Assembly (NCBI GenBank): GCA_964035545.1 | Contig: OZ037766.1 | Span: 12,223,722 to 12,287,721 of the forward strand | Direction: 5' to 3' | Length of the DNA: 64,000 nucleotides | DNA from: Bugula neritina | Taxonomy: Eukaryota > Bryozoa > Gymnolaemata > Cheilostomatida > Bugulidae | Part shown: in pieces, positions 1-64,000 of the stretch | Layout of the letters: each line of letters opens with the position of its first letter | How positions within the stretch are numbered: position 1 is the first letter of the stretch | Translations under genes and position numbers: made by a program | Notes under the pieces: model-generated | The model's database searches: none | What the model saw: only the letters and a program-made list of their open reading frames with translations | What the model was told of the DNA's origin: nothing

Positions 1-909
1 CTTCAGCTAAGCAGATATACGCCAAGTATAAATATTAATTTTTTTTGGAAGGACAAATCATGGATCGGCCAAGATGGCAGGGAAAAAAGTAGTGAAGGAA
101 AGTCATAAGTTTGAAGAAAGAGAAAAAAATGGGACAGGGGAAGTAAAAGAAGACAAGCTGGCTCCAAAGGTGACGACTGAAGGTAAAGTTGAGGCAGAAG
201 TACCAAAGGGAGAAAACAAAGCAAAACTAGAAAATAGACTAGTTGAAAACGAAAAAACCATGCAAAGAGAAATTGATGAAATCAAAGAAGTCAAAGATAA
301 AGATAAAATTTTAGACCTAGAGAAAGATGGATTGGTGAAAGAAGGAAATGAGCGAAATGGCAAAAGAATAATTTTAAAGGTAGAAATTGCTAGTGAGATG
401 GTAGAGAAAGATCTGCTTGAGATGGGAAAAAATAAAAAAGAGGCTGAAAATATGTAAATAAGAAAGAATTTCCAGAAAAAGCAAACACTGAACAGAAAGA
501 AATTTGTGGTGACGTGACTCTGGAAGGAGAGTTCAGTAAAATTGTGAAAGGCGAGGACAGTGGTAGAATGACAGAGATAGCCAATGGACCTGAATTGGTA
601 GAAGGGAACAGAGTCAAAGAAGCTGGAGATGAAATCAAAACTAATGTATATAATGATGGTGAGTTGGGGTGCAAAATAGATGCATAAAACTTATTGCCTT
701 TGTTTAGCATCTGAAAGTTAAATAGTACCCTGTTGTTATATAATGCTTGACCTGTGTTATAAGAAGTATGAATACTATAAGCAACACTGACAATCCTCTC
801 TATTGTAGCAGAAAGAGTGGCAATAGAGGTCACTAATGGCAATTCAACAAGACTGAGGAAGTTCTTGCAGAGGGTTTTCCGCTGTTGCCGTGCACCAGAT
901 GAGGAATGA
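1..909 (+). pseudogene. 3' end of a Lys/Glu-rich gene, two exons, frame broken twice (possible assembly indels)
   Basis: The exon covering 1-658 is Lys/Glu-rich. It reads in frame 1 to about 88, in frame 2 from about 74 to 450, then in frame 1 again. Both shifts fall at runs of A: one A too many in the six-A run at about 86-91 and one too few in the run near 447-450. The exon ends at 658 with donor G|GTGAGT in phase 1. The last exon, 809-909, follows the acceptor CTATTGTAG and joins in phase. It ends in a basic, Cys-Cys-containing tail (RLRKFLQRVFRCCRAPDEE then TGA) that could be an amphipathic, palmitoylated membrane anchor (inference). An ATG at 74 (AAGATGG context) opens a 127-codon frame, but coding-like sequence also precedes it, so the true start is probably outside the window. 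I do not recognise the family. It could be a live gene with two sequence errors or a recent pseudogene. Confidence 0.5.
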
Positions 910-1301
910 TCAAATTTTTCTGTGGTTTATATATGTGTTTATCTTTTTTGTTAATATATAAATACATATGCAGTATCTTACAGTGTATAATATTATGCTA
1001 ATATTTATTTTAATTGGTGAAACATTAATTCCAATTAAAGAGAACATCCTTTTCTCTATCTGCAATGAATGATAAATTATAGCAATGCTTAGTTTTCCAT
1101 GTCTCTACTTTTAACCCAAGACCCATACAATAACACGCTGTGTTATAGTAAACAAGATGATATTCTAAACCCTCATAACAAAGTAGTATAAAGCATGTAT
1201 AAACAAAACACTTTAAATAAAAAACATTAGATTTATTTCTTATGAAGTATAGAAATAACTGCATATAAGACAACATAAAACATTATGACACACCAGCAGC
1301 T

Positions 1302-1358
<57 letters not shown>

Positions 1359-2539
1359 TTATGTTGTTAAACAAAGAGTTTTACATAAATATCTCACTTT
1401 TTATTATTCTAATAGTCATGGGTGACTAAATGATAAATAGAAATAATTGTAGGCTAAATCTTCTATGACTATGACCAGTAGCTGTGAATTACCTCTGTTT
1501 CACTTTGTTAACACAATTCACAGGCTATGTACTAGTGAGATATAGCCTGTTGTCCCTGCATTGGTATTGTTGTCTTGATTTAGGGATCTTCCAGTATAAT
1601 AAAAAGTATACTGGGTAGAGGAAGAAGATCTGGTACTGTCACCTTTGTCTTTCAGATTACCTGCAGAAATGTTATGCAAAATCCTTAACTGCAGAAATGT
1701 TATTAATAGAATATGTTACATGATTGAAGTTATTCTATTTAAATGGTGCATTTTATCACAAACACAACTGTACATTATTCTAGTCTTACTACATAATATG
1801 AAACTACAGAAAATTTCTTAGTAAGACCTGGCATTTATCAATTAAATGCTAAATTTAAGGCTGTATTCAATATAATGCATGATCATAATGAGAATTTACA
1901 CTAAATGCTGTCAAGTTCGTGCATATCATTGCACATTATATCGTAGGTATCATAGTATATCAAATTTATTGTATTTACATATCATATCATTCATCATTAT
2001 ATATCATATCATAGCATATTATATATTGTTATATATCACACCATATCAGCTATATTTGTCACAGTTCGTTAGTCTCAGTCACTAAGTTAGTTAGTATAAA
2101 GTATGCAAGTCAAATAGTACTAAATTTACTTCTCAGAAAAATGATGGAGTTTGTCAGCATGGTACTGGAACATTTGAAGGCTCATTCACTTGCTTTTCCT
2201 TCTCCTCCATTATACATATTTATGAGTTCCAATGCCTCCTTTACCTCTAGTATGACTATCATCTCTTGACCTCTAGTACTTGTACAAATTCCACCACTTT
2301 ACCTCTAACATGACTATCGTTTATCTCTTTACCTCCAGTTAGTTTATAATGATCTCAGCTTGTCTTAAATTCACCTCAACTGAAGCTGCTTTTGTTACAC
2401 TTGAAACAATTGTCAAAAAAAAATTTAATTAATTTAAATTGGTTATATTATTGACTTAAACCAAAAGATACCATTAGGACGATGATGGGAGTTGTCTACA
2501 CTTGATAAATGCTAACTATGGTTTGGAGTGACATTCAAA
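910..2539. other. AT-rich intergenic stretch
   Basis: No exon-like reading frame with splice signals was seen. It holds a (TA)n microsatellite at 1303-1354, a low-complexity block of CATATCAT-like words at about 1,960-2,050, and at 2,230-2,340 a short imperfect repeat of words like TTACCTCTARTATGACTATC. Confidence 0.5.
1303..1354. repeat. (TA)n microsatellite
   Basis: An uninterrupted TA dinucleotide tract of about 50 bp. Confidence 0.95.
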
Positions 2540-3330
2540 TTATTCATGCAGCTTTTTCTTTCCTGTTTGTTCACCAAATAATGTTTATGTGCAAGGGCTA
2601 AAATCAAAAACTTCAACACATGAGCATGGCATGTAATATTATGCCAATTCCACTATTAATTTACTAATTTCTCAATTATAAAACCATATACTAAGCTATT
2701 TAAAGAGCTCGAAATTATATGTTTGGTACTTGATGTAGTACTTATTTAGAGCAATTTCCACGTATAAGATCATGATACCTAATTCATTTGAAATTTGCAT
2801 ATTTCAACTTCAACTTTTTTCAAGTAATAGATCTATTGTTTTGAAATATGTATTTCATACTCTTTCTTAAACATTGCATTTACACTGTAGTCTACATACC
2901 GTGATAGAGCAGATATAATAATTTAGTGTAATTATGTTAACCTGCCGCAGCAGTCATATTATTGAAAGCCTCAAGGACATGTAATGGGCAGACTTAAGTA
3001 TTGATGGAATATTTTAGTGAACTGGTGGAAGATCTCAGAGGCGTAATTTGTGAAATACAGAAGTACTTAAAGTTAAAGTTGAACAGAGTTTAAGTTAAAG
3101 AGTTGAACATAAACCACACCATAGTTGCAGAGAGCTCACTCTGGCACTTAGACTATACTACCTGCTGCTAATTTATTATTACTACTTCCACTTTTAACTG
3201 ATCTTGGCAGACTCCATAGGAATTCCATTCTGCTTGCCCCACCCCATTTTTATTTCAATTTGCACACAGATTGGTCATTTTTAGTTGAAACAAGGTGTGA
3301 GACTTACAGCCATTTTAGATCTATTTTACA
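2540..3330. repeat. Diverged direct repeat, copy 1
   Basis: This block aligns by eye in the same orientation with 4,715-5,560. Shared landmarks are TTTCCTGTTTGTT, GGGCTAAAATCA, GAACATGGCATGTAATATTAT, CTTGAAACGTTG-like text, TAGAGCAGATATAATA, GCAGTCAT..TTATTGAAA, and TTGGCAGA.TCCATAGGAATTCC. No coding potential is seen, so it is probably an old transposon or a segmental duplicate. Confidence 0.7.
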
Positions 3331-3639
3331 TACAATAGTGTGGAACGGAAATTTAAACATAAACTTAAATAACTTAAAGATGTAAGTACGTATAATGAAT
3401 ATGCAATAAATGTATAATGAATGTGAATGAATGCTTGTATTTACTTAATTGAATTTAATTTGTTGAACAAGAATTTTGAATGTGATTCAGTTGACCTAGG
3501 ATATTACGTAAAATGATATTGGAGTTATCTTCACTCGACAAATGTTTGATTTTGGTTTGGCTTTAACAAAATTATTCATGCAAAGATAATATGTGTGGTT
3601 CTATGTTTGTGTAATGGTAGCAACTCTAAACTTTAATTT

Positions 3640-3691
3640 TCAGGAAACAAATTTAGGACCTGCCCCTTCGAAGAATGAAACTATAGATTCT
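3640..3691 (+). other. Possible orphan micro-exon
   Basis: The acceptor-like TTTAATTTTCAG is followed by 16 open codons (ETNLGPAPSKNETIDS) and a weak donor TCT|GTATAT. Only one frame is open. It might be an upstream exon of the gene starting at 13,464, but the phase does not join directly to the next candidate exon (4,182-4,248). Confidence 0.2.
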
Positions 3692-4181
3692 GTATATTAT
3701 GTATATAAATATCTATTTGATGATAATAACGTGGAAACAAAATTACAATAATAACAAAAATGACAACCAAACCAAAAGAAAAAAGTTCCAGCAACCCTTC
3801 GAAATCTTGCTGTGTTATAGGATACTGGCAACTTACAAAGTTAATAAGCCTTCAAATATAAATTCGAACAGCTTCAACATTAAATAACTTTTCTCAATTT
3901 AAAAAAGTTTTTTTCAAATATATGTAAATTTTGCAGCTCTTTTTTTTCTTAAACAAAAAATAGTAGGAAGGTCAATGTATCTTCTCAACATAAAAGAAAA
4001 AAAATGAAGTTACTTACTGGAACTGTTCCGTTTGCTCTGCGCCATCATGACAAATATTACATAATATGTGTATATCAACTATATTAACTGCACTACTACG
4101 AACATTGTTCTCCTCTCTGCACTGCTGCTGTTTCTGCCTGCTTTTGTTGTCCCCATCTCTATTTCTTCCTCTTTTTTATAG

Positions 4182-4248
4182 GTAATTTCCTTGGCAAAGT
4201 TTTGAGTTCCAAGGGTATCGGTGACAACCGACAGATTAAATTGGTTAG
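4182..4248 (+). CDS. Possible orphan internal exon (22-23 codons)
   Basis: A strong polypyrimidine tract and acceptor (CTTCCTCTTTTTTATAG) precede 67 bp that are open in one frame. The reading is [20 protein letters not shown] followed by V and a split codon, ending at a good donor AG|GTAAGA. It enters in phase 1 and leaves in phase 2, so it cannot join the phase-0 exon at 13,464 without another exon between. No family is recognised. It is kept because both splice sites and the composition look real. Confidence 0.35.
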
Positions 4249-4389
4249 GTAAGAGTTGCCAGTTGGCTTACAGCACCAGATGGGGGTTGCATGGTTGATG
4301 TAAATGGGAGTTGTTGGTGAAAATTTGTTGGCTCATCTTTGTATAAGGATCTTTGAATTATGCAGGTTACATCAATATTAATATTAAAG

Positions 4390-4515
<126 letters not shown>

Positions 4516-4518
4516 TTA

Positions 4519-4527
<9 letters not shown>

Positions 4528-4567
<40 letters not shown>

Positions 4568-4568
4568 T
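4528..4568. repeat. (AAT)n microsatellite
   Basis: An uninterrupted AAT trinucleotide run of about 13 units, next to the long (AT)n tract. Confidence 0.95.
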
Positions 4569-4714
4569 AATGCATCAGCCAATGTTCACGCGCTGACTTT
4601 TGTAACATGATGTAACATGTAATATCAGACTATATCAATTAGGCTGTATAATTCAAGCATATAAAATATTGTATATCATCCATATGTTAACATGACTGCA
4701 TATATAAATCCCAA

Positions 4715-5560
4715 CTTAATTTATTCCTGTTTGTTTCCCAATTAGTGTTTTATAAAGGGGCTAAAATCACAAATTCCAACAGGTGAACATGGCATGTAAT
4801 ATTATTCCAATATCACACTTACTTGTATAAAACCACATTACTAAGTATATCATAGTTGCATTGTTAGTAATTAGTTAGTAATCATATGTTTGGTATATTA
4901 ATGCATTCCTTATTTAAACCAATTTTCATGCAAGATTATGATATTTAATCCATTCAAATAATAAGTCTATTTCTTTCAATTATGTATTTCATACTTTTTC
5001 TTGAAACGTTGTAGGTACACTGTAGTCTTCATTCCGTGATGGAGCAGATATAATAGTTTATATAATTAGATCAACCTGTCACAGCAGTCATCTTATTGAA
5101 ACTCTCAAGGAAATGGGCAAGCTTCAGTATTGAAAGAGCCATATTTTAGTGAGCTGGTGGAATATCTAAAAGGCATAACTCGTGAAATACAGAAGTAAGA
5201 GTTAGACATAAACAGAGACACTTCATTTTGCAGAAAGCTCACTATGATACTTAAACTATCTTAGATTGTAAATTTAACATCACCACTTTTACTTGTAATT
5301 GGTCTTGGCAGAATCCATAGGAATTCCATTGTATTTGACAACCATATTCTTTTTTGCATAATAGTAAAAAAAGGGATGTAAGGCATACAGCCACTTCAGA
5401 TCTAATTTGCACACTTAATAGAATAGTTTGCTCAAAAATAACTGTCATGAGACATGCCTCACCTTTGGTGCCTTAATATGTGGGTGTGAGACTTGCAGCT
5501 GTTCCAGATCTAATTAACATGCAATAGGATAGTTCTGATGTTTTTTTAAATAACTGTTTA
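4715..5560. repeat. Diverged direct repeat, copy 2
   Basis: Second copy of the block at 2,540-3,330, in the same orientation. It is followed by a shorter internal reiteration: words such as AATAGAATAGTTTGCT and CCAGTTTTACTCCA recur near 5,420-5,620 and 5,725-5,830. Confidence 0.7.
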
Positions 5561-5998
5561 TGAAACGTGGCCTACCTTAATTTCAACCAGTTTTACTCCA
5601 GCTTATAAACTTTATTATAACTGGCATATTAGTATTAGATGTTGCTTTATTTACTATAAATACCCCATATCACTGTGGAGCATCTACTCTGCAAAAAGAT
5701 AAAATGCTTGGTATTTTTTTGATCTGACAATAGAATAGTTTGCTAAAATAAATGTTATGGAACTTGACTTACCTTTGATGCCAACCAGTTTTACTCCAAC
5801 TTATAAACTCCACATACTCAAATTATTAACTCTATTATAACTATTACTAGCATATTAGTATTAAATGTTCGCTTTATTATGCTATGTCACTGTGCAGTTG
5901 GATCTTCTCTGCAAAAGATGAAATGCTGAGTATTTTCTTAATCTGACAGGTACAATGATTAAATTGTCGCCTCTCTGATGATATTTTGATGCCGTAGT

Positions 5999-8127
5999 GC
6001 AGGGATGGGCAAATGTTTTCGAAATGGGGCCAAATCTCAAGATTTAAGGCGTAAGAAGGGCCAGGTTTGTTCGTTGTAAATTCAAGGTGCAGGGCTAACG
6101 GGGGGGGGGGGGGGAGGGGGGCACAATGAGCCAATTTTGAATTTTTCGCTCTCATTTGTCTGTTTTTCAAGTTACTAGTTCAATAATCTCTAGTATAAAT
6201 GCTGCATCTGTTGTCTGTTATAGGTATCAGTTGGTTGTTTCTGTCTCTTTCACAACTTTCAGAATAAGGAAATTTTCATGTCAAAAAATGGCCCAATGTG
6301 CCCCGGTACCGGGTACAATGGACCGCTGGGTGGGACACAACAAATATATTGAAACTTTCCTGATTTGGCTGCGTCTGATCTTTATTTATTTAATATTACA
6401 AATAAATAAAAAATATTCTTTCAGATCTATAGCAAAGATCATGTTTTAGCTGTACAGTTTGTGCCACCACGGATAGCAGGGGGAGGCAAAATCAAACGCA
6501 CATCACTCATTTCTACGTGCCATTATCACTACTGTTTAGAACTAAAAATGTTTTTTCTATTTCCACTTCACAGGACCTTTCATCAGTAACATGTACTAAA
6601 AAATTCCGAGTAGACTTTTTTCTATGAACTGTAGCTCAGGTGCATGGCTGAGGTTTGTGACTGAAATACGGAAGGGGAGAGGGAGGAAATGAGCAAATCG
6701 TAATTTATTTTAGTCAAATACATGTATATTTCCTCAATGATATAATATATAATGAATATCACGACTATCCACTATAGTAGCAACAGCAGAGTGTTTTGTA
6801 TTATGTATAAAATGGCAAAGCTATAACCTCACCAGATGTATATATTAGGGGAGCTTCACTTTGTAGTTTGGTAGTCTTACCATGATATCTTTTGATATTT
6901 TACAAAAAGGTCATAAATGGTTATATCTATAGATTTTAGTAACATTTCATCTAACTCTTGGGGCAAACAAACTAATAACAGTGATCAGGGTGCAATGATC
7001 AGCGTGGCCAATTGTGCCCCATGTGGCCAAGTTGAAAATAAATGTGGCTAAAGGAAAATTTATTTTAGAGTTTGCTGTTTTACTAGTTAAGCAATGTAGA
7101 GACAAGCAATGGCAACAATATCAGTAAAATCTAGGCTTGTTACCTTTCAGTGTAAAAATGTATAGAGCTTCAACGACATCTTCAAAAATTTACAAAAAAG
7201 TAAGTAAAAACAGTTTTTGACTTGCCTCTTCAACATGTATGCTCCGCAAGTGTTGAAACTACAATGGCTGAATAATTATGTCAATACTTTTTTATTAAAA
7301 AAATAACTACAACTCTAAGTTAATAAGTTCTCTCACAATTTGGCCCGCTTTTTGTACCCCTATGGCTGTTGTGCTCCCCCCTCCCCCTTACCTCTACAAT
7401 GCTGCATTACTAAGTGCATATATAAATTGCTTTTTTCCAGTTTTCTGGGCTGAAAGTATAAATTGCAGAATGTAGCTTGTAGATGCGGAATACAAAAAAT
7501 ATGACAGTTTATTAATTTAACAACAAGTTGTATATAGTTTCCTAAGCAAGAAAGCAGCAAATAATATATTGGGTACACTTATAGTACTGAAATTAGTGAG
7601 AAGTATGAAAAACACTTTTGTTAGCCATAATAACACTAATGTCACTGCTAGCAATGGGTTCATGTGTGGCTACTCGAAGCAAATCTTGCAGATGCCCATT
7701 GGTGAGCGTGTTCTATTACTATTTTTATATGGTTCATGCTAGAAAACATGCATTCAAATTTATAAGTATAACCAAATATGCTCAGTACTCTTAGTCCAAG
7801 TTTAGCTATTGAAGGGTACTTCTCACTGGTTACTGGTGAAGTGTAAAAACTAACTGTTGTTGTTGCAGCAAAGTGATAAATTGATCTGTTACAGCATGGA
7901 CATCACATAACTCAAGTTGTAATGCTGCTATAATTGTGCTCACTGAAGCGTGATTATTAGTTTCAGCAGCTATGCATTGGCCAGAATCTTCCCATGAGTC
8001 ATGTTCATGATTGGCCGGTGTTGCTTAGTACACACATTATTAGAATTGCTAGTGATTGGCTGAGGGCCTGATTAAAACAGTAGAAGGGCCTGATGTGGCC
8101 CGCGGGCCGCCATTTGCCCATCCCTGC
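5999..8127 (-). mobile_element. hAT superfamily DNA transposon, degraded
   Basis: The ends are perfect inverted repeats of 15 bp (GCAGGGATGGGCAAA and TTTGCCCATCCCTGC), typical of Charlie-like hAT elements. They are flanked by an 8-bp target-site duplication with one mismatch (5991-5998 GCCGTAGT, 8128-8135 GGCGTAGT). The inside right end contains the hAT-typical CCCGCGGGCCGCC stretch. A poly-G run of about 13 lies near 6,101. A transposase relic on the - strand lies near the right end (separate entry). The unit is 2.1 kb with no intact transposase, so it is not autonomous. Confidence 0.85.
7600..7805 (-). pseudogene. Relic of the hAT transposase C-terminal dimerisation region
   Basis: Read on -, one frame gives LRVLSIFGYTYKFECMFSSM followed by NHIK, and after a frameshift LTNGHLQDLLRVATHEP. 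This is the pattern of the C-terminal hAT dimerisation domain (Cys-E-x-x-Fs-x-MNHIK then LTnehLq..lr.at) of GTF2IRD2/FAM200/ZBED-like transposases. The frameshift and the lack of upstream coding sequence show it is dead. Confidence 0.7.
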
Positions 8128-8135
8128 GGCGTAGT

Positions 8136-9307
8136 GTGATATAATCAACCACGCCCTTTAACCCTTTGCTCGAAGGTGACTTTACAAAAGAAAAGATAAC
8201 TCTACGTATGCAACTAAGGACAAGGTCAAAGTATGCGTATAGTCATCTCGCCTCTAGGAGATTGTTAATAATTATTATCATACATCAACTTTTAAACATA
8301 CAAGTGCATGTAATTAGCTTAAAATTAATGTAAGTGCTAAGTGTTTCGGAGATAGTAACTGTAAAGGCAATCACTATCTTATTCAACTTTTACGGTACAG
8401 AAGCAGTTGATAGTGTGAGTACCTAAGGCTGATTTTCCTCTCTTCCCAGGTTGAGGTTTTAATTTTACTTTTACTTTTACTTTTAGTTTTACTTTTCAAG
8501 TTTTTAAGTTTTTAGTTTTTATAGTTTTAATTTTTATTTTATATTATAACCATAAGATGATGATAATAATGTGGATATTCATTATCATTCTCATTTTTAA
8601 TTCATATTCATATTGACTTTGATATTCACATTCAGTGATTCACTCAATTTGATTTATTAATATTCAATTTCATGTTGATATTCATACTCATACTGATATT
8701 CAATCATATTGTATTAGTATTACTCTATTACTATAAGACTTAGTATTACTATTAGTAATGCTAAATATAATAGTAATACTAATAGTAATACTAGCCTAAT
8801 AGTAGTGCTAGTAGTACTAGTAACACTTACACCTATTACTGTGACCTATGTTTATACTTATAGTTATACTAATACTTTTAGTTTTAGTCAATTTACTAAT
8901 TTTGACTAACTAAGCGACTAAGACATGATTCATTTTATTTAATGATCATAATGATAATCATAATGGTAACCAGGTAATGAAGGTCATTATAATTTGTATT
9001 TCTATTAGGATTAGTATTACTATTAGTATTACTCTATTACTATTAATTTTATCATTGGTATTAATACTAACAGTACTAATTCAGTAAACATAATGCTAAT
9101 TGAATAATGTAGTATTACTATTACTATTAGTTATTTGTATTCACTGAGCAAGAATATCACAGTCACTATCATAGTCATAGTAACTGAGTAACTTAATGCT
9201 TGCTATCAGCTATGTACACTAGGTTGCTAGGTAGTCTATAGACTATCACACTTACAGGGAATATTGCTCCATCAACTTCTCTGCAATCCAGAGGTAGTAT
9301 AACGGAG
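8136..9307. other. Low-complexity intergenic DNA
   Basis: Simple-sequence words dominate: TTTTAC repeats at 8,458-8,520, ATTCATATTC-like words at 8,600-8,700, and TACTATTAGTATTAC-like words at 8,720-9,130. A possible 41-bp exon lies at about 9,256-9,295 (TTACAG acceptor, GTAGTA donor), but the evidence is too weak to call it. Confidence 0.5.
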
Positions 9308-9433
9308 TCATTTCAGATAGACGTTTCCCAGTTAGACGCTAGGCTTTCCACGGGGAGATATTTATTTATTTTAGTACGATATATGTATTTTGTTTGGGTT
9401 TTGGGAAAGGTCTAACTGGGAAGCGTCTATCTG
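9308..9433. mobile_element. MITE, AGTTAGACG family, short form
   Basis: Long terminal inverted repeats: CAGATAGACGTTTCCCAGTT at the left pairs with AACTGGGAAGCGTCTATCTG at the right. The core contains TTTATTTTAGTACGATATAT, as in the copy at 42,371. About 126 bp and non-coding. Confidence 0.75.
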
Positions 9434-9490
9434 TAAGTACATATTATAATTGACTTTGTGCTTCATTTGCTGTAAAATTAGCTGAAGGTG

Positions 9491-9924
9491 TCATTCCAGA
9501 TAGACAACTTCCAGTTAGACAACCAAATTCTAATTAGACGTCTCCCCAGTTAGGCGACCCCAAATATTGCTGTCAATTGAATGAATATAATGTAGAAGAA
9601 TGGTCTAAGAAGTATATTGTATTATTTCAAAAAAATTAGGCATCTTATGGATATGGCATCAGTAAACTGTTGGAGCAATAGTTTCAATGAGTCATAATAT
9701 TATGCACATAGCTTCAGTTATACACCTATACATGGTGTCAGTTAGACACCTGTGCACATGGATTCACATGAAACCTAAATAAATACAACTAGTACCAAAT
9801 GCCATTAAATTTAATTTTGTTAATTCTTCATATTTTTTAAAGTCGTCTAAATGGAAGTCGTCCAGTTACAGGTCGTCTAAGAGGACTAGATTAATGGTTG
9901 TCTAACTGGAAGTCGTCTATCTGG
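9491..9924. mobile_element. MITE, AGTTAGACG family, diverged long form
   Basis: The left end CCAGATAGACAACTTCCAGT is mirrored by ACTGGAAGTCGTCTATCTGG at the right. Extra internal copies of GTCTAA..GGAAGTCGTC stand near both ends. The interior is AT-rich and non-coding. It lies 57 bp from the short form at 9,308. Confidence 0.7.
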
Positions 9925-10016
9925 ACTAAAACCATAATTAAATCTGTATTCAGTATTGACTATAACTCTAACTAAGAGTAAGAGTCAGAGTATCGCCATG
10001 ACTGATGCCAATGACA

Positions 10017-10073
10017 TAGTTCAGTATGAATTAGCATTAGTATCAAATAGTAATACTAATTCATACTGAACTA
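10017..10073. repeat. Near-perfect palindrome (cruciform-prone)
   Basis: The left arm TAGTTCAGTATGAATTAG is mirrored by CTAATTCATACTGAACTA around a short centre (CATTAGTATCAAATAGTAATA). Arms are about 23-26 bp. No coding role is seen. Confidence 0.7.
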
Positions 10074-10179
10074 TACCTTACTAAACTATCACTAGGAGTA
10101 TAGTCATTGATTCTGACACTATGACTATGGGCTATAAGTGTAACATCAGTATAAGCATTAGTATTATCTATATTAATAG

Positions 10180-10963
10180 CCATATGCACATGCGACACTG
10201 CCTTTGTTGCCCACTACCATCAGCAGGCTCAAGAAATCATCACCCGTTTTGCAAGATCTGCCAAAGACTTTGGACTAAAGATAAATATAACCAAAACAGA
10301 GATGATGTATCAACCACCACCAGGAGAACATGATGAGAGAGAAAAAATCAGTATAGATGGAGAAATCCTCAACAAAGTCAAGAACTTCAAATACCTTGGC
10401 TCAACCATCACAAACAACAACAAACTTGATCAAGAACTCCAATTGAGAATGTCAAAGCGTCACAAACTTTCGGAAGGCTACGAGAAAGGGTTTGGGATAA
10501 CGGAGACCTGACAACCAAGACGAAATGTGCAGTCTACCAAGCCATTGTTTTATCTACACTGCTATATGGAGTGGAGTCATGGACAGTCTATAAGATCACG
10601 GCACACAAGCTAAATACCTTTCTTATGAACCAACTAAGACAGATATTGTCAGTGAAATGGTGGCACTTTGTATCTAATATGAAGATCCTTCAGAAAACCA
10701 ACACTACCAGTCTATATGACACCCTCATCCAAAGAAATCTAAGATGGGCCGGACATATCAACAGATTAGACAACACCAGGATCCCAAAACAGGTTTTATA
10801 CTCACAACTAACAGAAGGCTCCCGTGACATCGGCAGACCGAGGCTCCGTTACAAAGATACCATTAAACGCAACCTTAAAGACAAGGGGATATCTCTCAGC
10901 AAATGGCAAAAGCTGTCACTTGACAGACTCAGATGGAGACAAATGATACACCAGAAGTCATAG
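10180..10963 (+). pseudogene. 5'-truncated LINE reverse transcriptase relic 1
   Basis: The reading starts just after the catalytic YADD site (DTAFVAHYHQQAQEIITRF then AKDFGLKINITKTEMM) and continues as NFKYLGSTITNNN. After a frameshift near 10,455-10,466 it goes on with LTTKTKCAVYQAIVLSTLLY, then GVESWT, and ends with NLRWAGHINRL and GRPRLRYKD. This is the thumb/C-terminal region of non-LTR retrotransposon ORF2 proteins often annotated as endonuclease-reverse transcriptase. The palm catalytic Asp pair is lost, the 5' part is missing and one frameshift is present, so it is not active. Confidence 0.8.
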
Positions 10964-11037
10964 TCGGACACGACAGACAGCAAGATGATAATGATGATGA
11001 TGCACATTGTGCTCTTTAGTAATACTAAGAGTAGATG

Positions 11038-11473
11038 TCATCCTACATGGACTCTTCCCAGTTAGACGCTATTTATTTATTTTGGTACAATATATATTTT
11101 ATGTGCAATTTATTTGAATATCATTAAAATATATGTATATTTAAATAAACTTGGATCAATTGCTTGTTATTTAGCACATAAATAAATTCCTTTGGTCTGC
11201 ATAAACTTATTAATTTTGCATTTTCTATACTTCTTGCTGCTTGAAAAGATATTTGTTAATAAATATTCATTAAATATAATGTATATTATTAATGTTATTA
11301 CTGGTTTGTTGTCCCACATAAATCCGTTAAAGTTGGAATATTATTCCAGATAATTTATATTTACTATTATAGCTATTAGCATATTAGCTATTTAGCAATA
11401 AATCCAACAGTTATATAGGTATTTTACTATATATGATGGTACCAAAATAAAAAATAGCGTCTAACTGGGATGA
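11038..11473. mobile_element. MITE, AGTTAGACG family, 0.44 kb form
   Basis: It starts TCATCC..CCCAGTTAGACGC and ends GCGTCTAACTGGGATGA. The interior (TTTATTTATTTTGGTACAAT, GTGCAATTTATTTG, TTGTCCCACA) matches the element at 51,410-51,880 by eye along its length. Confidence 0.75.
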
Positions 11474-11659
11474 AACCTAAGAGTAAGCTTACTAGACACT
11501 AGTACTACTAATATTAGTATTGGTAATTTGACATTAGTACTAGTAAGTTAAGTATGAGTGCAGCTATAAGTGCAACATTAAGTTTATTTATAACTCTATA
11601 GTCTACGTAATAATTTTTGACTATTAGTATTTATTAAAGCTATACTCATAGTGCTTAAA

Positions 11660-12253
11660 CAGCTACGGGACAGATTAGGCAAAGCAAGCGCGGCTTAGGA
11701 ACTCTGGAACAGATATGTATCCATCAGGGTAAAGTGTAAAGTCGACAGAGCGGTGGTGCTGGCAAGTCTGCTGTATGGAGAAGAAACAAAGATAATATAC
11801 AGGACACAGGTGAAGAAGCTAGATTTCATGATGAGGCAATTGAGAGACATAATGGCTGTAAAATGGTATGACAAAATAACGAATGAAGAAATACTAGAAC
11901 GTGCCAACTTGCCAAGCATGGCTCACATTCTTATAGAAAAGAACCTGCGATGGCTAGGCCGTGTGCACAGGATTAAAGATAGCCGGCCACCAAGACAATT
12001 GCTCTACTCTCAGCTGAAAGACGGCAAAAGAAATAGAGGGCGACCTATGCTCAGACTTAAAGATGTTGCTAAGAGGAATATGAAATGGAGATCAATCAAC
12101 TTGAGTTCCTGGCAGCAGACGGCTGACAACAGAGTTGCGTGGAGAGCTGCAACCAAATTCAATCGGAATCCAGGAAACAGTTATGGTCGTATCGACTGTC
12201 TGCAAGAGAAAGAGACTCATAGTGCTGTACTAACAGGAATAGTACGGTTATAA
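11660..12253 (+). pseudogene. 5'-truncated LINE reverse transcriptase relic 2
   Basis: One open frame (166 codons from 11,753) is preceded in the same frame by RLGKASAA, a TAG stop near 11,693 and ELWNRYVSIRVKCKV. The rest matches the same C-terminal region as relic 1: LASLLYGEE, a MRQLRDIMAVKW block, EKNLRWLGRVHRI, GRPMLRLKD and the W-rich tail. It is a different copy or a related family (YGEET replaces YGVESW). It lacks the catalytic domains. Confidence 0.75.
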
Positions 12254-13463
12254 ATTAAACTTTAAATATAGTAGTAATGGGACTAGGATGTCTTAGGCCT
12301 AATTATTTGGGGCTAATCTATGTGACATATGTCACTTTAATCTATTTACTCTTTGTATTGTCTTTGATAGTTTATGGGCAATTTCACAATCAGCTGTTAT
12401 GTAATGTTATTATCATATTATGTTAATTTATGTTGACACTGGTCACTTTTGTTACTGGTGGTTATTTGGATGTGCAGCCAGTATTTGTACAGTTGTTGGG
12501 AGTTCCAGTAAATTGGTTATGACTATTTTAATATAGAGAAAGCTATTTAACTACAGCTATTATATTTATACATTACAGTAGGGGTTAGGCCTAGCTACTG
12601 AGCACCGGTGATCTGACATAGTAACTGTGAAAGGCTAGAATTCGATTATAAGCTAATAAATCTTAGTATTAGATTTGCTATGGCTCTGCCACTGTTGGTG
12701 TTACTAAAATTATCATTGTGATTGTAAGTTGCTCATAATGATCATTCTCATAAAAAATCAAATTAAACGCAGCTACTCAAAAAGGCAATTGCTATTGTCT
12801 ATCTATTACATAAATAGTTAATTGAAGTATCTGCAGTAGCCAGTGTTCGAAACACCTTGTTAAGGAATGTAGGTAGTAGGTACATAGATACACTTCACAT
12901 GCATTGTGCTATTATTTTTAGAATCTGTAATATTTTAAAGATAGCCTCGTGCTATTCAATACAGGGGAAAACTTAGGTTTATTTTGGAGCTTTATTGATC
13001 TGATTTAAACTTGCAAACCTTTACTATTTGACTATGTTCTTGAATTTGAAATAAATAGCTGTCCTAATTGTTAAATCGAAACCTGGCAACTGGTTATAGA
13101 CTTAGGGTTTTTTGAGAATTTTTTTCTTCTGTTTGGTTTACAACTTTTCTTAATAATTGCAGAAAAAATTCTTGGCAAAGCAAAAATGAGAAAGATTTGA
13201 CAGAAATGATCAAGGATTAGATGAGCTGAAGACCATGGTATGATTTTGCATGACATTTGAGCATTAATATAAGTATATTATACTATAGTGAAGGGTAGGA
13301 AATTAAGAGGGCTAAGGACTTGGGTTCTATTTTGACAAAATGAACTAACAATTGTGATTGAATGTCTTCCCTAACAACACTGACCTTGTGTTTACTAAGC
13401 CAGTGTTACAGCCACTAAACCACAACTACGCCATGTAATAGTTTTAATTTTATTATGTTGCAG
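12254..13463. other. Intergenic DNA upstream of the 16-exon gene
   Basis: AT-rich, with no convincing exon. A TTGCAG acceptor-like site at 13,162 is followed by stops in all three frames. The region probably includes the missing 5' part of the downstream gene or its first intron. Confidence 0.4.
13300..13440 (-). mobile_element. Possible tRNA-derived SINE (minus)
   Basis: Read on -, the text TGGCGTAGTTGTGGTTTAGT followed by GGCTGTAACACTGGCTTAGT resembles the 5' half of a tRNA with an A box. The B box is degraded. It is a weak call. Confidence 0.3.
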
Positions 13464-16400
13464 GTAAATACTTCTAAGCAAAAGGATGAAAGTGATCAAC
13501 ATAGTATATCCCACAAACATAAACTATCGATTGGTTCTATAAAACCTATAGGCAAAGGTGAAACAGACAAAATAATTATTTCTTTTGTAAATTACATTGT
13601 ATATGAAACACTTTAATTTGCGATATGAAGAGAAGAAGATTAATTAATTTTGTTCTTTCAATTTTTATTAGGAGATAACAAAACAAGCAGGAATAGCACT
13701 CAGAGTTCTTTTAAAGCAAAAGGTTACACCAAACTGTTACAGCTGGGCAGTCCTTCTAAATCATTGGACTCTAGTTATGGGAAATTAAAAATTCCAGACA
13801 TTGAAAAGCTCACCAAAGAGACTAAGATGAAAGGCAGTTCACCTATCTCTCAAATTTGTAAGCTGATTAGCAGATAATTTTTGTTTCAAAATTGCTATGA
13901 AATTTGATTGTTTCGAATTTTTAATATTTTGTACCTAATTATTTGTAGCCTTGTCACACTCAGATGTAAAAGTGATTCCTAAATTTGCAAATAAATGTGA
14001 AGCTATTCTGGATTCTTCAGTCAAAAGCCAGGTTGCAGTTAAGGCTACATCTAATAATGAACTGTGCAGTGATTCCACAGAGTCAATAACTTCAAAAGAG
14101 GATTCTGAAAAATCAGAGCCTGGAAATCATGACACTAAAGACGGTTCACCTTGCTCAAGTGCTCCTTTAAAGGCAATGAAAATGGCAACTGGAAAGCTGG
14201 ATTCTGCTAAATTTGTAAACAAATTTAGATCTGCATTCAAAAAGATTCAACCTGGCCAAATTATAGAAAAAGATAAGGTATCTAATACTGTGCCTGTGTC
14301 TGTGTGTAGCCAGGAGCTAATTCCTAAGGACAGTGCACCTGAACCACTTGAATTCGAAGCAGATATAAGGATTTCTAAAACTACAGAAGTAAGCTCTAAA
14401 AAGCGAAAGAAGGAGAAAAAAAGTGAGTTCGTACAATTTAAATTTTACTTATTTTTGTTCACAAAATCTTTTTTCTATTTGCTCTGCATTCAATATTAAA
14501 ACGTTGGTATGAGTTTTTACTTTCAAATTTTATTTTGTTCCAGAAAAGCGAAAGTTGCTTTGCAGTGAGGTGGACAGCGACAATTATGTACCTTCCAAAA
14601 AGTTGAAATCTTATAAATGTACTCTACCTCTGATAGAAACTGGGCATTCTACCAACCTACTGACATCTAGTCCAGAACTAAAAGTTCAACTGATCAATGT
14701 ATTGCATGACTCTGAAGTCGCATCAAATGGTTGCATCACACCTGACAATGAAGAAAGTAGGCCTTCAATGGCTCTGGAAAATTTACGTCCTAGCAACTGC
14801 AGTACTAGTGGTGATTCTATGATAACTATGGAGGGTCAGAAAACACAACCCAAAAGAATCAAGGGTCTTAAAAGAACTGCTAGAAAGACAATCAATAAAA
14901 ATCACAATCATGCTTCAGAAATGGCTCTGGTGAAAGATTTTGTTAATTCTCATAACATTACAGAAAACACCGACTCTATTTCAGCCTCTAGTGACATTCA
15001 TTCACACCAACACAATGCATCTCCACTTTCTAACAGCTCCCAGGTACCTCAAATCAGTAAAAATAACTTTTTTGGATCTCAGCAACATATAGAAAAAAAG
15101 AAAGAAGATCTTGTACTTGTCGATGAGCAAACAAAGTCATTGAGTAAATCTGCTCTGGCTTCTTCTACTGTGCTTGCTTTGGTTTCAACTGGTGCAGCTT
15201 CTGAAAATCTTGAAAGAACAAAAAGCTCCCAAAGTTCTGAGTCAAGTTTGCCGTATCAGAGTTTGTCTAGTACTGAGCTATCATCTATCACAAAACTTGA
15301 AAAACTTTCAACAGATGATAACCACATAAAGCTTGATGACCCTGTTGAAATGTCGAAAAATGTAGCTGCTCCCAATACCACAATATCTAAAGAAATTGAT
15401 GAAAGTTTGCTTAATGCAAGACCCCAAGTTAAAAAATCTAGCTCAAGCCTCTATCCAAAATCTGATGGTTCTGGAGATATAAACAAATCTGTGTTCGAGT
15501 CTGTTGACCTAGATAACATGTTGTCTGCGGCTGGCTATAAAGAGAGTCACTCCAATGCAGCCAATGGCATGGGTAACCCCTTCTCCAAAGATTCTCAAGA
15601 AGAAGTAAAGCCATCTGTGAATAAAGATTCAATAAAATGTCAAAATGTGGCAAAATGGACAACATCAATAACAGCTCATAAGTTGAACAGAAAGGATTGC
15701 AGTGTTGCTGGAAATTCTGCAGGTATACCTACTATGTTTATATTGAGCTTATTAAAAAACTTTTATTCTTTCAATATTTAGTGCAAGCTTAAAATTTCGA
15801 AATTTCAAATTTAATATAATTTAGTTTGAAATTTTAAATGTGGGCTGGTATTTACATTAAACTGGGGCATAGTTAATGTTTTTCCTAATATTGACTTTGC
15901 TACAAAAAAACTGTTTTTTTATTAAGTTGCTTTTAGTTCACTTTAAAAGAAAATACAATTTAGTATAATGAAAAACCATAGCCATATACCGTTTTTATAT
16001 TAGCTTCTCTGTACCTTGTGTACTTTTAAAATTCTAATAACTTTTTGTAAATTTTATTTTTGACCTCAACAACTTTGGTTTTAATTTATTTGAATGATTT
16101 TTTCAGATTAAACTACATAAACTATTTGAATGTAATAAGTATAATACATAGGTGACTAGCACCTAAGCATCTTTATTTAGGTGTAAAAAATAGCTAACAT
16201 AATTCATAAAAAACTTGCTGTCTTGCTATTCAATTACTTTGGTGGCTGTACTTGGCCTTTTGGAAAGTTTTGGCAGCAAATTAATTAGAAATATAGTTAG
16301 TATACTCACAAAGTTATGAGTATAAAATGCTCAATATTTTCTATTGTTTGAAACTTTGAAAATTATATCATGCTTTGACAAATTTAATAGTTTTTTCTTA

Positions 16401-19400
16401 CTAATTTTTTAAAAATAATTTTTTACTTTTTAAATAACTCAAAACAAAAACAGTCAGGGGTAAGAGCGATTGCCTAGTATACATGATGTTATTGGTTCGA
16501 GCTAACAAAGGCCATTGGTGATGGTAGACTGGCAGAACACCCAGTCATAATTGCTCCTGTGCCCCATCTGAATAAGCCCTCAGCCCGATTTAACAAAAAC
16601 CCTTTTTATCAGGGATTTTATCACAGGGATAGTGACTATGAGCTTACATGAGTTGTATAATTAATATAAGTAGCTACTGGGACTGCTCCATCAATTTGCT
16701 ATTCGCACTTTTTACATGCAAGTAACAACGTTGAAGGTTTAGAATTCTCATCAAGCCAATGCACATAAATTACTATCTCAACAATTGTATGGTACTAATT
16801 GGACTAATCTCACTATATAGTGAAGCTGTACATTGAAATCCAAGCAGTGTAGGAAAATATCTAGGTTGGATTATAAGCAATTTATTTTCAATTGTCTCTT
16901 GGGTAGTTGAGTGCCGAGATGCGTGTTTCTGCTTAGCTTCAGTTTACGAGTTTTTGGTTTGGTTTACAACTGCTAATGCTACAAATCTGTGCACAAACTA
17001 GAATATTTGTGGCTTTACTTTTGCCTCCTTATGGGGAAAATACTATGTTTTCTTAAACTTGGTCATGAATGCATTTTAATGTGCTAGTAGTATTTTAAAG
17101 GTTTATAGTTTTAGTCCTGTAGCCTACACTTTGTGGACTAAATTAATTTCGTATAACTGATATCAATTCGATAAATAATATATTATCTAATCAACATAAT
17201 GCAATGTGAATAACAACAACAACAATAGGCATAACCATTAACTTGAGTTATGCAAAGGCAGTTGAGTCAAATATTTCAGGCTACTAATAGATTCAACTGA
17301 TTGGTCTTAAATTTTTGTAGAGGAAAGTCACCAAAGAAAACCTAATTTGAGTACAGAGTCTCAAGTAAGTTTATTATATCATCCCTGGCTCAGCTGTTTT
17401 GCTATCTATTTGACAATATTATGCTTTTGAGTAAGACAGGAATAAATATTGGTTTATTATGATGAGCTTGGTGTAAAATTCATTATGAATAGTTCTAATT
17501 ATAATTAAAGGTTTAATTATAAGCCGTAAAATCAGTGGATACTAATTAATTAGGCTCATGTCATTATTTCTATTGTAATATTTACTAAATTGCACTATAG
17601 TTTTCTCAATCTAATTTTTAATTGTCAATCACAGCTTTATTTTTAACCCAGGAAAGTTTGTCATCAGAGCCAGGCTTAGTTATAGACACACAAGTCTTCT
17701 CTCCAGATGTTAGCTTAACCGAGCCGTTATTTTCCCCTGATGCCTATGAAGCTCCGCCTAGTGTGCAAGTTGTGGGCCCAATAATAGAGGCGCCCCCTAG
17801 TGTGCTGCCAGCGAGCGATACAGATGGCACTAGTGGTGTCAGCATTTCTACTACTTCTGTTAGCGAGGGCAAGGAGGGGACTGATGCAGCGTCCATTACA
17901 GATGATATTACCATCAATGATGAAAACTATATACCACATTCTAGTAATAAAGGTGTTGGTTTTTATAAGTTTTCTAATGGCGTAAAAGTGGTGACTGTCT
18001 ATAGAGATGGGGAGCTGTATTGCTCTGCACACCAAGTTGTTATTCGTCTAAAGTTGAGTTTAACTAATCTCAGTCAGTTGAAGTGCTCCAGTAAGGAGGC
18101 GTCACTTATTCGTATGATGGATAAATGTTTAAAGGAGAACTTCGATTCAAAGGTTGTTCCTCTCTCAGAAGTACAACATTTATTGAGTGCCCAAGAATCA
18201 ACTAGCAAAGCCTTGAAGGATAGCAGTGTACAACCAGTTTTCACGTCCAAGTCCTCTTGTAAACCACTTCCATCAGTATCCTCTACTCTCACCTCAGCTG
18301 ATGCTACAAGGACTTTACTCAGCAGCTCAGTGACTCCCAAGTCACAGCTGATTCATGGTGTCGACAATTCCCTTAATTTATCTCCTCTTCAGACATCAAC
18401 ACCCAAAGCAGATTATGTAGATTTGTGTACAGCAGATACCATCGCTCCTGTGTGTACAGAACAGCAATACTACGCAACTCAAGTGATACCATTTCAAATG
18501 GCATCTGTTTCTTATACTTCATCTATTATTCACCCTGTAACTCAGCCGGGGAAAGACACTTCTAATGATGGGGCCAACAGTAACGCTGCTCTACGGAAGG
18601 GTCTAAGTTCAGACACTACAGCTGATCAGTCTACTACCAGGAGTGTTCGTGCTGCAGAACCAAGCTCGTCATCTCGGGGTATGGTATTTTCTGTTATGCA
18701 AATCTAGTTTTACAATCACAGTTTTTTTTTATCGGAATCTGTGGCCTCTTTATTTTCCCTTAGGTTAGTTATCATGTATACTTTTGAGATTGTGAGAACT
18801 CTAGCAATATAAGATCATTAAATTTTTTTATGAAAAACAACTGTTAGATTACTTTAGCTTTGTTTCTAGTTAACCAAGCATTACCCCACCCCACCCTTTC
18901 TAACATTGAGGCGGAATCACTGCTGGCAAATAAAGAAACTGCTCAAATAGAATGTCAGGAAATAGAGGAGGAGAGTCACTTTTCTGGTTACCAAAAGACT
19001 GAAAGGATCTTGGAGACTATTCAGCCCTCGCCTACTATTGCCGTGCAGCATACCAAGAAGTTGCTAAGTGATAACCAGGTCTACACAGGAAAGCTGTTTG
19101 CTCGTACCTCGGTGAGCTTTTACCTCATTTACAATTATCATGTTTATCGTGAGTTGAATATTTAGCATTCCATATTGTTTCATGTAATAATAGATTTTTC
19201 ACTTTTTTGATTGGTGGCTTGTCCTTTAAATATCGTCTTCCTTTATAAAAACTTATAAACAGTAAAACAGGTGGCAGCTGTGATGCTCACGCTCCTGTTT
19301 AGCAATTTTTTATGCGCATAATACTTTTTTTAGAGATATAAGGCTAACAGCTTATTTCTCGTGAAGTGTGACGGGTGTAGTCGAGTATTTGGACCTCTGT

Positions 19401-22400
19401 CGTTCATGTTGCACACAGAGCAAGAGTATGAGAAGCTTGGTGTTACCAGAACCATCCTCTGGAGTGAGTGTATTCAAATGGTTAGTCACGTTGAAACGAT
19501 TTTAGAGCGAGCCTTTTGGAACACCTTTGTGGACTGGTTTCAGATGTAAGTTGACAATAAAGTTTCTCTTATTGATGTGCATATTGTCTAAGTGCACCTG
19601 CTGGTGAAATTCAACTCAAGACACATTTAATCATAGTTGTAAGAATATTAATGTTGGGTGACTTGTTTATACTTGTTTATACATTACACTGAGCTCTGTC
19701 TTGGATATGCAACCAAGTAGCTGTTGCCACGTTGTTTTATGCCTGTAATTGGCTATTGATCAGCTTTGCTAGAGATTTCACTTTCAAGGAATTATCTTTT
19801 GTCTATTTTATTTTCAAGTTGCTAATATAATCAGTGAGTAGCAGTTCTGTTTGTTATAGTTATTACGTTGTTAGGGCTAGTCATTTGTTGCTATTGAAGC
19901 ATTACACATCTAGTATTCTTGTTAACTTAGCCCATGAATGTTGTATAAGCTTAACAAGTCTTGTTTAGATTTGTAACTTTACAATTTGCTGATGGGTAAG
20001 TTGAACCATAAAGTTACCACGTTTATACCTGGGTTCTTTTGTGTGCATTTTTACTCATGGGACGACAATTCTATGTAGATGCTTTGGTTTTAAGTTCCTT
20101 ATCCGCTACTATCCATGTTCCCGCAAGTGCATGTTAATCGGCTGCAGGTATACAACTTTCCCCGAGTTTTGTTTATCTAGAGTAACATTTTATATCCAAA
20201 CATGTGAATTAGTTTAGTTAATTGATTTCTTTAAATGACTCTCAAGTTTTAGAATTTTGTGGTGATATTTTTTTTTCAATTATATATTATTAAATATCAA
20301 AAACAATGCACTAAATATTTACTCTTTCAACTAAAATTGTGTTAATTTACACTCAAAGATCTACACATTTACTGCAAATACTTTCATTATGAATTAAAAT
20401 AATCCTATCGTACCATTCTCAACTAATATTGTAAGTAGCCTTTGCAATTATAATAATGTATTTAATACAATTTATAAACCATGTTTTGCATGTTAAAGTA
20501 TTCTTTGCTTCATCTTTGCTATTTACATCGGAATATTTTTAATTGAAAAAGAGAATAAATGATTCCTTGTGCATGCAGAACCCATAGGGGAAGTCATATC
20601 TGCAGTCAAAGTTAATATTGCTGCTTCATAATACAACCTGTTTTGCTGCAAAAATGGTTAGTGGTTGTGATTGCATGTTGTTGGTTGCTTTTGATAGTTC
20701 ATCGCATTCAATTAATATAAATAACATTTTAAATGAGACCCTATTTTCCTGTGCATAATGTCTACATAGTATACTTCATATTGAACTTTAGGTATAACAA
20801 ACTATCAATCATAAAATCTCTTCTATATGCAAGGCCTGTAGGTATACAATATACTCAGTTTACAATTGTATCTCCTTGCACACCTCTAACACACGTCCTT
20901 TAGGGTGATATGCAAGAGAATAAATTGTGAGTCAACTGTAATAAGCCTAGCCCTTTAGTATTTTCAGCATGACTATCTTGAAACAGTATTCTAATGTTAA
21001 CACCAACTATAATATAGGTAATCCATACACTTTCTCTGTAAAACTTGAGCAAGTCTACTTTCCATCGGGACATCTCTCTAACGGTTATTGCTTCCTACTG
21101 GTATGGTGATGAAAATGTGTTTGTTGGTTGGTAGTACAATGGCTACCAATTTATTCATAACATAACGTCATAACGTAATGCAATGCGCTTCACCTGCTAT
21201 CTGTTAACTGTGTTGCTATTGGCAACTTTTAATATTCACTATCCTATATATTCATTCAACTTCATTCGATATGGATTTTTTAACAAATGTCAACTCTAAT
21301 TAATGGAAACAGCTAGCACATGAGCTACTCTACAGAAACTAAAGTAAAGTGTTCAGTGTTAGATGTGCAATATCTTCATACTCTTAATTCCTATCTACAT
21401 ATCTCGTTTTATTTGTTTCAGACTCTCTTCTAATGCAAGCATCGTTGCTCAAAAGGTAGGCTTCAATTAAGTCGTATTTTATTATTTGCGACTCATTTTC
21501 ATTTTACTGTTACATATTTTTTATTTGAGCTGTTTGCTAACTTGAAGTGATCAAAACTATGATTTACTTGTGAAACTAAATTGCTATTGAATTTCTGCCA
21601 GCATACAATACAATACTCTGCATTTTTGTTTTCTAAAATTAGGTTGCACTTGATTAGGTTAACATGAAAACTAATAACTCCTGTGACTGCTGAAAAATTA
21701 CTTTTGTTATGAGTGTTAGATGTAGATAAGTATGGTTATTCATTTATCTTACGATTAAACTTAGTGAGCTTTAGACACCTGCTCAGTGTTGAACATCAGT
21801 TTGTATATAATACTCTGAATGTATTTTATTCTGTGATTATGTTCCATGCAGAGATCTATTCCGGATAATTCTCTAAGCAAATCTCGAGTACAGACCACAT
21901 CGGCCAGGTTAGTCTGCCATTTTGACATACTAGTTCGTGAATTAAGGTTTTGCTCATTGTTCAGGGGACTTCTTATGGCAGCAATCTATAAACTATGGTT
22001 TACTGTTGCCATTTTACCCTGAATTGCCGGCTCGGTAGTGTTTAACTGATTTTAACTGTAGCCTAAATGAAATTAAAAATGCAGTTTTTCTTTCTTAGTT
22101 GTGTGATTTTTTTCACAGAGTATCATAGCTGAGTACATGTGGATACAAGTGGAAATCATAAAAATGTCATAGTGAGTCATTCTGGAGTAGATTAGAATGC
22201 ACCACTGTTATCGTCTAGTGTTTTTGAGTTTGTACATTTACTACTCAACTATTTCATATGATTGATTAGATCAGCAATTTAAATTATTTATTATGCGCAC
22301 AATGGTTTGTATAAATTGTGTTGTTGGATTGTGAAGTTACCAGCAATTGAGCCGGTTTTAATATTAATTTTGTTCCTCATTTTATCGTTTATCCAGCACT

Positions 22401-25400
22401 TCAGTTGCACCTAAACTTTCCGATGACAACTTGAACCTGATCCCAGCTTCACCTGCTCCGTATGCTCATCCTGAGTCTCCAGATGTCCAGGAAGTGTCTC
22501 ACACGACCCCAGTGCTGCATTCTAGGGGAGCACTGCCCCCCACCAGTCAACAGGTTCCTGTCAGCCTGCAGCAGACCATGGTTCAGGCCACTCAGCAGCA
22601 GTCCGCAGGGCGGAGAGTTGCTCGCCAAATGACATCAATGCAGGCCCGGCATCCGCCTATCTACCCAAGTCAGCATTATGGAGCTCAGCAACAAAAGGCT
22701 GCCGTACTACAGCAGCAGCAGCAGAGACAAGCCTCTCAGCCACATCCATATGGACAGCTGTCCCGCAGAAACAGCGGCTCCTCTTTACAGCCTTCATTTA
22801 CAGCTTCTCAGCATCAGCTGGCAGCAGCACAGCAGCTCAGCAGCCACCACCCTGCAGGTAACTATACACTTGCAGGTAACTATACACTTGCAGGTAGCTA
22901 TACACTTGCAGGTAACTATACATTTGCAGGTAACTATACACCAGCAGGTAGCCATACACTAGTAGGTAACTATACACTTGCAGGTAACTAGACACTTGCA
23001 GGTAACTATACACTTGCAGGTAACTATACACCAGCAGGTAACTATACACTAGTAGGTAACTATACACCAGCAGGTAACCACTAACTAGTTGGTGTAACTA
23101 CACACGATCTTTTACAGGTATTGCTCGTTCTATTGTCATTATATATACAATTTTAGTACAGTTTAGTGTTTTAATAGCCTCCAATTCTGACCCAATTATT
23201 TATTCTCTGTTTACAGTAAACAGTTACTATTTATTTTTATATTCATGAATAAAGTATATTTTCAAATTTAGACTAAGTTTCACCTATTTCACGAAACAAT
23301 GTCAGTTGTTGTACACAAGTATATACAAAATATTCCTTGAATGTTGTAGCTAAATAGGAGTATAATTGTCTATCTATTGCTGTAGGTCAAAGTTACATGA
23401 GCAGCTTTAGAATTAATCCAATGCGACAGCAGGTAAGTTTAGTTGCTGCCTGCAGCAGATTTGTTGCATAATATTTATATACAGTGAATAAATGTTCAAT
23501 ACTTTATGGCTGGTTATAAAATTTTAAAAATAGAAGCAATTTTTTTATATTTTCTAATTTTTAGCCTAAGCAATCAATGCTTCTTTTTCCCCTAGAATGC
23601 TTCTAATGTTACCCCAAGCAAATATATTTAGCTAATGAAAAGCATGATTTTAACATTACTTGTTTTATCAGTACCAGATTTTCTTGTAATTTTGTGTTGA
23701 ATTCTGAAAGCTGCACTTCCTCTGCAGCAAACTTAGGAAAAATAATCTTTAAACTTTCTAACTACAGGCCTGGCCTCACGCTTGTGAGAATCACACGAAA
23801 CTTGTGTGACGATTTTCATTCTGACCAGCCACACACTCGTCGGACGAAACACATAATAAATAGTCCGTGAATGAATCTTGCACGAGATACAAACAGCAGA
23901 AATTTGCCCAACAGAGAAACGTGATAGAAATGAAATAATCACTGTAGCTAAAATTCTATTGACCAATCAAATGGTGCTTATCGTTGATGGTGATATTTCG
24001 TCCATCGTCTTCGTTGTGTACACCCAACGAAGACGATTTCATTTAAAATCCCTCAAATTTTCTTGTACGATTGTGTTTTCGTGTTGAAATAGACGATTTC
24101 GTGTGATTCTCACCAGTGTGTGGCCAGGCCTTAAACACAACTCTGTGAGTAGGCAGCTGGCATCAGCTACTTTATTCCGTATGTACTTTAATTTCTATGG
24201 TCCTAATAATATCCCTGGAATATAGAGCTTTGCTGTTGCATTGTTGAGACTCTATTCTGTATACTCTAGTATTTACCTGAGTAATGTTGTATATACATAT
24301 AGTCACCGAAAACGGTGTTGCTAAAGGCTCTCGTAACAAAGGTAGCCTCAGTGACTTCATCTTCTGTCACTGAGGCTAAGAAGGTAATATGCGGGACCCT
24401 GGGTGTTTATTATTATTTAGTCAGTGTGATTTCTTAGTTTTCCAAATGCTGCTTATCTCTAGCATCCCATTAGACTAAAGTCTGTTTTACTTCTATTAGT
24501 TTGAAGATCAGTAACTTGAGTTTAGTAATGCAATCATAGTGTTGAATTGTTTGAAGTAAAATACCTGAAGTAGTATTAAATTATTAAATTTATAACTCAA
24601 TTTATACTTAGACTTTTTTGAGTCAGAAGCCTTAAGGTCCTGCCACACTGTGAATCTTCATGTAATACAAAGGCTGATGTGCAAATATCCTAGGGTGTGA
24701 TTGCTTCCTAACTAAATACATTATACTTGGTCACTCAAACCTAATCATATAATAAAAATGCCAGTAAAGTGAATGGGATTTTAAGTTCATTGTCTTTATT
24801 TTTTGAAAAAAGTTTAGTAAAATATTTAGAGAGTGATTTATACTGATAATGCCAAAGATAATCATTAAATTGTTGTTCATTGAATAAACTAGACATTTGA
24901 AAAAAATCAATACCTGTTTATTTCCTGTTGAGACAAGAATCTCACTTCATAAATTAAATATTATTTTGGTTCATCTTTAATCCTAAAATTCAGTTCTATG
25001 TAGCAGCACCTAAGATACATAAAGTGCTTCCTTATATCCTATATTTAACCTCTCTTGTAATCTAAAGTTTGAGTGATCTTTCTCATTCTGATGGTATACT
25101 AAGATTGGGAAGGGTTTATGTTTCTTTGTTTCCAATTTCTGGACAACGCGTTACTCTTGTGTAACCACTTCCGATGTTCTAGAATCTTGACTATTTCCTT
25201 TTAAAAATGTATGAAAGTTGAAGGCCGTAGTTTTACGTTTAGAATGTTGTTGCACAAATTATGCGTGAGATTACACTGCATATTATTTTCACTATTAGTT
25301 ATTTAACCCTTAGTTGGTTAGACCCTCAGTTTGCTAAAAAGGCATGCATAGATATGTGCAACAAATTCATATCACTGAAATCAATCATGACATGATTATG

Positions 25401-27092
25401 TACTTTAAGTCAGATTCTATGAATCACCTCCTTGAAACACAAATTTACTTTGATGAATATGTCTAGAACTGTGTTTTTTCATATATTATGGTTAAAATAT
25501 TGTTTTGGTGCGTTGTATAGGCTGAGAATTATCAAAGATCAACAGCCTCTTACATGCAGCCTGGCTCTTATGCTATAAACAGCCAGCAGCAGCAGCCATC
25601 TAGGACTATGCAGCCACCACCCCAACTTGGTATGTATTTGGCAGCTGTGTAAAATAGATAATTTTATGGCTGTTTCAATTATATTCTCTCACATTTGAGC
25701 ACTCAATCAGCAAATTAGAAATGTTTCTTTATGGAATGCTTAGATTTTTGGTTTTGTAAAGTCTCTGTTGATTTTTATAAAGTAACTTAGTTTTTAGCAA
25801 TGAGACTCTTGGTATGCAAACGTCTGTAATCTGTGTCGTATGGTTTGTTGCAATCTGCAGGTCTAAACAGTCCCTCATCTTCAACTGTGTCCAGTGTGGC
25901 CTCAGAAACTTTCACCTCCGCTCTCAGGCAGCACCAATCTTCTATGGTAAATATGGAGTCAGCATTTCGCCAACTTGAAGGTAAGTATTATCAGGTTATC
26001 ATGGAGATAGCGTAAAAATATGTGTTTTTGTCTTTCATAGTGAATAGAAAAGTCAAGGAAGTTTTTGAATAAAAAATACAAAAATGCTGTCTAACTGAGT
26101 TATTACAAAGTGATAAAACTCTATCTGCAAAATGCTTTGCATCCTACAGACTTTAACATAAAGGTACTTAGCTGCCTCGATTCAGAAGGTCTGAAACTTT
26201 AAACCAATTATAGATTATGTAGTTGTAGAGTCTCCAAACAGGAGTTTTGAAGAAAAATTGAATTGTTTTTAATCGGTTAATATTGTATTAGACAAAATGA
26301 TATATCTTTTCATTAATGGCATGTAACTAAGGAAATTTATTCCATTGTTTTTATCCAGCATTGCTGTAGCATATTAATTATTATTAACCCTTTACTTTAA
26401 AAATTAGTTCTTAGTTTGCTAAGTATCCAAAAACTACAAGATAATAAACTCATGGGAAAAAAGCAAAAAGTTGCAAGTGCAGAGAATAAGTTGGTGTTAC
26501 TGCTATGGAATATCATTAGATTATTTTGCTTTATTTTATGTAGAGGAAAATGCGTCATTAAAAGCCCAGTTGGCAGCTGAACGGGAGGAGAAACAAGGAT
26601 ATGCCTTGAAATTACAAAGTGAGATTTTTCTTTAATTTTCAACACTGTATAACATAATGCTTAATGCATATATGTTGCTGAATATGGTCTAAGTGAATCA
26701 CCCGTTCTTGTCTCCTACTAGATCATTAATCATAAAACAGAGTAAATATGCATATAGATATTTCTTAGGTGGTATTTTGTCTTTACTCTGGTTATGTAGT
26801 GGGTGAAGCTGAATTCACCAAATTTTTGTAACCAGCTTGTCTTGGCATTCTTGCATAATTCATGGCTACTGGCTAATTTCTATTTGCATGTCACATATAA
26901 TGGTTAGAGTATCAGGACATTACCAAACTCCCAAGTTGTACTCATTTTAATCATGGAGTGTAGTCATGGTTAACATATTTAGTTGATTTTATACTTTTAG
27001 AAGCTGTAGCTGAGATTCAAACAAAAGAGCAGCAGATTTTGGCTTACACGATAGAGTTAGCTAGATATAGAGTATTGCCGGGCCATATGTGA
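13464..27092 (+). CDS. Ski/Sno/Dac-like nuclear corepressor-type protein, 16 exons, 5' end missing
   Basis: Exons: 13464-13557, 13672-13857, 13949-14422, 14544-15722, 17321-17364, 17652-18678, 18870-19111, 19334-19545, 21422-21455, 21852-21907, 22397-22857, 23386-23432, 25521-25629, 25861-25980, 26544-26618, 27001-27092 (TGA). All phases agree, giving at least 1,483 residues. Order: Ser/Lys-rich, probably disordered N-terminal half; a folded region in exon 6 (VVTVYRDGELYCSAHQVVIR then LSEVQHLLSAQ) resembling the Ski/Sno/Dac domain; exon 8 with CDGCSRVFGPLSFMLH, like the CxxCxxxFxPxxFxxH zinc-binding motif of the Ski SAND-like domain; a Gln-rich region in exons 11-13; and a C-terminal heptad stretch (NASLKAQLAAEREEKQGYAL) that should form a coiled coil. 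In known Ski/Sno proteins these parts bind SMADs and N-CoR. That role here is inference. It is longer than Ski (about 730 residues), so it may be a separate family. No first exon or promoter was found. Confidence 0.75.
15723..17320 (+). other. Intron 4 of the Ski-like gene
   Basis: AT-rich intron of about 1.6 kb. It contains the possible SINE at 16,452. No additional exon that keeps the phase was found. Confidence 0.6.
16452..16640 (+). mobile_element. Probable tRNA-derived SINE
   Basis: GTCAGGGGTAAGAGCGATTG looks like a tRNA D-arm/A box and ATTGGTTCGAGC (16,492-16,503) like a B box at tRNA-like spacing. An unrelated tail follows. The acceptor stem does not fold as a real tRNA, so a SINE is more likely than a tRNA gene. 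Confidence 0.4.
19546..21421 (+). other. Intron 8 of the Ski-like gene
   Basis: AT-rich intron of about 1.9 kb. No conserved structure or extra exon was recognised. Confidence 0.6.
22858..23090 (+). repeat. 18-bp minisatellite made of splice-site-like units
   Basis: About 13 head-to-tail copies of GTAACTATACACTTGCAG start exactly at the donor of exon 11 (CCTGCAG|GTAACT). Each unit begins with a consensus 5' splice site and ends with TTGCAG or CAGCAG, a 3' splice-site core. The length is a multiple of three and the exon frame stays open to 22,991. The array can be read as repeats of GNYTLA (Asn-Tyr-Thr sequons). Confidence 0.9.
23765..24131. mobile_element. MITE with long inverted ends (hAT-like)
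   Basis: The left end CAGGCCTGGCCTCACGCTTG continues TGAGAATCACACGAAA. The right end mirrors it (TTTCGTGTGATTCTCACCAG then TGTGTGGCCAGGCCT). Inverted repeats are about 35 bp and the inner part is also partly self-complementary. It starts with CAGGCCTG as many hAT MITEs do. No clear target-site duplication was found. Confidence 0.75.
24344..24377. repeat. Perfect 12-bp stem hairpin
   Basis: AGCCTCAGTGAC and GTCACTGAGGCT form a perfect stem with a 10-nt loop. A smaller hairpin CACCGAAAACGGTG lies just upstream at 24,303-24,316. Function unknown. Confidence 0.7.
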
Positions 27093-27103
27093 AACACTTC
27101 TAT

Positions 27104-27322
27104 ATCGTATTACTAGTTAGCACTGTGTGTATTACTAGTTAGCACTGTGTGTATTACTAGTTAGCACTGTGTGTATTACTAGTTAGCACTGTGTATATTA
27201 CTAGTTAGCACTGTGTGTGTTACTAGTAGCACTGTGCGTATTAGTAGCTAGCACTGTGTATATTACTAGTAACACTGTGTGTATTACTAGTTAGCATTGT
27301 GTGTATTACTAGTTAGCACTGT
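27104..27322 (+). repeat. 22-bp minisatellite in the probable 3' UTR
   Basis: About ten copies of TATTACTAGTTAGCACTGTG + TG begin 12 bp after the TGA of the Ski-like gene. Some copies are shortened by deletion of TT or TAG. A candidate poly(A) signal AATAAA at 27,861 would place the array in the 3' UTR. Confidence 0.9.
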
Positions 27323-27860
27323 AGTAAATATCTAACAGCATTTATTTGATTGTGTTACATATCCTAATGTGATAAACACTTTTAAATTTCTAGTGTTCAC
27401 TTGTAGTATTATTTTATTTGACTGAACTATTTTCAATATTTCACTATTTTAGCAAATTGTGTTTTATTTTATATGTTATGTAATCCTTTGCCTGCAAATG
27501 GTGGGATAGTTAGTAGATACTTTTATCATCATTGTGCCATGCCAGTGTATTATTGTAGTGTATAGTAGTAATATATTAGTGCTAGAATTCATATAGTATT
27601 TCAAGATATGTGATTATATTTGAGAATTTGCAGTAGTTAGAGGTTTAATATGGAATAAGAATTGTATAAATATTTGACATACTGTATAGTGCAGTATATA
27701 ATATATGTTATATAATATTGTGATATGGCAGTTTCAGTATGCAGTACGTTTTACATGCAAACCTCCATGTGTCTATCTATTGTAATCAACTGTAGTACTA
27801 GGACTATTTTTATAGCTGTAAAAATGCTCAATTTTGCTAGCGTTCTACTTATTCCTATAT

Positions 27861-27866
27861 AATAAA
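27861..27866 (+). terminator. Candidate poly(A) signal of the Ski-like gene
   Basis: AATAAA, about 770 bp after the stop codon. It is the first well-placed one I saw. No transcript evidence. Confidence 0.3.
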
Positions 27867-27869
27867 CTG

Positions 27870-29539
27870 CCAGTGCAATGCTTGCCTATACAAAACCTTG
27901 CAAGAATGATGTTCTATCTAATGTCTAGGGGCTGAATTTTTCTCTAAACTACAAACCTGCCATGGCTAGCTACAATGTCTATACTAGAAATAAAGAGCTG
28001 CCTGATTTATATTATGCAAATTTCAGTGTGTATACTTCATTAAAATAATCGTACTCTCTCCATTCTACCTGCTTATAAGCCAAGGGTAAAATATCTTTAA
28101 TAAAAGAAGCCATTATTAAACACATAATCTTCATTCTACAATCAAAAATTAAATAGAGAGAGAGTAGTGACAACAAATTGCCTTCTTAGCTTTGCCATGA
28201 GAGGCTGGAGTGCCATCTGTACCAGAAATAGAAAATAACTAGCTTGGCTAGCATTTTTATAATGCAGCCACTCAAAACTTTAATGACAAAGAATTATAAT
28301 GTAAATACATACTACACTAAGCTATGAAATGATGCATTAGCAACAAACAAGATATAAATAAACTGTTTATTTAAAATAGCAATGATCTGTACACTGCTAA
28401 AAATTATCAGAAGTTGAAGAGAAGAGATACACCTGGTTGGAATATGTCAGTTTAAATGCAATTTTCCGTCTCAGTATTTCATTCAGATCAGTGCAGTCAA
28501 AACATAGATACATTCACAAATTCTTTGAATATTGTCACTATCCCAGTGACTATAATGACGTGGCCACCAATCAATGGCTATAACCTGACAGCAGCCTATT
28601 CAAGTGTTATATTATATAAAATACAGTCACATTCAATGATCATGGTGTTGTGGGTATGCCAGTTATCCCCTTGGGGGGTCAAGCATGCAATTAGATTTGT
28701 GAACAGATGAACCTGGACTATGAATATTATTTTGACATTAATTTTAATGAATAATGATTATTTATAGAAAACTATTATGATGGGTGTACAACTCCAATAG
28801 TATTAGATTATTGACTATTGAACACATTTGGTAATTAATAAATGGTTGGAAATATTCAAGGGGTGCCATACAAAAGCTCCCACCCATAATGAATTGATTT
28901 AAAAAATAATTTTTCCCTGGCCAGAATGTCAAATTAAAGAACTTGTGCTTTATATATATAAATTCTCATTATTGCACCTAAATGCTATATTCAATTTCAC
29001 GAAGTTATGATTTATAGTCTTTTCTTTAAAATTATCAATTTAATGCATCAAAACTGGAGTTATCAAATTAAAAATCTATGACATTCCCATCTACACTATT
29101 GCATCAGACAAAAACAGCTGTAAAATACTCAAAAATGTTTTTAAAGTTACCATAATAACCCCTAGCAGTTCACTACCATAGAGCATGAAAGATAGTTATG
29201 GAGGTAAATAACAAAAATGACCACACCTCATGCACATTGGAATTCATTGTATGAGTTGGTATCTAAATCACAACAGCAACAAGTCCCTACAGCAATTCAA
29301 ACATAAGGACATCTTTATGGGTAAATTGGACACTGTGAAGGTAAATAATGCTGACCAATGTAAATATTTTGCTAACTATAATTTTATATAGTTAAAATTT
29401 TACTTTAACAAGACTACAATGCTGTAGTTATAGTCTAATATAGATTGCCCAAAAATTTTAGTACGTTAAGCCTTGCATAAACTGGTGCATACTTAGCTAT
29501 TGCGACATGTACGCAAATACTGCAGCACTGTCAGAATAG
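27870..29539. other. Intergenic DNA; its right end is diverged flank of BRICHOS unit A
   Basis: Most of it shows nothing. Around 29,215-29,360 the text (CACACCTCATGCACATTGGA, AAATCACAACAGC, GGGTAAATTGGACACTGTGA) resembles the downstream flank of copies B, D and E (for example 37,805-37,980). The duplicated unit of copy A therefore seems to reach here. Confidence 0.45.
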
Positions 29540-30705
29540 GGGTGTGAGAGTATATAATGTGGGCGTGAGAGTATATAATGTGGGTGTGAGAGTATATAAT
29601 GTGGTTGTGAGAGTATATAATGTGGGTGTGAGAGTATATAATGTGGTTGTGAGAGTATATAATGTGGGTGTGAGAGTATATAATGTGGTTGTGAGAGTAT
29701 ATAATGTGGTTGTGAGAGTATATAATGTGGGTGTGAGAGTATATAATGTAGGTGTGAGAGTATATAGTGTGAGTGTGAGAGTATATAATGTGGGTGTGAG
29801 AGTATATGATGTGGGTGTGAGAGTATATGATGTGGGTGTGAGAGTATATAATGTGAGTGTGAGAGTATATAATGTGGGTGTGAGAGTATATAGTGTGGTT
29901 GTGAGAGTATATAATGTGAGTGTGAGAGTATATAATGTGGTTGTGAGAGTATATAATGTGGGTGTGGGAGTATATAGTATAGGTGTGAGAGTATATAATG
30001 TGAGTGTGAGAGTATATAATGTGGGTGTGAGAGTATATGATGTGGGTGTGAGAGTATATAATGTGGTTGTGAGAGTATATAATGTGGTTGTGAGAGTATA
30101 TAATGTGGGTGTGAGAGTATATAATGTGGGTGTGAGAGTATATAATGTGAGTGTGAGAGTATATAATGTGGGTGTGAGAGTATATAATGTGGGTGTGAGA
30201 GTATATAATGTGTTTGTGAGAGTATATAATGTGGGTGTGAGAGTATATAATGTGAGTGTGAGAGTATATAATGTGGGTGTGAGAGTATATAATGTGGGTG
30301 TGAGAGTATATAATGTGGTTGTGAGAGTATATAATGTGGTTGTGAGAGTATATAATGTGGTTGTGAGAGTATATAATGTGGTTGTGAGAGTATATAATGT
30401 GGTTGTGAGAGTATATAATGTGGGTGTGAGAGTATATAATGTGGTTGTGAGAGTATATAATGTGGGTGTGAGAGTATATAATGTGGTTGTGAGAGTATAT
30501 AATGTGGGTGTGAGAGTATATAATGTGAGTGTGAGAGTATATAATGTGAGTGTGAGAGTATATAATGTGGGTGTGAGAGTATAGAATGTGAGTGTGAGAG
30601 TATATAATGTGAGTGTGAGAGTATATATAATGTGGGTGTGAGAGTATATAATGTGGTTGTGAGAGTATATAGTATAGGTGTGAGAGTATATAGTATAGGT
30701 GTAGG
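29540..30705. repeat. 21-bp minisatellite, about 55 units
   Basis: Unit: GTGAGAGTATATAATGTGGG + T. Units differ mainly at one dinucleotide (GG, GT or AG). Because 21 is a multiple of 3 and no frame of the unit has a stop, frames on both strands stay open for 346-448 codons. These are not genes. The array decays at its right edge into related text (TATGAGAGCAAATTATA) at 30,705-30,880. The equivalent flank of copy C (44,280-44,560) holds only a short degenerate version. Confidence 0.95.
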
Positions 30706-30970
30706 AGCAAGTGATGCAATAAGGTTATGAGAGGTAGTAATTGCCATAGGAGAATGCATGAATAGTGACTAGGAGAGCAAATAATAGAGGATTGAGGGTA
30801 ATAATTATCTGAGACTGAATAATGAAGGTATGAGAGCAAATTATATATCTATGAGAGCGTTTTGTGAGCATATTATGAGGAAAAATATAGCTATTAGATA
30901 TTATATTGTAAGCATAGGAGATAAAATAATGAGTGAATTTTTGACCATTTAGCTCTCCATGATTTTAAGT

Positions 30971-31253
30971 AAAAATGGCACAGGTAAAAATGGCACGGTA
31001 AAAATGGCACGGATAATAAAGGTACAAATGAAAAAGTATTGGAAAAATTGGCACACTGATGTTAAAATTTCCCAAACCCCAAATCCCACACCAAACCCTA
31101 ATATTGAAAATATGTCATTTTTATCTATAACTTTTCTATTTGTGCCTTTATTACCGGTGCCACTTTTACCTGCGCCATTTTTACTGGTGCCACTTTTACC
31201 TGTGCCATTTTTTACCTGCGCCATTTTTACTGGTGCCACTTTTACAGGACACC
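30971..31253. mobile_element. Foldback-like inverted repeat element, copy 1
   Basis: The left side is tandem units of AATGGCACAGGTAAA and the right side is their reverse complement (TTTACCTGTGCCATT). Between them lies a CCCAAACCCCAAATCCCA..CCCTAATATTGAAAAT core. The unit number differs between sides and copies. No coding capacity. The same element lies at 36,803 and 58,050. Confidence 0.7.
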
Positions 31254-31313
31254 AGCCTTTCCTAGTGCATTGTATTATATAATGTGTTTAAGAAACATGA
31301 TATATGACAAAAT

Positions 31314-31319
31314 TTTATT
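31314..31319 (-). terminator. Candidate poly(A) signal of copy A
   Basis: AATAAA on -, about 215 bp downstream of the stop codon of copy A. Confidence 0.35.
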
Positions 31320-31532
31320 GGTTGAATTTTAAGAATGAAAATTTAATAATATATCTTTTTGTAAGAGCAACTATCTTTGAACTTATTCATTATTATTTTG
31401 GAAAAGCGCTGAGCACGGTCTTTAAAATCTTTACAGTCAGAATTAATGGCTAAAAACAGTACATCATTTAAATTAGGCTAATTTTTTGTCAATTATAAGT
31501 GAAATCAAAAAATGTAATGTTTTGTAAATGCA

Positions 31533-34155
31533 TCACCAACGAATACATACAAATTCGCAATACTGTTGTCCTGAAACTGTGTGACATTCAAAGACCATTT
31601 CGAGACAAAGTGTATACCCCCGCTTGACTCTGCTATTTGAAGCTGAAGTAACTTTTGTATCTGAAATTAAAAACAAGTATGTTAACTAAAATCCATTTGG
31701 ATTCAGCACTAATTGAAATAACAAGATGTTAAATTATTTAAAATAGTAGCCAATATTATTTGTGCAAATGGACAGGCCAGGGCGGGCCCTGATGCTGAAA
31801 AATACCCAGCATTACCAAAAAGATGAAAAATACTAAAACGTTTTTTCTTGTTACAAATGTGTTGGAGTTTTTATCTAAATTTTACAATACAGTACTCCCC
31901 CTGTATCTCGCTAAGCTTTGGGTCCTGAAACCTCAATTTGCGACATAGTAGAATACCGGATTTAACTCACGGATCCAGTAAATTTGGCCATTTTGTCCCT
32001 AAACACACATACATGAGCCACAAAACCGAAGTCAAAACCATTCTTGTTACTTATGAAATTTTGTGAAAACTTGATCCGTGAGATATGGAGGGAACACTGT
32101 ATATTATAAAAGTGAGATATGGAGGTAACACTGTATTTAAAAGTGAGATATGGAAGGAACACTGTATATAAAAGCTGTAACTACAAGCAAGATAGTTACC
32201 AGAATCTCCTGTTGGTATCACAATCATCCATTTATACCCATTGGTGCACTCATTCTGCACACGTTTAGGAAGGAAACTGACATCTTGCACGAACTCATCG
32301 AGTACTTTAACATCTACTTCTGCGTCTTCCTCCTCTATTTCCTGGTCACCAAAGTTGTCCAGGAACTCCGACACCACATTTTCATTGTTGGCTTCATTGA
32401 ATGTAACAGGACTAATATAGCAGATGCCTTTATCAGCTCTGATTACACGGAGACCCTAAATAATTTGTATATGCATAGATTTCACACAGAGCACTACTGT
32501 TCATCATATACATATATGCTATATATAGTAAAACTACACAACTCTATACAGTCATACGTCCCCATGCTTCGCATTAAGCAAATGGATGTTTTATTCCATG
32601 CATGGAACAGTGTCAATTGAATGACCCCGCAACCACACATGCCAATGCAAAATTTCATTTCATGTGGGAGCTTATTGTAGGTGAAGTGAATATATTACTA
32701 CATTGAATCAAATAAATTTGCAAAAACTTAAAAAGATATTAAAACTAAAAAAATATGTTTACAAAATATCTGCATAATATACAGGTGCATAAACAGGTAC
32801 ACAACAATTTAGTAATCTTGCCTCTTTCATTTATAAGTGAATAGCACTCAGAAATATTTTAACCTTAGTACATGATATAGACGCTATAACAGACACATAT
32901 CTACTAACACTGTGCACTATATGTACTATATAATAGGCAAGATCTCATACTATTCAACATATATATGAGCTGCATCAACCACTATTTACCTTTTGAAACA
33001 AATCAGCATGAAAAGTACCATCAGCTCGGTGGTAGTATGCCACATGTTCATCTTTGTTCAGCATAACCTGATCCTTCACCTATATTGTACACAAAGTCTT
33101 GTTAACCATTAGCCTCATTTCTAATATTTTTATTATACATAAACTTTTAAAAACAACATTGCTATAAATTCACGTAATTAAAATCCAATACTCTTGCATT
33201 TTATCAACATTATATCTGATTTTATTTATTGCTTCATTTCTATTTTCAACTTTTTTTAAAATTCAAGATTCTTTTTAAATTTATTGTTTCTATCTTTACA
33301 CTCAACACCTCCAGCAGTGACTACTGTTGTGTAGGCAAATAGTACTGTGACTTGCTGTTTATTGGTATACAAAACCTGGTCAAATACATTATAGTAAATT
33401 ATTCGTAGTTTTTTATATAAAAAATTAAATTTATAAAATACTACAACACTATTTTAAAAGTTGTAAAAATTTGATGTTTTCAACATCTCTCTGGTTTCAT
33501 ATCACAGAACCAGCAACTTTTATGATAGATAGTTATAGTGTTCCTTTAAGTTCTTACACAGCTCAATGGGGATGTATCAGCATAAGTTGAAATAATTCAA
33601 AGAAGAATTTTAGGTTGAGAAAAAATTTATCCGGGATAACAAATACATAAGAGTTGATAATATTTTAAACTCTTTACTCACATGTTGGTTGTCAGGAGTT
33701 CTAATGTTAACAGTTGCCTGGACATCTGCACTCACTCTGGTCGTCTTCTCAGGTTCTTTCTGCTGGCAAACTGCATGAGTTTTAGTCAGGCCCATGTAGA
33801 TAACGGCTGACACAGAAACAACCAACAGAATGGAGATAACCAGCAAGGAGACTCCCAGGAGCTTTGACTTGTCGCTTTTCTCAACCATCTGTGAACACAC
33901 AATTGAATGAATTTCCAATGTACATAATAATTTAACCTAATTATAAGTTGCTATGTTTTAAAAATCCCAATAATAATTTGACTCAAACAATTCAGCTTGA
34001 AAAAACTTTGCTAAAATTTAAAAGATATTGCCAATAAGTTATTGAAAATTTTATTTGATGGTTCTCAAGTTATAAAGTTGATATAAATGTAAGAGAAAGC
34101 TTGCCTTAACGTCTTCGAATGTCTGTTTGTCCGAGAAGTTCATATTAATCTTCAT
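31533..34155 (-). CDS. BRICHOS-domain precursor with four-Cys C-terminal peptide, copy A
   Basis: Five exons on -: 34155-34105, 33888-33682, 33079-32990, 32455-32200, 31660-31533 (TGA); 243 residues. Residues 1-26 are a cytosolic tail. 27-49 form one TM helix (LLVISILLVVSVSAVIY). About 60-201 are the BRICHOS domain with the family Asp106 and Cys128/Cys186. RVKR (212-215) is a furin-type site. The last 28 residues are the released peptide, with Cys spacing 6, 8, 3 and a short IRW end. BRICHOS domains chaperone aggregation-prone C-terminal segments, and in annelid relatives (arenicin, capitellacin type) these are beta-hairpin antimicrobial peptides. Here the peptide has three Glu and one Arg, so it is slightly acidic and its activity is uncertain. 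Intron 1 seems to use a GC donor (AAG|GCAAGC). A TATAAAA box lies 46-52 bp upstream of the ATG. Confidence 0.85.
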
Positions 34156-34200
34156 TCTATGAGTTGAGATTGAATGATTTCAGCTGAAATCGCTGCAGCC

Positions 34201-34207
34201 TTTTATA
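34201..34207 (-). promoter_or_regulatory. TATA box of copy A
   Basis: TATAAAA on -, in the block GACAGGCTGGTATAAAAGGC that is conserved in copies A-D. It lies about 50 bp before the ATG. Confidence 0.65.
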
Positions 34208-35176
34208 CCAGCCTGTCTCCCATAGAGTTACTGTTTTGCAATAATTATGTTGACCAGTTGCCAAAAAGAAACACGTCTTAAAACATCAAATAGAGTGCAT
34301 TGCCAAATTAACAAAGATTTTGATTGGCCATAACCTAAGTTGCAAGACATTCAAAACTGAAATAAAATACATTTTCCCACAATAACTTTAATGTCTGTAG
34401 CCCTCCACAAGTATTTATGATCTCCAAATTAGAACTACTTGTTATATTTGTGAATGAAATTTGAGTTAAGTCAAGTTAAGTTAAGTTAAGCAAAAAATAA
34501 AGAGTCCCTAAAAAATTCATGCCTGTATTAAATTATTCATATTTATATGGGCCATGAAATAAACACACTTCAGGGTAGTATTCCCAAACATATTGGTTAA
34601 AAAAAGCTCTGCTGAGATGGCATTGTTTGTTAGACTCAGTGTTCTAGGCAAAAAAATGTTCTTGCTGATATGACATTACATTGTTTGTTAGACTCATTGC
34701 TCTAGGCACTATATAATTATATTGTCATTGCATGCTATTCTTAGCTGTTGCAACACCCAGGCAGGTTAATCACCGAGCTAGCCTAAAAGTTTAGACTTTG
34801 AACCTAAAACAGTCTGTAGATGCTAGCAAATATATACACGAATGTTCTTTGAGATTTCAAAAATGAAGGGTGTCAGAGAGTGTTTAAACAGAATGACAGT
34901 AGAGTAAAGTGTGACTTACAGTTGAATAGACATATGAGTGATTGTTGATGTCATAATCGGAGCATGATATGACAGTATAGTTGAACAAATAGTATTCTTT
35001 CCTCACAAATTCATAAGTTATGGCTATTGACCTTGCTTACTGCATGGCATTTCCCAGGAAGAATACTGTTGCTATCAGTGTGCTGTGTATCGGGTACACC
35101 AATTCAAATGGCATGTGAATTTTGAAATTAATTCGCATACCTCTTCCAGTTGCAATTGTCTGTTTTGACTATCTGG
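34208..35176. other. Upstream flank of copy A
   Basis: Non-coding. 34,440-34,720 matches the upstream flank of copy C (51,190-51,400), for example TAAAGAGTCCCT, GGGTAGTATTCCCAAACATA and CAGTGTTCTAGGC, showing that A and C were duplicated in direct orientation. Confidence 0.65.
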
Positions 35177-36802
35177 CATCACATTTTCTTGTTTGGATAA
35201 AAAGTTGCAGCATACACTAATGGGTCAATAACCTGTTTATAGCTTTTCTTCTTTGGCACGTTTGGTTGTGAATTGGAGAGTTATATCTTCACAATCAGTT
35301 GCCATCCAAGACCTCTGCAGGAATTTTCCACGGTAAAAAATAGATGTGGAATGGTTAGGTAATACGTCAAGTACTCTTCTTTCACAATTACAAAGCTTTC
35401 AAAAGTTATAAAAAAAGTCACTAGGAGGGTGAAGCAACATATTTCAAGTAGAAGGTATTGCATAAACTAGCAAATTCCTGACTGGAAAATGTGGGTAATG
35501 ACCTGTAAGAAAAGTTGCACATACAGCCTCAATAGTACAGATGTCCTCCAATACTTGCATTGTTTGCTATTAATTATTTGCCTAATATCCTGTAAATCAT
35601 GAGAAATTTGAACAATTAATACGGAAAAGCTACATCTTACTCCTGAAGAGTCAAAGGAAATCTACATGTGCGAGTTTCAATTGTAGGATTATGGATCTGC
35701 TGTGATGGTGTTATGACACACGGCTTTCGGTACAGATGAAAATAATGCTTTGGAGTAGCTGTCAAATGAATGTACAGGTGAACAGCTGCGGGGACTTAGA
35801 ATTCGAGCTGGTACTGCATCAATAGAGAAATTGAGAAAAGTCTGTGTTCTAGATTAAGAATTTAGCAAAATAAGTTAGATTTTTGCAAGAATTTCAACTC
35901 GAGCCCCAAATCAAAATTTAATAATAAAATTAAAGAACTTAGGCGGTCTCAATTTCTCCACTACTGCTTCTAAGTGCAGAATTCTAGTTTGTATCTGTTA
36001 AGTTAGGCTAATACTACAGCAAGAAATTGGATGCTTTTAAACTCCTGGCAAACTTTATAAGATTTTCTGGCCAGCTCAATATGGGATTTCTTCTTGATCA
36101 ATCACTATGACAGCACAACTCCTACTCCATAAAATGAACTATTGTGTTTAGTTATAGTGTGCTAGGCTAGCGGCATTGATGATGCTGTTCTATAGCTAGG
36201 TAAAAGTTTGTCCAAATTTTTCTGACTTTGTAAACAAAATATCACTCGTGAGGAAGTTATACAGCAGATCGCAGTTTCATCTGCAGAATTGGAGACGACA
36301 CACCAACATATTGGAGATGATGGGATCATAGCAGACACACCAACATTGGTAATGAAACAACCATTGCAACAATGGAAGTCTAGGATTCTGGGTAGTTTAA
36401 AGAGAGTCGCCAGAAAAGAATTTGTTGGCCATTTCCGACTCCTAATTGTTAATGGTATGACCCAAATGTTCAACAGTGTTTAAAAAAGTTACATATGTCT
36501 AATTGTATTTGAAAACTATGCTTCTGAAGTGCTGCAATTAAATTTGGGAGATAAGTTGGTGTTATTGTTCTGTTCGGTCCACTAGTCCACTGTATTCCGT
36601 TATACAGCAACTCCTGGAAATTTCTAAGGTCAAGGTGTTCATGCAGGCTGTTAAAGCTGAGGTGAGCTATGGGAAACTCCAAAAGCACATTTAGTTAATA
36701 ATATTCAAATAAAGCATACTGATCATGCACTATATAGCTGTCTCGTGTCGTATTTTAGGCTCAAATTGTAAGCAAACATTTGTGAAGTAGAACTTGGTGC
36801 AG

Positions 36803-37102
36803 GGTGTCCAAATGGCACAGGTAAAGATGGCACAAACGGAAAGGTGGGTAAAAGTGGCCCATTTTGAATATTGGGGTTTGAGGTGGAGGCTTGGGGATTT
36901 AGGGTGGAGGGTTTATAGGTTTGGAGTTTGAGGAGTTGAAAAAATTTAACATTAGCATGCCATATTTACCTACTTTTCCGTTTGTGCCATTGTTACGTGT
37001 GCCATTGTTACCCGTGCCATTATTACCTGTGCCATTTTCACTGGGCCATTTTTACCTGTGCAATGTTTACTTGTGCCATGTTTACCCGTGCCATTTATAC
37101 CT
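36803..37102. mobile_element. Foldback-like inverted repeat element, copy 2
   Basis: Starts GGTGTCCAAATGGCACAGGT and ends with repeated TTTACCCGTGCCATT units around a GGGGTTTGAGGTGGAGGCTT core. Same structure as at 30,971. It is the arm partner of 58,050. Confidence 0.7.
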
Positions 37103-38470
37103 AAAATTGAGTGTAGAGTTGACCTTCTCTAAGCCAGCTCAATATTTTTTGCAGAGTAGATGCTGCGTAGTAACATAGCATAACATTTATAGTAGACTGT
37201 AATAACAAAAGAACAACATTAATGCAGTTAAGTATTAATCATGATTGAGTTAATAATTTATGTATGTGTAGCTCGAAAGATTATAGTTAAACTGGTGAAA
37301 AGTTTAATATATTATTATAAATTGCATAATAACTTTTTGCAGACAATTTATCACATTTACAGGCACAAAAAATCTGTTAGCAAAAAAGTAACAGAGTCAG
37401 TTAATTTGTGTTGCTTTCTAGTTATCTAGTTTTTTATAACCAATTTTATTTTTTATATTGTTTTGCTAGTTATTTCATAGTTATATAATAATATTGTACA
37501 AGTAGTAATCATGTGTTCTTCGTTAGTTGAACTTGTTTAGTTAATCTGAAGTAGTTACTTATTAGTTATTGCTGTTACATTTTTCCAAAATATATTTAAT
37601 TAAGAACTGGTATCAAAGGGGTTATTGTTCAGTGGGAACATTCGATGTGGCCAGATAAGTTATGTAGTAACAAAGTGTGACAATTTCAATCCTTTGCATG
37701 GCTGTGTTAGGCAAAATAGATAAATACTCTAAAATGTTGTTTAAATTACTATTATAGTGCTTTAAGCCATTCACTGCATAGCCCTAGAGTAGAAAAATAG
37801 TAGAGGTAGGGTAAGAATGGCACCACCTCATTTATATTCAGATAGCCACATACCCAATAGTTAACACAAGGTATATAAACCAAAACAGCCACAACTTATA
37901 ATCTAACAATTCCACTTCATCATAAATAAGGATATTCTATGAGTAAATGTGACAGTTAAAGTATGCAGGTGAATGTTGCTGGGCATGATGTGTAAACCAG
38001 TTTATTAATTATAAGTTTATACTTGGGATCTCAGGTTCAAAATCCCAAATGCTATTTTATAGCTAATGCAGTATATTTATGAATTCATAAAGGCCATCAG
38101 GTTAGAAAAAAGTAATTTTATTAGAAACTTTTAAAAGGAAAATTTGAAATTTTTTGATTACTTTAATGGATTATATCAAAGATGCCATTATTTATGGTTA
38201 TCTTTTGAAAGCTTTATTGCTAAATAAAATGCATAAAAATGGTACAGTCAACATAAGGCTAAATTTTAACCAATAAGCAAAACAGGAAAATATTATAATG
38301 CTTTGTAACTCACAAGTTTATTCTCAATAGATAAAGCACACTATATCAAAGCTGAAGTTCAAAATAGAAAAATTTTAATTATAATTTTATAGCTTGCCAT
38401 ACTTTTAAACACAAATCATAAATTTATATGAACTCTTAGCAGCCTTAAGCAATATTAAAAGACTTTTGGC
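37103..38470. other. Downstream flank of copy B
   Basis: Non-coding. 37,573-38,200 is closely repeated downstream of D (inverted) and of E (60,023 onward, direct). A candidate poly(A) signal for copy B (AATAAA on -) lies at 38,213-38,218. Confidence 0.6.
38213..38218 (-). terminator. Candidate poly(A) signal of copy B
   Basis: AATAAA on -, about 255 bp after the stop. The same site exists in copy D at 56,907-56,912. Confidence 0.45.
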
Positions 38471-40864
38471 TTATCCTCTAATAGTACATATACGACGTAC
38501 ATAACAATAAGCTCTCCTGAAAATGATGTAGCAGTAGTAGCGATTGTAGCAACTGACTCGGCGTTTAACTCTTCCATGGGTAGCTGAAGTAACAGCTGCA
38601 TCTGGAATAAAAAGGCAATCTCATTGAAAAAAAATGTCTACATTCAACAGTAATTATATTAAAAAACAAATAGAAAAATACAAGTTATTATACTAAAAAG
38701 TCAAAAGGAACTAAAACTTTCAACCTCGCTGCAAACAATAGGCTTGACTTTTGGTGAACTGTAACAGGTGAACTAAACAAGATAGTTACCAGAATCTCTT
38801 GTTGGCATCACAATCATCCATTTATACCCATTGGTGCACTCATTCTGCACACGTTTAGGAAGGAAACTGACATCCTGCACGAACTCATCGAGTACTTTAA
38901 CATCTACTTCTGCGTCTTCCTCATCCAGTTCCTGGTCATCGAAGTTGTCCAGGAACTCCGACACCACATCTTCATTGTTGGTTTCATTGAAAGCAACAGG
39001 ACTAATATAGCAGATGCCTTTATCAGCTCTGATTACACGGAGACCCTAAACAGGTTGTATGCATAAATTTCACAGAACCATGCATACATAGCCGACCATA
39101 TAAATATATATAACATATAGTGAAACTACAATACTTTGCATGGTCATATTATGCCACAATTCCAAACCGACTTGCATACATATGCTCAAAAAGATTTTAA
39201 AACAAAAAACTATGCATTGACATAATCTAAGCAAACATAAGCACATATAGCCTATTATATATAGAATTTATATATGTGTAAAAATTTACGTACGATGCAA
39301 GCTTTTATTTTATTTAGAGAATAGCACTAGCTACTTTCACTCAGAAAGAGTCGTACATGATATACACACTGTAGCTGACACATATCTACTAACACTTTGC
39401 ACTATGTGCACTATATAATAGGCAAGATATTGCATACTATTCAACATATGTATGAGCTGTATCAACTGCCATTTACCTTTTGAAACAATTCAGCATGAAA
39501 AGTACCATCAGCTCGGTGGTAATATGCCACATGTTCATCTTTGTTCAGCATAACTTGATCCTTCACCTATATTATACACAAAGTTTTTTAAACCATTAGC
39601 CCTGTTTCTAATATTTTCATTATATATGAAAATTTTAGTAGCAACCTCCCGCAGAATACATGTATAATTAAAATAGAAAACCAAAATTTTTACATTTCTG
39701 TACCAATATTATGCCTGATTTCATGGATTGTGGAACTTTAATTTTCAACTAAATATTTACTAACTGTTTTCTTTTGGCAATATTAATTTAAATGATTGCT
39801 ACAAATCTTATACTCAAAGCCTGTAACATCAATCTTATAGTATGTGTACCAACAGCCATACTGGCAACTTATATATAGATATACAGAATTTTTGCTAAAT
39901 ATTTACAGCAAATCACTCAAATCTTTATGCAAGAAAACGAATATAAAACACTGCAATATCATTTCAAAAGTTAAAAAAGTGTAATATCTTAAAACATGTG
40001 TGTGGTTGCATATTACAAAACAAATAACTTAATCATGAAAAATAGTTATACTGGCATGAGTTGAAATACTCTTAGTTCAGCTATATTGTATAATGAAATT
40101 AGACTTCAAGTTGTATAGGATAATGTAAGCTGAACGATTTTTTGGTGCTTTTAACTTGCCAAAATATTTTAGTTAGCAAATGGACATGATCATATACATG
40201 TTTTACTTACAGCTGCATGTGGATGTACTGGCACTAGTTGAAATAATTCAAATAAAAACTTTAGGTTGAAAAATAATGTGCTGCAAACAATGTTTATATA
40301 GCATTTTCAATTTACCAAAATAGCTTATTTGCTAGATAACAATTGCACAAGAGTTGATAATATTTTAAACTCTTTACTCACATGTTGGTTGTCTGGAGTT
40401 CTAATGTTAACAGTTGCTTGGACATCTGCACTCACACTGGCAGTCTTCTCAGGTTCTTTCTGCTGGCAAACTGCATGAGTTTTAGTCAGGCCCATGTAGA
40501 TAACAGCTGACACAGAAACAACCAACAGAATGGAGATAACCAGCAAGGAGACTCCAAGCAGCTTTGACTTGTCGCTTTTCTCAACCATCTGTGAACACAA
40601 AATTTAATGAATTTCTAATCTACATAACAATTTAACCTCATTATAAGTTGCTATGTTTTATAAATCACAATAATAATTTAACTCAAATAATTCAGCTTGA
40701 AAAAACTTTGCTATAAAATTATTACTTTGTTTAAATTAGTAATTAAAATTAATTGGTAATAATTAAATAAAAATTTTATTTGATGATTCTTTAATTATAA
40801 AAATAAAGCTTGCCTTAACGTCTTCGAATGTCTGTTTGTCTGACGAGTTCATACTAATCTTCAT
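38471..40864 (-). CDS. BRICHOS-domain precursor with Arg-rich beta-hairpin-type peptide, copy B
   Basis: Five exons on -: 40864-40814, 40588-40382, 39566-39477, 39045-38790, 38601-38471 (TAA); 244 residues. Same plan as copy A: cytosolic tail, TM helix at 27-49, BRICHOS domain with Asp106 and Cys128/Cys186, acidic stretch DDQELDEEDAEVD at about 152-164, and RVKR at 212-215. The last 29 residues hold seven Arg and no acidic residue (net about +7), many Tyr/Ile, and four Cys at 219, 225, 234 and 240 (spacing 5, 8, 5). A symmetric two-disulfide amphipathic hairpin is expected, as in arenicin/tachyplesin-type antimicrobial peptides. The final Gly could donate a C-terminal amide (inference). The TATA box is at 40,909-40,916. 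Copy D encodes the identical peptide. Confidence 0.9.
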
Positions 40865-40908
40865 TCTATGAGCTCAGATTGAATGATTTTAACCAAAATA
40901 ACTGCAGC

Positions 40909-40916
40909 TTTTTATA
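40909..40916 (-). promoter_or_regulatory. TATA box of copy B
   Basis: TATAAAAA on -, followed by GCTGCAGTTATTTTGGTTAA and preceded by a CCCAAGTGAGACAGGCTGG block shared with copy D. Confidence 0.65.
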
Positions 40917-43245
40917 CCAGCCTGTCTCACTTGGGGGCAGAGTTTTGTAATAATTATGTTGAGTAATTGCCAAAGAAGAAAGATTATTTTAAAGATATGA
41001 AAAGGAAGCATATTGGCAATTTGAAAAATATTTTGGCAAACAATAATTTAAGTAGGGCAATTAAAAGCTGAAATATAAAAAGAAACTTTCCCACATGTTT
41101 TTCCAATGCCAGTAGTTTTCCGTCATGCTATAAAAAGGGGAAACTAACTTTTCTAATTTTAAAGAATGCACATTTAGAATAAGTAACTCATGCCAAATTA
41201 TGAAAATAAATAGTCTTTAATTTGTTTTAGTTTTTTAATGCCACATCCTTTCTACACTAAAAATGAATAATCAACAAGGCAAATTCCTCAAAGATACGAA
41301 GTTTGCACTCACAAAAATTTAAATTGGTTGTTTGTATGATAATGGCAATTTACATTAAATATAGTGTAGGCTATATTATGTAGCAATTCTGCAATTTGTA
41401 ATCAAATTCTTATACCAAATTCCTCAAAGATACAAAGTTTGCACTCACAATATTCACATTTAGTTATTTGGAGAATAATGGCAATTTACATTGGATATCT
41501 TGTATATTATATAACCATTATGCAATGTAATAAAATTCTTATACCAATATTTTTAAAGTTTTGTGCATTTGCTATATATGTACATTATGCTAAAGCAACA
41601 TCTTACTTGTCACATCAACAGTTATGCTTTATATTTTCATAAATCTGTTGCAGAGTCTTACTCAAAGAAATGTGCATCTTTTAAAAAAGGTGAAGCTAAA
41701 CCTAGATTTGCAATAATGCATATTTATAATGTAGTATTTTATATAGGAAAAAAATAATAGGCCTATCACTTTTTGCTATCAATATAGTAAACAAAACTAT
41801 TAAGTTGAAACAAAATGAAAATTTTTGATGGTAGCTGTAAGTCAGATTACAAGTAACTCTCGTATCCATGGTGACAGTTATTAGTAGCACCATGTTTTCC
41901 CATTTTGAAATGTTGCATTATATGTCAAAACCTAATTTTTGGTTAAATATGCAGATTCATTTTGCATTATATAATTATGTATACACATTATGGAAACAAT
42001 GACTGGAAACGTGTATTTTTATAGAAAACAGATGCGTCTGAGCTATTACTTTGAAGATCTCAATTGTTCGTTTAATTTTGACGGTTTGGCAAACATTATT
42101 TTTACCATTCGCTTATAAAAAAGTGAATTATAATATATATTATTTCTAGCTTAACATTCATAAATTGCAAATTGTAATACACTACGTTTCTAAGCCTCGC
42201 ATTATGCAAATCAATTTTTCATTCTATGTTTGGACACAGTTGCATCAAATGAAACCACAACGATAAGTTCATACATGCAAATGCAAAGCAATAGAAAGGC
42301 ATTGTTATAAGGTGCAGTGCTTGTTCTAACTAAGCCCTAAGCCCTAAGACAAATGCGCTGGTTTTGTTGGTGCCATTTTATATAGATACTTCCCAGGTAG
42401 ACACTAGGTTTTCTACATGAAGCTTTATTTTGGTACGATATATTTATTTTGTTTGTGCATGGTTTAAGAAGCATGTAACTGGGATGATACCCTTGTTTTG
42501 GGTACTTTGCGTTTAGGATAAATTACTAGAATATGATGCTTATTGCACCTAACCAGCTCCTCGAACACAAATTACAATGTTGGTTTGAGAACAATTGTCT
42601 TTTTAAATTGACTTTAAATAATTACCAATTTAACGTATGTCAAGAGTGTTTCACCAGAGCAATTTTGCAAGAAAGCAGTATGAATGTTTTACAAATGAAA
42701 ATACAATGTAGGTGTTGATCACAGTCAAATTTTCTATAAGTTGATGAACAAAGAGCAAAGAACAGCATGGATTAGGATTGAGTGTAGATTCAGACCATGC
42801 AGCCTGCGATGTGAAAGATACTCATCAGAGCTGACTGATGCGTAAAATGTATTATAAAACTACTAACTATACTCTTAACAAACTATAATAAAGATATTAA
42901 TGCCCTCCCATTGGTTGATATCAGTTCCCATTAATGCCTTATTGGATGAGTGTGCATATATTGTAATATCCTTGCAGCAGCAGATGCTTTTACATCAAAA
43001 GAGTTGTTCAAAATCTATTGCATTTGGCAAAATAATATTCTCTTTAAATTTAATTTTGCCAATTATTCAAGTTTACAGCTCAACTATAATTTAATAGATC
43101 TTTTTAAAATAACTGCAAGAATTTGTTGCATCATTTGTCAAAAGGCATTTAGATGAAAAAACTATCTTTTGGCACACGAAAAGTTCCTTATTGGCTGGAA
43201 AGTTCATGATTACAGATTTTTTCCTCAATTATGTCAAACATATCT
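40917..43245. other. Upstream flank of copy B
   Basis: No gene seen. Short open frames here are in AT-rich DNA with no splice or family signal. It includes a tandem duplication of about 137 bp (41,282-41,420 and 41,421-41,555, AATTCCTCAAAGATAC) that is single in the right arm, and a MITE at 42,371-42,487. Confidence 0.6.
42371..42487. mobile_element. MITE, AGTTAGACG family, short form (left arm)
   Basis: TGCCATTTTATATAGATACT + TCCCAGGTAGAC at the left and GTAACTGGGATGA at the right. The core TTTATTTTGGTACGATATAT is shared with the copy at 9,308. Confidence 0.65.
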
Positions 43246-44279
43246 AAATGAAAATCTGCACAGATATTGATGGCTTAGGTATTTGGTTTATAAAGATATG
43301 TTATGTTGTTTTTTCAGCCCATCAAGCTTATACACTACTGACTACACAAGCGAAAATGCTCAATAAACAATTCGGATGAAATCACATCCTTTCCTTGTCT
43401 GCTTCAACACTATCTATAATAATTACAAAGCCTGGTTGTATAAGTTACACATGTCTTGCATGACCTATTGTAAAGAATTGGTATCGTTATTGTTATTATC
43501 GAAAGGATAACTCCTCGTGGCTTATTCCCTATACGCATCATGGCACGATGTCTACAAGTTCAACAGATCAATTATCGTAACAGCTGACAATTGTAATGCG
43601 TATAGTCTCTCTTATACTCGGCTGGACAGTAATTGCTAGCTACTAATGTAAGCTGTGAAACAAGGCAGGACTAGTCAATTAGGAACAATAGCTAGCGTTA
43701 GTAAATAGCCAATCAGCTTAGTAAAAGGTTTAAATAACTTGTGAGTAGTTGGCGATTAGCCGGCAGAGTGGATCGAGTTCTGATAATGTAAAGTTGTGTG
43801 TAAATCACTCTCTATTATGTAATCGTGTGTACTAGTGTTAACAGTTTTATTTCTTATATAATTCGCAATAATGAAGTCTATTCAATTTGTTCGAAATCTG
43901 GTGAAGTGGCTTTGCATAAGTAGACCCACTAATTATAGTGAATCGTAAATTCACTACACTATTAAGTCTTCACTATTTTGTCAAATTAAACATAAAACAA
44001 TTACTGTAACAATCTTTTTATTTAACCATTAATTGACCCTATTTTAAACTTCTCTACAACATATCTCAATAGTTCACTTCCTAGACTGATACAGTAATTA
44101 TGAATGAAGACTGGCTAACTAAATCTAGGCACCCACTCATCATTTATTATTACTCTTGGTGTCAGATTTGATAAATTTATGGGGCGGGCTTAGTTGTGTG
44201 GACCGAGAAGACTGGCATGTACTCAAATTTTGTAACGTGTAAACAAATACTAGTGAGTCAGAATCAGGCAAAAGACTAA
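43246..44279. other. Spacer between the inverted arms, left part
   Basis: Nothing coding. The 43,440-43,900 stretch (TTTAAATAACTTGTGAGTAG, GATCGAGTTCTGATAATGTA) has an LTR-like look, but no target-site duplication or primer-binding site was found. Confidence 0.35.
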
Positions 44280-44600
44280 TTACAGTAATAGGGGTATGAG
44301 AGAGAATAATAGGCATAAGAGAATAAATAATGACTATAACGGAGAACTGAGCAAACAATCAGGGTATGAGAGTGCATAATGAAGGTATGGGATTGAATAA
44401 TGAGCATAAAAGAGAGAGAAATAAGGGTGTGGAAATGAATAATAATGGTGTGAGACCAAATAATAGCATAGACCTAAGAACAAAAATGAATAATAAGGGT
44501 ATGAGAGCAAATTATAGACCTATGAGATCGTTTTGTGAGCATATGAGAGAGAATAATGGTTAGATACTTTATTGTGAACATATGAGATGCAATAATAAGC
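44280..44600. repeat. Degenerate minisatellite, homologue of the 29,540-30,880 array
   Basis: Irregular GGGTATGAGAGNRAATAATR-like words. The end (TATGAGAGCAAATTATAGAC, GATCGTTTTGTGAGCATATG, TTTGACCATTTGGC) matches 30,825-30,955 downstream of copy A. Confidence 0.7.
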
Positions 44601-46329
44601 GAATATTTGACCATTTGGCACTTCATATACATTTGGCACTTCAAAGTGTAGGCCTATCATGTGTTCATAAAACATAGTATGTGAAAAGCTCTTATTGGAA
44701 ATCTTAAAAATGCAAATATAGTACATAAAACTTTTGTATGAGGTAATTATCTTTAGACCTTAATAGATTATAGGTTATAGATGCCACTGAAGACATTTTT
44801 TTACAAAGAACTTTATAGATCATAGAATAAAAGAATAAAGATAGTATATAATCAAAACCTAGGATAGATTTTCACCAATAAGTAAAACAGCTAAATATCA
44901 TGTTTTGTAAGTCACAAGTGTCTTTTAATAGATAATAGCAAACATATATAAGAAAGCTTGAATATCAAAATTTTGCAGTTTTTCAATTAATATTATTATA
45001 GCTTTAATATTTTTAAATTCGAATCAGCTTATAATTTGCACATTACTATGTTATGCAATTTGAATACAATTTTACAGATAGGATGACACACAGTGGTTCC
45101 TGCAACTTTGTAGCATATATAAATTGTTATGCAATAAGTTTCTCTCTTAGCTCTGCTATTTGTTACTGAACTAGCTCCTGCATCTGAAACTAAAAACAAT
45201 TAGCACTAATTGAAATAGCAAAATGATGAGCAATAAGAAATAGCTACTGGTTGTGCAAATAAATGGCCAGAGGGGCTTCTAATTCCGAAAAGTACAGATA
45301 ATTACCAAAAACTCAAAAAGACCAAAACGTTTTTTCTTGTTGCAATTATGTTTGATTTTTTGAATTACAATGAAAAACTATGACTAAGTAAGTTACCTAA
45401 ATCTTTTGCTGCCATCACAATCATCCATTTATAGCCATTGGTGCACTCATTCTGCACACGTTTAGGAAGGAAACTGACATCCTGTACGAACTCATCAAAT
45501 ACTTTAACATCTACTTCTGCGTCTTCCTCATCCAGTTCCTGGTCATCGAAGTTTTCCAGGAACTCCGACACCACATCTTCGTTGTTGGTTTCACTGAAAG
45601 CAACAGGACTAATATAGCAGCTCTGATTACACGGAGACCCTAAACAGGTTGTATGCATAAATTTCACAGAACTATATACAGTCAATGTATAACATAGAGA
45701 GAAACTGCAATAGTCTACGCACCCATACTAAATCATAATTCGAAGCCTACGTTTATAGTCAACATCAAAGTCGACTTGCATAAATTGAAAAAAATATGTT
45801 AAAGCAAAACAACTATTCATTGATATAATCTAAACAAGTATGATCATATAAGATAAATTATGTAAAATTTATATATGTGTACAGATTTACATATAATGCA
45901 AGCTTATTTCATTTAGTGGATAGCCTATAAGCTACTTCCACTCAGAAATATTCTTATCTTCATACAAGATATACAAGCTGTAACAGACACATATCTACTA
46001 ACACTTTGCGCTATATGTACTATATAACAGACAAGATATTGCATACTATTCAACATATGTATGAGCTGTATCAACTGCCATTTACCTTTTGAAACAATTC
46101 AGCATGAAAAGTACCATCAGCTCGGTGGTAATATGCCACGTGTTCATCTTTGTTCAGCATAACTTGATCCTTCACCTATATTATTTTAAAGCTTTAGCAC
46201 CATTTTCAACATTTTAATATGATATGAAAATGTTAAAAACAATATACCTAAGAATACATGTACAATTAGAATTAAAAAAAATAATATGTATTTATTATTT
46301 GGTAGCCTTTTATCATATATTATCTGATT

Positions 46330-49300
46330 TTATTTATTACTTCTTTTTCATTTTAAACGCATTTAGTCTAGAAGTAACCAATTCAATGATTTTTCACTCA
46401 TTACGCTCTGAAGGGTGGTCACACAATTTTGTAGAAATTCAGAGTTTTAAGGGTCTTAATTAATCTGTGAAAACTCTAGACTGTTCTGTGCACCCAACTG
46501 GCCACAAAAGCTCCTCAAACTTTTGAAATGAATGAAGAGTTGTCTCCTCCTAATTTTTGTCTAAACCAGTTAAATATCCTGGAATTATTAAAACTACTTT
46601 TGTTTATATATATGAAAAAAAATTGCAGATGGCCATAGATGCATTTTTAAGTTTTATTGTACAGACTCTTGACTGTTTTGTCTACCCAGTTAATCACAAA
46701 AGCTCTTCAAACTTTCGAATAAGTTGTTTTTCCCTAATTTTGTATAAATCGGTTAAATATCTTGAAATTATTCAACCTAAAGATTCTAAATATTGTAACT
46801 AATTTTACCAAAAAAAGTAATAAGGAGCATGAACAGGTTAGTCTAGACTCTAGACTCTAGAGGATATTTTAGGTTTGTACAATTGGGCTTTACCAACAAA
46901 TTTAAATATAACTATATATTGTATAAGCAATGTTTTTAAAATGTTGGTTAAAATGCATAATTTTTATGCTATTTTAACGGTGACTTCTGAGTCAAAATTT
47001 AATTAGTTCAGTTATATTTATGAAGGAAATGCCCTAAAGCTTTGCTATAATTGAAAAAATATCATTTTATAATTATGTTTAATTAGCCACCCATTATAGA
47101 AAAAGATCTGGTGGTGTCTTATTCAAAGATCATGGGCAAGTAAGCTTCTTTTATGTGTGTCATGTGTCACAAAAGACAATAATTTCTTACTAGAAAACTA
47201 GGACAAGCTGTTCTAGAATCTAGACTAATTGAACAAATCAGAAAAACTAACATGCAGGTATCATCCTAACCCCTCATTCACACTTACCGTACCGTAGGCT
47301 GTAACAGCAAAATATCAGCCGGTTTTACAAATTTCTGAGCTTCCTTTACGGCGTTGCGGTACATTAGGATCAAGCACTGCTTGATTCAAAAATGCTGCAG
47401 CGGACTTTCATTGGACAGAAAAACTTGTATGTTAACTCATTGGATATAATTATCTAATGAAGTGTCATAGATCGTACCTAATAGCAGACTTTGAAAACTT
47501 CAGCTCGAACACATTACAAATGGCTGATATTTTATGTTACGACCTACGGCATAATGGTAAGTGTGAATGAGAGGTCAGTCTGAGCAGGTTAGTTATCACA
47601 GACCTAACACATTTAAGCTAAGGGTTACATAGGCATGTGTTGCCATTATAAAAATATCTCTATCCAATTTTAGGCAACATTTTTGCTATCATATCAGAAA
47701 GTATGAAAGAAGCTTAAATGATAGCTATGAAAATAGGAGTCCAAAAAAAATTTCCTCGCCAAATGCATATAAGCATTGTTATAAGTAGTTGACTTATGAT
47801 AAAAATAACTCACAAAATCATGATAACCGCTTCTAATTCCAATAAAATCGCTTTGTACGATTTTAGAGTCCAGTTCTGGTAGGCTCATAACACTTACTTA
47901 AAATGTTAAACCTAACCTTGTTGAACTTAATCTTATGAACCTATATGCGCTCCCATGAATTCTATTAAAAAAGAATTGACTGCAGACTGCTATGCTTCAC
48001 ACATTCTCCTGCATGCCTAAAATGTGCTATTATCTTTGATGAAATCGCAAAACTTCAAAAAGTGAAAGCTGTTCCTATACATTTGATATGCATGCTGATA
48101 CATTCCTTACAGAAATAATTGTAACGGCCCATTCCTAATATTCATGCAAAAGAGACTTTTTCTGTAACTTATCTATAGAAACCAGTTTAAGAATATGAAG
48201 AGATCAAGGCATGCTATGATATGTGGTCATGGAACAGCTGTTGTTGGTTCAAATCAATTATTTCTAGCCAGCTTTTGCAATTTCTTGGCAATTAGCAACA
48301 AGAAAAATTATAGTGCATTTTTGTGAAAAACATTGGGCGAAAAAGGCGATAGAGAAATATTTTCATAGCTATTGGGTTCAAGGAAAACTGCATTTAGCTC
48401 AAATTTTCAAAACATGGCAGAGTTCATAAGAAAATGAAAGTATAGTGTGACGAGACACAAGCCTATAAGCATGATCTTACATGCAAAATATGTCCTGAAG
48501 AATGTTCTCTCAATCAAATGTATAATAATAAAGTCACAATATTTGCAATATCTTACCATTTGAAAATGAATGTTCATTCATAGAACATGATATGGTCACA
48601 TGAGATATTTAGATACCAATTTTGCTGCAAATGAACATGGATATGAGTTGTGTGCAACACTCCCTGGCTTTCATACTCTAGCAGGTTATGATTTCATTAG
48701 CACTTGTATAAAAAAGGAAAGTGCACATTCTACTCCTACCTGAGAAAAACATTCAGAATGTGCTGAAAGCTGTTGTACAGCTTGGAAAGTACTTCAAGCC
48801 ACAACTGCAATAATCTAAATAAAAGGACCTTTGCAAATAAGCATAGATGAAGTTTGATGCGCTGTATTCTGTTTTTCTACACCGATGGCTCAATTAGCAG
48901 GTTTCCCCACAACAAAATGAACTTATGCTGCACACAAAATATTTATCAGACAGCCACTTAAAGAAGGGTAACAAATATTCGATTCCAGAATATTTTGGGT
49001 GAAAATTGTTGAGAATGGCAGCATCACTATAAAATGACTAACTCAAATGTGCCCAAAAATGCATTGAAAAAAACATATCATAATGCTGCTGTAAAACCAA
49101 TACATTCTGATGCGAATGTCAGAATTATCAAATGCAGTGCACTGGTGTATGTCAATGCAAGGATTGTTTAAACAGAAGATCCTTTGGAGAAAAATACGAA
49201 AATGGAATTAATAGCAGTAATAATAATGGTAACAAAACTTTATACAATGAAGCTCTACTTTGAAACATTTGTTATATAATTTTCTTCAAACAACAAATTT

Positions 49301-49950
49301 TACATTATATGCTTTAATAATTAATCATCCCCATATTCTTGTGATTTTATAATACATTTACAGAATCTTGTTCCTATTTTACAGATATTTAGTAATTACA
49401 GCTAGATCAATAAAAGACTCATGTGGTAGGTGCTCAAAAGATCTCAACATGCATCTTTAATATATAGTTTAAACACTTAATTCTTAGATACATCAGCATA
49501 AAAAACTTTCGATCTCACATAACCAGTTTCTTTTATATACTTATTTTGTTATATGCTTCTGCCAAATGTAATGTGCTATTCATATAGCAAACATGTGTCT
49601 CTAGCTGTTGACAGCTTGGTTTTGAATAGAAGGAGTATTTTGCATTTTATATATAAATAAATAAATAATTTTAAAAAAGAAACAACCAATTTTGGTTTCT
49701 CGCCAAATATTGTTGTTTATAGACAGCTAGTTAATATTTTGCATGATCTCCATTCATTTTTATTACCCATTCAAAAAGATGTATGGTTTGCTTTTTGCAA
49801 TAACTTAAGTTTGAGAAAAGATATAATTCCAGAGTTTGTAAATTCAGAATCCTTACAAAATTCTAATCTAGAAATAACTTTTTTTGAGTGGCCACCTAGT
49901 ACAGTGTAATAAGTTAATTTTTTAAAAACTTTTTGGGAGGTTACTTCTAA
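46330..49950. other. About 3.6 kb insertion in intron 2 of copy C
   Basis: Intron sequence shared with copy A resumes at about 49,960 (ACTCAAGACCTCTAGCAATG compares with 33,300-33,320). Within the insert I recognise only the MITE at 47,267-47,576. No transposase, LTR or long coding frame was seen. Confidence 0.55.
47267..47576. mobile_element. MITE with about 50-bp inverted ends
   Basis: The left end CTAACCCCTCATTCACACTT + ACCGTACCGTAGGCTGTAAC is mirrored by GTTACGACCTACGGCATAAT + GGTAAGTGTGAATGAGAGGT at the right. Both end at the inner word ATATCAGCC/GGCTGATAT. No coding capacity. Confidence 0.8.
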
Positions 49951-50975
49951 AGTCTAGATTTATTGAGCTTTTTTCTTTTAAGAGTATTTTATTAAAATGA
50001 TTGTTGCTACTTTCACACTCAAGACCTCTAGCAATGACTGTTGGTGTGTAAGTAGATAGTGCTGACTTATTGTTTATGGATATACAAACCCTGGCCAAAC
50101 ACCTCATAGTAAATTACTTTAAGTCTTTATGCAATAAAATAAATTTATAAAATTACTGCAATACTACTTTAAAAACTATAAAAATGTAGTATCTTCATGA
50201 TGCGTGTGATTTTATATATTACAGAAAAATAATTTTCATGAAAAAATGTATATACAATTCATTTAATTCCTTACACAGCTGCATGAAATAATTCAAATGG
50301 AGATTTTATCTTGAGAGATAATGTGCAGCAAACGATATTTATAGCGTTTATAAATTATTAAAACATCTTAGATAACAAATGCACAAGAGTTTATATATTT
50401 TAAACTCTTTACTCACATGTTGGTTGTCAGGAGTTCTAATGTTAACAGTTGCTTGGACATCTGCACTCACCCTGGTCATCTTCTCAGGCTCTTTGTGCTG
50501 GCAAACTGTATAAGTTTTAGTCAGGCCCATGTAGATAACAGCTGACACAGAAACAACCAACAGAATGGAGATAACCAGCAAGGAGACTCTAAGGAGCTTT
50601 GACTTGTAGCTTTTCTCAACCATTTGTGAACACAAAATTGAATGAATTTCTACTGTACATACCAATTTAACCTAATTATAAGCTGCTACAATGTGTAAAT
50701 CACAATAATATTTTGACTTTAACAATCTATTTTGAAAAAACTTTGCTATAAAATTATTACTTTGTTTAATTTAGTATTTAAAATTTATCAATAGTAACTT
50801 AGTGCAAGTGAAAATTTTGTTGAATGGTTTTTTAATTAAAATTGATATAAGAATATAAGTGTTAGAGAAAGCTTGCCCTAAAGTCTTCGAATGTATGTTT
50901 GTCTGAGGAGCTCATACTAATCTTTATTTTTATATAAGCTGAGAGTGAATGATTTTAACTGACATCACTTCAGCC

Positions 50976-50982
50976 TTTTATA
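50976..50982 (-). promoter_or_regulatory. TATA box of pseudogene copy C
   Basis: TATAAAA on - in the conserved promoter block. It suggests copy C may still be transcribed (inference). Confidence 0.5.
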
Positions 50983-51409
50983 CTAGCCTGTTCCGCCTGG
51001 GGGTAGAGCTTTGCAATAGTTATGTTGAATATTTGCCAAAAAAAAGCTTGTCTTAGAAAATCAAATAGAAGTATATTCATCAATCCCAAATTAGCAAAGA
51101 TTTTGATTGACCATAAACTAAGTTGGACGTCTAAAAACTGAAATAAATAAATTTTCCCACATTCTTTTTAATGTTTGTAGTAATTATAACTGTTTGTAAA
51201 TGAAATGTTGTGTCTTTATTAGTTTAAGCTGAGAGTTAATTAAAGAGTCCCTGAAACATTTATGCAGTATCAAATTATTCACATACATATTGGCCATCAG
51301 ATAAACACATTTCAGAGTAGTATCCCCAAACATATAGCTTTTAAAAAGTTATTCTTTCGTGGCAGCTCTTGCTGATATGACGTTGTTTGGCTCAGTGTTC
51401 TAGGCGGTG

Positions 51410-51880
51410 TCATCCCAGTTAGACGCTTGCCATGGTTAGACGCTGTTTATTTATATTGGTACAATATATATTTTACGTGCAATTTATTTGGATATCATTT
51501 AAATATATGTATATTAAATAAAGCATGTATTGAGCACATAAATAAACTTCTTTGATCTGAATTAACTTATTAATTTTACATATGTTTTGCTTTTTGTTTG
51601 AACAAATATTTTGTAATTAATGAGTATTCATTAATTAATGATAATGTTTATTATTAATATATTACTGTTTTTTGTCCCACACAAATCTATGAAAACTAGA
51701 ATATTGTTCCAGATAATTCATGTTAGCTATGGTAGCTATTAGCATTTTAGCTATTTAGCAATCAATGCAATGGTTAGATAGGTGTATTACTATATAAGTA
51801 TATAGCACCGAAATAAAAAAACGGTGTCTAACTGGGAAGCATCCAAGTGGGAAATTTAGCCTAGTGTCTAACTGGGATGA
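51410..51880. mobile_element. MITE, AGTTAGACG family, 0.47 kb form
   Basis: Ends are TCATCCCAGTTAGAC and GTCTAACTGGGATGA. The interior matches 11,038-11,473. It sits in the upstream flank of copy C, at a place where the copy A flank has none. Confidence 0.85.
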
Positions 51881-52122
51881 ATTATTTTATAGGCACTATA
51901 GAGCAGAGAATTACCATCATTGCTGATTTTCATTGCTCGCTCTCCTTTGCTTTGCAGAACTTAAATTAATCACTAAGCTGGCTTAAATGTTTAAATGTTT
52001 AAAACACAGGCTATACTACACGCTGCTAAGTAAAAACTCGGAAAACTATCTAAATTGCTACATATGTTAACAGTCAAAGTTAACAATACTTAATATCATT
52101 TCCGTACTTTACAGTGCCTAGA

Positions 52123-54211
52123 TTTTAGATATATTTGACATGATTGAGGAAAACATTTGTAATCATAAATTTTCCAGCCAATAAGGAACTTTTTGTGTGC
52201 CAAAAGATAGTTTTTTTATCTAAATGTCTATTGGCAAATGATGCAACAAATTATTGCAGTTATTTTAAAAAGATCTATTAAATAGTTGAGCTGTAAACTT
52301 TAATAATATTGGCACAATTAAATTTAAAGAGAATATTATCTTGCCAACTGCAATAGATTTTAGACAACTCTTTTGATGTAAAAGAATCTGCTGCTGCAAG
52401 GATATTACAATATATGCATACTCATCCAATAAGGCATTAATGGGAACTGATATCAACCAATGGGAGGGCATTAATATCTTTATTATAGTTTGTTAAGAGT
52501 ATAGTTAGTAGTTTTATAATACATTTTACGCATCAGTCAGCTCTGATGTGTATCTTTCACATCGCAGGCTGCATGGTCTGAATCTACACTCAATCCTAAT
52601 CCATGCTGTTCTTTGCTCTTTGTTCATCAACTTATAGAAAATTTGACTGTGATCAATACCTATATTGTATTTTCATTTGTAAAACATTCATGCTGCTTTC
52701 TTGCAAAATTGCTCTGGTGAAACACTCTTGACATACGTTAAATTGGTAATTATTTAAAGTCAATTTAAAAAGACAATTGTTCTCAAACCAACGTTGTAAT
52801 ATTTGTGTTCGAGGAACTGGTTAGGTGCAAGAAACATTATAATCTAACAATTTATCCCAAATGCAAAGTACCCAAGACAAGGGTTTCATCCCATTTATAG
52901 ACACTTCTCAAATCCCAAACAAGATACATATATCATACCAACAAAAATAAGTAGCTCCATGTGGAAAACCTAGTGTCTACATGGGAAGCGTCTTTCTGAA
53001 ATGGCACCAAAACAAGCAGTGCATTTGCCTTAAGGCTTTTGTGGTTTCATTTGACGCAACTGTTTCCAAACATTGAATGAAAAATTCATTAGCATAATAT
53101 GAGGCTTGGAAACGTAGCGTATTGCAATTTTCAATTTATGAATGTTAAGCTATAGAAATAATATATATTATAATTCACTTTTTTATAAGCGAATGGTACA
53201 AATAATGTTCGCCAAACCGTCAAAATTGAACGGACAATTGAGATCTTCAAAGTAACAGCTCAGACGCATTATTTTTATAATGCGTATACATAATTATATA
53301 ATGCAAAATGAATCTACATATTTAGCCCAAAAACTAGGTTTTGATATATAATGCAACACTTCACAATGTTCTGCTAATAACTGTCATCATGGATACGAAA
53401 GTTACTTTTAAAACATACAGCTACCATTAAAAAATGTAATTTTGTTTCAACTTAATAGTTTTGTTTACTATATTGATAACAGAAAATGATAGGCCTATTC
53501 TTTTTTTACTATATAAAGCATTACATTATAAATATACATTTGTGCAAATCTAGGTCTTATAGCTTCACCTTTTTTTTAAAAGATGCACATTTCTATGGGT
53601 AAGACAATGCAACAGATTTATGAAAATATAAAGCATAACTATTGATGTGACAGATAAGATGTTGCTTTAGCACAATGTATATATATAGCAAATGCACAAA
53701 ACTCTAAAAGAATTTTATTACAAATTGCAGAATGGCTACATAATATAGGCTACATAATATACACTATATTTAATGTCAATTGCCATTACCATACAAACAA
53801 CCAATTTTAATTTTTGTGAGTGCAAACTTCGTATCTTTGAGGAATTTGCCTTGTTGATTATCAATTTTTAGTGCAGAAAGGGCGTGGCATTAAAACACTA
53901 AAACAAGTTATAAACTATTTATTCTCACAATTTGGCATGAGTTGCTTATCCTGAGTGTGCATTCTTTAAAATTGGAAAAGTTAGTTTCCCCTTTTCATAG
54001 CATGATGGAAAACTACTGGCATTGGAAAAACGTTGGAGAAAGTTTCTTTTTATATTTTAGATGTTAATTGCCCTATTTAAATTTTTGTTTGCCAAAATAT
54101 TTTTCAAATTGCCAATGTGCTTCCTTTTCATATTTTTAAAATAATCTTTCTTCTTTGGCAATTACTCAACATAATTATTACAAAACTCTACCCCCAAGTG
54201 AGACAGGCTGG
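52123..54211. other. Upstream flank of copy D
   Basis: Non-coding mirror of the copy B upstream flank, including the MITE at 52,887-53,006. Short open frames are chance in AT-rich DNA. Confidence 0.6.
52887..53006. mobile_element. MITE, AGTTAGACG family, short form (right arm)
   Basis: Inverted-arm partner of 42,371-42,487. It reads TCATCCCATTTATAGAC at the left and GGGAAGCGTCTTTCTGAAAT at the right. Confidence 0.65.
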
Positions 54212-54218
54212 TATAAAA
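54212..54218 (+). promoter_or_regulatory. TATA box of copy D
   Basis: TATAAAA, 52 bp before the ATG, within GAGACAGGCTGGTATAAAAA, as in copies A-C. Confidence 0.65.
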
Positions 54219-54263
54219 AGCTGCAGTTATTTTGGTTAAAATCATTCAATCTGAGCTCATAGA

Positions 54264-56668
54264 ATGAAGATTAGTATGAACTCCTCAGACAAACAGACAT
54301 TCGAAGACGTTAAAGCAAGCTTTATTTTTATAATTAAATAATCATCAAATAAAATTTTCATTTAATTACTACCAATTATTTTTAATTACTAATTCAAACA
54401 AAGAAATAATTTTTAGCAAAGCTTTTTTAAGCTAAATTATTCAGGCTAAACTTTTAAATTGCAGTTTACAAAATGTGGCAACTTTTGATTAGGTTGAATT
54501 AAAACTTCCCTCAATTTTGTGTTCACAGATGATTGACAAAAGTGACAAGTCAAAGCTGCTGGGAGTCTCTTTACTGGTTATCTCCATTCTGTTGGTTGTT
54601 TCTGTGTCAGCCGTTATCTACATGGGCCTGAATAAAACTCATGCAGTTTGCCAGCAGAAAGAGCCTGAGAAGATGACCAGAGTGAGCGCGGATGTCCAAG
54701 CAACTGTTAACATTAATACGCCTGACAACCAACATGTGAGTAAAGAGTTTAAAATATATAAACTCTTGTGCATTTGTTATCTAAGAATTTTAAGACATCT
54801 TGATATATCGAAAATGCTATATAAATATTGTTTGCAGCACATTATTTTTCAACTTGAAATTTTTATTTGAATTATTTCAACTAATGTCAGTACATCCACA
54901 TGCAGCTGTAAGTAAAACATGTATATATCATATCCATTTGCTACCTAAAATATTTTGGCAAGTTAAAAGCACCAAAAAATCGTTCAGCTTAAATTATTCC
55001 ACAACTTGAAGTCCAATTTTGTTATACAATATAGCTGAACTAAGAGTATTTCAACTCATGCTAGTATAACTATTTTTCATGATTAAGTTATTTGTTTTGT
55101 AATATGAAACCACACACATGTTTTAAGATATTACACTTTTTTTAACTTTTGAAATGATATTGCAGTGTTTTATATTTGTTTTCTCGCATAAAGATTTGAG
55201 TGATTTGCTGTAAATATTTAGCAAAAATTTTGTAAATATAAGTTGCGAGTATGACTGTTGGTACACATACTATACGATTGATGTTACAGGCTTTGAGTAT
55301 AAAATTAGTAGCCATCATTTGAATTAATATTGCCAAAAGAAAACAGTTAGTAAATATTTAGTTAAAAATTGAAGTTCTACAATCCATGAAATCAGGTATA
55401 ATAATGGTACTGAAATGTAAAAATTTTGGTTTTTGATTTTAATTATACATGTATTATGCGGGAGGTTGCTACTAAAATTTTCATATATAATAAAAATATT
55501 AGAAATGAGACTAATGGTTTAAAAAACTTTGTGTATAATATAGGTGAAGGATCAAGTTATGCTGAACAAAGATGAACACGTGGCATACTACCACCGAGCT
55601 GATGGTACTTTTCATGCTGAATTGTTTCAAAAGGTAAATGGCAGTTGATACAGCTCATACATAATATGGTGTGGTGATTATAGTATGCAATATCTTGCCT
55701 GTTATGTATACAAGTGTAAGTAGATATGTGTCTGGTGCAGCTTGTATATCTTGTACGAACATTTCTGAGTGAAAGTAGCTATAGTGCTATTCTCTAAATA
55801 AAATAAAAGCTTGCATCATACATAAATTTGTACACATATATAAATTCTATATATAATAGGCTATATGTGCTTATGTTTGCTTAGATTATGTCAATGCATA
55901 GTTTTTTGTTTTAAAATCTTTTTGAGCATATGTATGCAAGTCGGATTGGAATTGTGGTATAATATAACCATGCAAAGTATTGTAGTTTCCCTATATGTTA
56001 TATATATTTATATGGTCGGCTATGTATGCATGGTTCTGTGAAATTTATGCATACAACCTGTTTAGGGTCTCCGTGTAATCAGAGCTGATAAAGGCATCTG
56101 CTATATTAGTCCTGTTGCTTTTAATGAAACCAACAATGAAGATGTGGTGTCGGAGTTCCTGGACAACTTCGATGACCAGGAACTGGATGAGGAAGACGCA
56201 GAAGTAGATGTTAAAGTACTCGATGAGTTTGTGCAGGATGTCAGTTTTCTTCCTAAACGTGTGCAGAATGAGTGCACCAATGGGTATAAATGGATGATTG
56301 TGATGCCAACAGGAGATTCTGGTAACTATCTTGTTTAGTTACACTTTCTGTTACAGCTCACCAAAAGTCAAGCATATATTTTGCAGCGAGGTTGAAAGTT
56401 TTAGTCCCTTTTGACTCTTTAGTATAATAACTTGTATTTTTCCACACACAAGTTAAATAATCTATATTTACTTTTTATTTTAATTACTGCTAAATGTAGA
56501 AAAAAAATTTTTTTAATAAGATTGCTTTTTGTTCCAGATGCAGCTGTTACTTCAGCTACCCATGGAAGAGTTAAACGCCGAGTCAGTTGCTACAATCGCT
56601 ACTACTGCTACATCATTTTCAGGAGAGCTTATTGTTATGTACGCCGTATATGTACTATTAGAGGATAA
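54264..56668 (+). CDS. BRICHOS-domain precursor with Arg-rich beta-hairpin-type peptide, copy D
   Basis: Five exons: 54264-54314, 54529-54735, 55544-55633, 56066-56321, 56538-56668 (TAA); 244 residues. Architecture as in copy B: TM helix at 27-49, BRICHOS with Asp106, Cys128 and Cys186, RVKR at 212-215, then the 29-residue Arg-rich peptide with Cys spacing 5, 8, 5, identical to B (only a synonymous CGT/CGC change was seen in the last exon). Differences lie in the propeptide: exon 2 begins MIDKSDK, and Asn replaces Thr in MGLNKT and Arg in NINTPD. The first exon ends in A rather than G before the GC donor (AAA|GCAAGC), which should weaken splicing, so first-exon use should be checked. It is on the opposite strand from the other copies. 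A poly(A) signal AATAAA lies at 56,907. Confidence 0.88.
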
Positions 56669-58049
56669 GCCAAAAGTCTTTTAATATTGCTTAAGATTGC
56701 TGTGAGTTCATATGAAATTATGATTTGTGTTTAAAAGTATGGCAAGCTACAAAATTATGATTAGAACTTTCTCTATTTTGAACTTCAGCTTTGTTATAGT
56801 GTGCTTTATCTATTGCAAAAAAAGCATTATGATATTTTCCTGTTTTGCTTATTGGTGAAAATTTAGCCTTATGTTGACTGTACCATTTTTATGCATTTTA
56901 TTTAATAATAAAGTTTTCAAAAAATAACCATAAATAATGGCATCTTTGATATGATTCATTAAAGTAGTCGAAAAAGAATATTTCTCTTACAACATTTTGA
57001 ATTTTCTTTTTAAAAGTTTCTAATAAAATTACTTTTTTCTATCCTGATGGCCTTTATGAATTCATAAATATACTGCATTAGCTATAAAATAGCATTTGGG
57101 ATTTTGAACCTGAGTTCCCAAGTATAAACTTATAATTAATAAACTGGTTTACACATCACCCCCAACAACATTCACCTGCATACTTTAACTGTCACATTTA
57201 CTCATAGAATATCCCTATTTATGATGAAGTGGAATTGTTAGATTATAAGTTGTGGCTGTTTTGATTTATGTACATTGTGTTTACATTGGGTATGTGGCTA
57301 TCTGAATATAAATGACGTGGTGTCATTCCTACCCAACCTCTACTATTTTTCTACTCTAGGGCTATGTAGTGAATGGCTTAAAGCACTATAATAGTAATTT
57401 GAACAACATTTTAGAGTATTTATCTATTTTGCCTAACACAGTCATGCAAAGGATTGAAATTGTCACACTTTGTTACTACATAACTTAGCTGGCCACATCG
57501 AATGTTCCCACTGAACAATAACTCCTTTGATACCAGTTCTTAATTAATTATATTTTGGAAAAATGTAACAGCAATAACTAATAAGTAACTACTTCAGATT
57601 AACTAAACAAGTTCAACTAACGGAGAACACATTACTACTTGTACAAAATTATTATATAACTATGAAATAACTAGCAAAACAATATAAAATGAAAATTGGT
57701 TATAAAAAACTAGATAACTAGAAAGCAACACAAATTAACTGACTCTGTTACTTTTTTGCTAACATATTTTTTGTGCCTGTAAATGTGATAAATGTTATTA
57801 TGTTATTAAGTTATTATGCAGTTTATAGTAATATATTAAACTTTTCACCAGTTTTACTATAATCTTTCGAGTTACACATACACAAATTATTAACTCAATT
57901 ACGATTATTACTTAATTGCATTATTGTTGTTATTTTGTTATTACAGTCTACTATAAATAATATTATGCTATGTCTCTACGCAGCATAAATTATACTCTGC
58001 AAAAAATCTTAAGCTGGCTTAGAGAAGGTCAACTCTACACCCAATTTTA
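56669..58049. other. Downstream flank of copy D
   Basis: Non-coding mirror of 37,103-38,470. It contains the poly(A) candidate AATAAA at 56,907-56,912. Confidence 0.6.
56907..56912 (+). terminator. Candidate poly(A) signal of copy D
   Basis: AATAAA about 240 bp after the stop codon, conserved with copy B. Confidence 0.45.
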
Positions 58050-58359
58050 GGTATAAATGTCACAGGTAAACATGGCACAGGTAAACATGGCACAAGTAAA
58101 CATTGCACAGGTAAACATGGCACAGGTAAAAATGGCACAGTGAAAATGGCACAGGTAATAATGGCACAGGTGACAATGGCGCAAATTGAAAAGTAGGTAA
58201 ATATGGCATGCTAATGTTAAATTTTTCAACTCCTCAAACTCCAAACCTAAACCCTTCACCCTAAATCCCCAAGCCCCCACCTCAAACCCCAATATTGAAG
58301 ATGGGCCACTTTTACCCACCTTTCCGTTTGTACCATTGTTACCTGTGCCATTTGGACAC
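58050..58359. mobile_element. Foldback-like inverted repeat element, copy 3
   Basis: Tandem AACATGGCACAGGTAA units at the left, a CCTCAAACCCCAATATTGAA core, and ACCTGTGCCATTTGGACAC at the right. It is the arm partner of 36,803-37,102 but has a different number of units. Confidence 0.7.
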
Positions 58360-60936
58360 TCTGCACCAAGTTCTACTTCGCAAATGTTTGCTTACAATTT
58401 GAGCCTAAAAGACACACGAAACAGCTATAGTGCATGATCAGTATGCTTTATTTGGACGTTATTAACTGAATGTGCTTTGGAGTTTCCCTTAGCTCACCTC
58501 AGCTTTAACAGCCTGCATGAACACCTTGACCTTAGAAATTACCAGGAGTTGCTGTATAACAGAATAATTAGATCACTATACTAGTGGAACAGAACAATAA
58601 CACCAACTAATCTCCCAAATTTAATCGCAGCACTTCAAAAGCATAGTTTTCAAATACAATTAGACATATGTAAATTTTTTAAACACTGTTGAACATGTGG
58701 GTCATACCATTAACAATTAGGAATAGGAAATGCCCAACAAATTCTTTTCTGGCGGCTCTCTTTAAACTACCCAGAATCCTAGACTTCCATTGTTGCAATG
58801 GTTGTTTCATTACCAATGTTGTGTGTCTGCTATGATCCCATCATCTCCAATATGTTGGTGTGTCGTCTCCAATTCCGAAGATAAAACTGCTCTGCTGTAT
58901 AATTTCCTCACCAGTGATATTTTGTTTACAAAGTCAGAAAAATTTGAACAAACCTTTACCTAGCTATATAGAACAGCATCACCAAGCCACTAGCCTAGCA
59001 CACTATACCCAAACACAATAATTCATCTTATGGAGTAGGAGTTGTGCTGTCATAAGTGATTGATCAAGAAGAACTCCCATATTGAGTTGGCCAGAAAATC
59101 TTATAAAGTGTGCACCCAATTTCTTGTTGTACTATTAGCTTATTAACTTAACAGGTCCAGACTAGAATTCTACACTTAGAAGCAGTAGTGGAGAAATTGA
59201 GACAGCCTAAGCTATTTAATTCTATTATTAATTTTTGATTTGGAGCTCGAGTTAAAATTTTTGCAAAAATCTAACTTCTTTTGCTAAATTTTTAATCTAG
59301 AACACAGGCTTTTTTCAATTTCTCTATTGATGCAATCAGCTCGAATTTTAAGTCCCCAGCTGTTCACCTGTACATTCATTTGACAGCTACTCCCAAGCAT
59401 TTCATCTGTACCGAAAGCCGTATGTCATAACTATATCGCATCAGATCCATAATCCTACAATTGAAACTCACACATGTAGATTTTCTTTGACTCTTCAGTA
59501 GTAAGGTGTAGCTTTTCTGTACTGATTGTTCAAATTTCTCATGATTTACAGGATAGGCAAATAATTAATAGCAAACAATGCAAGTATTGAAGGGCATCTG
59601 TACTATTGAGGCTGTATGTGCAACTTTTCTTACAGGTCATTACCCACATTTTTCAGTCAGGAATTTGCTAGTTTATGCAATACTTTCTACTTGAAATGTG
59701 TTGCTTCAACCTCCTAGTGACTTTTTTATAACTTTCAAAAGCTCTGTAAACAAGAATTGTGAAAGATGAGCACTTTTAGACAATAGTATTATATCGTCAT
59801 CAGCATATTACCTAACCATTCCACATCTATTTTTGCAGTGGAAAATACCTGCAGAGGTCTTGGATGGCAACTGATTGTGAAGATATAACTCTCCAGTTTA
59901 CAAACAAACTGCCAAAGAAGACAAGCTATAAACAGGTTATTGACCCATTAGTGTATGCTGCAACTATAGTTCTGGTTCAATATAGATTCCAGCAAATTTT
60001 TATCCAAACAAGAAAATATGATGTTACATTTTTCCAAAATATATTTAATTAAGAACTGGTATCAAAGGGGTTATTGTTCAGTGGGAACATTCGATGTGGC
60101 CAGATAAGTTATGTAGTAACAAAGTGTGACAATTTCAATCCTTTGCATGGCTGTGTTAGGCAAAATAGATAAATACTCTAAAATGTTGTTCAAATTACTA
60201 TTATAGTGCTTTAAGCCATTCACTGCATAGCCCTAGAGTAGAAAAATAGTAGAGGTAAGGTAGGAATGGCACCACCTCATTTATATTCAGATAGCCACAT
60301 ACCCAATGTAAACACAAGGTGTATAAATCACAGCAGCCACAACTTATAAGTTAACAATTCTACTTCAACATAAATAGGAATATTCTATGTGTAAATGTAA
60401 GAGTGAAAGTATACAACAGAACAAATAGGGGATCAAGTGTAAACTCTTTTGTAAATTATAAGTCTATACTTGGGATCTCATGTTAAAAAACCAAAGTGCT
60501 ACTATGGCTAATGCGCAGTACAATTATAAATTCATTTAAAGACAATGAGTTATAATAAATTTATTTTATTATAAACTTTTAAAAGGAAAACTCAATATAA
60601 AGAATTTCATAAAAGAAAAGGTATTTTTCAATCAGTTTAATTTATTATACTACAGATGCCATTATTTATGGTTATATTTTTGACAATTTTATGATTAAAT
60701 AAAATTTGTAAATATTATATAATTAAATTAGGCTAAGTTTTTACCAAAAACAAAAACAGCAAAATATAATGTTTAATAACTCACAAACTTCTTTCAATAG
60801 ATTATATTAAGCAGATTATAACAAAGGTGAAGCTCAAAACAAAGCAATTTGTAATTATAATTATGGTTTGTCATATTTTTCAACGCAAATTTTAATTTTA
60901 TGAAAGCAATGTTTGCATGTAACTTACTGAAAGACA
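58360..60936. other. Outer right-arm DNA, then downstream flank of copy E
   Basis: 58,360-60,022 mirrors 35,177-36,802. From 60,023 the sequence switches to a direct copy of 37,573 onward. No gene was seen. The 62-codon frame at 59,864 is not conserved in the left arm as a gene. Confidence 0.6.
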
Positions 60937-63189
60937 TTACACACAAATGCGATATATATAACAATAAATTTCTTCGTCAAAAGGATAGCATCGATAGTAA
61001 TAGTAATAGGAACAAATAACTTGGCGTTTGGCTCTTCCATGTGAAGCTAAAGTGACATCTGCATCTGAAATAAAAACAACTATAGTAACAAATTTTCTTT
61101 TAGATTTAGCTGTGTAATTAAAAAAACCTAATAAATTATATATATCATTTTTGTTTGTTTTTGTGCTTTGCTAATCAGAAAAATCCATCATTAGAAGAGT
61201 GTCAAAAGTATGAAACCAATTTTCATTGTAAGTATGTTTAACTTTTGTGAACTGTAACAGAAAGCTCTAGCTAAGCAAGATAGTTACCAGAATCTCCTGT
61301 TGACATCACAATCATCCATTTATAGCCATTGGTGCACTCATTCTGCACACGTTTAGGAAGGAAACTGACATCCTGCACAAACTCATCGAGTACTTTAACA
61401 TCTACTTCTGCGTCTTCCTCCTCTATTTCCTGGTCACCAAAGTTGTCCAGAAACTCCGACACCACATCTTCGTTGTTGGTTTCATTGAAAGCAACAGGAC
61501 TAATATAGCAGATGCCTTTATCAGCTCTGATTACACGGAGACCCTAAATAATTTGTATATGCATAAATTTCACAGAACCATGCATATACAGCCGACCATA
61601 TAAATATATATAACATATAGTGAAACTACAATACTTTGCATGGTCGTATTATGCCACAATTCTAATCCGACTTGCATACATATGCTCAAAAAGATTTTAA
61701 AGCAAAAAACTATGCATTGACATAATCTAAGCAAACATAAGCACATATACTATATTATGGTAAATTTATATATGTTTACAAATTTATGTATGATGCAAGC
61801 TTTTATTTTATTTATAGAATAGCACTAGCTACTTTCACTCAGAAATATTCGTACATGATACACAAGCTGTAACAGACACATATCTACTTACACTTGTATA
61901 CATAACAGGCAAGATGTTGCATACTATTCACCACACCATATTATATATGAGCTGTATCAACTGCCATTTACCTTTTGAAACAATTCAGCATGAAAAGTAC
62001 CATCAGCTCGGTGGTAGTATGCCACGTGTTCATCTTTGTTCAGCATAACCTGATCCTTCACCTATATTATACACAAAGTCTTGTTAACCATTAGCCCCAT
62101 TTCTAATATTTTTATTATACATAAACTTTTAAAAATAACATTGCTATAAATTCATATGATATGATATGAAAATGTTAAAAACAATATACCTATACATTTC
62201 TAATATTTTTAATATATTATATGAAAATTTTAGTAGCAACCTCCCACATAATACATGTATAATTAAAATAAAACACCTTAAAATTTTTACATTTCCGTAC
62301 CAATATTATACCTGATTTCATAGATTGTAGAATCTCAACTTTCAACTAAATATTTACTAACTTTTTCTTTTGGCAACATTACTTCAAATAATGGCTACTA
62401 ATTTTATACTCAAAGCCTGTAACATCAATCTATTAGTATGTTTACCAACAGTCATACTGGCAACTTATATATAGATATACAGAATTTTTGCTAAATATTT
62501 ACAGCAAATCACTCAAATCTTTATGCAAGAAATCGAATATAAAACACTGCAATATCATTTCAAAAGTTAAAAAAGTGTAATATCTTAAAACATGTGTGTG
62601 GTTTTATATTACAAAACAAATAACTTAATCATAAAAAATAGTTATACTGGCATGAGTTGAAATACTCTTAATTCAGCTATATTGTATAATGAAATTAGAT
62701 TTCAAGTTGTGGAATAATTTAAGCTGAACGATTTTTTGGTGCTTTTAACTTGCTAAAACATTTTAGGTAGCAAATGGACATGATCATATACATGTTTTAC
62801 TTACAGCTGCATGTGGATGTACTGGCATTAGTTAAAATAAGTCAAATAAAAATTTCAGGTTGAAAAATAATGTGCTGCAAACAATGTTTATATACATGTA
62901 GCATTTTCGATTTATCAAAATATCTTTAAATTCTTAGATAACAAATGCACAAGAGTTTATATATTTTAAACTCTTTACTCACATGTTGGTTGTCAGGAGT
63001 TCTAATGTTAACAGTTGCTTGGATATCTGCACTCACTCTGGTCGTCTTCTCAGGTTCTTTGTGCTGGCAAACTGCATGAGTTTTAGTCAGGCCCATGTAG
63101 ATAACAGCTGACACAGAAACAACCAACAGAATGGAGATAACCAGCAAGGAGACTCCTAGCAGCTTTGACTTGTCGCTTTTCTCAACCAT
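60937..63189 (-). CDS. BRICHOS-domain precursor with Tyr-rich four-Cys peptide, copy E
   Basis: Four exons on -: 63189-62983 (TM), 62061-61972, 61543-61288, 61064-60937 (TAA); 226 residues from the ATG of the TM exon. The usual first exon is absent: homology to the other copies stops at 63,190, just before the acceptor, and other sequence follows. TM helix, BRICHOS Asp and both Cys are intact, and the acidic stretch reads GDQEIEEEDAEVD as in copy A. The cleavage site is RAKR. The 28-residue peptide starts with Gln (possible pyroglutamate) and has Cys spacing 7, 8, 5. It carries nine Tyr, two Arg and three acidic residues, so it is near neutral to slightly acidic. A TATATAA box at 63,270-63,276, in text resembling the normal promoter (CTGGTATATAAACTG), could drive a transcript that starts just upstream of the TM exon (inference). 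Confidence 0.75.
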
Positions 63190-63269
63190 CTGTGTAAAGT
63201 CATCACATATGACATAGCATAATTATTTCAAGTTGTAAAAGCAGCATAACGTAATGAATGTACTACAGT

Positions 63270-63276
63270 TTATATA
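63270..63276 (-). promoter_or_regulatory. Candidate TATA box of copy E
   Basis: TATATAA on -, in ACAACCTGGTATATAAACTG. It resembles ACAGGCTGGTATAAAAGGCT of the other copies. If used, short upstream ATGs would precede the main ATG. Confidence 0.35.
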
Positions 63277-64000
63277 CCAGGTTGTCAGCATTTTAAACTG
63301 TTGAGAACCTGGTTGTGGTGTGAAGATACCATTATTACTGCAGTCTATATGCAGTACAGAGTGTAATCTATTTATGGTACAACCAACTTCCACAATTATT
63401 TCATAGCATACCTTTCCACTCAAATAGGCTATCCGCATCGCTTGATTCCTGCCTACAGCCTACGCAACGACTGCTAGTTGTCAATTCATTAATTAGATAA
63501 CAGCACGCCCTCGCCCATTGGCTGTGGCTTTACGCTTTGGCAGCCCGGATGTTCAGTGCAGACGTTGAACCTACAGCTAGTAGAATAGTAGGCGCTAGCA
63601 ATGCAAGTTCCATCGCATCAATAACAATCAATTTTAATGATATAATTAACAAAATATAATTGAATTTGAATTTGAATTAACTTAAAGAGGCTCAGGTTAG
63701 TTTTGTTTTTCAGTATTTGTAATAGTTTGAAGCTTTCCTTAAGTATTTTTTGATCTATTTCAACTTAATAATAAATATTTGGTTTATTTAACATGTTTAG
63801 AAGTTTAACAAGTTTGGAATGCCAGTGTGGTCAGTGCATGATAGAATTCATGGCTATGTGTTTACTCTATAGTAATATATTTCTCATAAAATTACAAATT
63901 CTTAAGGCAGGTTTTCCAGTTATTGATCAGTTTGTCACAGGATAGTACCCTAATTTGTAGGTAGCTTAAAGTTTTACTTTTACTCATAACAGTATTTTAC
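63277..64000. other. Flank beyond the cluster
   Basis: No further BRICHOS exon and no first-exon homologue of copy E was found up to the window end. AT-rich. Confidence 0.5.

Follow-up and report, generated by a model that had tools for sequence, protein, structure and literature searches.

Layout and gene models of the cluster

The window, a stretch of 64,000 nucleotides from the bryozoan Bugula neritina, contains a cluster of gene copies between 31.5 and 63.2 kb, with A, B, C and E on the minus strand and D on the plus strand. Five related copies had been claimed in an earlier note on this DNA, and this count is borne out: exon 2 has five matches in the 216-Mb assembly, all of them in the cluster. 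At each locus a membrane helix of type II topology is followed by a BRICHOS-like domain, RxKR and a peptide of 28-37 residues with at least four Cys.

The plan of five exons, with the first one lacking in E, holds for A, B, D and E, whose gene structure is read directly from the DNA, as are reading frames, conservation, charge, beta propensity and copy number; C is disabled as modelled. In gene A (minus strand), exon 1 (34105..34155) encodes the cytoplasmic tail MKINMNFSDKQTFEDVK and ends in a GC donor, exon 2 (33682..33888) carries tail, transmembrane (TM) helix and linker, exon 3 (32990..33079) the first part of the BRICHOS-like domain, and exon 4 (32200..32455) both of its conserved Cys, ending in phase 1. 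Exon 5 (31533..31660) encodes RVKR followed by a peptide of 28 residues (31533-31619 including the stop) with four Cys, a net charge of -2 and Cys gaps of 6-8-3. Gene B (minus strand) comprises exons 1 (40814..40864), 2 with the TM helix (40382..40588), 3 (39477..39566), 4 (38790..39045) and 5 (38471..38601), the last encoding RVKR and a 29-residue peptide (38471-38560 including the stop) with four Cys, net charge +7 and gaps of 5-8-5. The boundaries of all four introns are conserved in A and B, intron 1 being GC-AG and introns 2-4 GT-AG.

Gene D (plus strand) consists of exons 1 (54264..54314), 2 with the TM helix (54529..54735), 3 (55544..55633), 4 (56066..56321) and 5 (56538..56668), and its peptide (56579-56668 including the stop) is identical to that of B. 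Its exon 1 donor, AAA|GCAAGC, is a weaker GC donor than the AAG|GCAAGC of A and B. Gene E (minus strand) starts with exon 2 (62983..63189), which encodes the TM helix, and its similarity to the other copies ends at 63194. Exons 3 (61972..62061) and 4 (61288..61543) follow, and exon 5 (60937..61064) encodes RAKR and a Tyr-rich peptide of 28 residues (60937-61023 including the stop) with four Cys, net charge -1 and gaps of 7-8-5.

The last intron is in phase 1, and each last exon begins with Asp and continues with RxKR after ten residues, the Cys peptide and a stop. The earlier description of a phase-1 last exon with RxKR and 28-37 residues thus stands at every locus, except that C has five Cys instead of four. 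The membrane helix appears as a 21-residue segment with a mean hydropathy of 2.84, preceded by a tail of 26 residues in A and B or nine in E, and the luminal prosegment of A, B and E is acidic (-8 to -11).

Copy C is probably decaying. It was considered as an intact gene and rejected: the AG of the exon 2 acceptor is lost (CACAA), the first ATG has become ATA, and a 13-nt deletion shifts the frame in exon 4, where a weak cryptic acceptor 17 nt into the exon would restore it. The copy (minus strand) includes exon 1 (50877..50915, counted from the second ATG), exon 2 (50417..50623), exon 3 (46086..46175, after a 4.2-kb intron 2), exon 4 (45397..45639) and exon 5 (45029..45183), which encodes RAKR and a peptide of 37 residues (45029-45142 including the stop) with a net charge of +3 and gaps of 5-8-3, then 11 to the fifth Cys.

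Duplication, conservation and upstream regions

Genes B and D lie in the arms of an inverted duplication (35203..43248 and 52124..59965), which align in three pieces with 90%, 82% and 91% identity. The introns of B and D are 85-94% identical and their cargo sequences are one synonymous base apart. Among A, B, D and E, the protein encoded by exons 2-4 shows 93-96% identity, with dN/dS values of 0.15-0.26 in all six pairs, ratios that may be affected by gene conversion and from which C was left out for its frameshift; the structure of the cluster is therefore not a product of chance. With the long intron 2 of C kept out of the alignment, exons 2-4 are each more conserved than the alignable introns 2 and 3 in eight of ten pairs, the exceptions being B/D and D/E, where exon 2 is not better conserved than the introns. 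Between B and E, identity is 91% in intron 3 and 96% in exon 4 but only 60% in intron 4 and 69% in exon 5. Positive selection on the cargo was not found by NG86, dN being lower than dS in seven of the ten cargo comparisons; in the other three dS is undefined (-1), and B and D are identical in protein.

Upstream of E, a TATA-like box (63270..63276, minus strand) lies 87 nt before the ATG. A, B and D have TATA boxes at -52, and the sequence around these is unrelated to that around the box of E. A search with two NF-kB patterns gave no fitting site in the upstream sequence, which comprised 1 kb for each of A-D and 811 bases for E.

These features bear on the possibility, which we hold to be rather doubtful, of a mixed locus formed by one duplicated gene and its decaying kin, with B/D antimicrobial, A and E relics or neofunctionalised, and C a pseudogene. 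The disabled C, the lack in E of both exon 1 and the promoter region common to A, B and D, the cargoes of A and E without net positive charge and the B and D cargo shared at the protein level would all fit such a history. However, A and E have kept open frames, splice sites, RxKR, four Cys and low dN/dS in exons 2-4, and E is preceded by its own TATA-like box.

Relatives within Bugula

Protein searches for external homologues returned Bugula entries only (P0001-P0004) and none beyond this genus. Gene predictions made separately for Bugula, with hints from transcriptomes, connect exons at the same places as the window models: P0003 joins exons 1-2-3, P0004 does likewise until a frame change within exon 3, and P0001 joins exons 2-3-4. 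As P0001, P0003 and P0004 do not include the cargo exon, the support that they lend to the window models stops short of the exon 4-5 junction. UniRef gives P0002, a Bugula relative built in the same way, the name 'BRICHOS domain-containing protein'.

The cargoes of distant paralogues are of other kinds, among them IKWPKIKITITITIRF and a Pro/Arg-rich tail. When the genome was searched exon by exon with the Pfam BRICHOS model, a single sub-threshold match appeared, on C2 at 27.57 Mb (viewed as a list of open reading frames), and a large last-exon candidate on C2 at 29.42 Mb matched no Pfam family at its cut-off. C6g2 was rejected as an intact paralogue, its frame being lost as modelled, and possible cargoes at C6g0 and C6g3 are open frames only and were left out of the counts.

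A BRICHOS-like luminal domain

The luminal domain is called BRICHOS-like here, an assignment that is provisional and rests on profile matches. The spliced models of A, B and E from the window (D was left out) were searched, together with paralogues, against 24,736 Pfam models, including BRICHOS (PF04089; curated gathering cut-off 25 bits). BRICHOS was the top family for A, B, E and the paralogue C3g2 (E 0.022-0.046), as the earlier note had led one to expect, but the scores, 14.4-15.4 bits for these four and 16.8 bits for the domain piece of A, all lie below the cut-off. Among pieces covering the BRICHOS region, six of eight members matched BRICHOS (best E 0.0062), and the next family, TOR1A_C, was matched by two of eight (best E 0.13). 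The matches extend from model positions 9, 12 or 17 to 85-86 of 91.

Two Cys, the first of them in an invariant Cys-Tyr motif, are conserved in all eight rows of alignment A4. The conserved Asp site of single BRICHOS domains, occupied by Asp in 97%, by Asn in 2.7% and by Glu or Ser in the rest according to the survey in PMC9627735, is less simply placed. In paralogues on C2, C3 and C6 the fourth residue ahead of the exon 3/4 border is Asp; anchored on this border, the window genes show Leu at the site, directly after an Asp in A and a Glu in B, D and E. Counted instead by the 16-residue distance to the Cys before Tyr, as in proSP-C, the Asp of A would fit the site.

It is very improbable that the domain is a lineage-specific acidic proregion with a chance resemblance to BRICHOS. 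In favour of such a coincidence, besides the low scores, the CD59 model scores nearly level with BRICHOS for C3g2 (E 0.028 versus 0.022), BRICHOS was not matched at E<=1 by any of P0001-P0004 individually, although P0002 is full length, and C6g1 has no BRICHOS match in the Pfam scan. Alignment of the domain to proSP-C with hhalign gave a probability of 0.4%, and a PDB search with the domain profile did not find proSP-C at E<=10, returning two chains of which neither is named BRICHOS. Gene B had one PDB match only, P-gp at E 0.78. Against this, E values of 0.0062-0.046 over the whole model set are strong for a single model, since BRICHOS had been named before the search; BRICHOS is matched again by a paralogue that shares no more than 27-28% identity; and the invariant Cys-Tyr motif and second Cys and the UniRef name of P0002 also speak for BRICHOS.

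Cargo peptides and proposed function

The B/D peptide is the only strongly cationic one in the cluster; the paralogues C3g1 and C3g2 carry cargoes of +4. The idea that every cargo is a cationic antimicrobial was rejected on the charges of A and E, whose peptides, judged from their sequences, are not classical antimicrobial peptides. The innate-defence locus proposed in the earlier note accords with the charge of B/D but not with those of A and E. The mean beta propensity of the cargoes of A, B/D, C (first 28 residues), E, C3g1, C3g2 and P0002 is above that of every equal-length luminal segment of B, none of the 136-149 segments reaching it. A PDB search with the B peptide gave no match.

The cluster is probably a bryozoan counterpart of the annelid BRICHOS antimicrobial precursors, with chaperoned and furin-cut cargoes and an antimicrobial B/D peptide. 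Where expressed, the paralogous genes would make type II membrane precursors, whose BRICHOS-like luminal domain may act in the secretory pathway as a chaperone of the C-terminal peptide, which is very beta-prone. Cleavage after RxKR by a furin-like protease would follow, and two disulfides could lock the released peptide into a beta-hairpin. The B/D peptide, with its charge and symmetrical Cys spacing, would most likely be a membrane-active antimicrobial; A and E would release near-neutral or acidic relatives of it.

The same processing would serve proteins of the ITM2/BRI or chondromodulin type, in which the Cys peptide has a signalling or structural role and acts on the animal's own cells or matrix. 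Human Bri2, like the Bugula genes, combines a type II topology with a furin-type site and a C-terminal peptide that contains Cys, and the near-neutral or acidic A and E peptides, the Tyr-rich composition of E and the lack of NF-kB-like motifs in the upstream regions searched agree with such a role. We consider it unlikely: B/D is strongly cationic, and a divergent cargo exon beside a conserved body, present in several copies and with differing cargoes in the paralogues, is unlike conserved signalling peptides.

A broader extension of the antimicrobial reading is offered as speculation and has a low probability. The genes could form an exon-modular delivery family, in which a BRICHOS-like chaperone body homogenised partly by gene conversion is joined through the phase-1 intron to cargo exons that diversify freely or are swapped; these would encode disulfide hairpins, Cys-free beta strands or Pro/Arg-rich peptides for colony defence and policing of the bacterial symbiont; BRICHOS-guarded antimicrobials would then be an ancient lophotrochozoan trait and not an annelid invention.

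Comparison with known systems

A hydrophobic anchor, an acidic BRICHOS-like proregion, a dibasic/furin site and a C-terminal beta-prone Cys peptide make up, as far as sequence can tell and with the BRICHOS part provisional, the architecture of annelid BRICHOS antimicrobial peptides (BRICHOS-AMPs). The earlier comparison with the annelid plan is sound in architecture (PMC10745061, PMC6780910), but the animal is a bryozoan. BRICHOS-AMPs were identified in polychaetes only according to a 2019 review (PMC6780910), and a 2026 review places beta-hairpin antimicrobials in five phyla, Bryozoa not being among those it gives (PMC13001179); the cluster would widen both ranges. It would also provide a test of separate chaperone and cargo evolution, through the contrast between B and E across introns 3-4 and exons 4-5, and supplies candidate peptides and a lead to how a bryostatin-bearing animal might manage its bacteria.

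The precursors of arenicin, capitellacin and nicomicin are described with a hydrophobic N-terminus, an anionic BRICHOS proregion and a C-terminal Cys-containing peptide, like the Bugula genes (PMC6265681). They differ in belonging to polychaetes and in having signal peptides and cationic cargoes. The Cys spacing of arenicin and capitellacin differs from that of the Bugula peptides. Bri2/ITM2B and chondromodulin are type II proteins with a BRICHOS domain, a furin-type cut and a beta-prone, Cys-bearing C-terminal part. They have the canonical conserved Asp, which is less simply placed in the window genes, and we know of no clustered variants of them with different cargo. The Bri2 BRICHOS plan, as outlined in the 2019 review, is shared with the Bugula genes, whereas for the Bri2 extension the same account gives no antimicrobial activity (PMC6780910).

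Preproalvinellacin of Alvinella is reported as a multigene BRICHOS-AMP family, partly in tandem, whose last exon holds the cargo; its body is proposed to have undergone recombination or gene conversion, and the cargo is identical in paralogues, as in B and D (PMC5431198). It has a signal peptide instead of a TM helix and five introns instead of the four of Bugula, and the A. pompejana paralogues all carry one cargo, in contrast to the four different peptides of the Bugula cluster (PMC5431198).

Heteromastus filiformis, for which five TM-anchored HfBRI precursors are described, is an annelid whose precursors are known from transcripts, with activity measured for two peptides; the Cys spacing of HfBRI-54 differs from the 5-8-5 of B/D (PMC10745061). 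HfBRI-25, a two-disulfide hairpin, is reported with MICs of 0.125-2 uM in plain broth (PMC10745061). As in Bugula, the TM-anchored HfBRI precursors consist of a short N-terminal piece, a TM helix, BRICHOS, a dibasic site and a C-terminal peptide, several unrelated cargo classes occur in one species, including two-disulfide beta-hairpins such as are predicted for Bugula, and the cargoes of HfBRI-75 and HfBRI-91 are without marked cationic character (PMC10745061).

Gene Models and Conservation of the Cluster

The G000 assembly of Bugula neritina (215.8 Mb), in which the window spans C2:12223722-12287721, was searched for members of the family. An earlier note had described a cluster of five BRICHOS precursor genes; five related copies were indeed found (A, B, C and E on the minus strand, D on the plus strand), although C does not read through as modeled. 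The proposed five-exon plan, of which E lacks the first exon, was recovered: A and B have five exons each and give 243 and 244 residues when spliced, exons 2-5 of D give 227 residues and its exon 1 (51 nt) was located at 54264-54314, and E consists of exons 2-5 only (226 residues). Intron 1 is GC-AG and the remaining introns are GT-AG; intron 4 is in phase 1, so that the last exon is entered in the phase predicted, and Cys-containing peptides follow RxKR in all five copies.

Protein identity among A, B, D and E over exons 2-4 is 93-96%, with dN/dS of 0.15-0.26 in every pair (6/6). In 8 out of 10 copy pairs, exons 2-4 each exceed the aligned introns 2 and 3 in conservation; in B/D and D/E, exon 2 falls slightly below these introns. 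The five genome matches of exon 2 all lie within the cluster, and tblastn with 11 exon queries (E 0.01) detected no family match in the 20 kb past the window end or the 10 kb before its start. On sequence grounds, the gene cluster is not a product of chance.

A, B and D each carry a TATA-like box, 52 nt above their first ATG; that of E, at -87, is unrelated to these. E remains similar to the other copies up to 63194, which lies five bases above the E ATG. Unrelated sequence (63190-64000) stands in place of exon 1 and the promoter region of E; there, an ATG opens the stretch MRIAYLSGK, with a phase-0 GT donor after it.

The lack of read-through in C results from loss of the first ATG and of the exon-2 acceptor AG, together with a 13-nt deletion in exon 4. 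A cryptic acceptor could preserve the frame, and exons 2-4 of C still surpass its introns 1 and 3 in conservation; therefore, C would be either recently broken or spliced in an unusual manner.

Elsewhere in the window, a 21-bp tandem repeat occupies 29540-30692 in about 55 copies. Several frames are open across it, and the repeat is the probable cause of the strong GC skew there. By motif, adjoining open frames at 10155-12253 resemble the C-terminal parts of non-LTR retrotransposon polyproteins. The long Ser/Thr-rich and Gln-rich open frames at 13939-23000 are probably exons of an unrelated gene.

The BRICHOS-Like Domain

The profile check suggested earlier gave a mixed outcome: BRICHOS was the top Pfam match for A, B and E with 14.4-15.3 bits (D was outside the scan) and for C3g2, a paralog on contig C3, with 15.4 bits (CD59 close at 14.5), and none of these scores reached the 25-bit cut-off. 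E-values near 0.01 over a library of 24,736 models are strong, because BRICHOS had been named before the search. Pfam BRICHOS matched 6/8 domain pieces, with no listed score at the cut-off, and the next family matched 2/8. Both conserved Cys are invariant in the alignment. The conserved-Asp site is Leu in the window genes when the exon border is taken as anchor; when distance to Cys is counted instead, the residue is Asp in A, and in B, D and E it is Glu (Asp statistics for BRICHOS domains from PMC9627735). Comparison of the domain profile with PDB, and hhalign against proSP-C, gave nothing useful. Taken together, the domain is probably a divergent BRICHOS, here termed BRICHOS-like.

Cargo Peptides

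The C-terminal peptides encoded by the last exon (cargo) have Cys gaps of 6-8-3 in A (net charge -2), 5-8-5 in B and D (+7), 5-8-3-11 in C (+3) and 7-8-5 in E (-1). The middle gap is constant at 8, and a third gap of 3 is common to A and C, and of 5 to B, D and E. The mean beta propensity of each cargo (in C, of its first 28 residues) is above that of every luminal window of equal length in B.

B and D are carried by the arms of an inverted duplication; their exons 5 differ by one synonymous base, and their introns are 85-94% identical. Identity between B and E is 93% in intron 2 and 91% in intron 3, and falls to 60% for intron 4 and 69% for exon 5. These patterns indicate that the cargo end and the body differ in history, probably because gene conversion has acted on the body. 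A dN/dS comparison did not demonstrate positive selection on the cargo.

Paralogs and External Proteins

Searches of the genome at the protein level, with exon 4 as query and with all locus counts as lower bounds, detected at least two paralogs on contig C2 at 29.4 Mb (one with exons 2-4 open, one broken), at least two on C3 at 22.52 Mb and at least four exon-4 matches plus a partial fifth on C6 at 10.97-11.02 Mb. Interrupted exon-4 fragments occur at C5:8129081-8374702 (at least six matches) and C9:7900531-7900789 (at least one broken copy, two matches).

Three paralogs splice cleanly. C3g1 and C3g2 (at C3:22515159-22517549 and C3:22521236-22523367) are TM-anchored and BRICHOS-like, and end in EIVKRR followed by IKWPKITITIKITIRF and IKWPKIKITITITIRF, respectively; the site is KRR, not RxKR, and these last exons encode short, Cys-free, alternating beta-strand peptides. 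P0002, a protein from another Bugula assembly, is their full-length counterpart and bears the UniRef name BRICHOS protein; as it ends in IKWPKIKITITITINF, it provides outside support for the C3 cargo exon. That assembly was annotated by AUGUSTUS with transcriptome hints (PMC7576161). The third, C6g1 (C6:10979215-10981165, minus strand), has a signal-peptide-like start and, after an RIRR motif, a Pro/Arg-rich tail of 83 residues that resembles a proline-rich antimicrobial; C6g1 gave no BRICHOS match in the Pfam scan and no protein-database match at E<=10. Candidate open frames lie downstream of two further exon-4 matches, in the C6:11016060 region and at 10969.3 kb, one with a Lys/Arg/Gly/Phe-rich stretch and one with a tail after RYRR.

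The four external protein matches (P0001-P0004) are all from B. neritina, and none matched Pfam BRICHOS at E<=1. P0001, P0003 and P0004, which were predicted in the earlier Bugula draft and belong to the family of the window genes, share 88-93% identity with gene B in the part they cover, and P0001 is 93% identical to A. Their divergence from B may reflect paralogy or the cryptic species within the B. neritina complex.

In the open-access journal literature, passages of the papers that mention BRICHOS together with bryozoa or Bugula showed no connection between the words. Among the matches listed, titles and abstract openings on BRICHOS with antimicrobial peptides or lophotrochozoa named no bryozoan, those on Bryozoa with antimicrobial peptides named no BRICHOS gene, and a wider search listed nothing relevant.

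Proposed Mechanism

The precursor would be anchored in the ER membrane, its C-terminus facing the lumen (a lysine-containing tail precedes the TM helix), where the acidic BRICHOS-like part would keep the beta-prone tail until disulfide formation. A furin-like enzyme of the late secretory pathway would then cut after RxKR, setting the hairpin free. Charge and symmetry suggest that the B/D peptide would be a membrane-active antimicrobial. All steps past gene structure are inferred from the BRICHOS proteins of annelids and humans, as described in PMC10745061, PMC6265681, PMC6780910 and PMC5431198.
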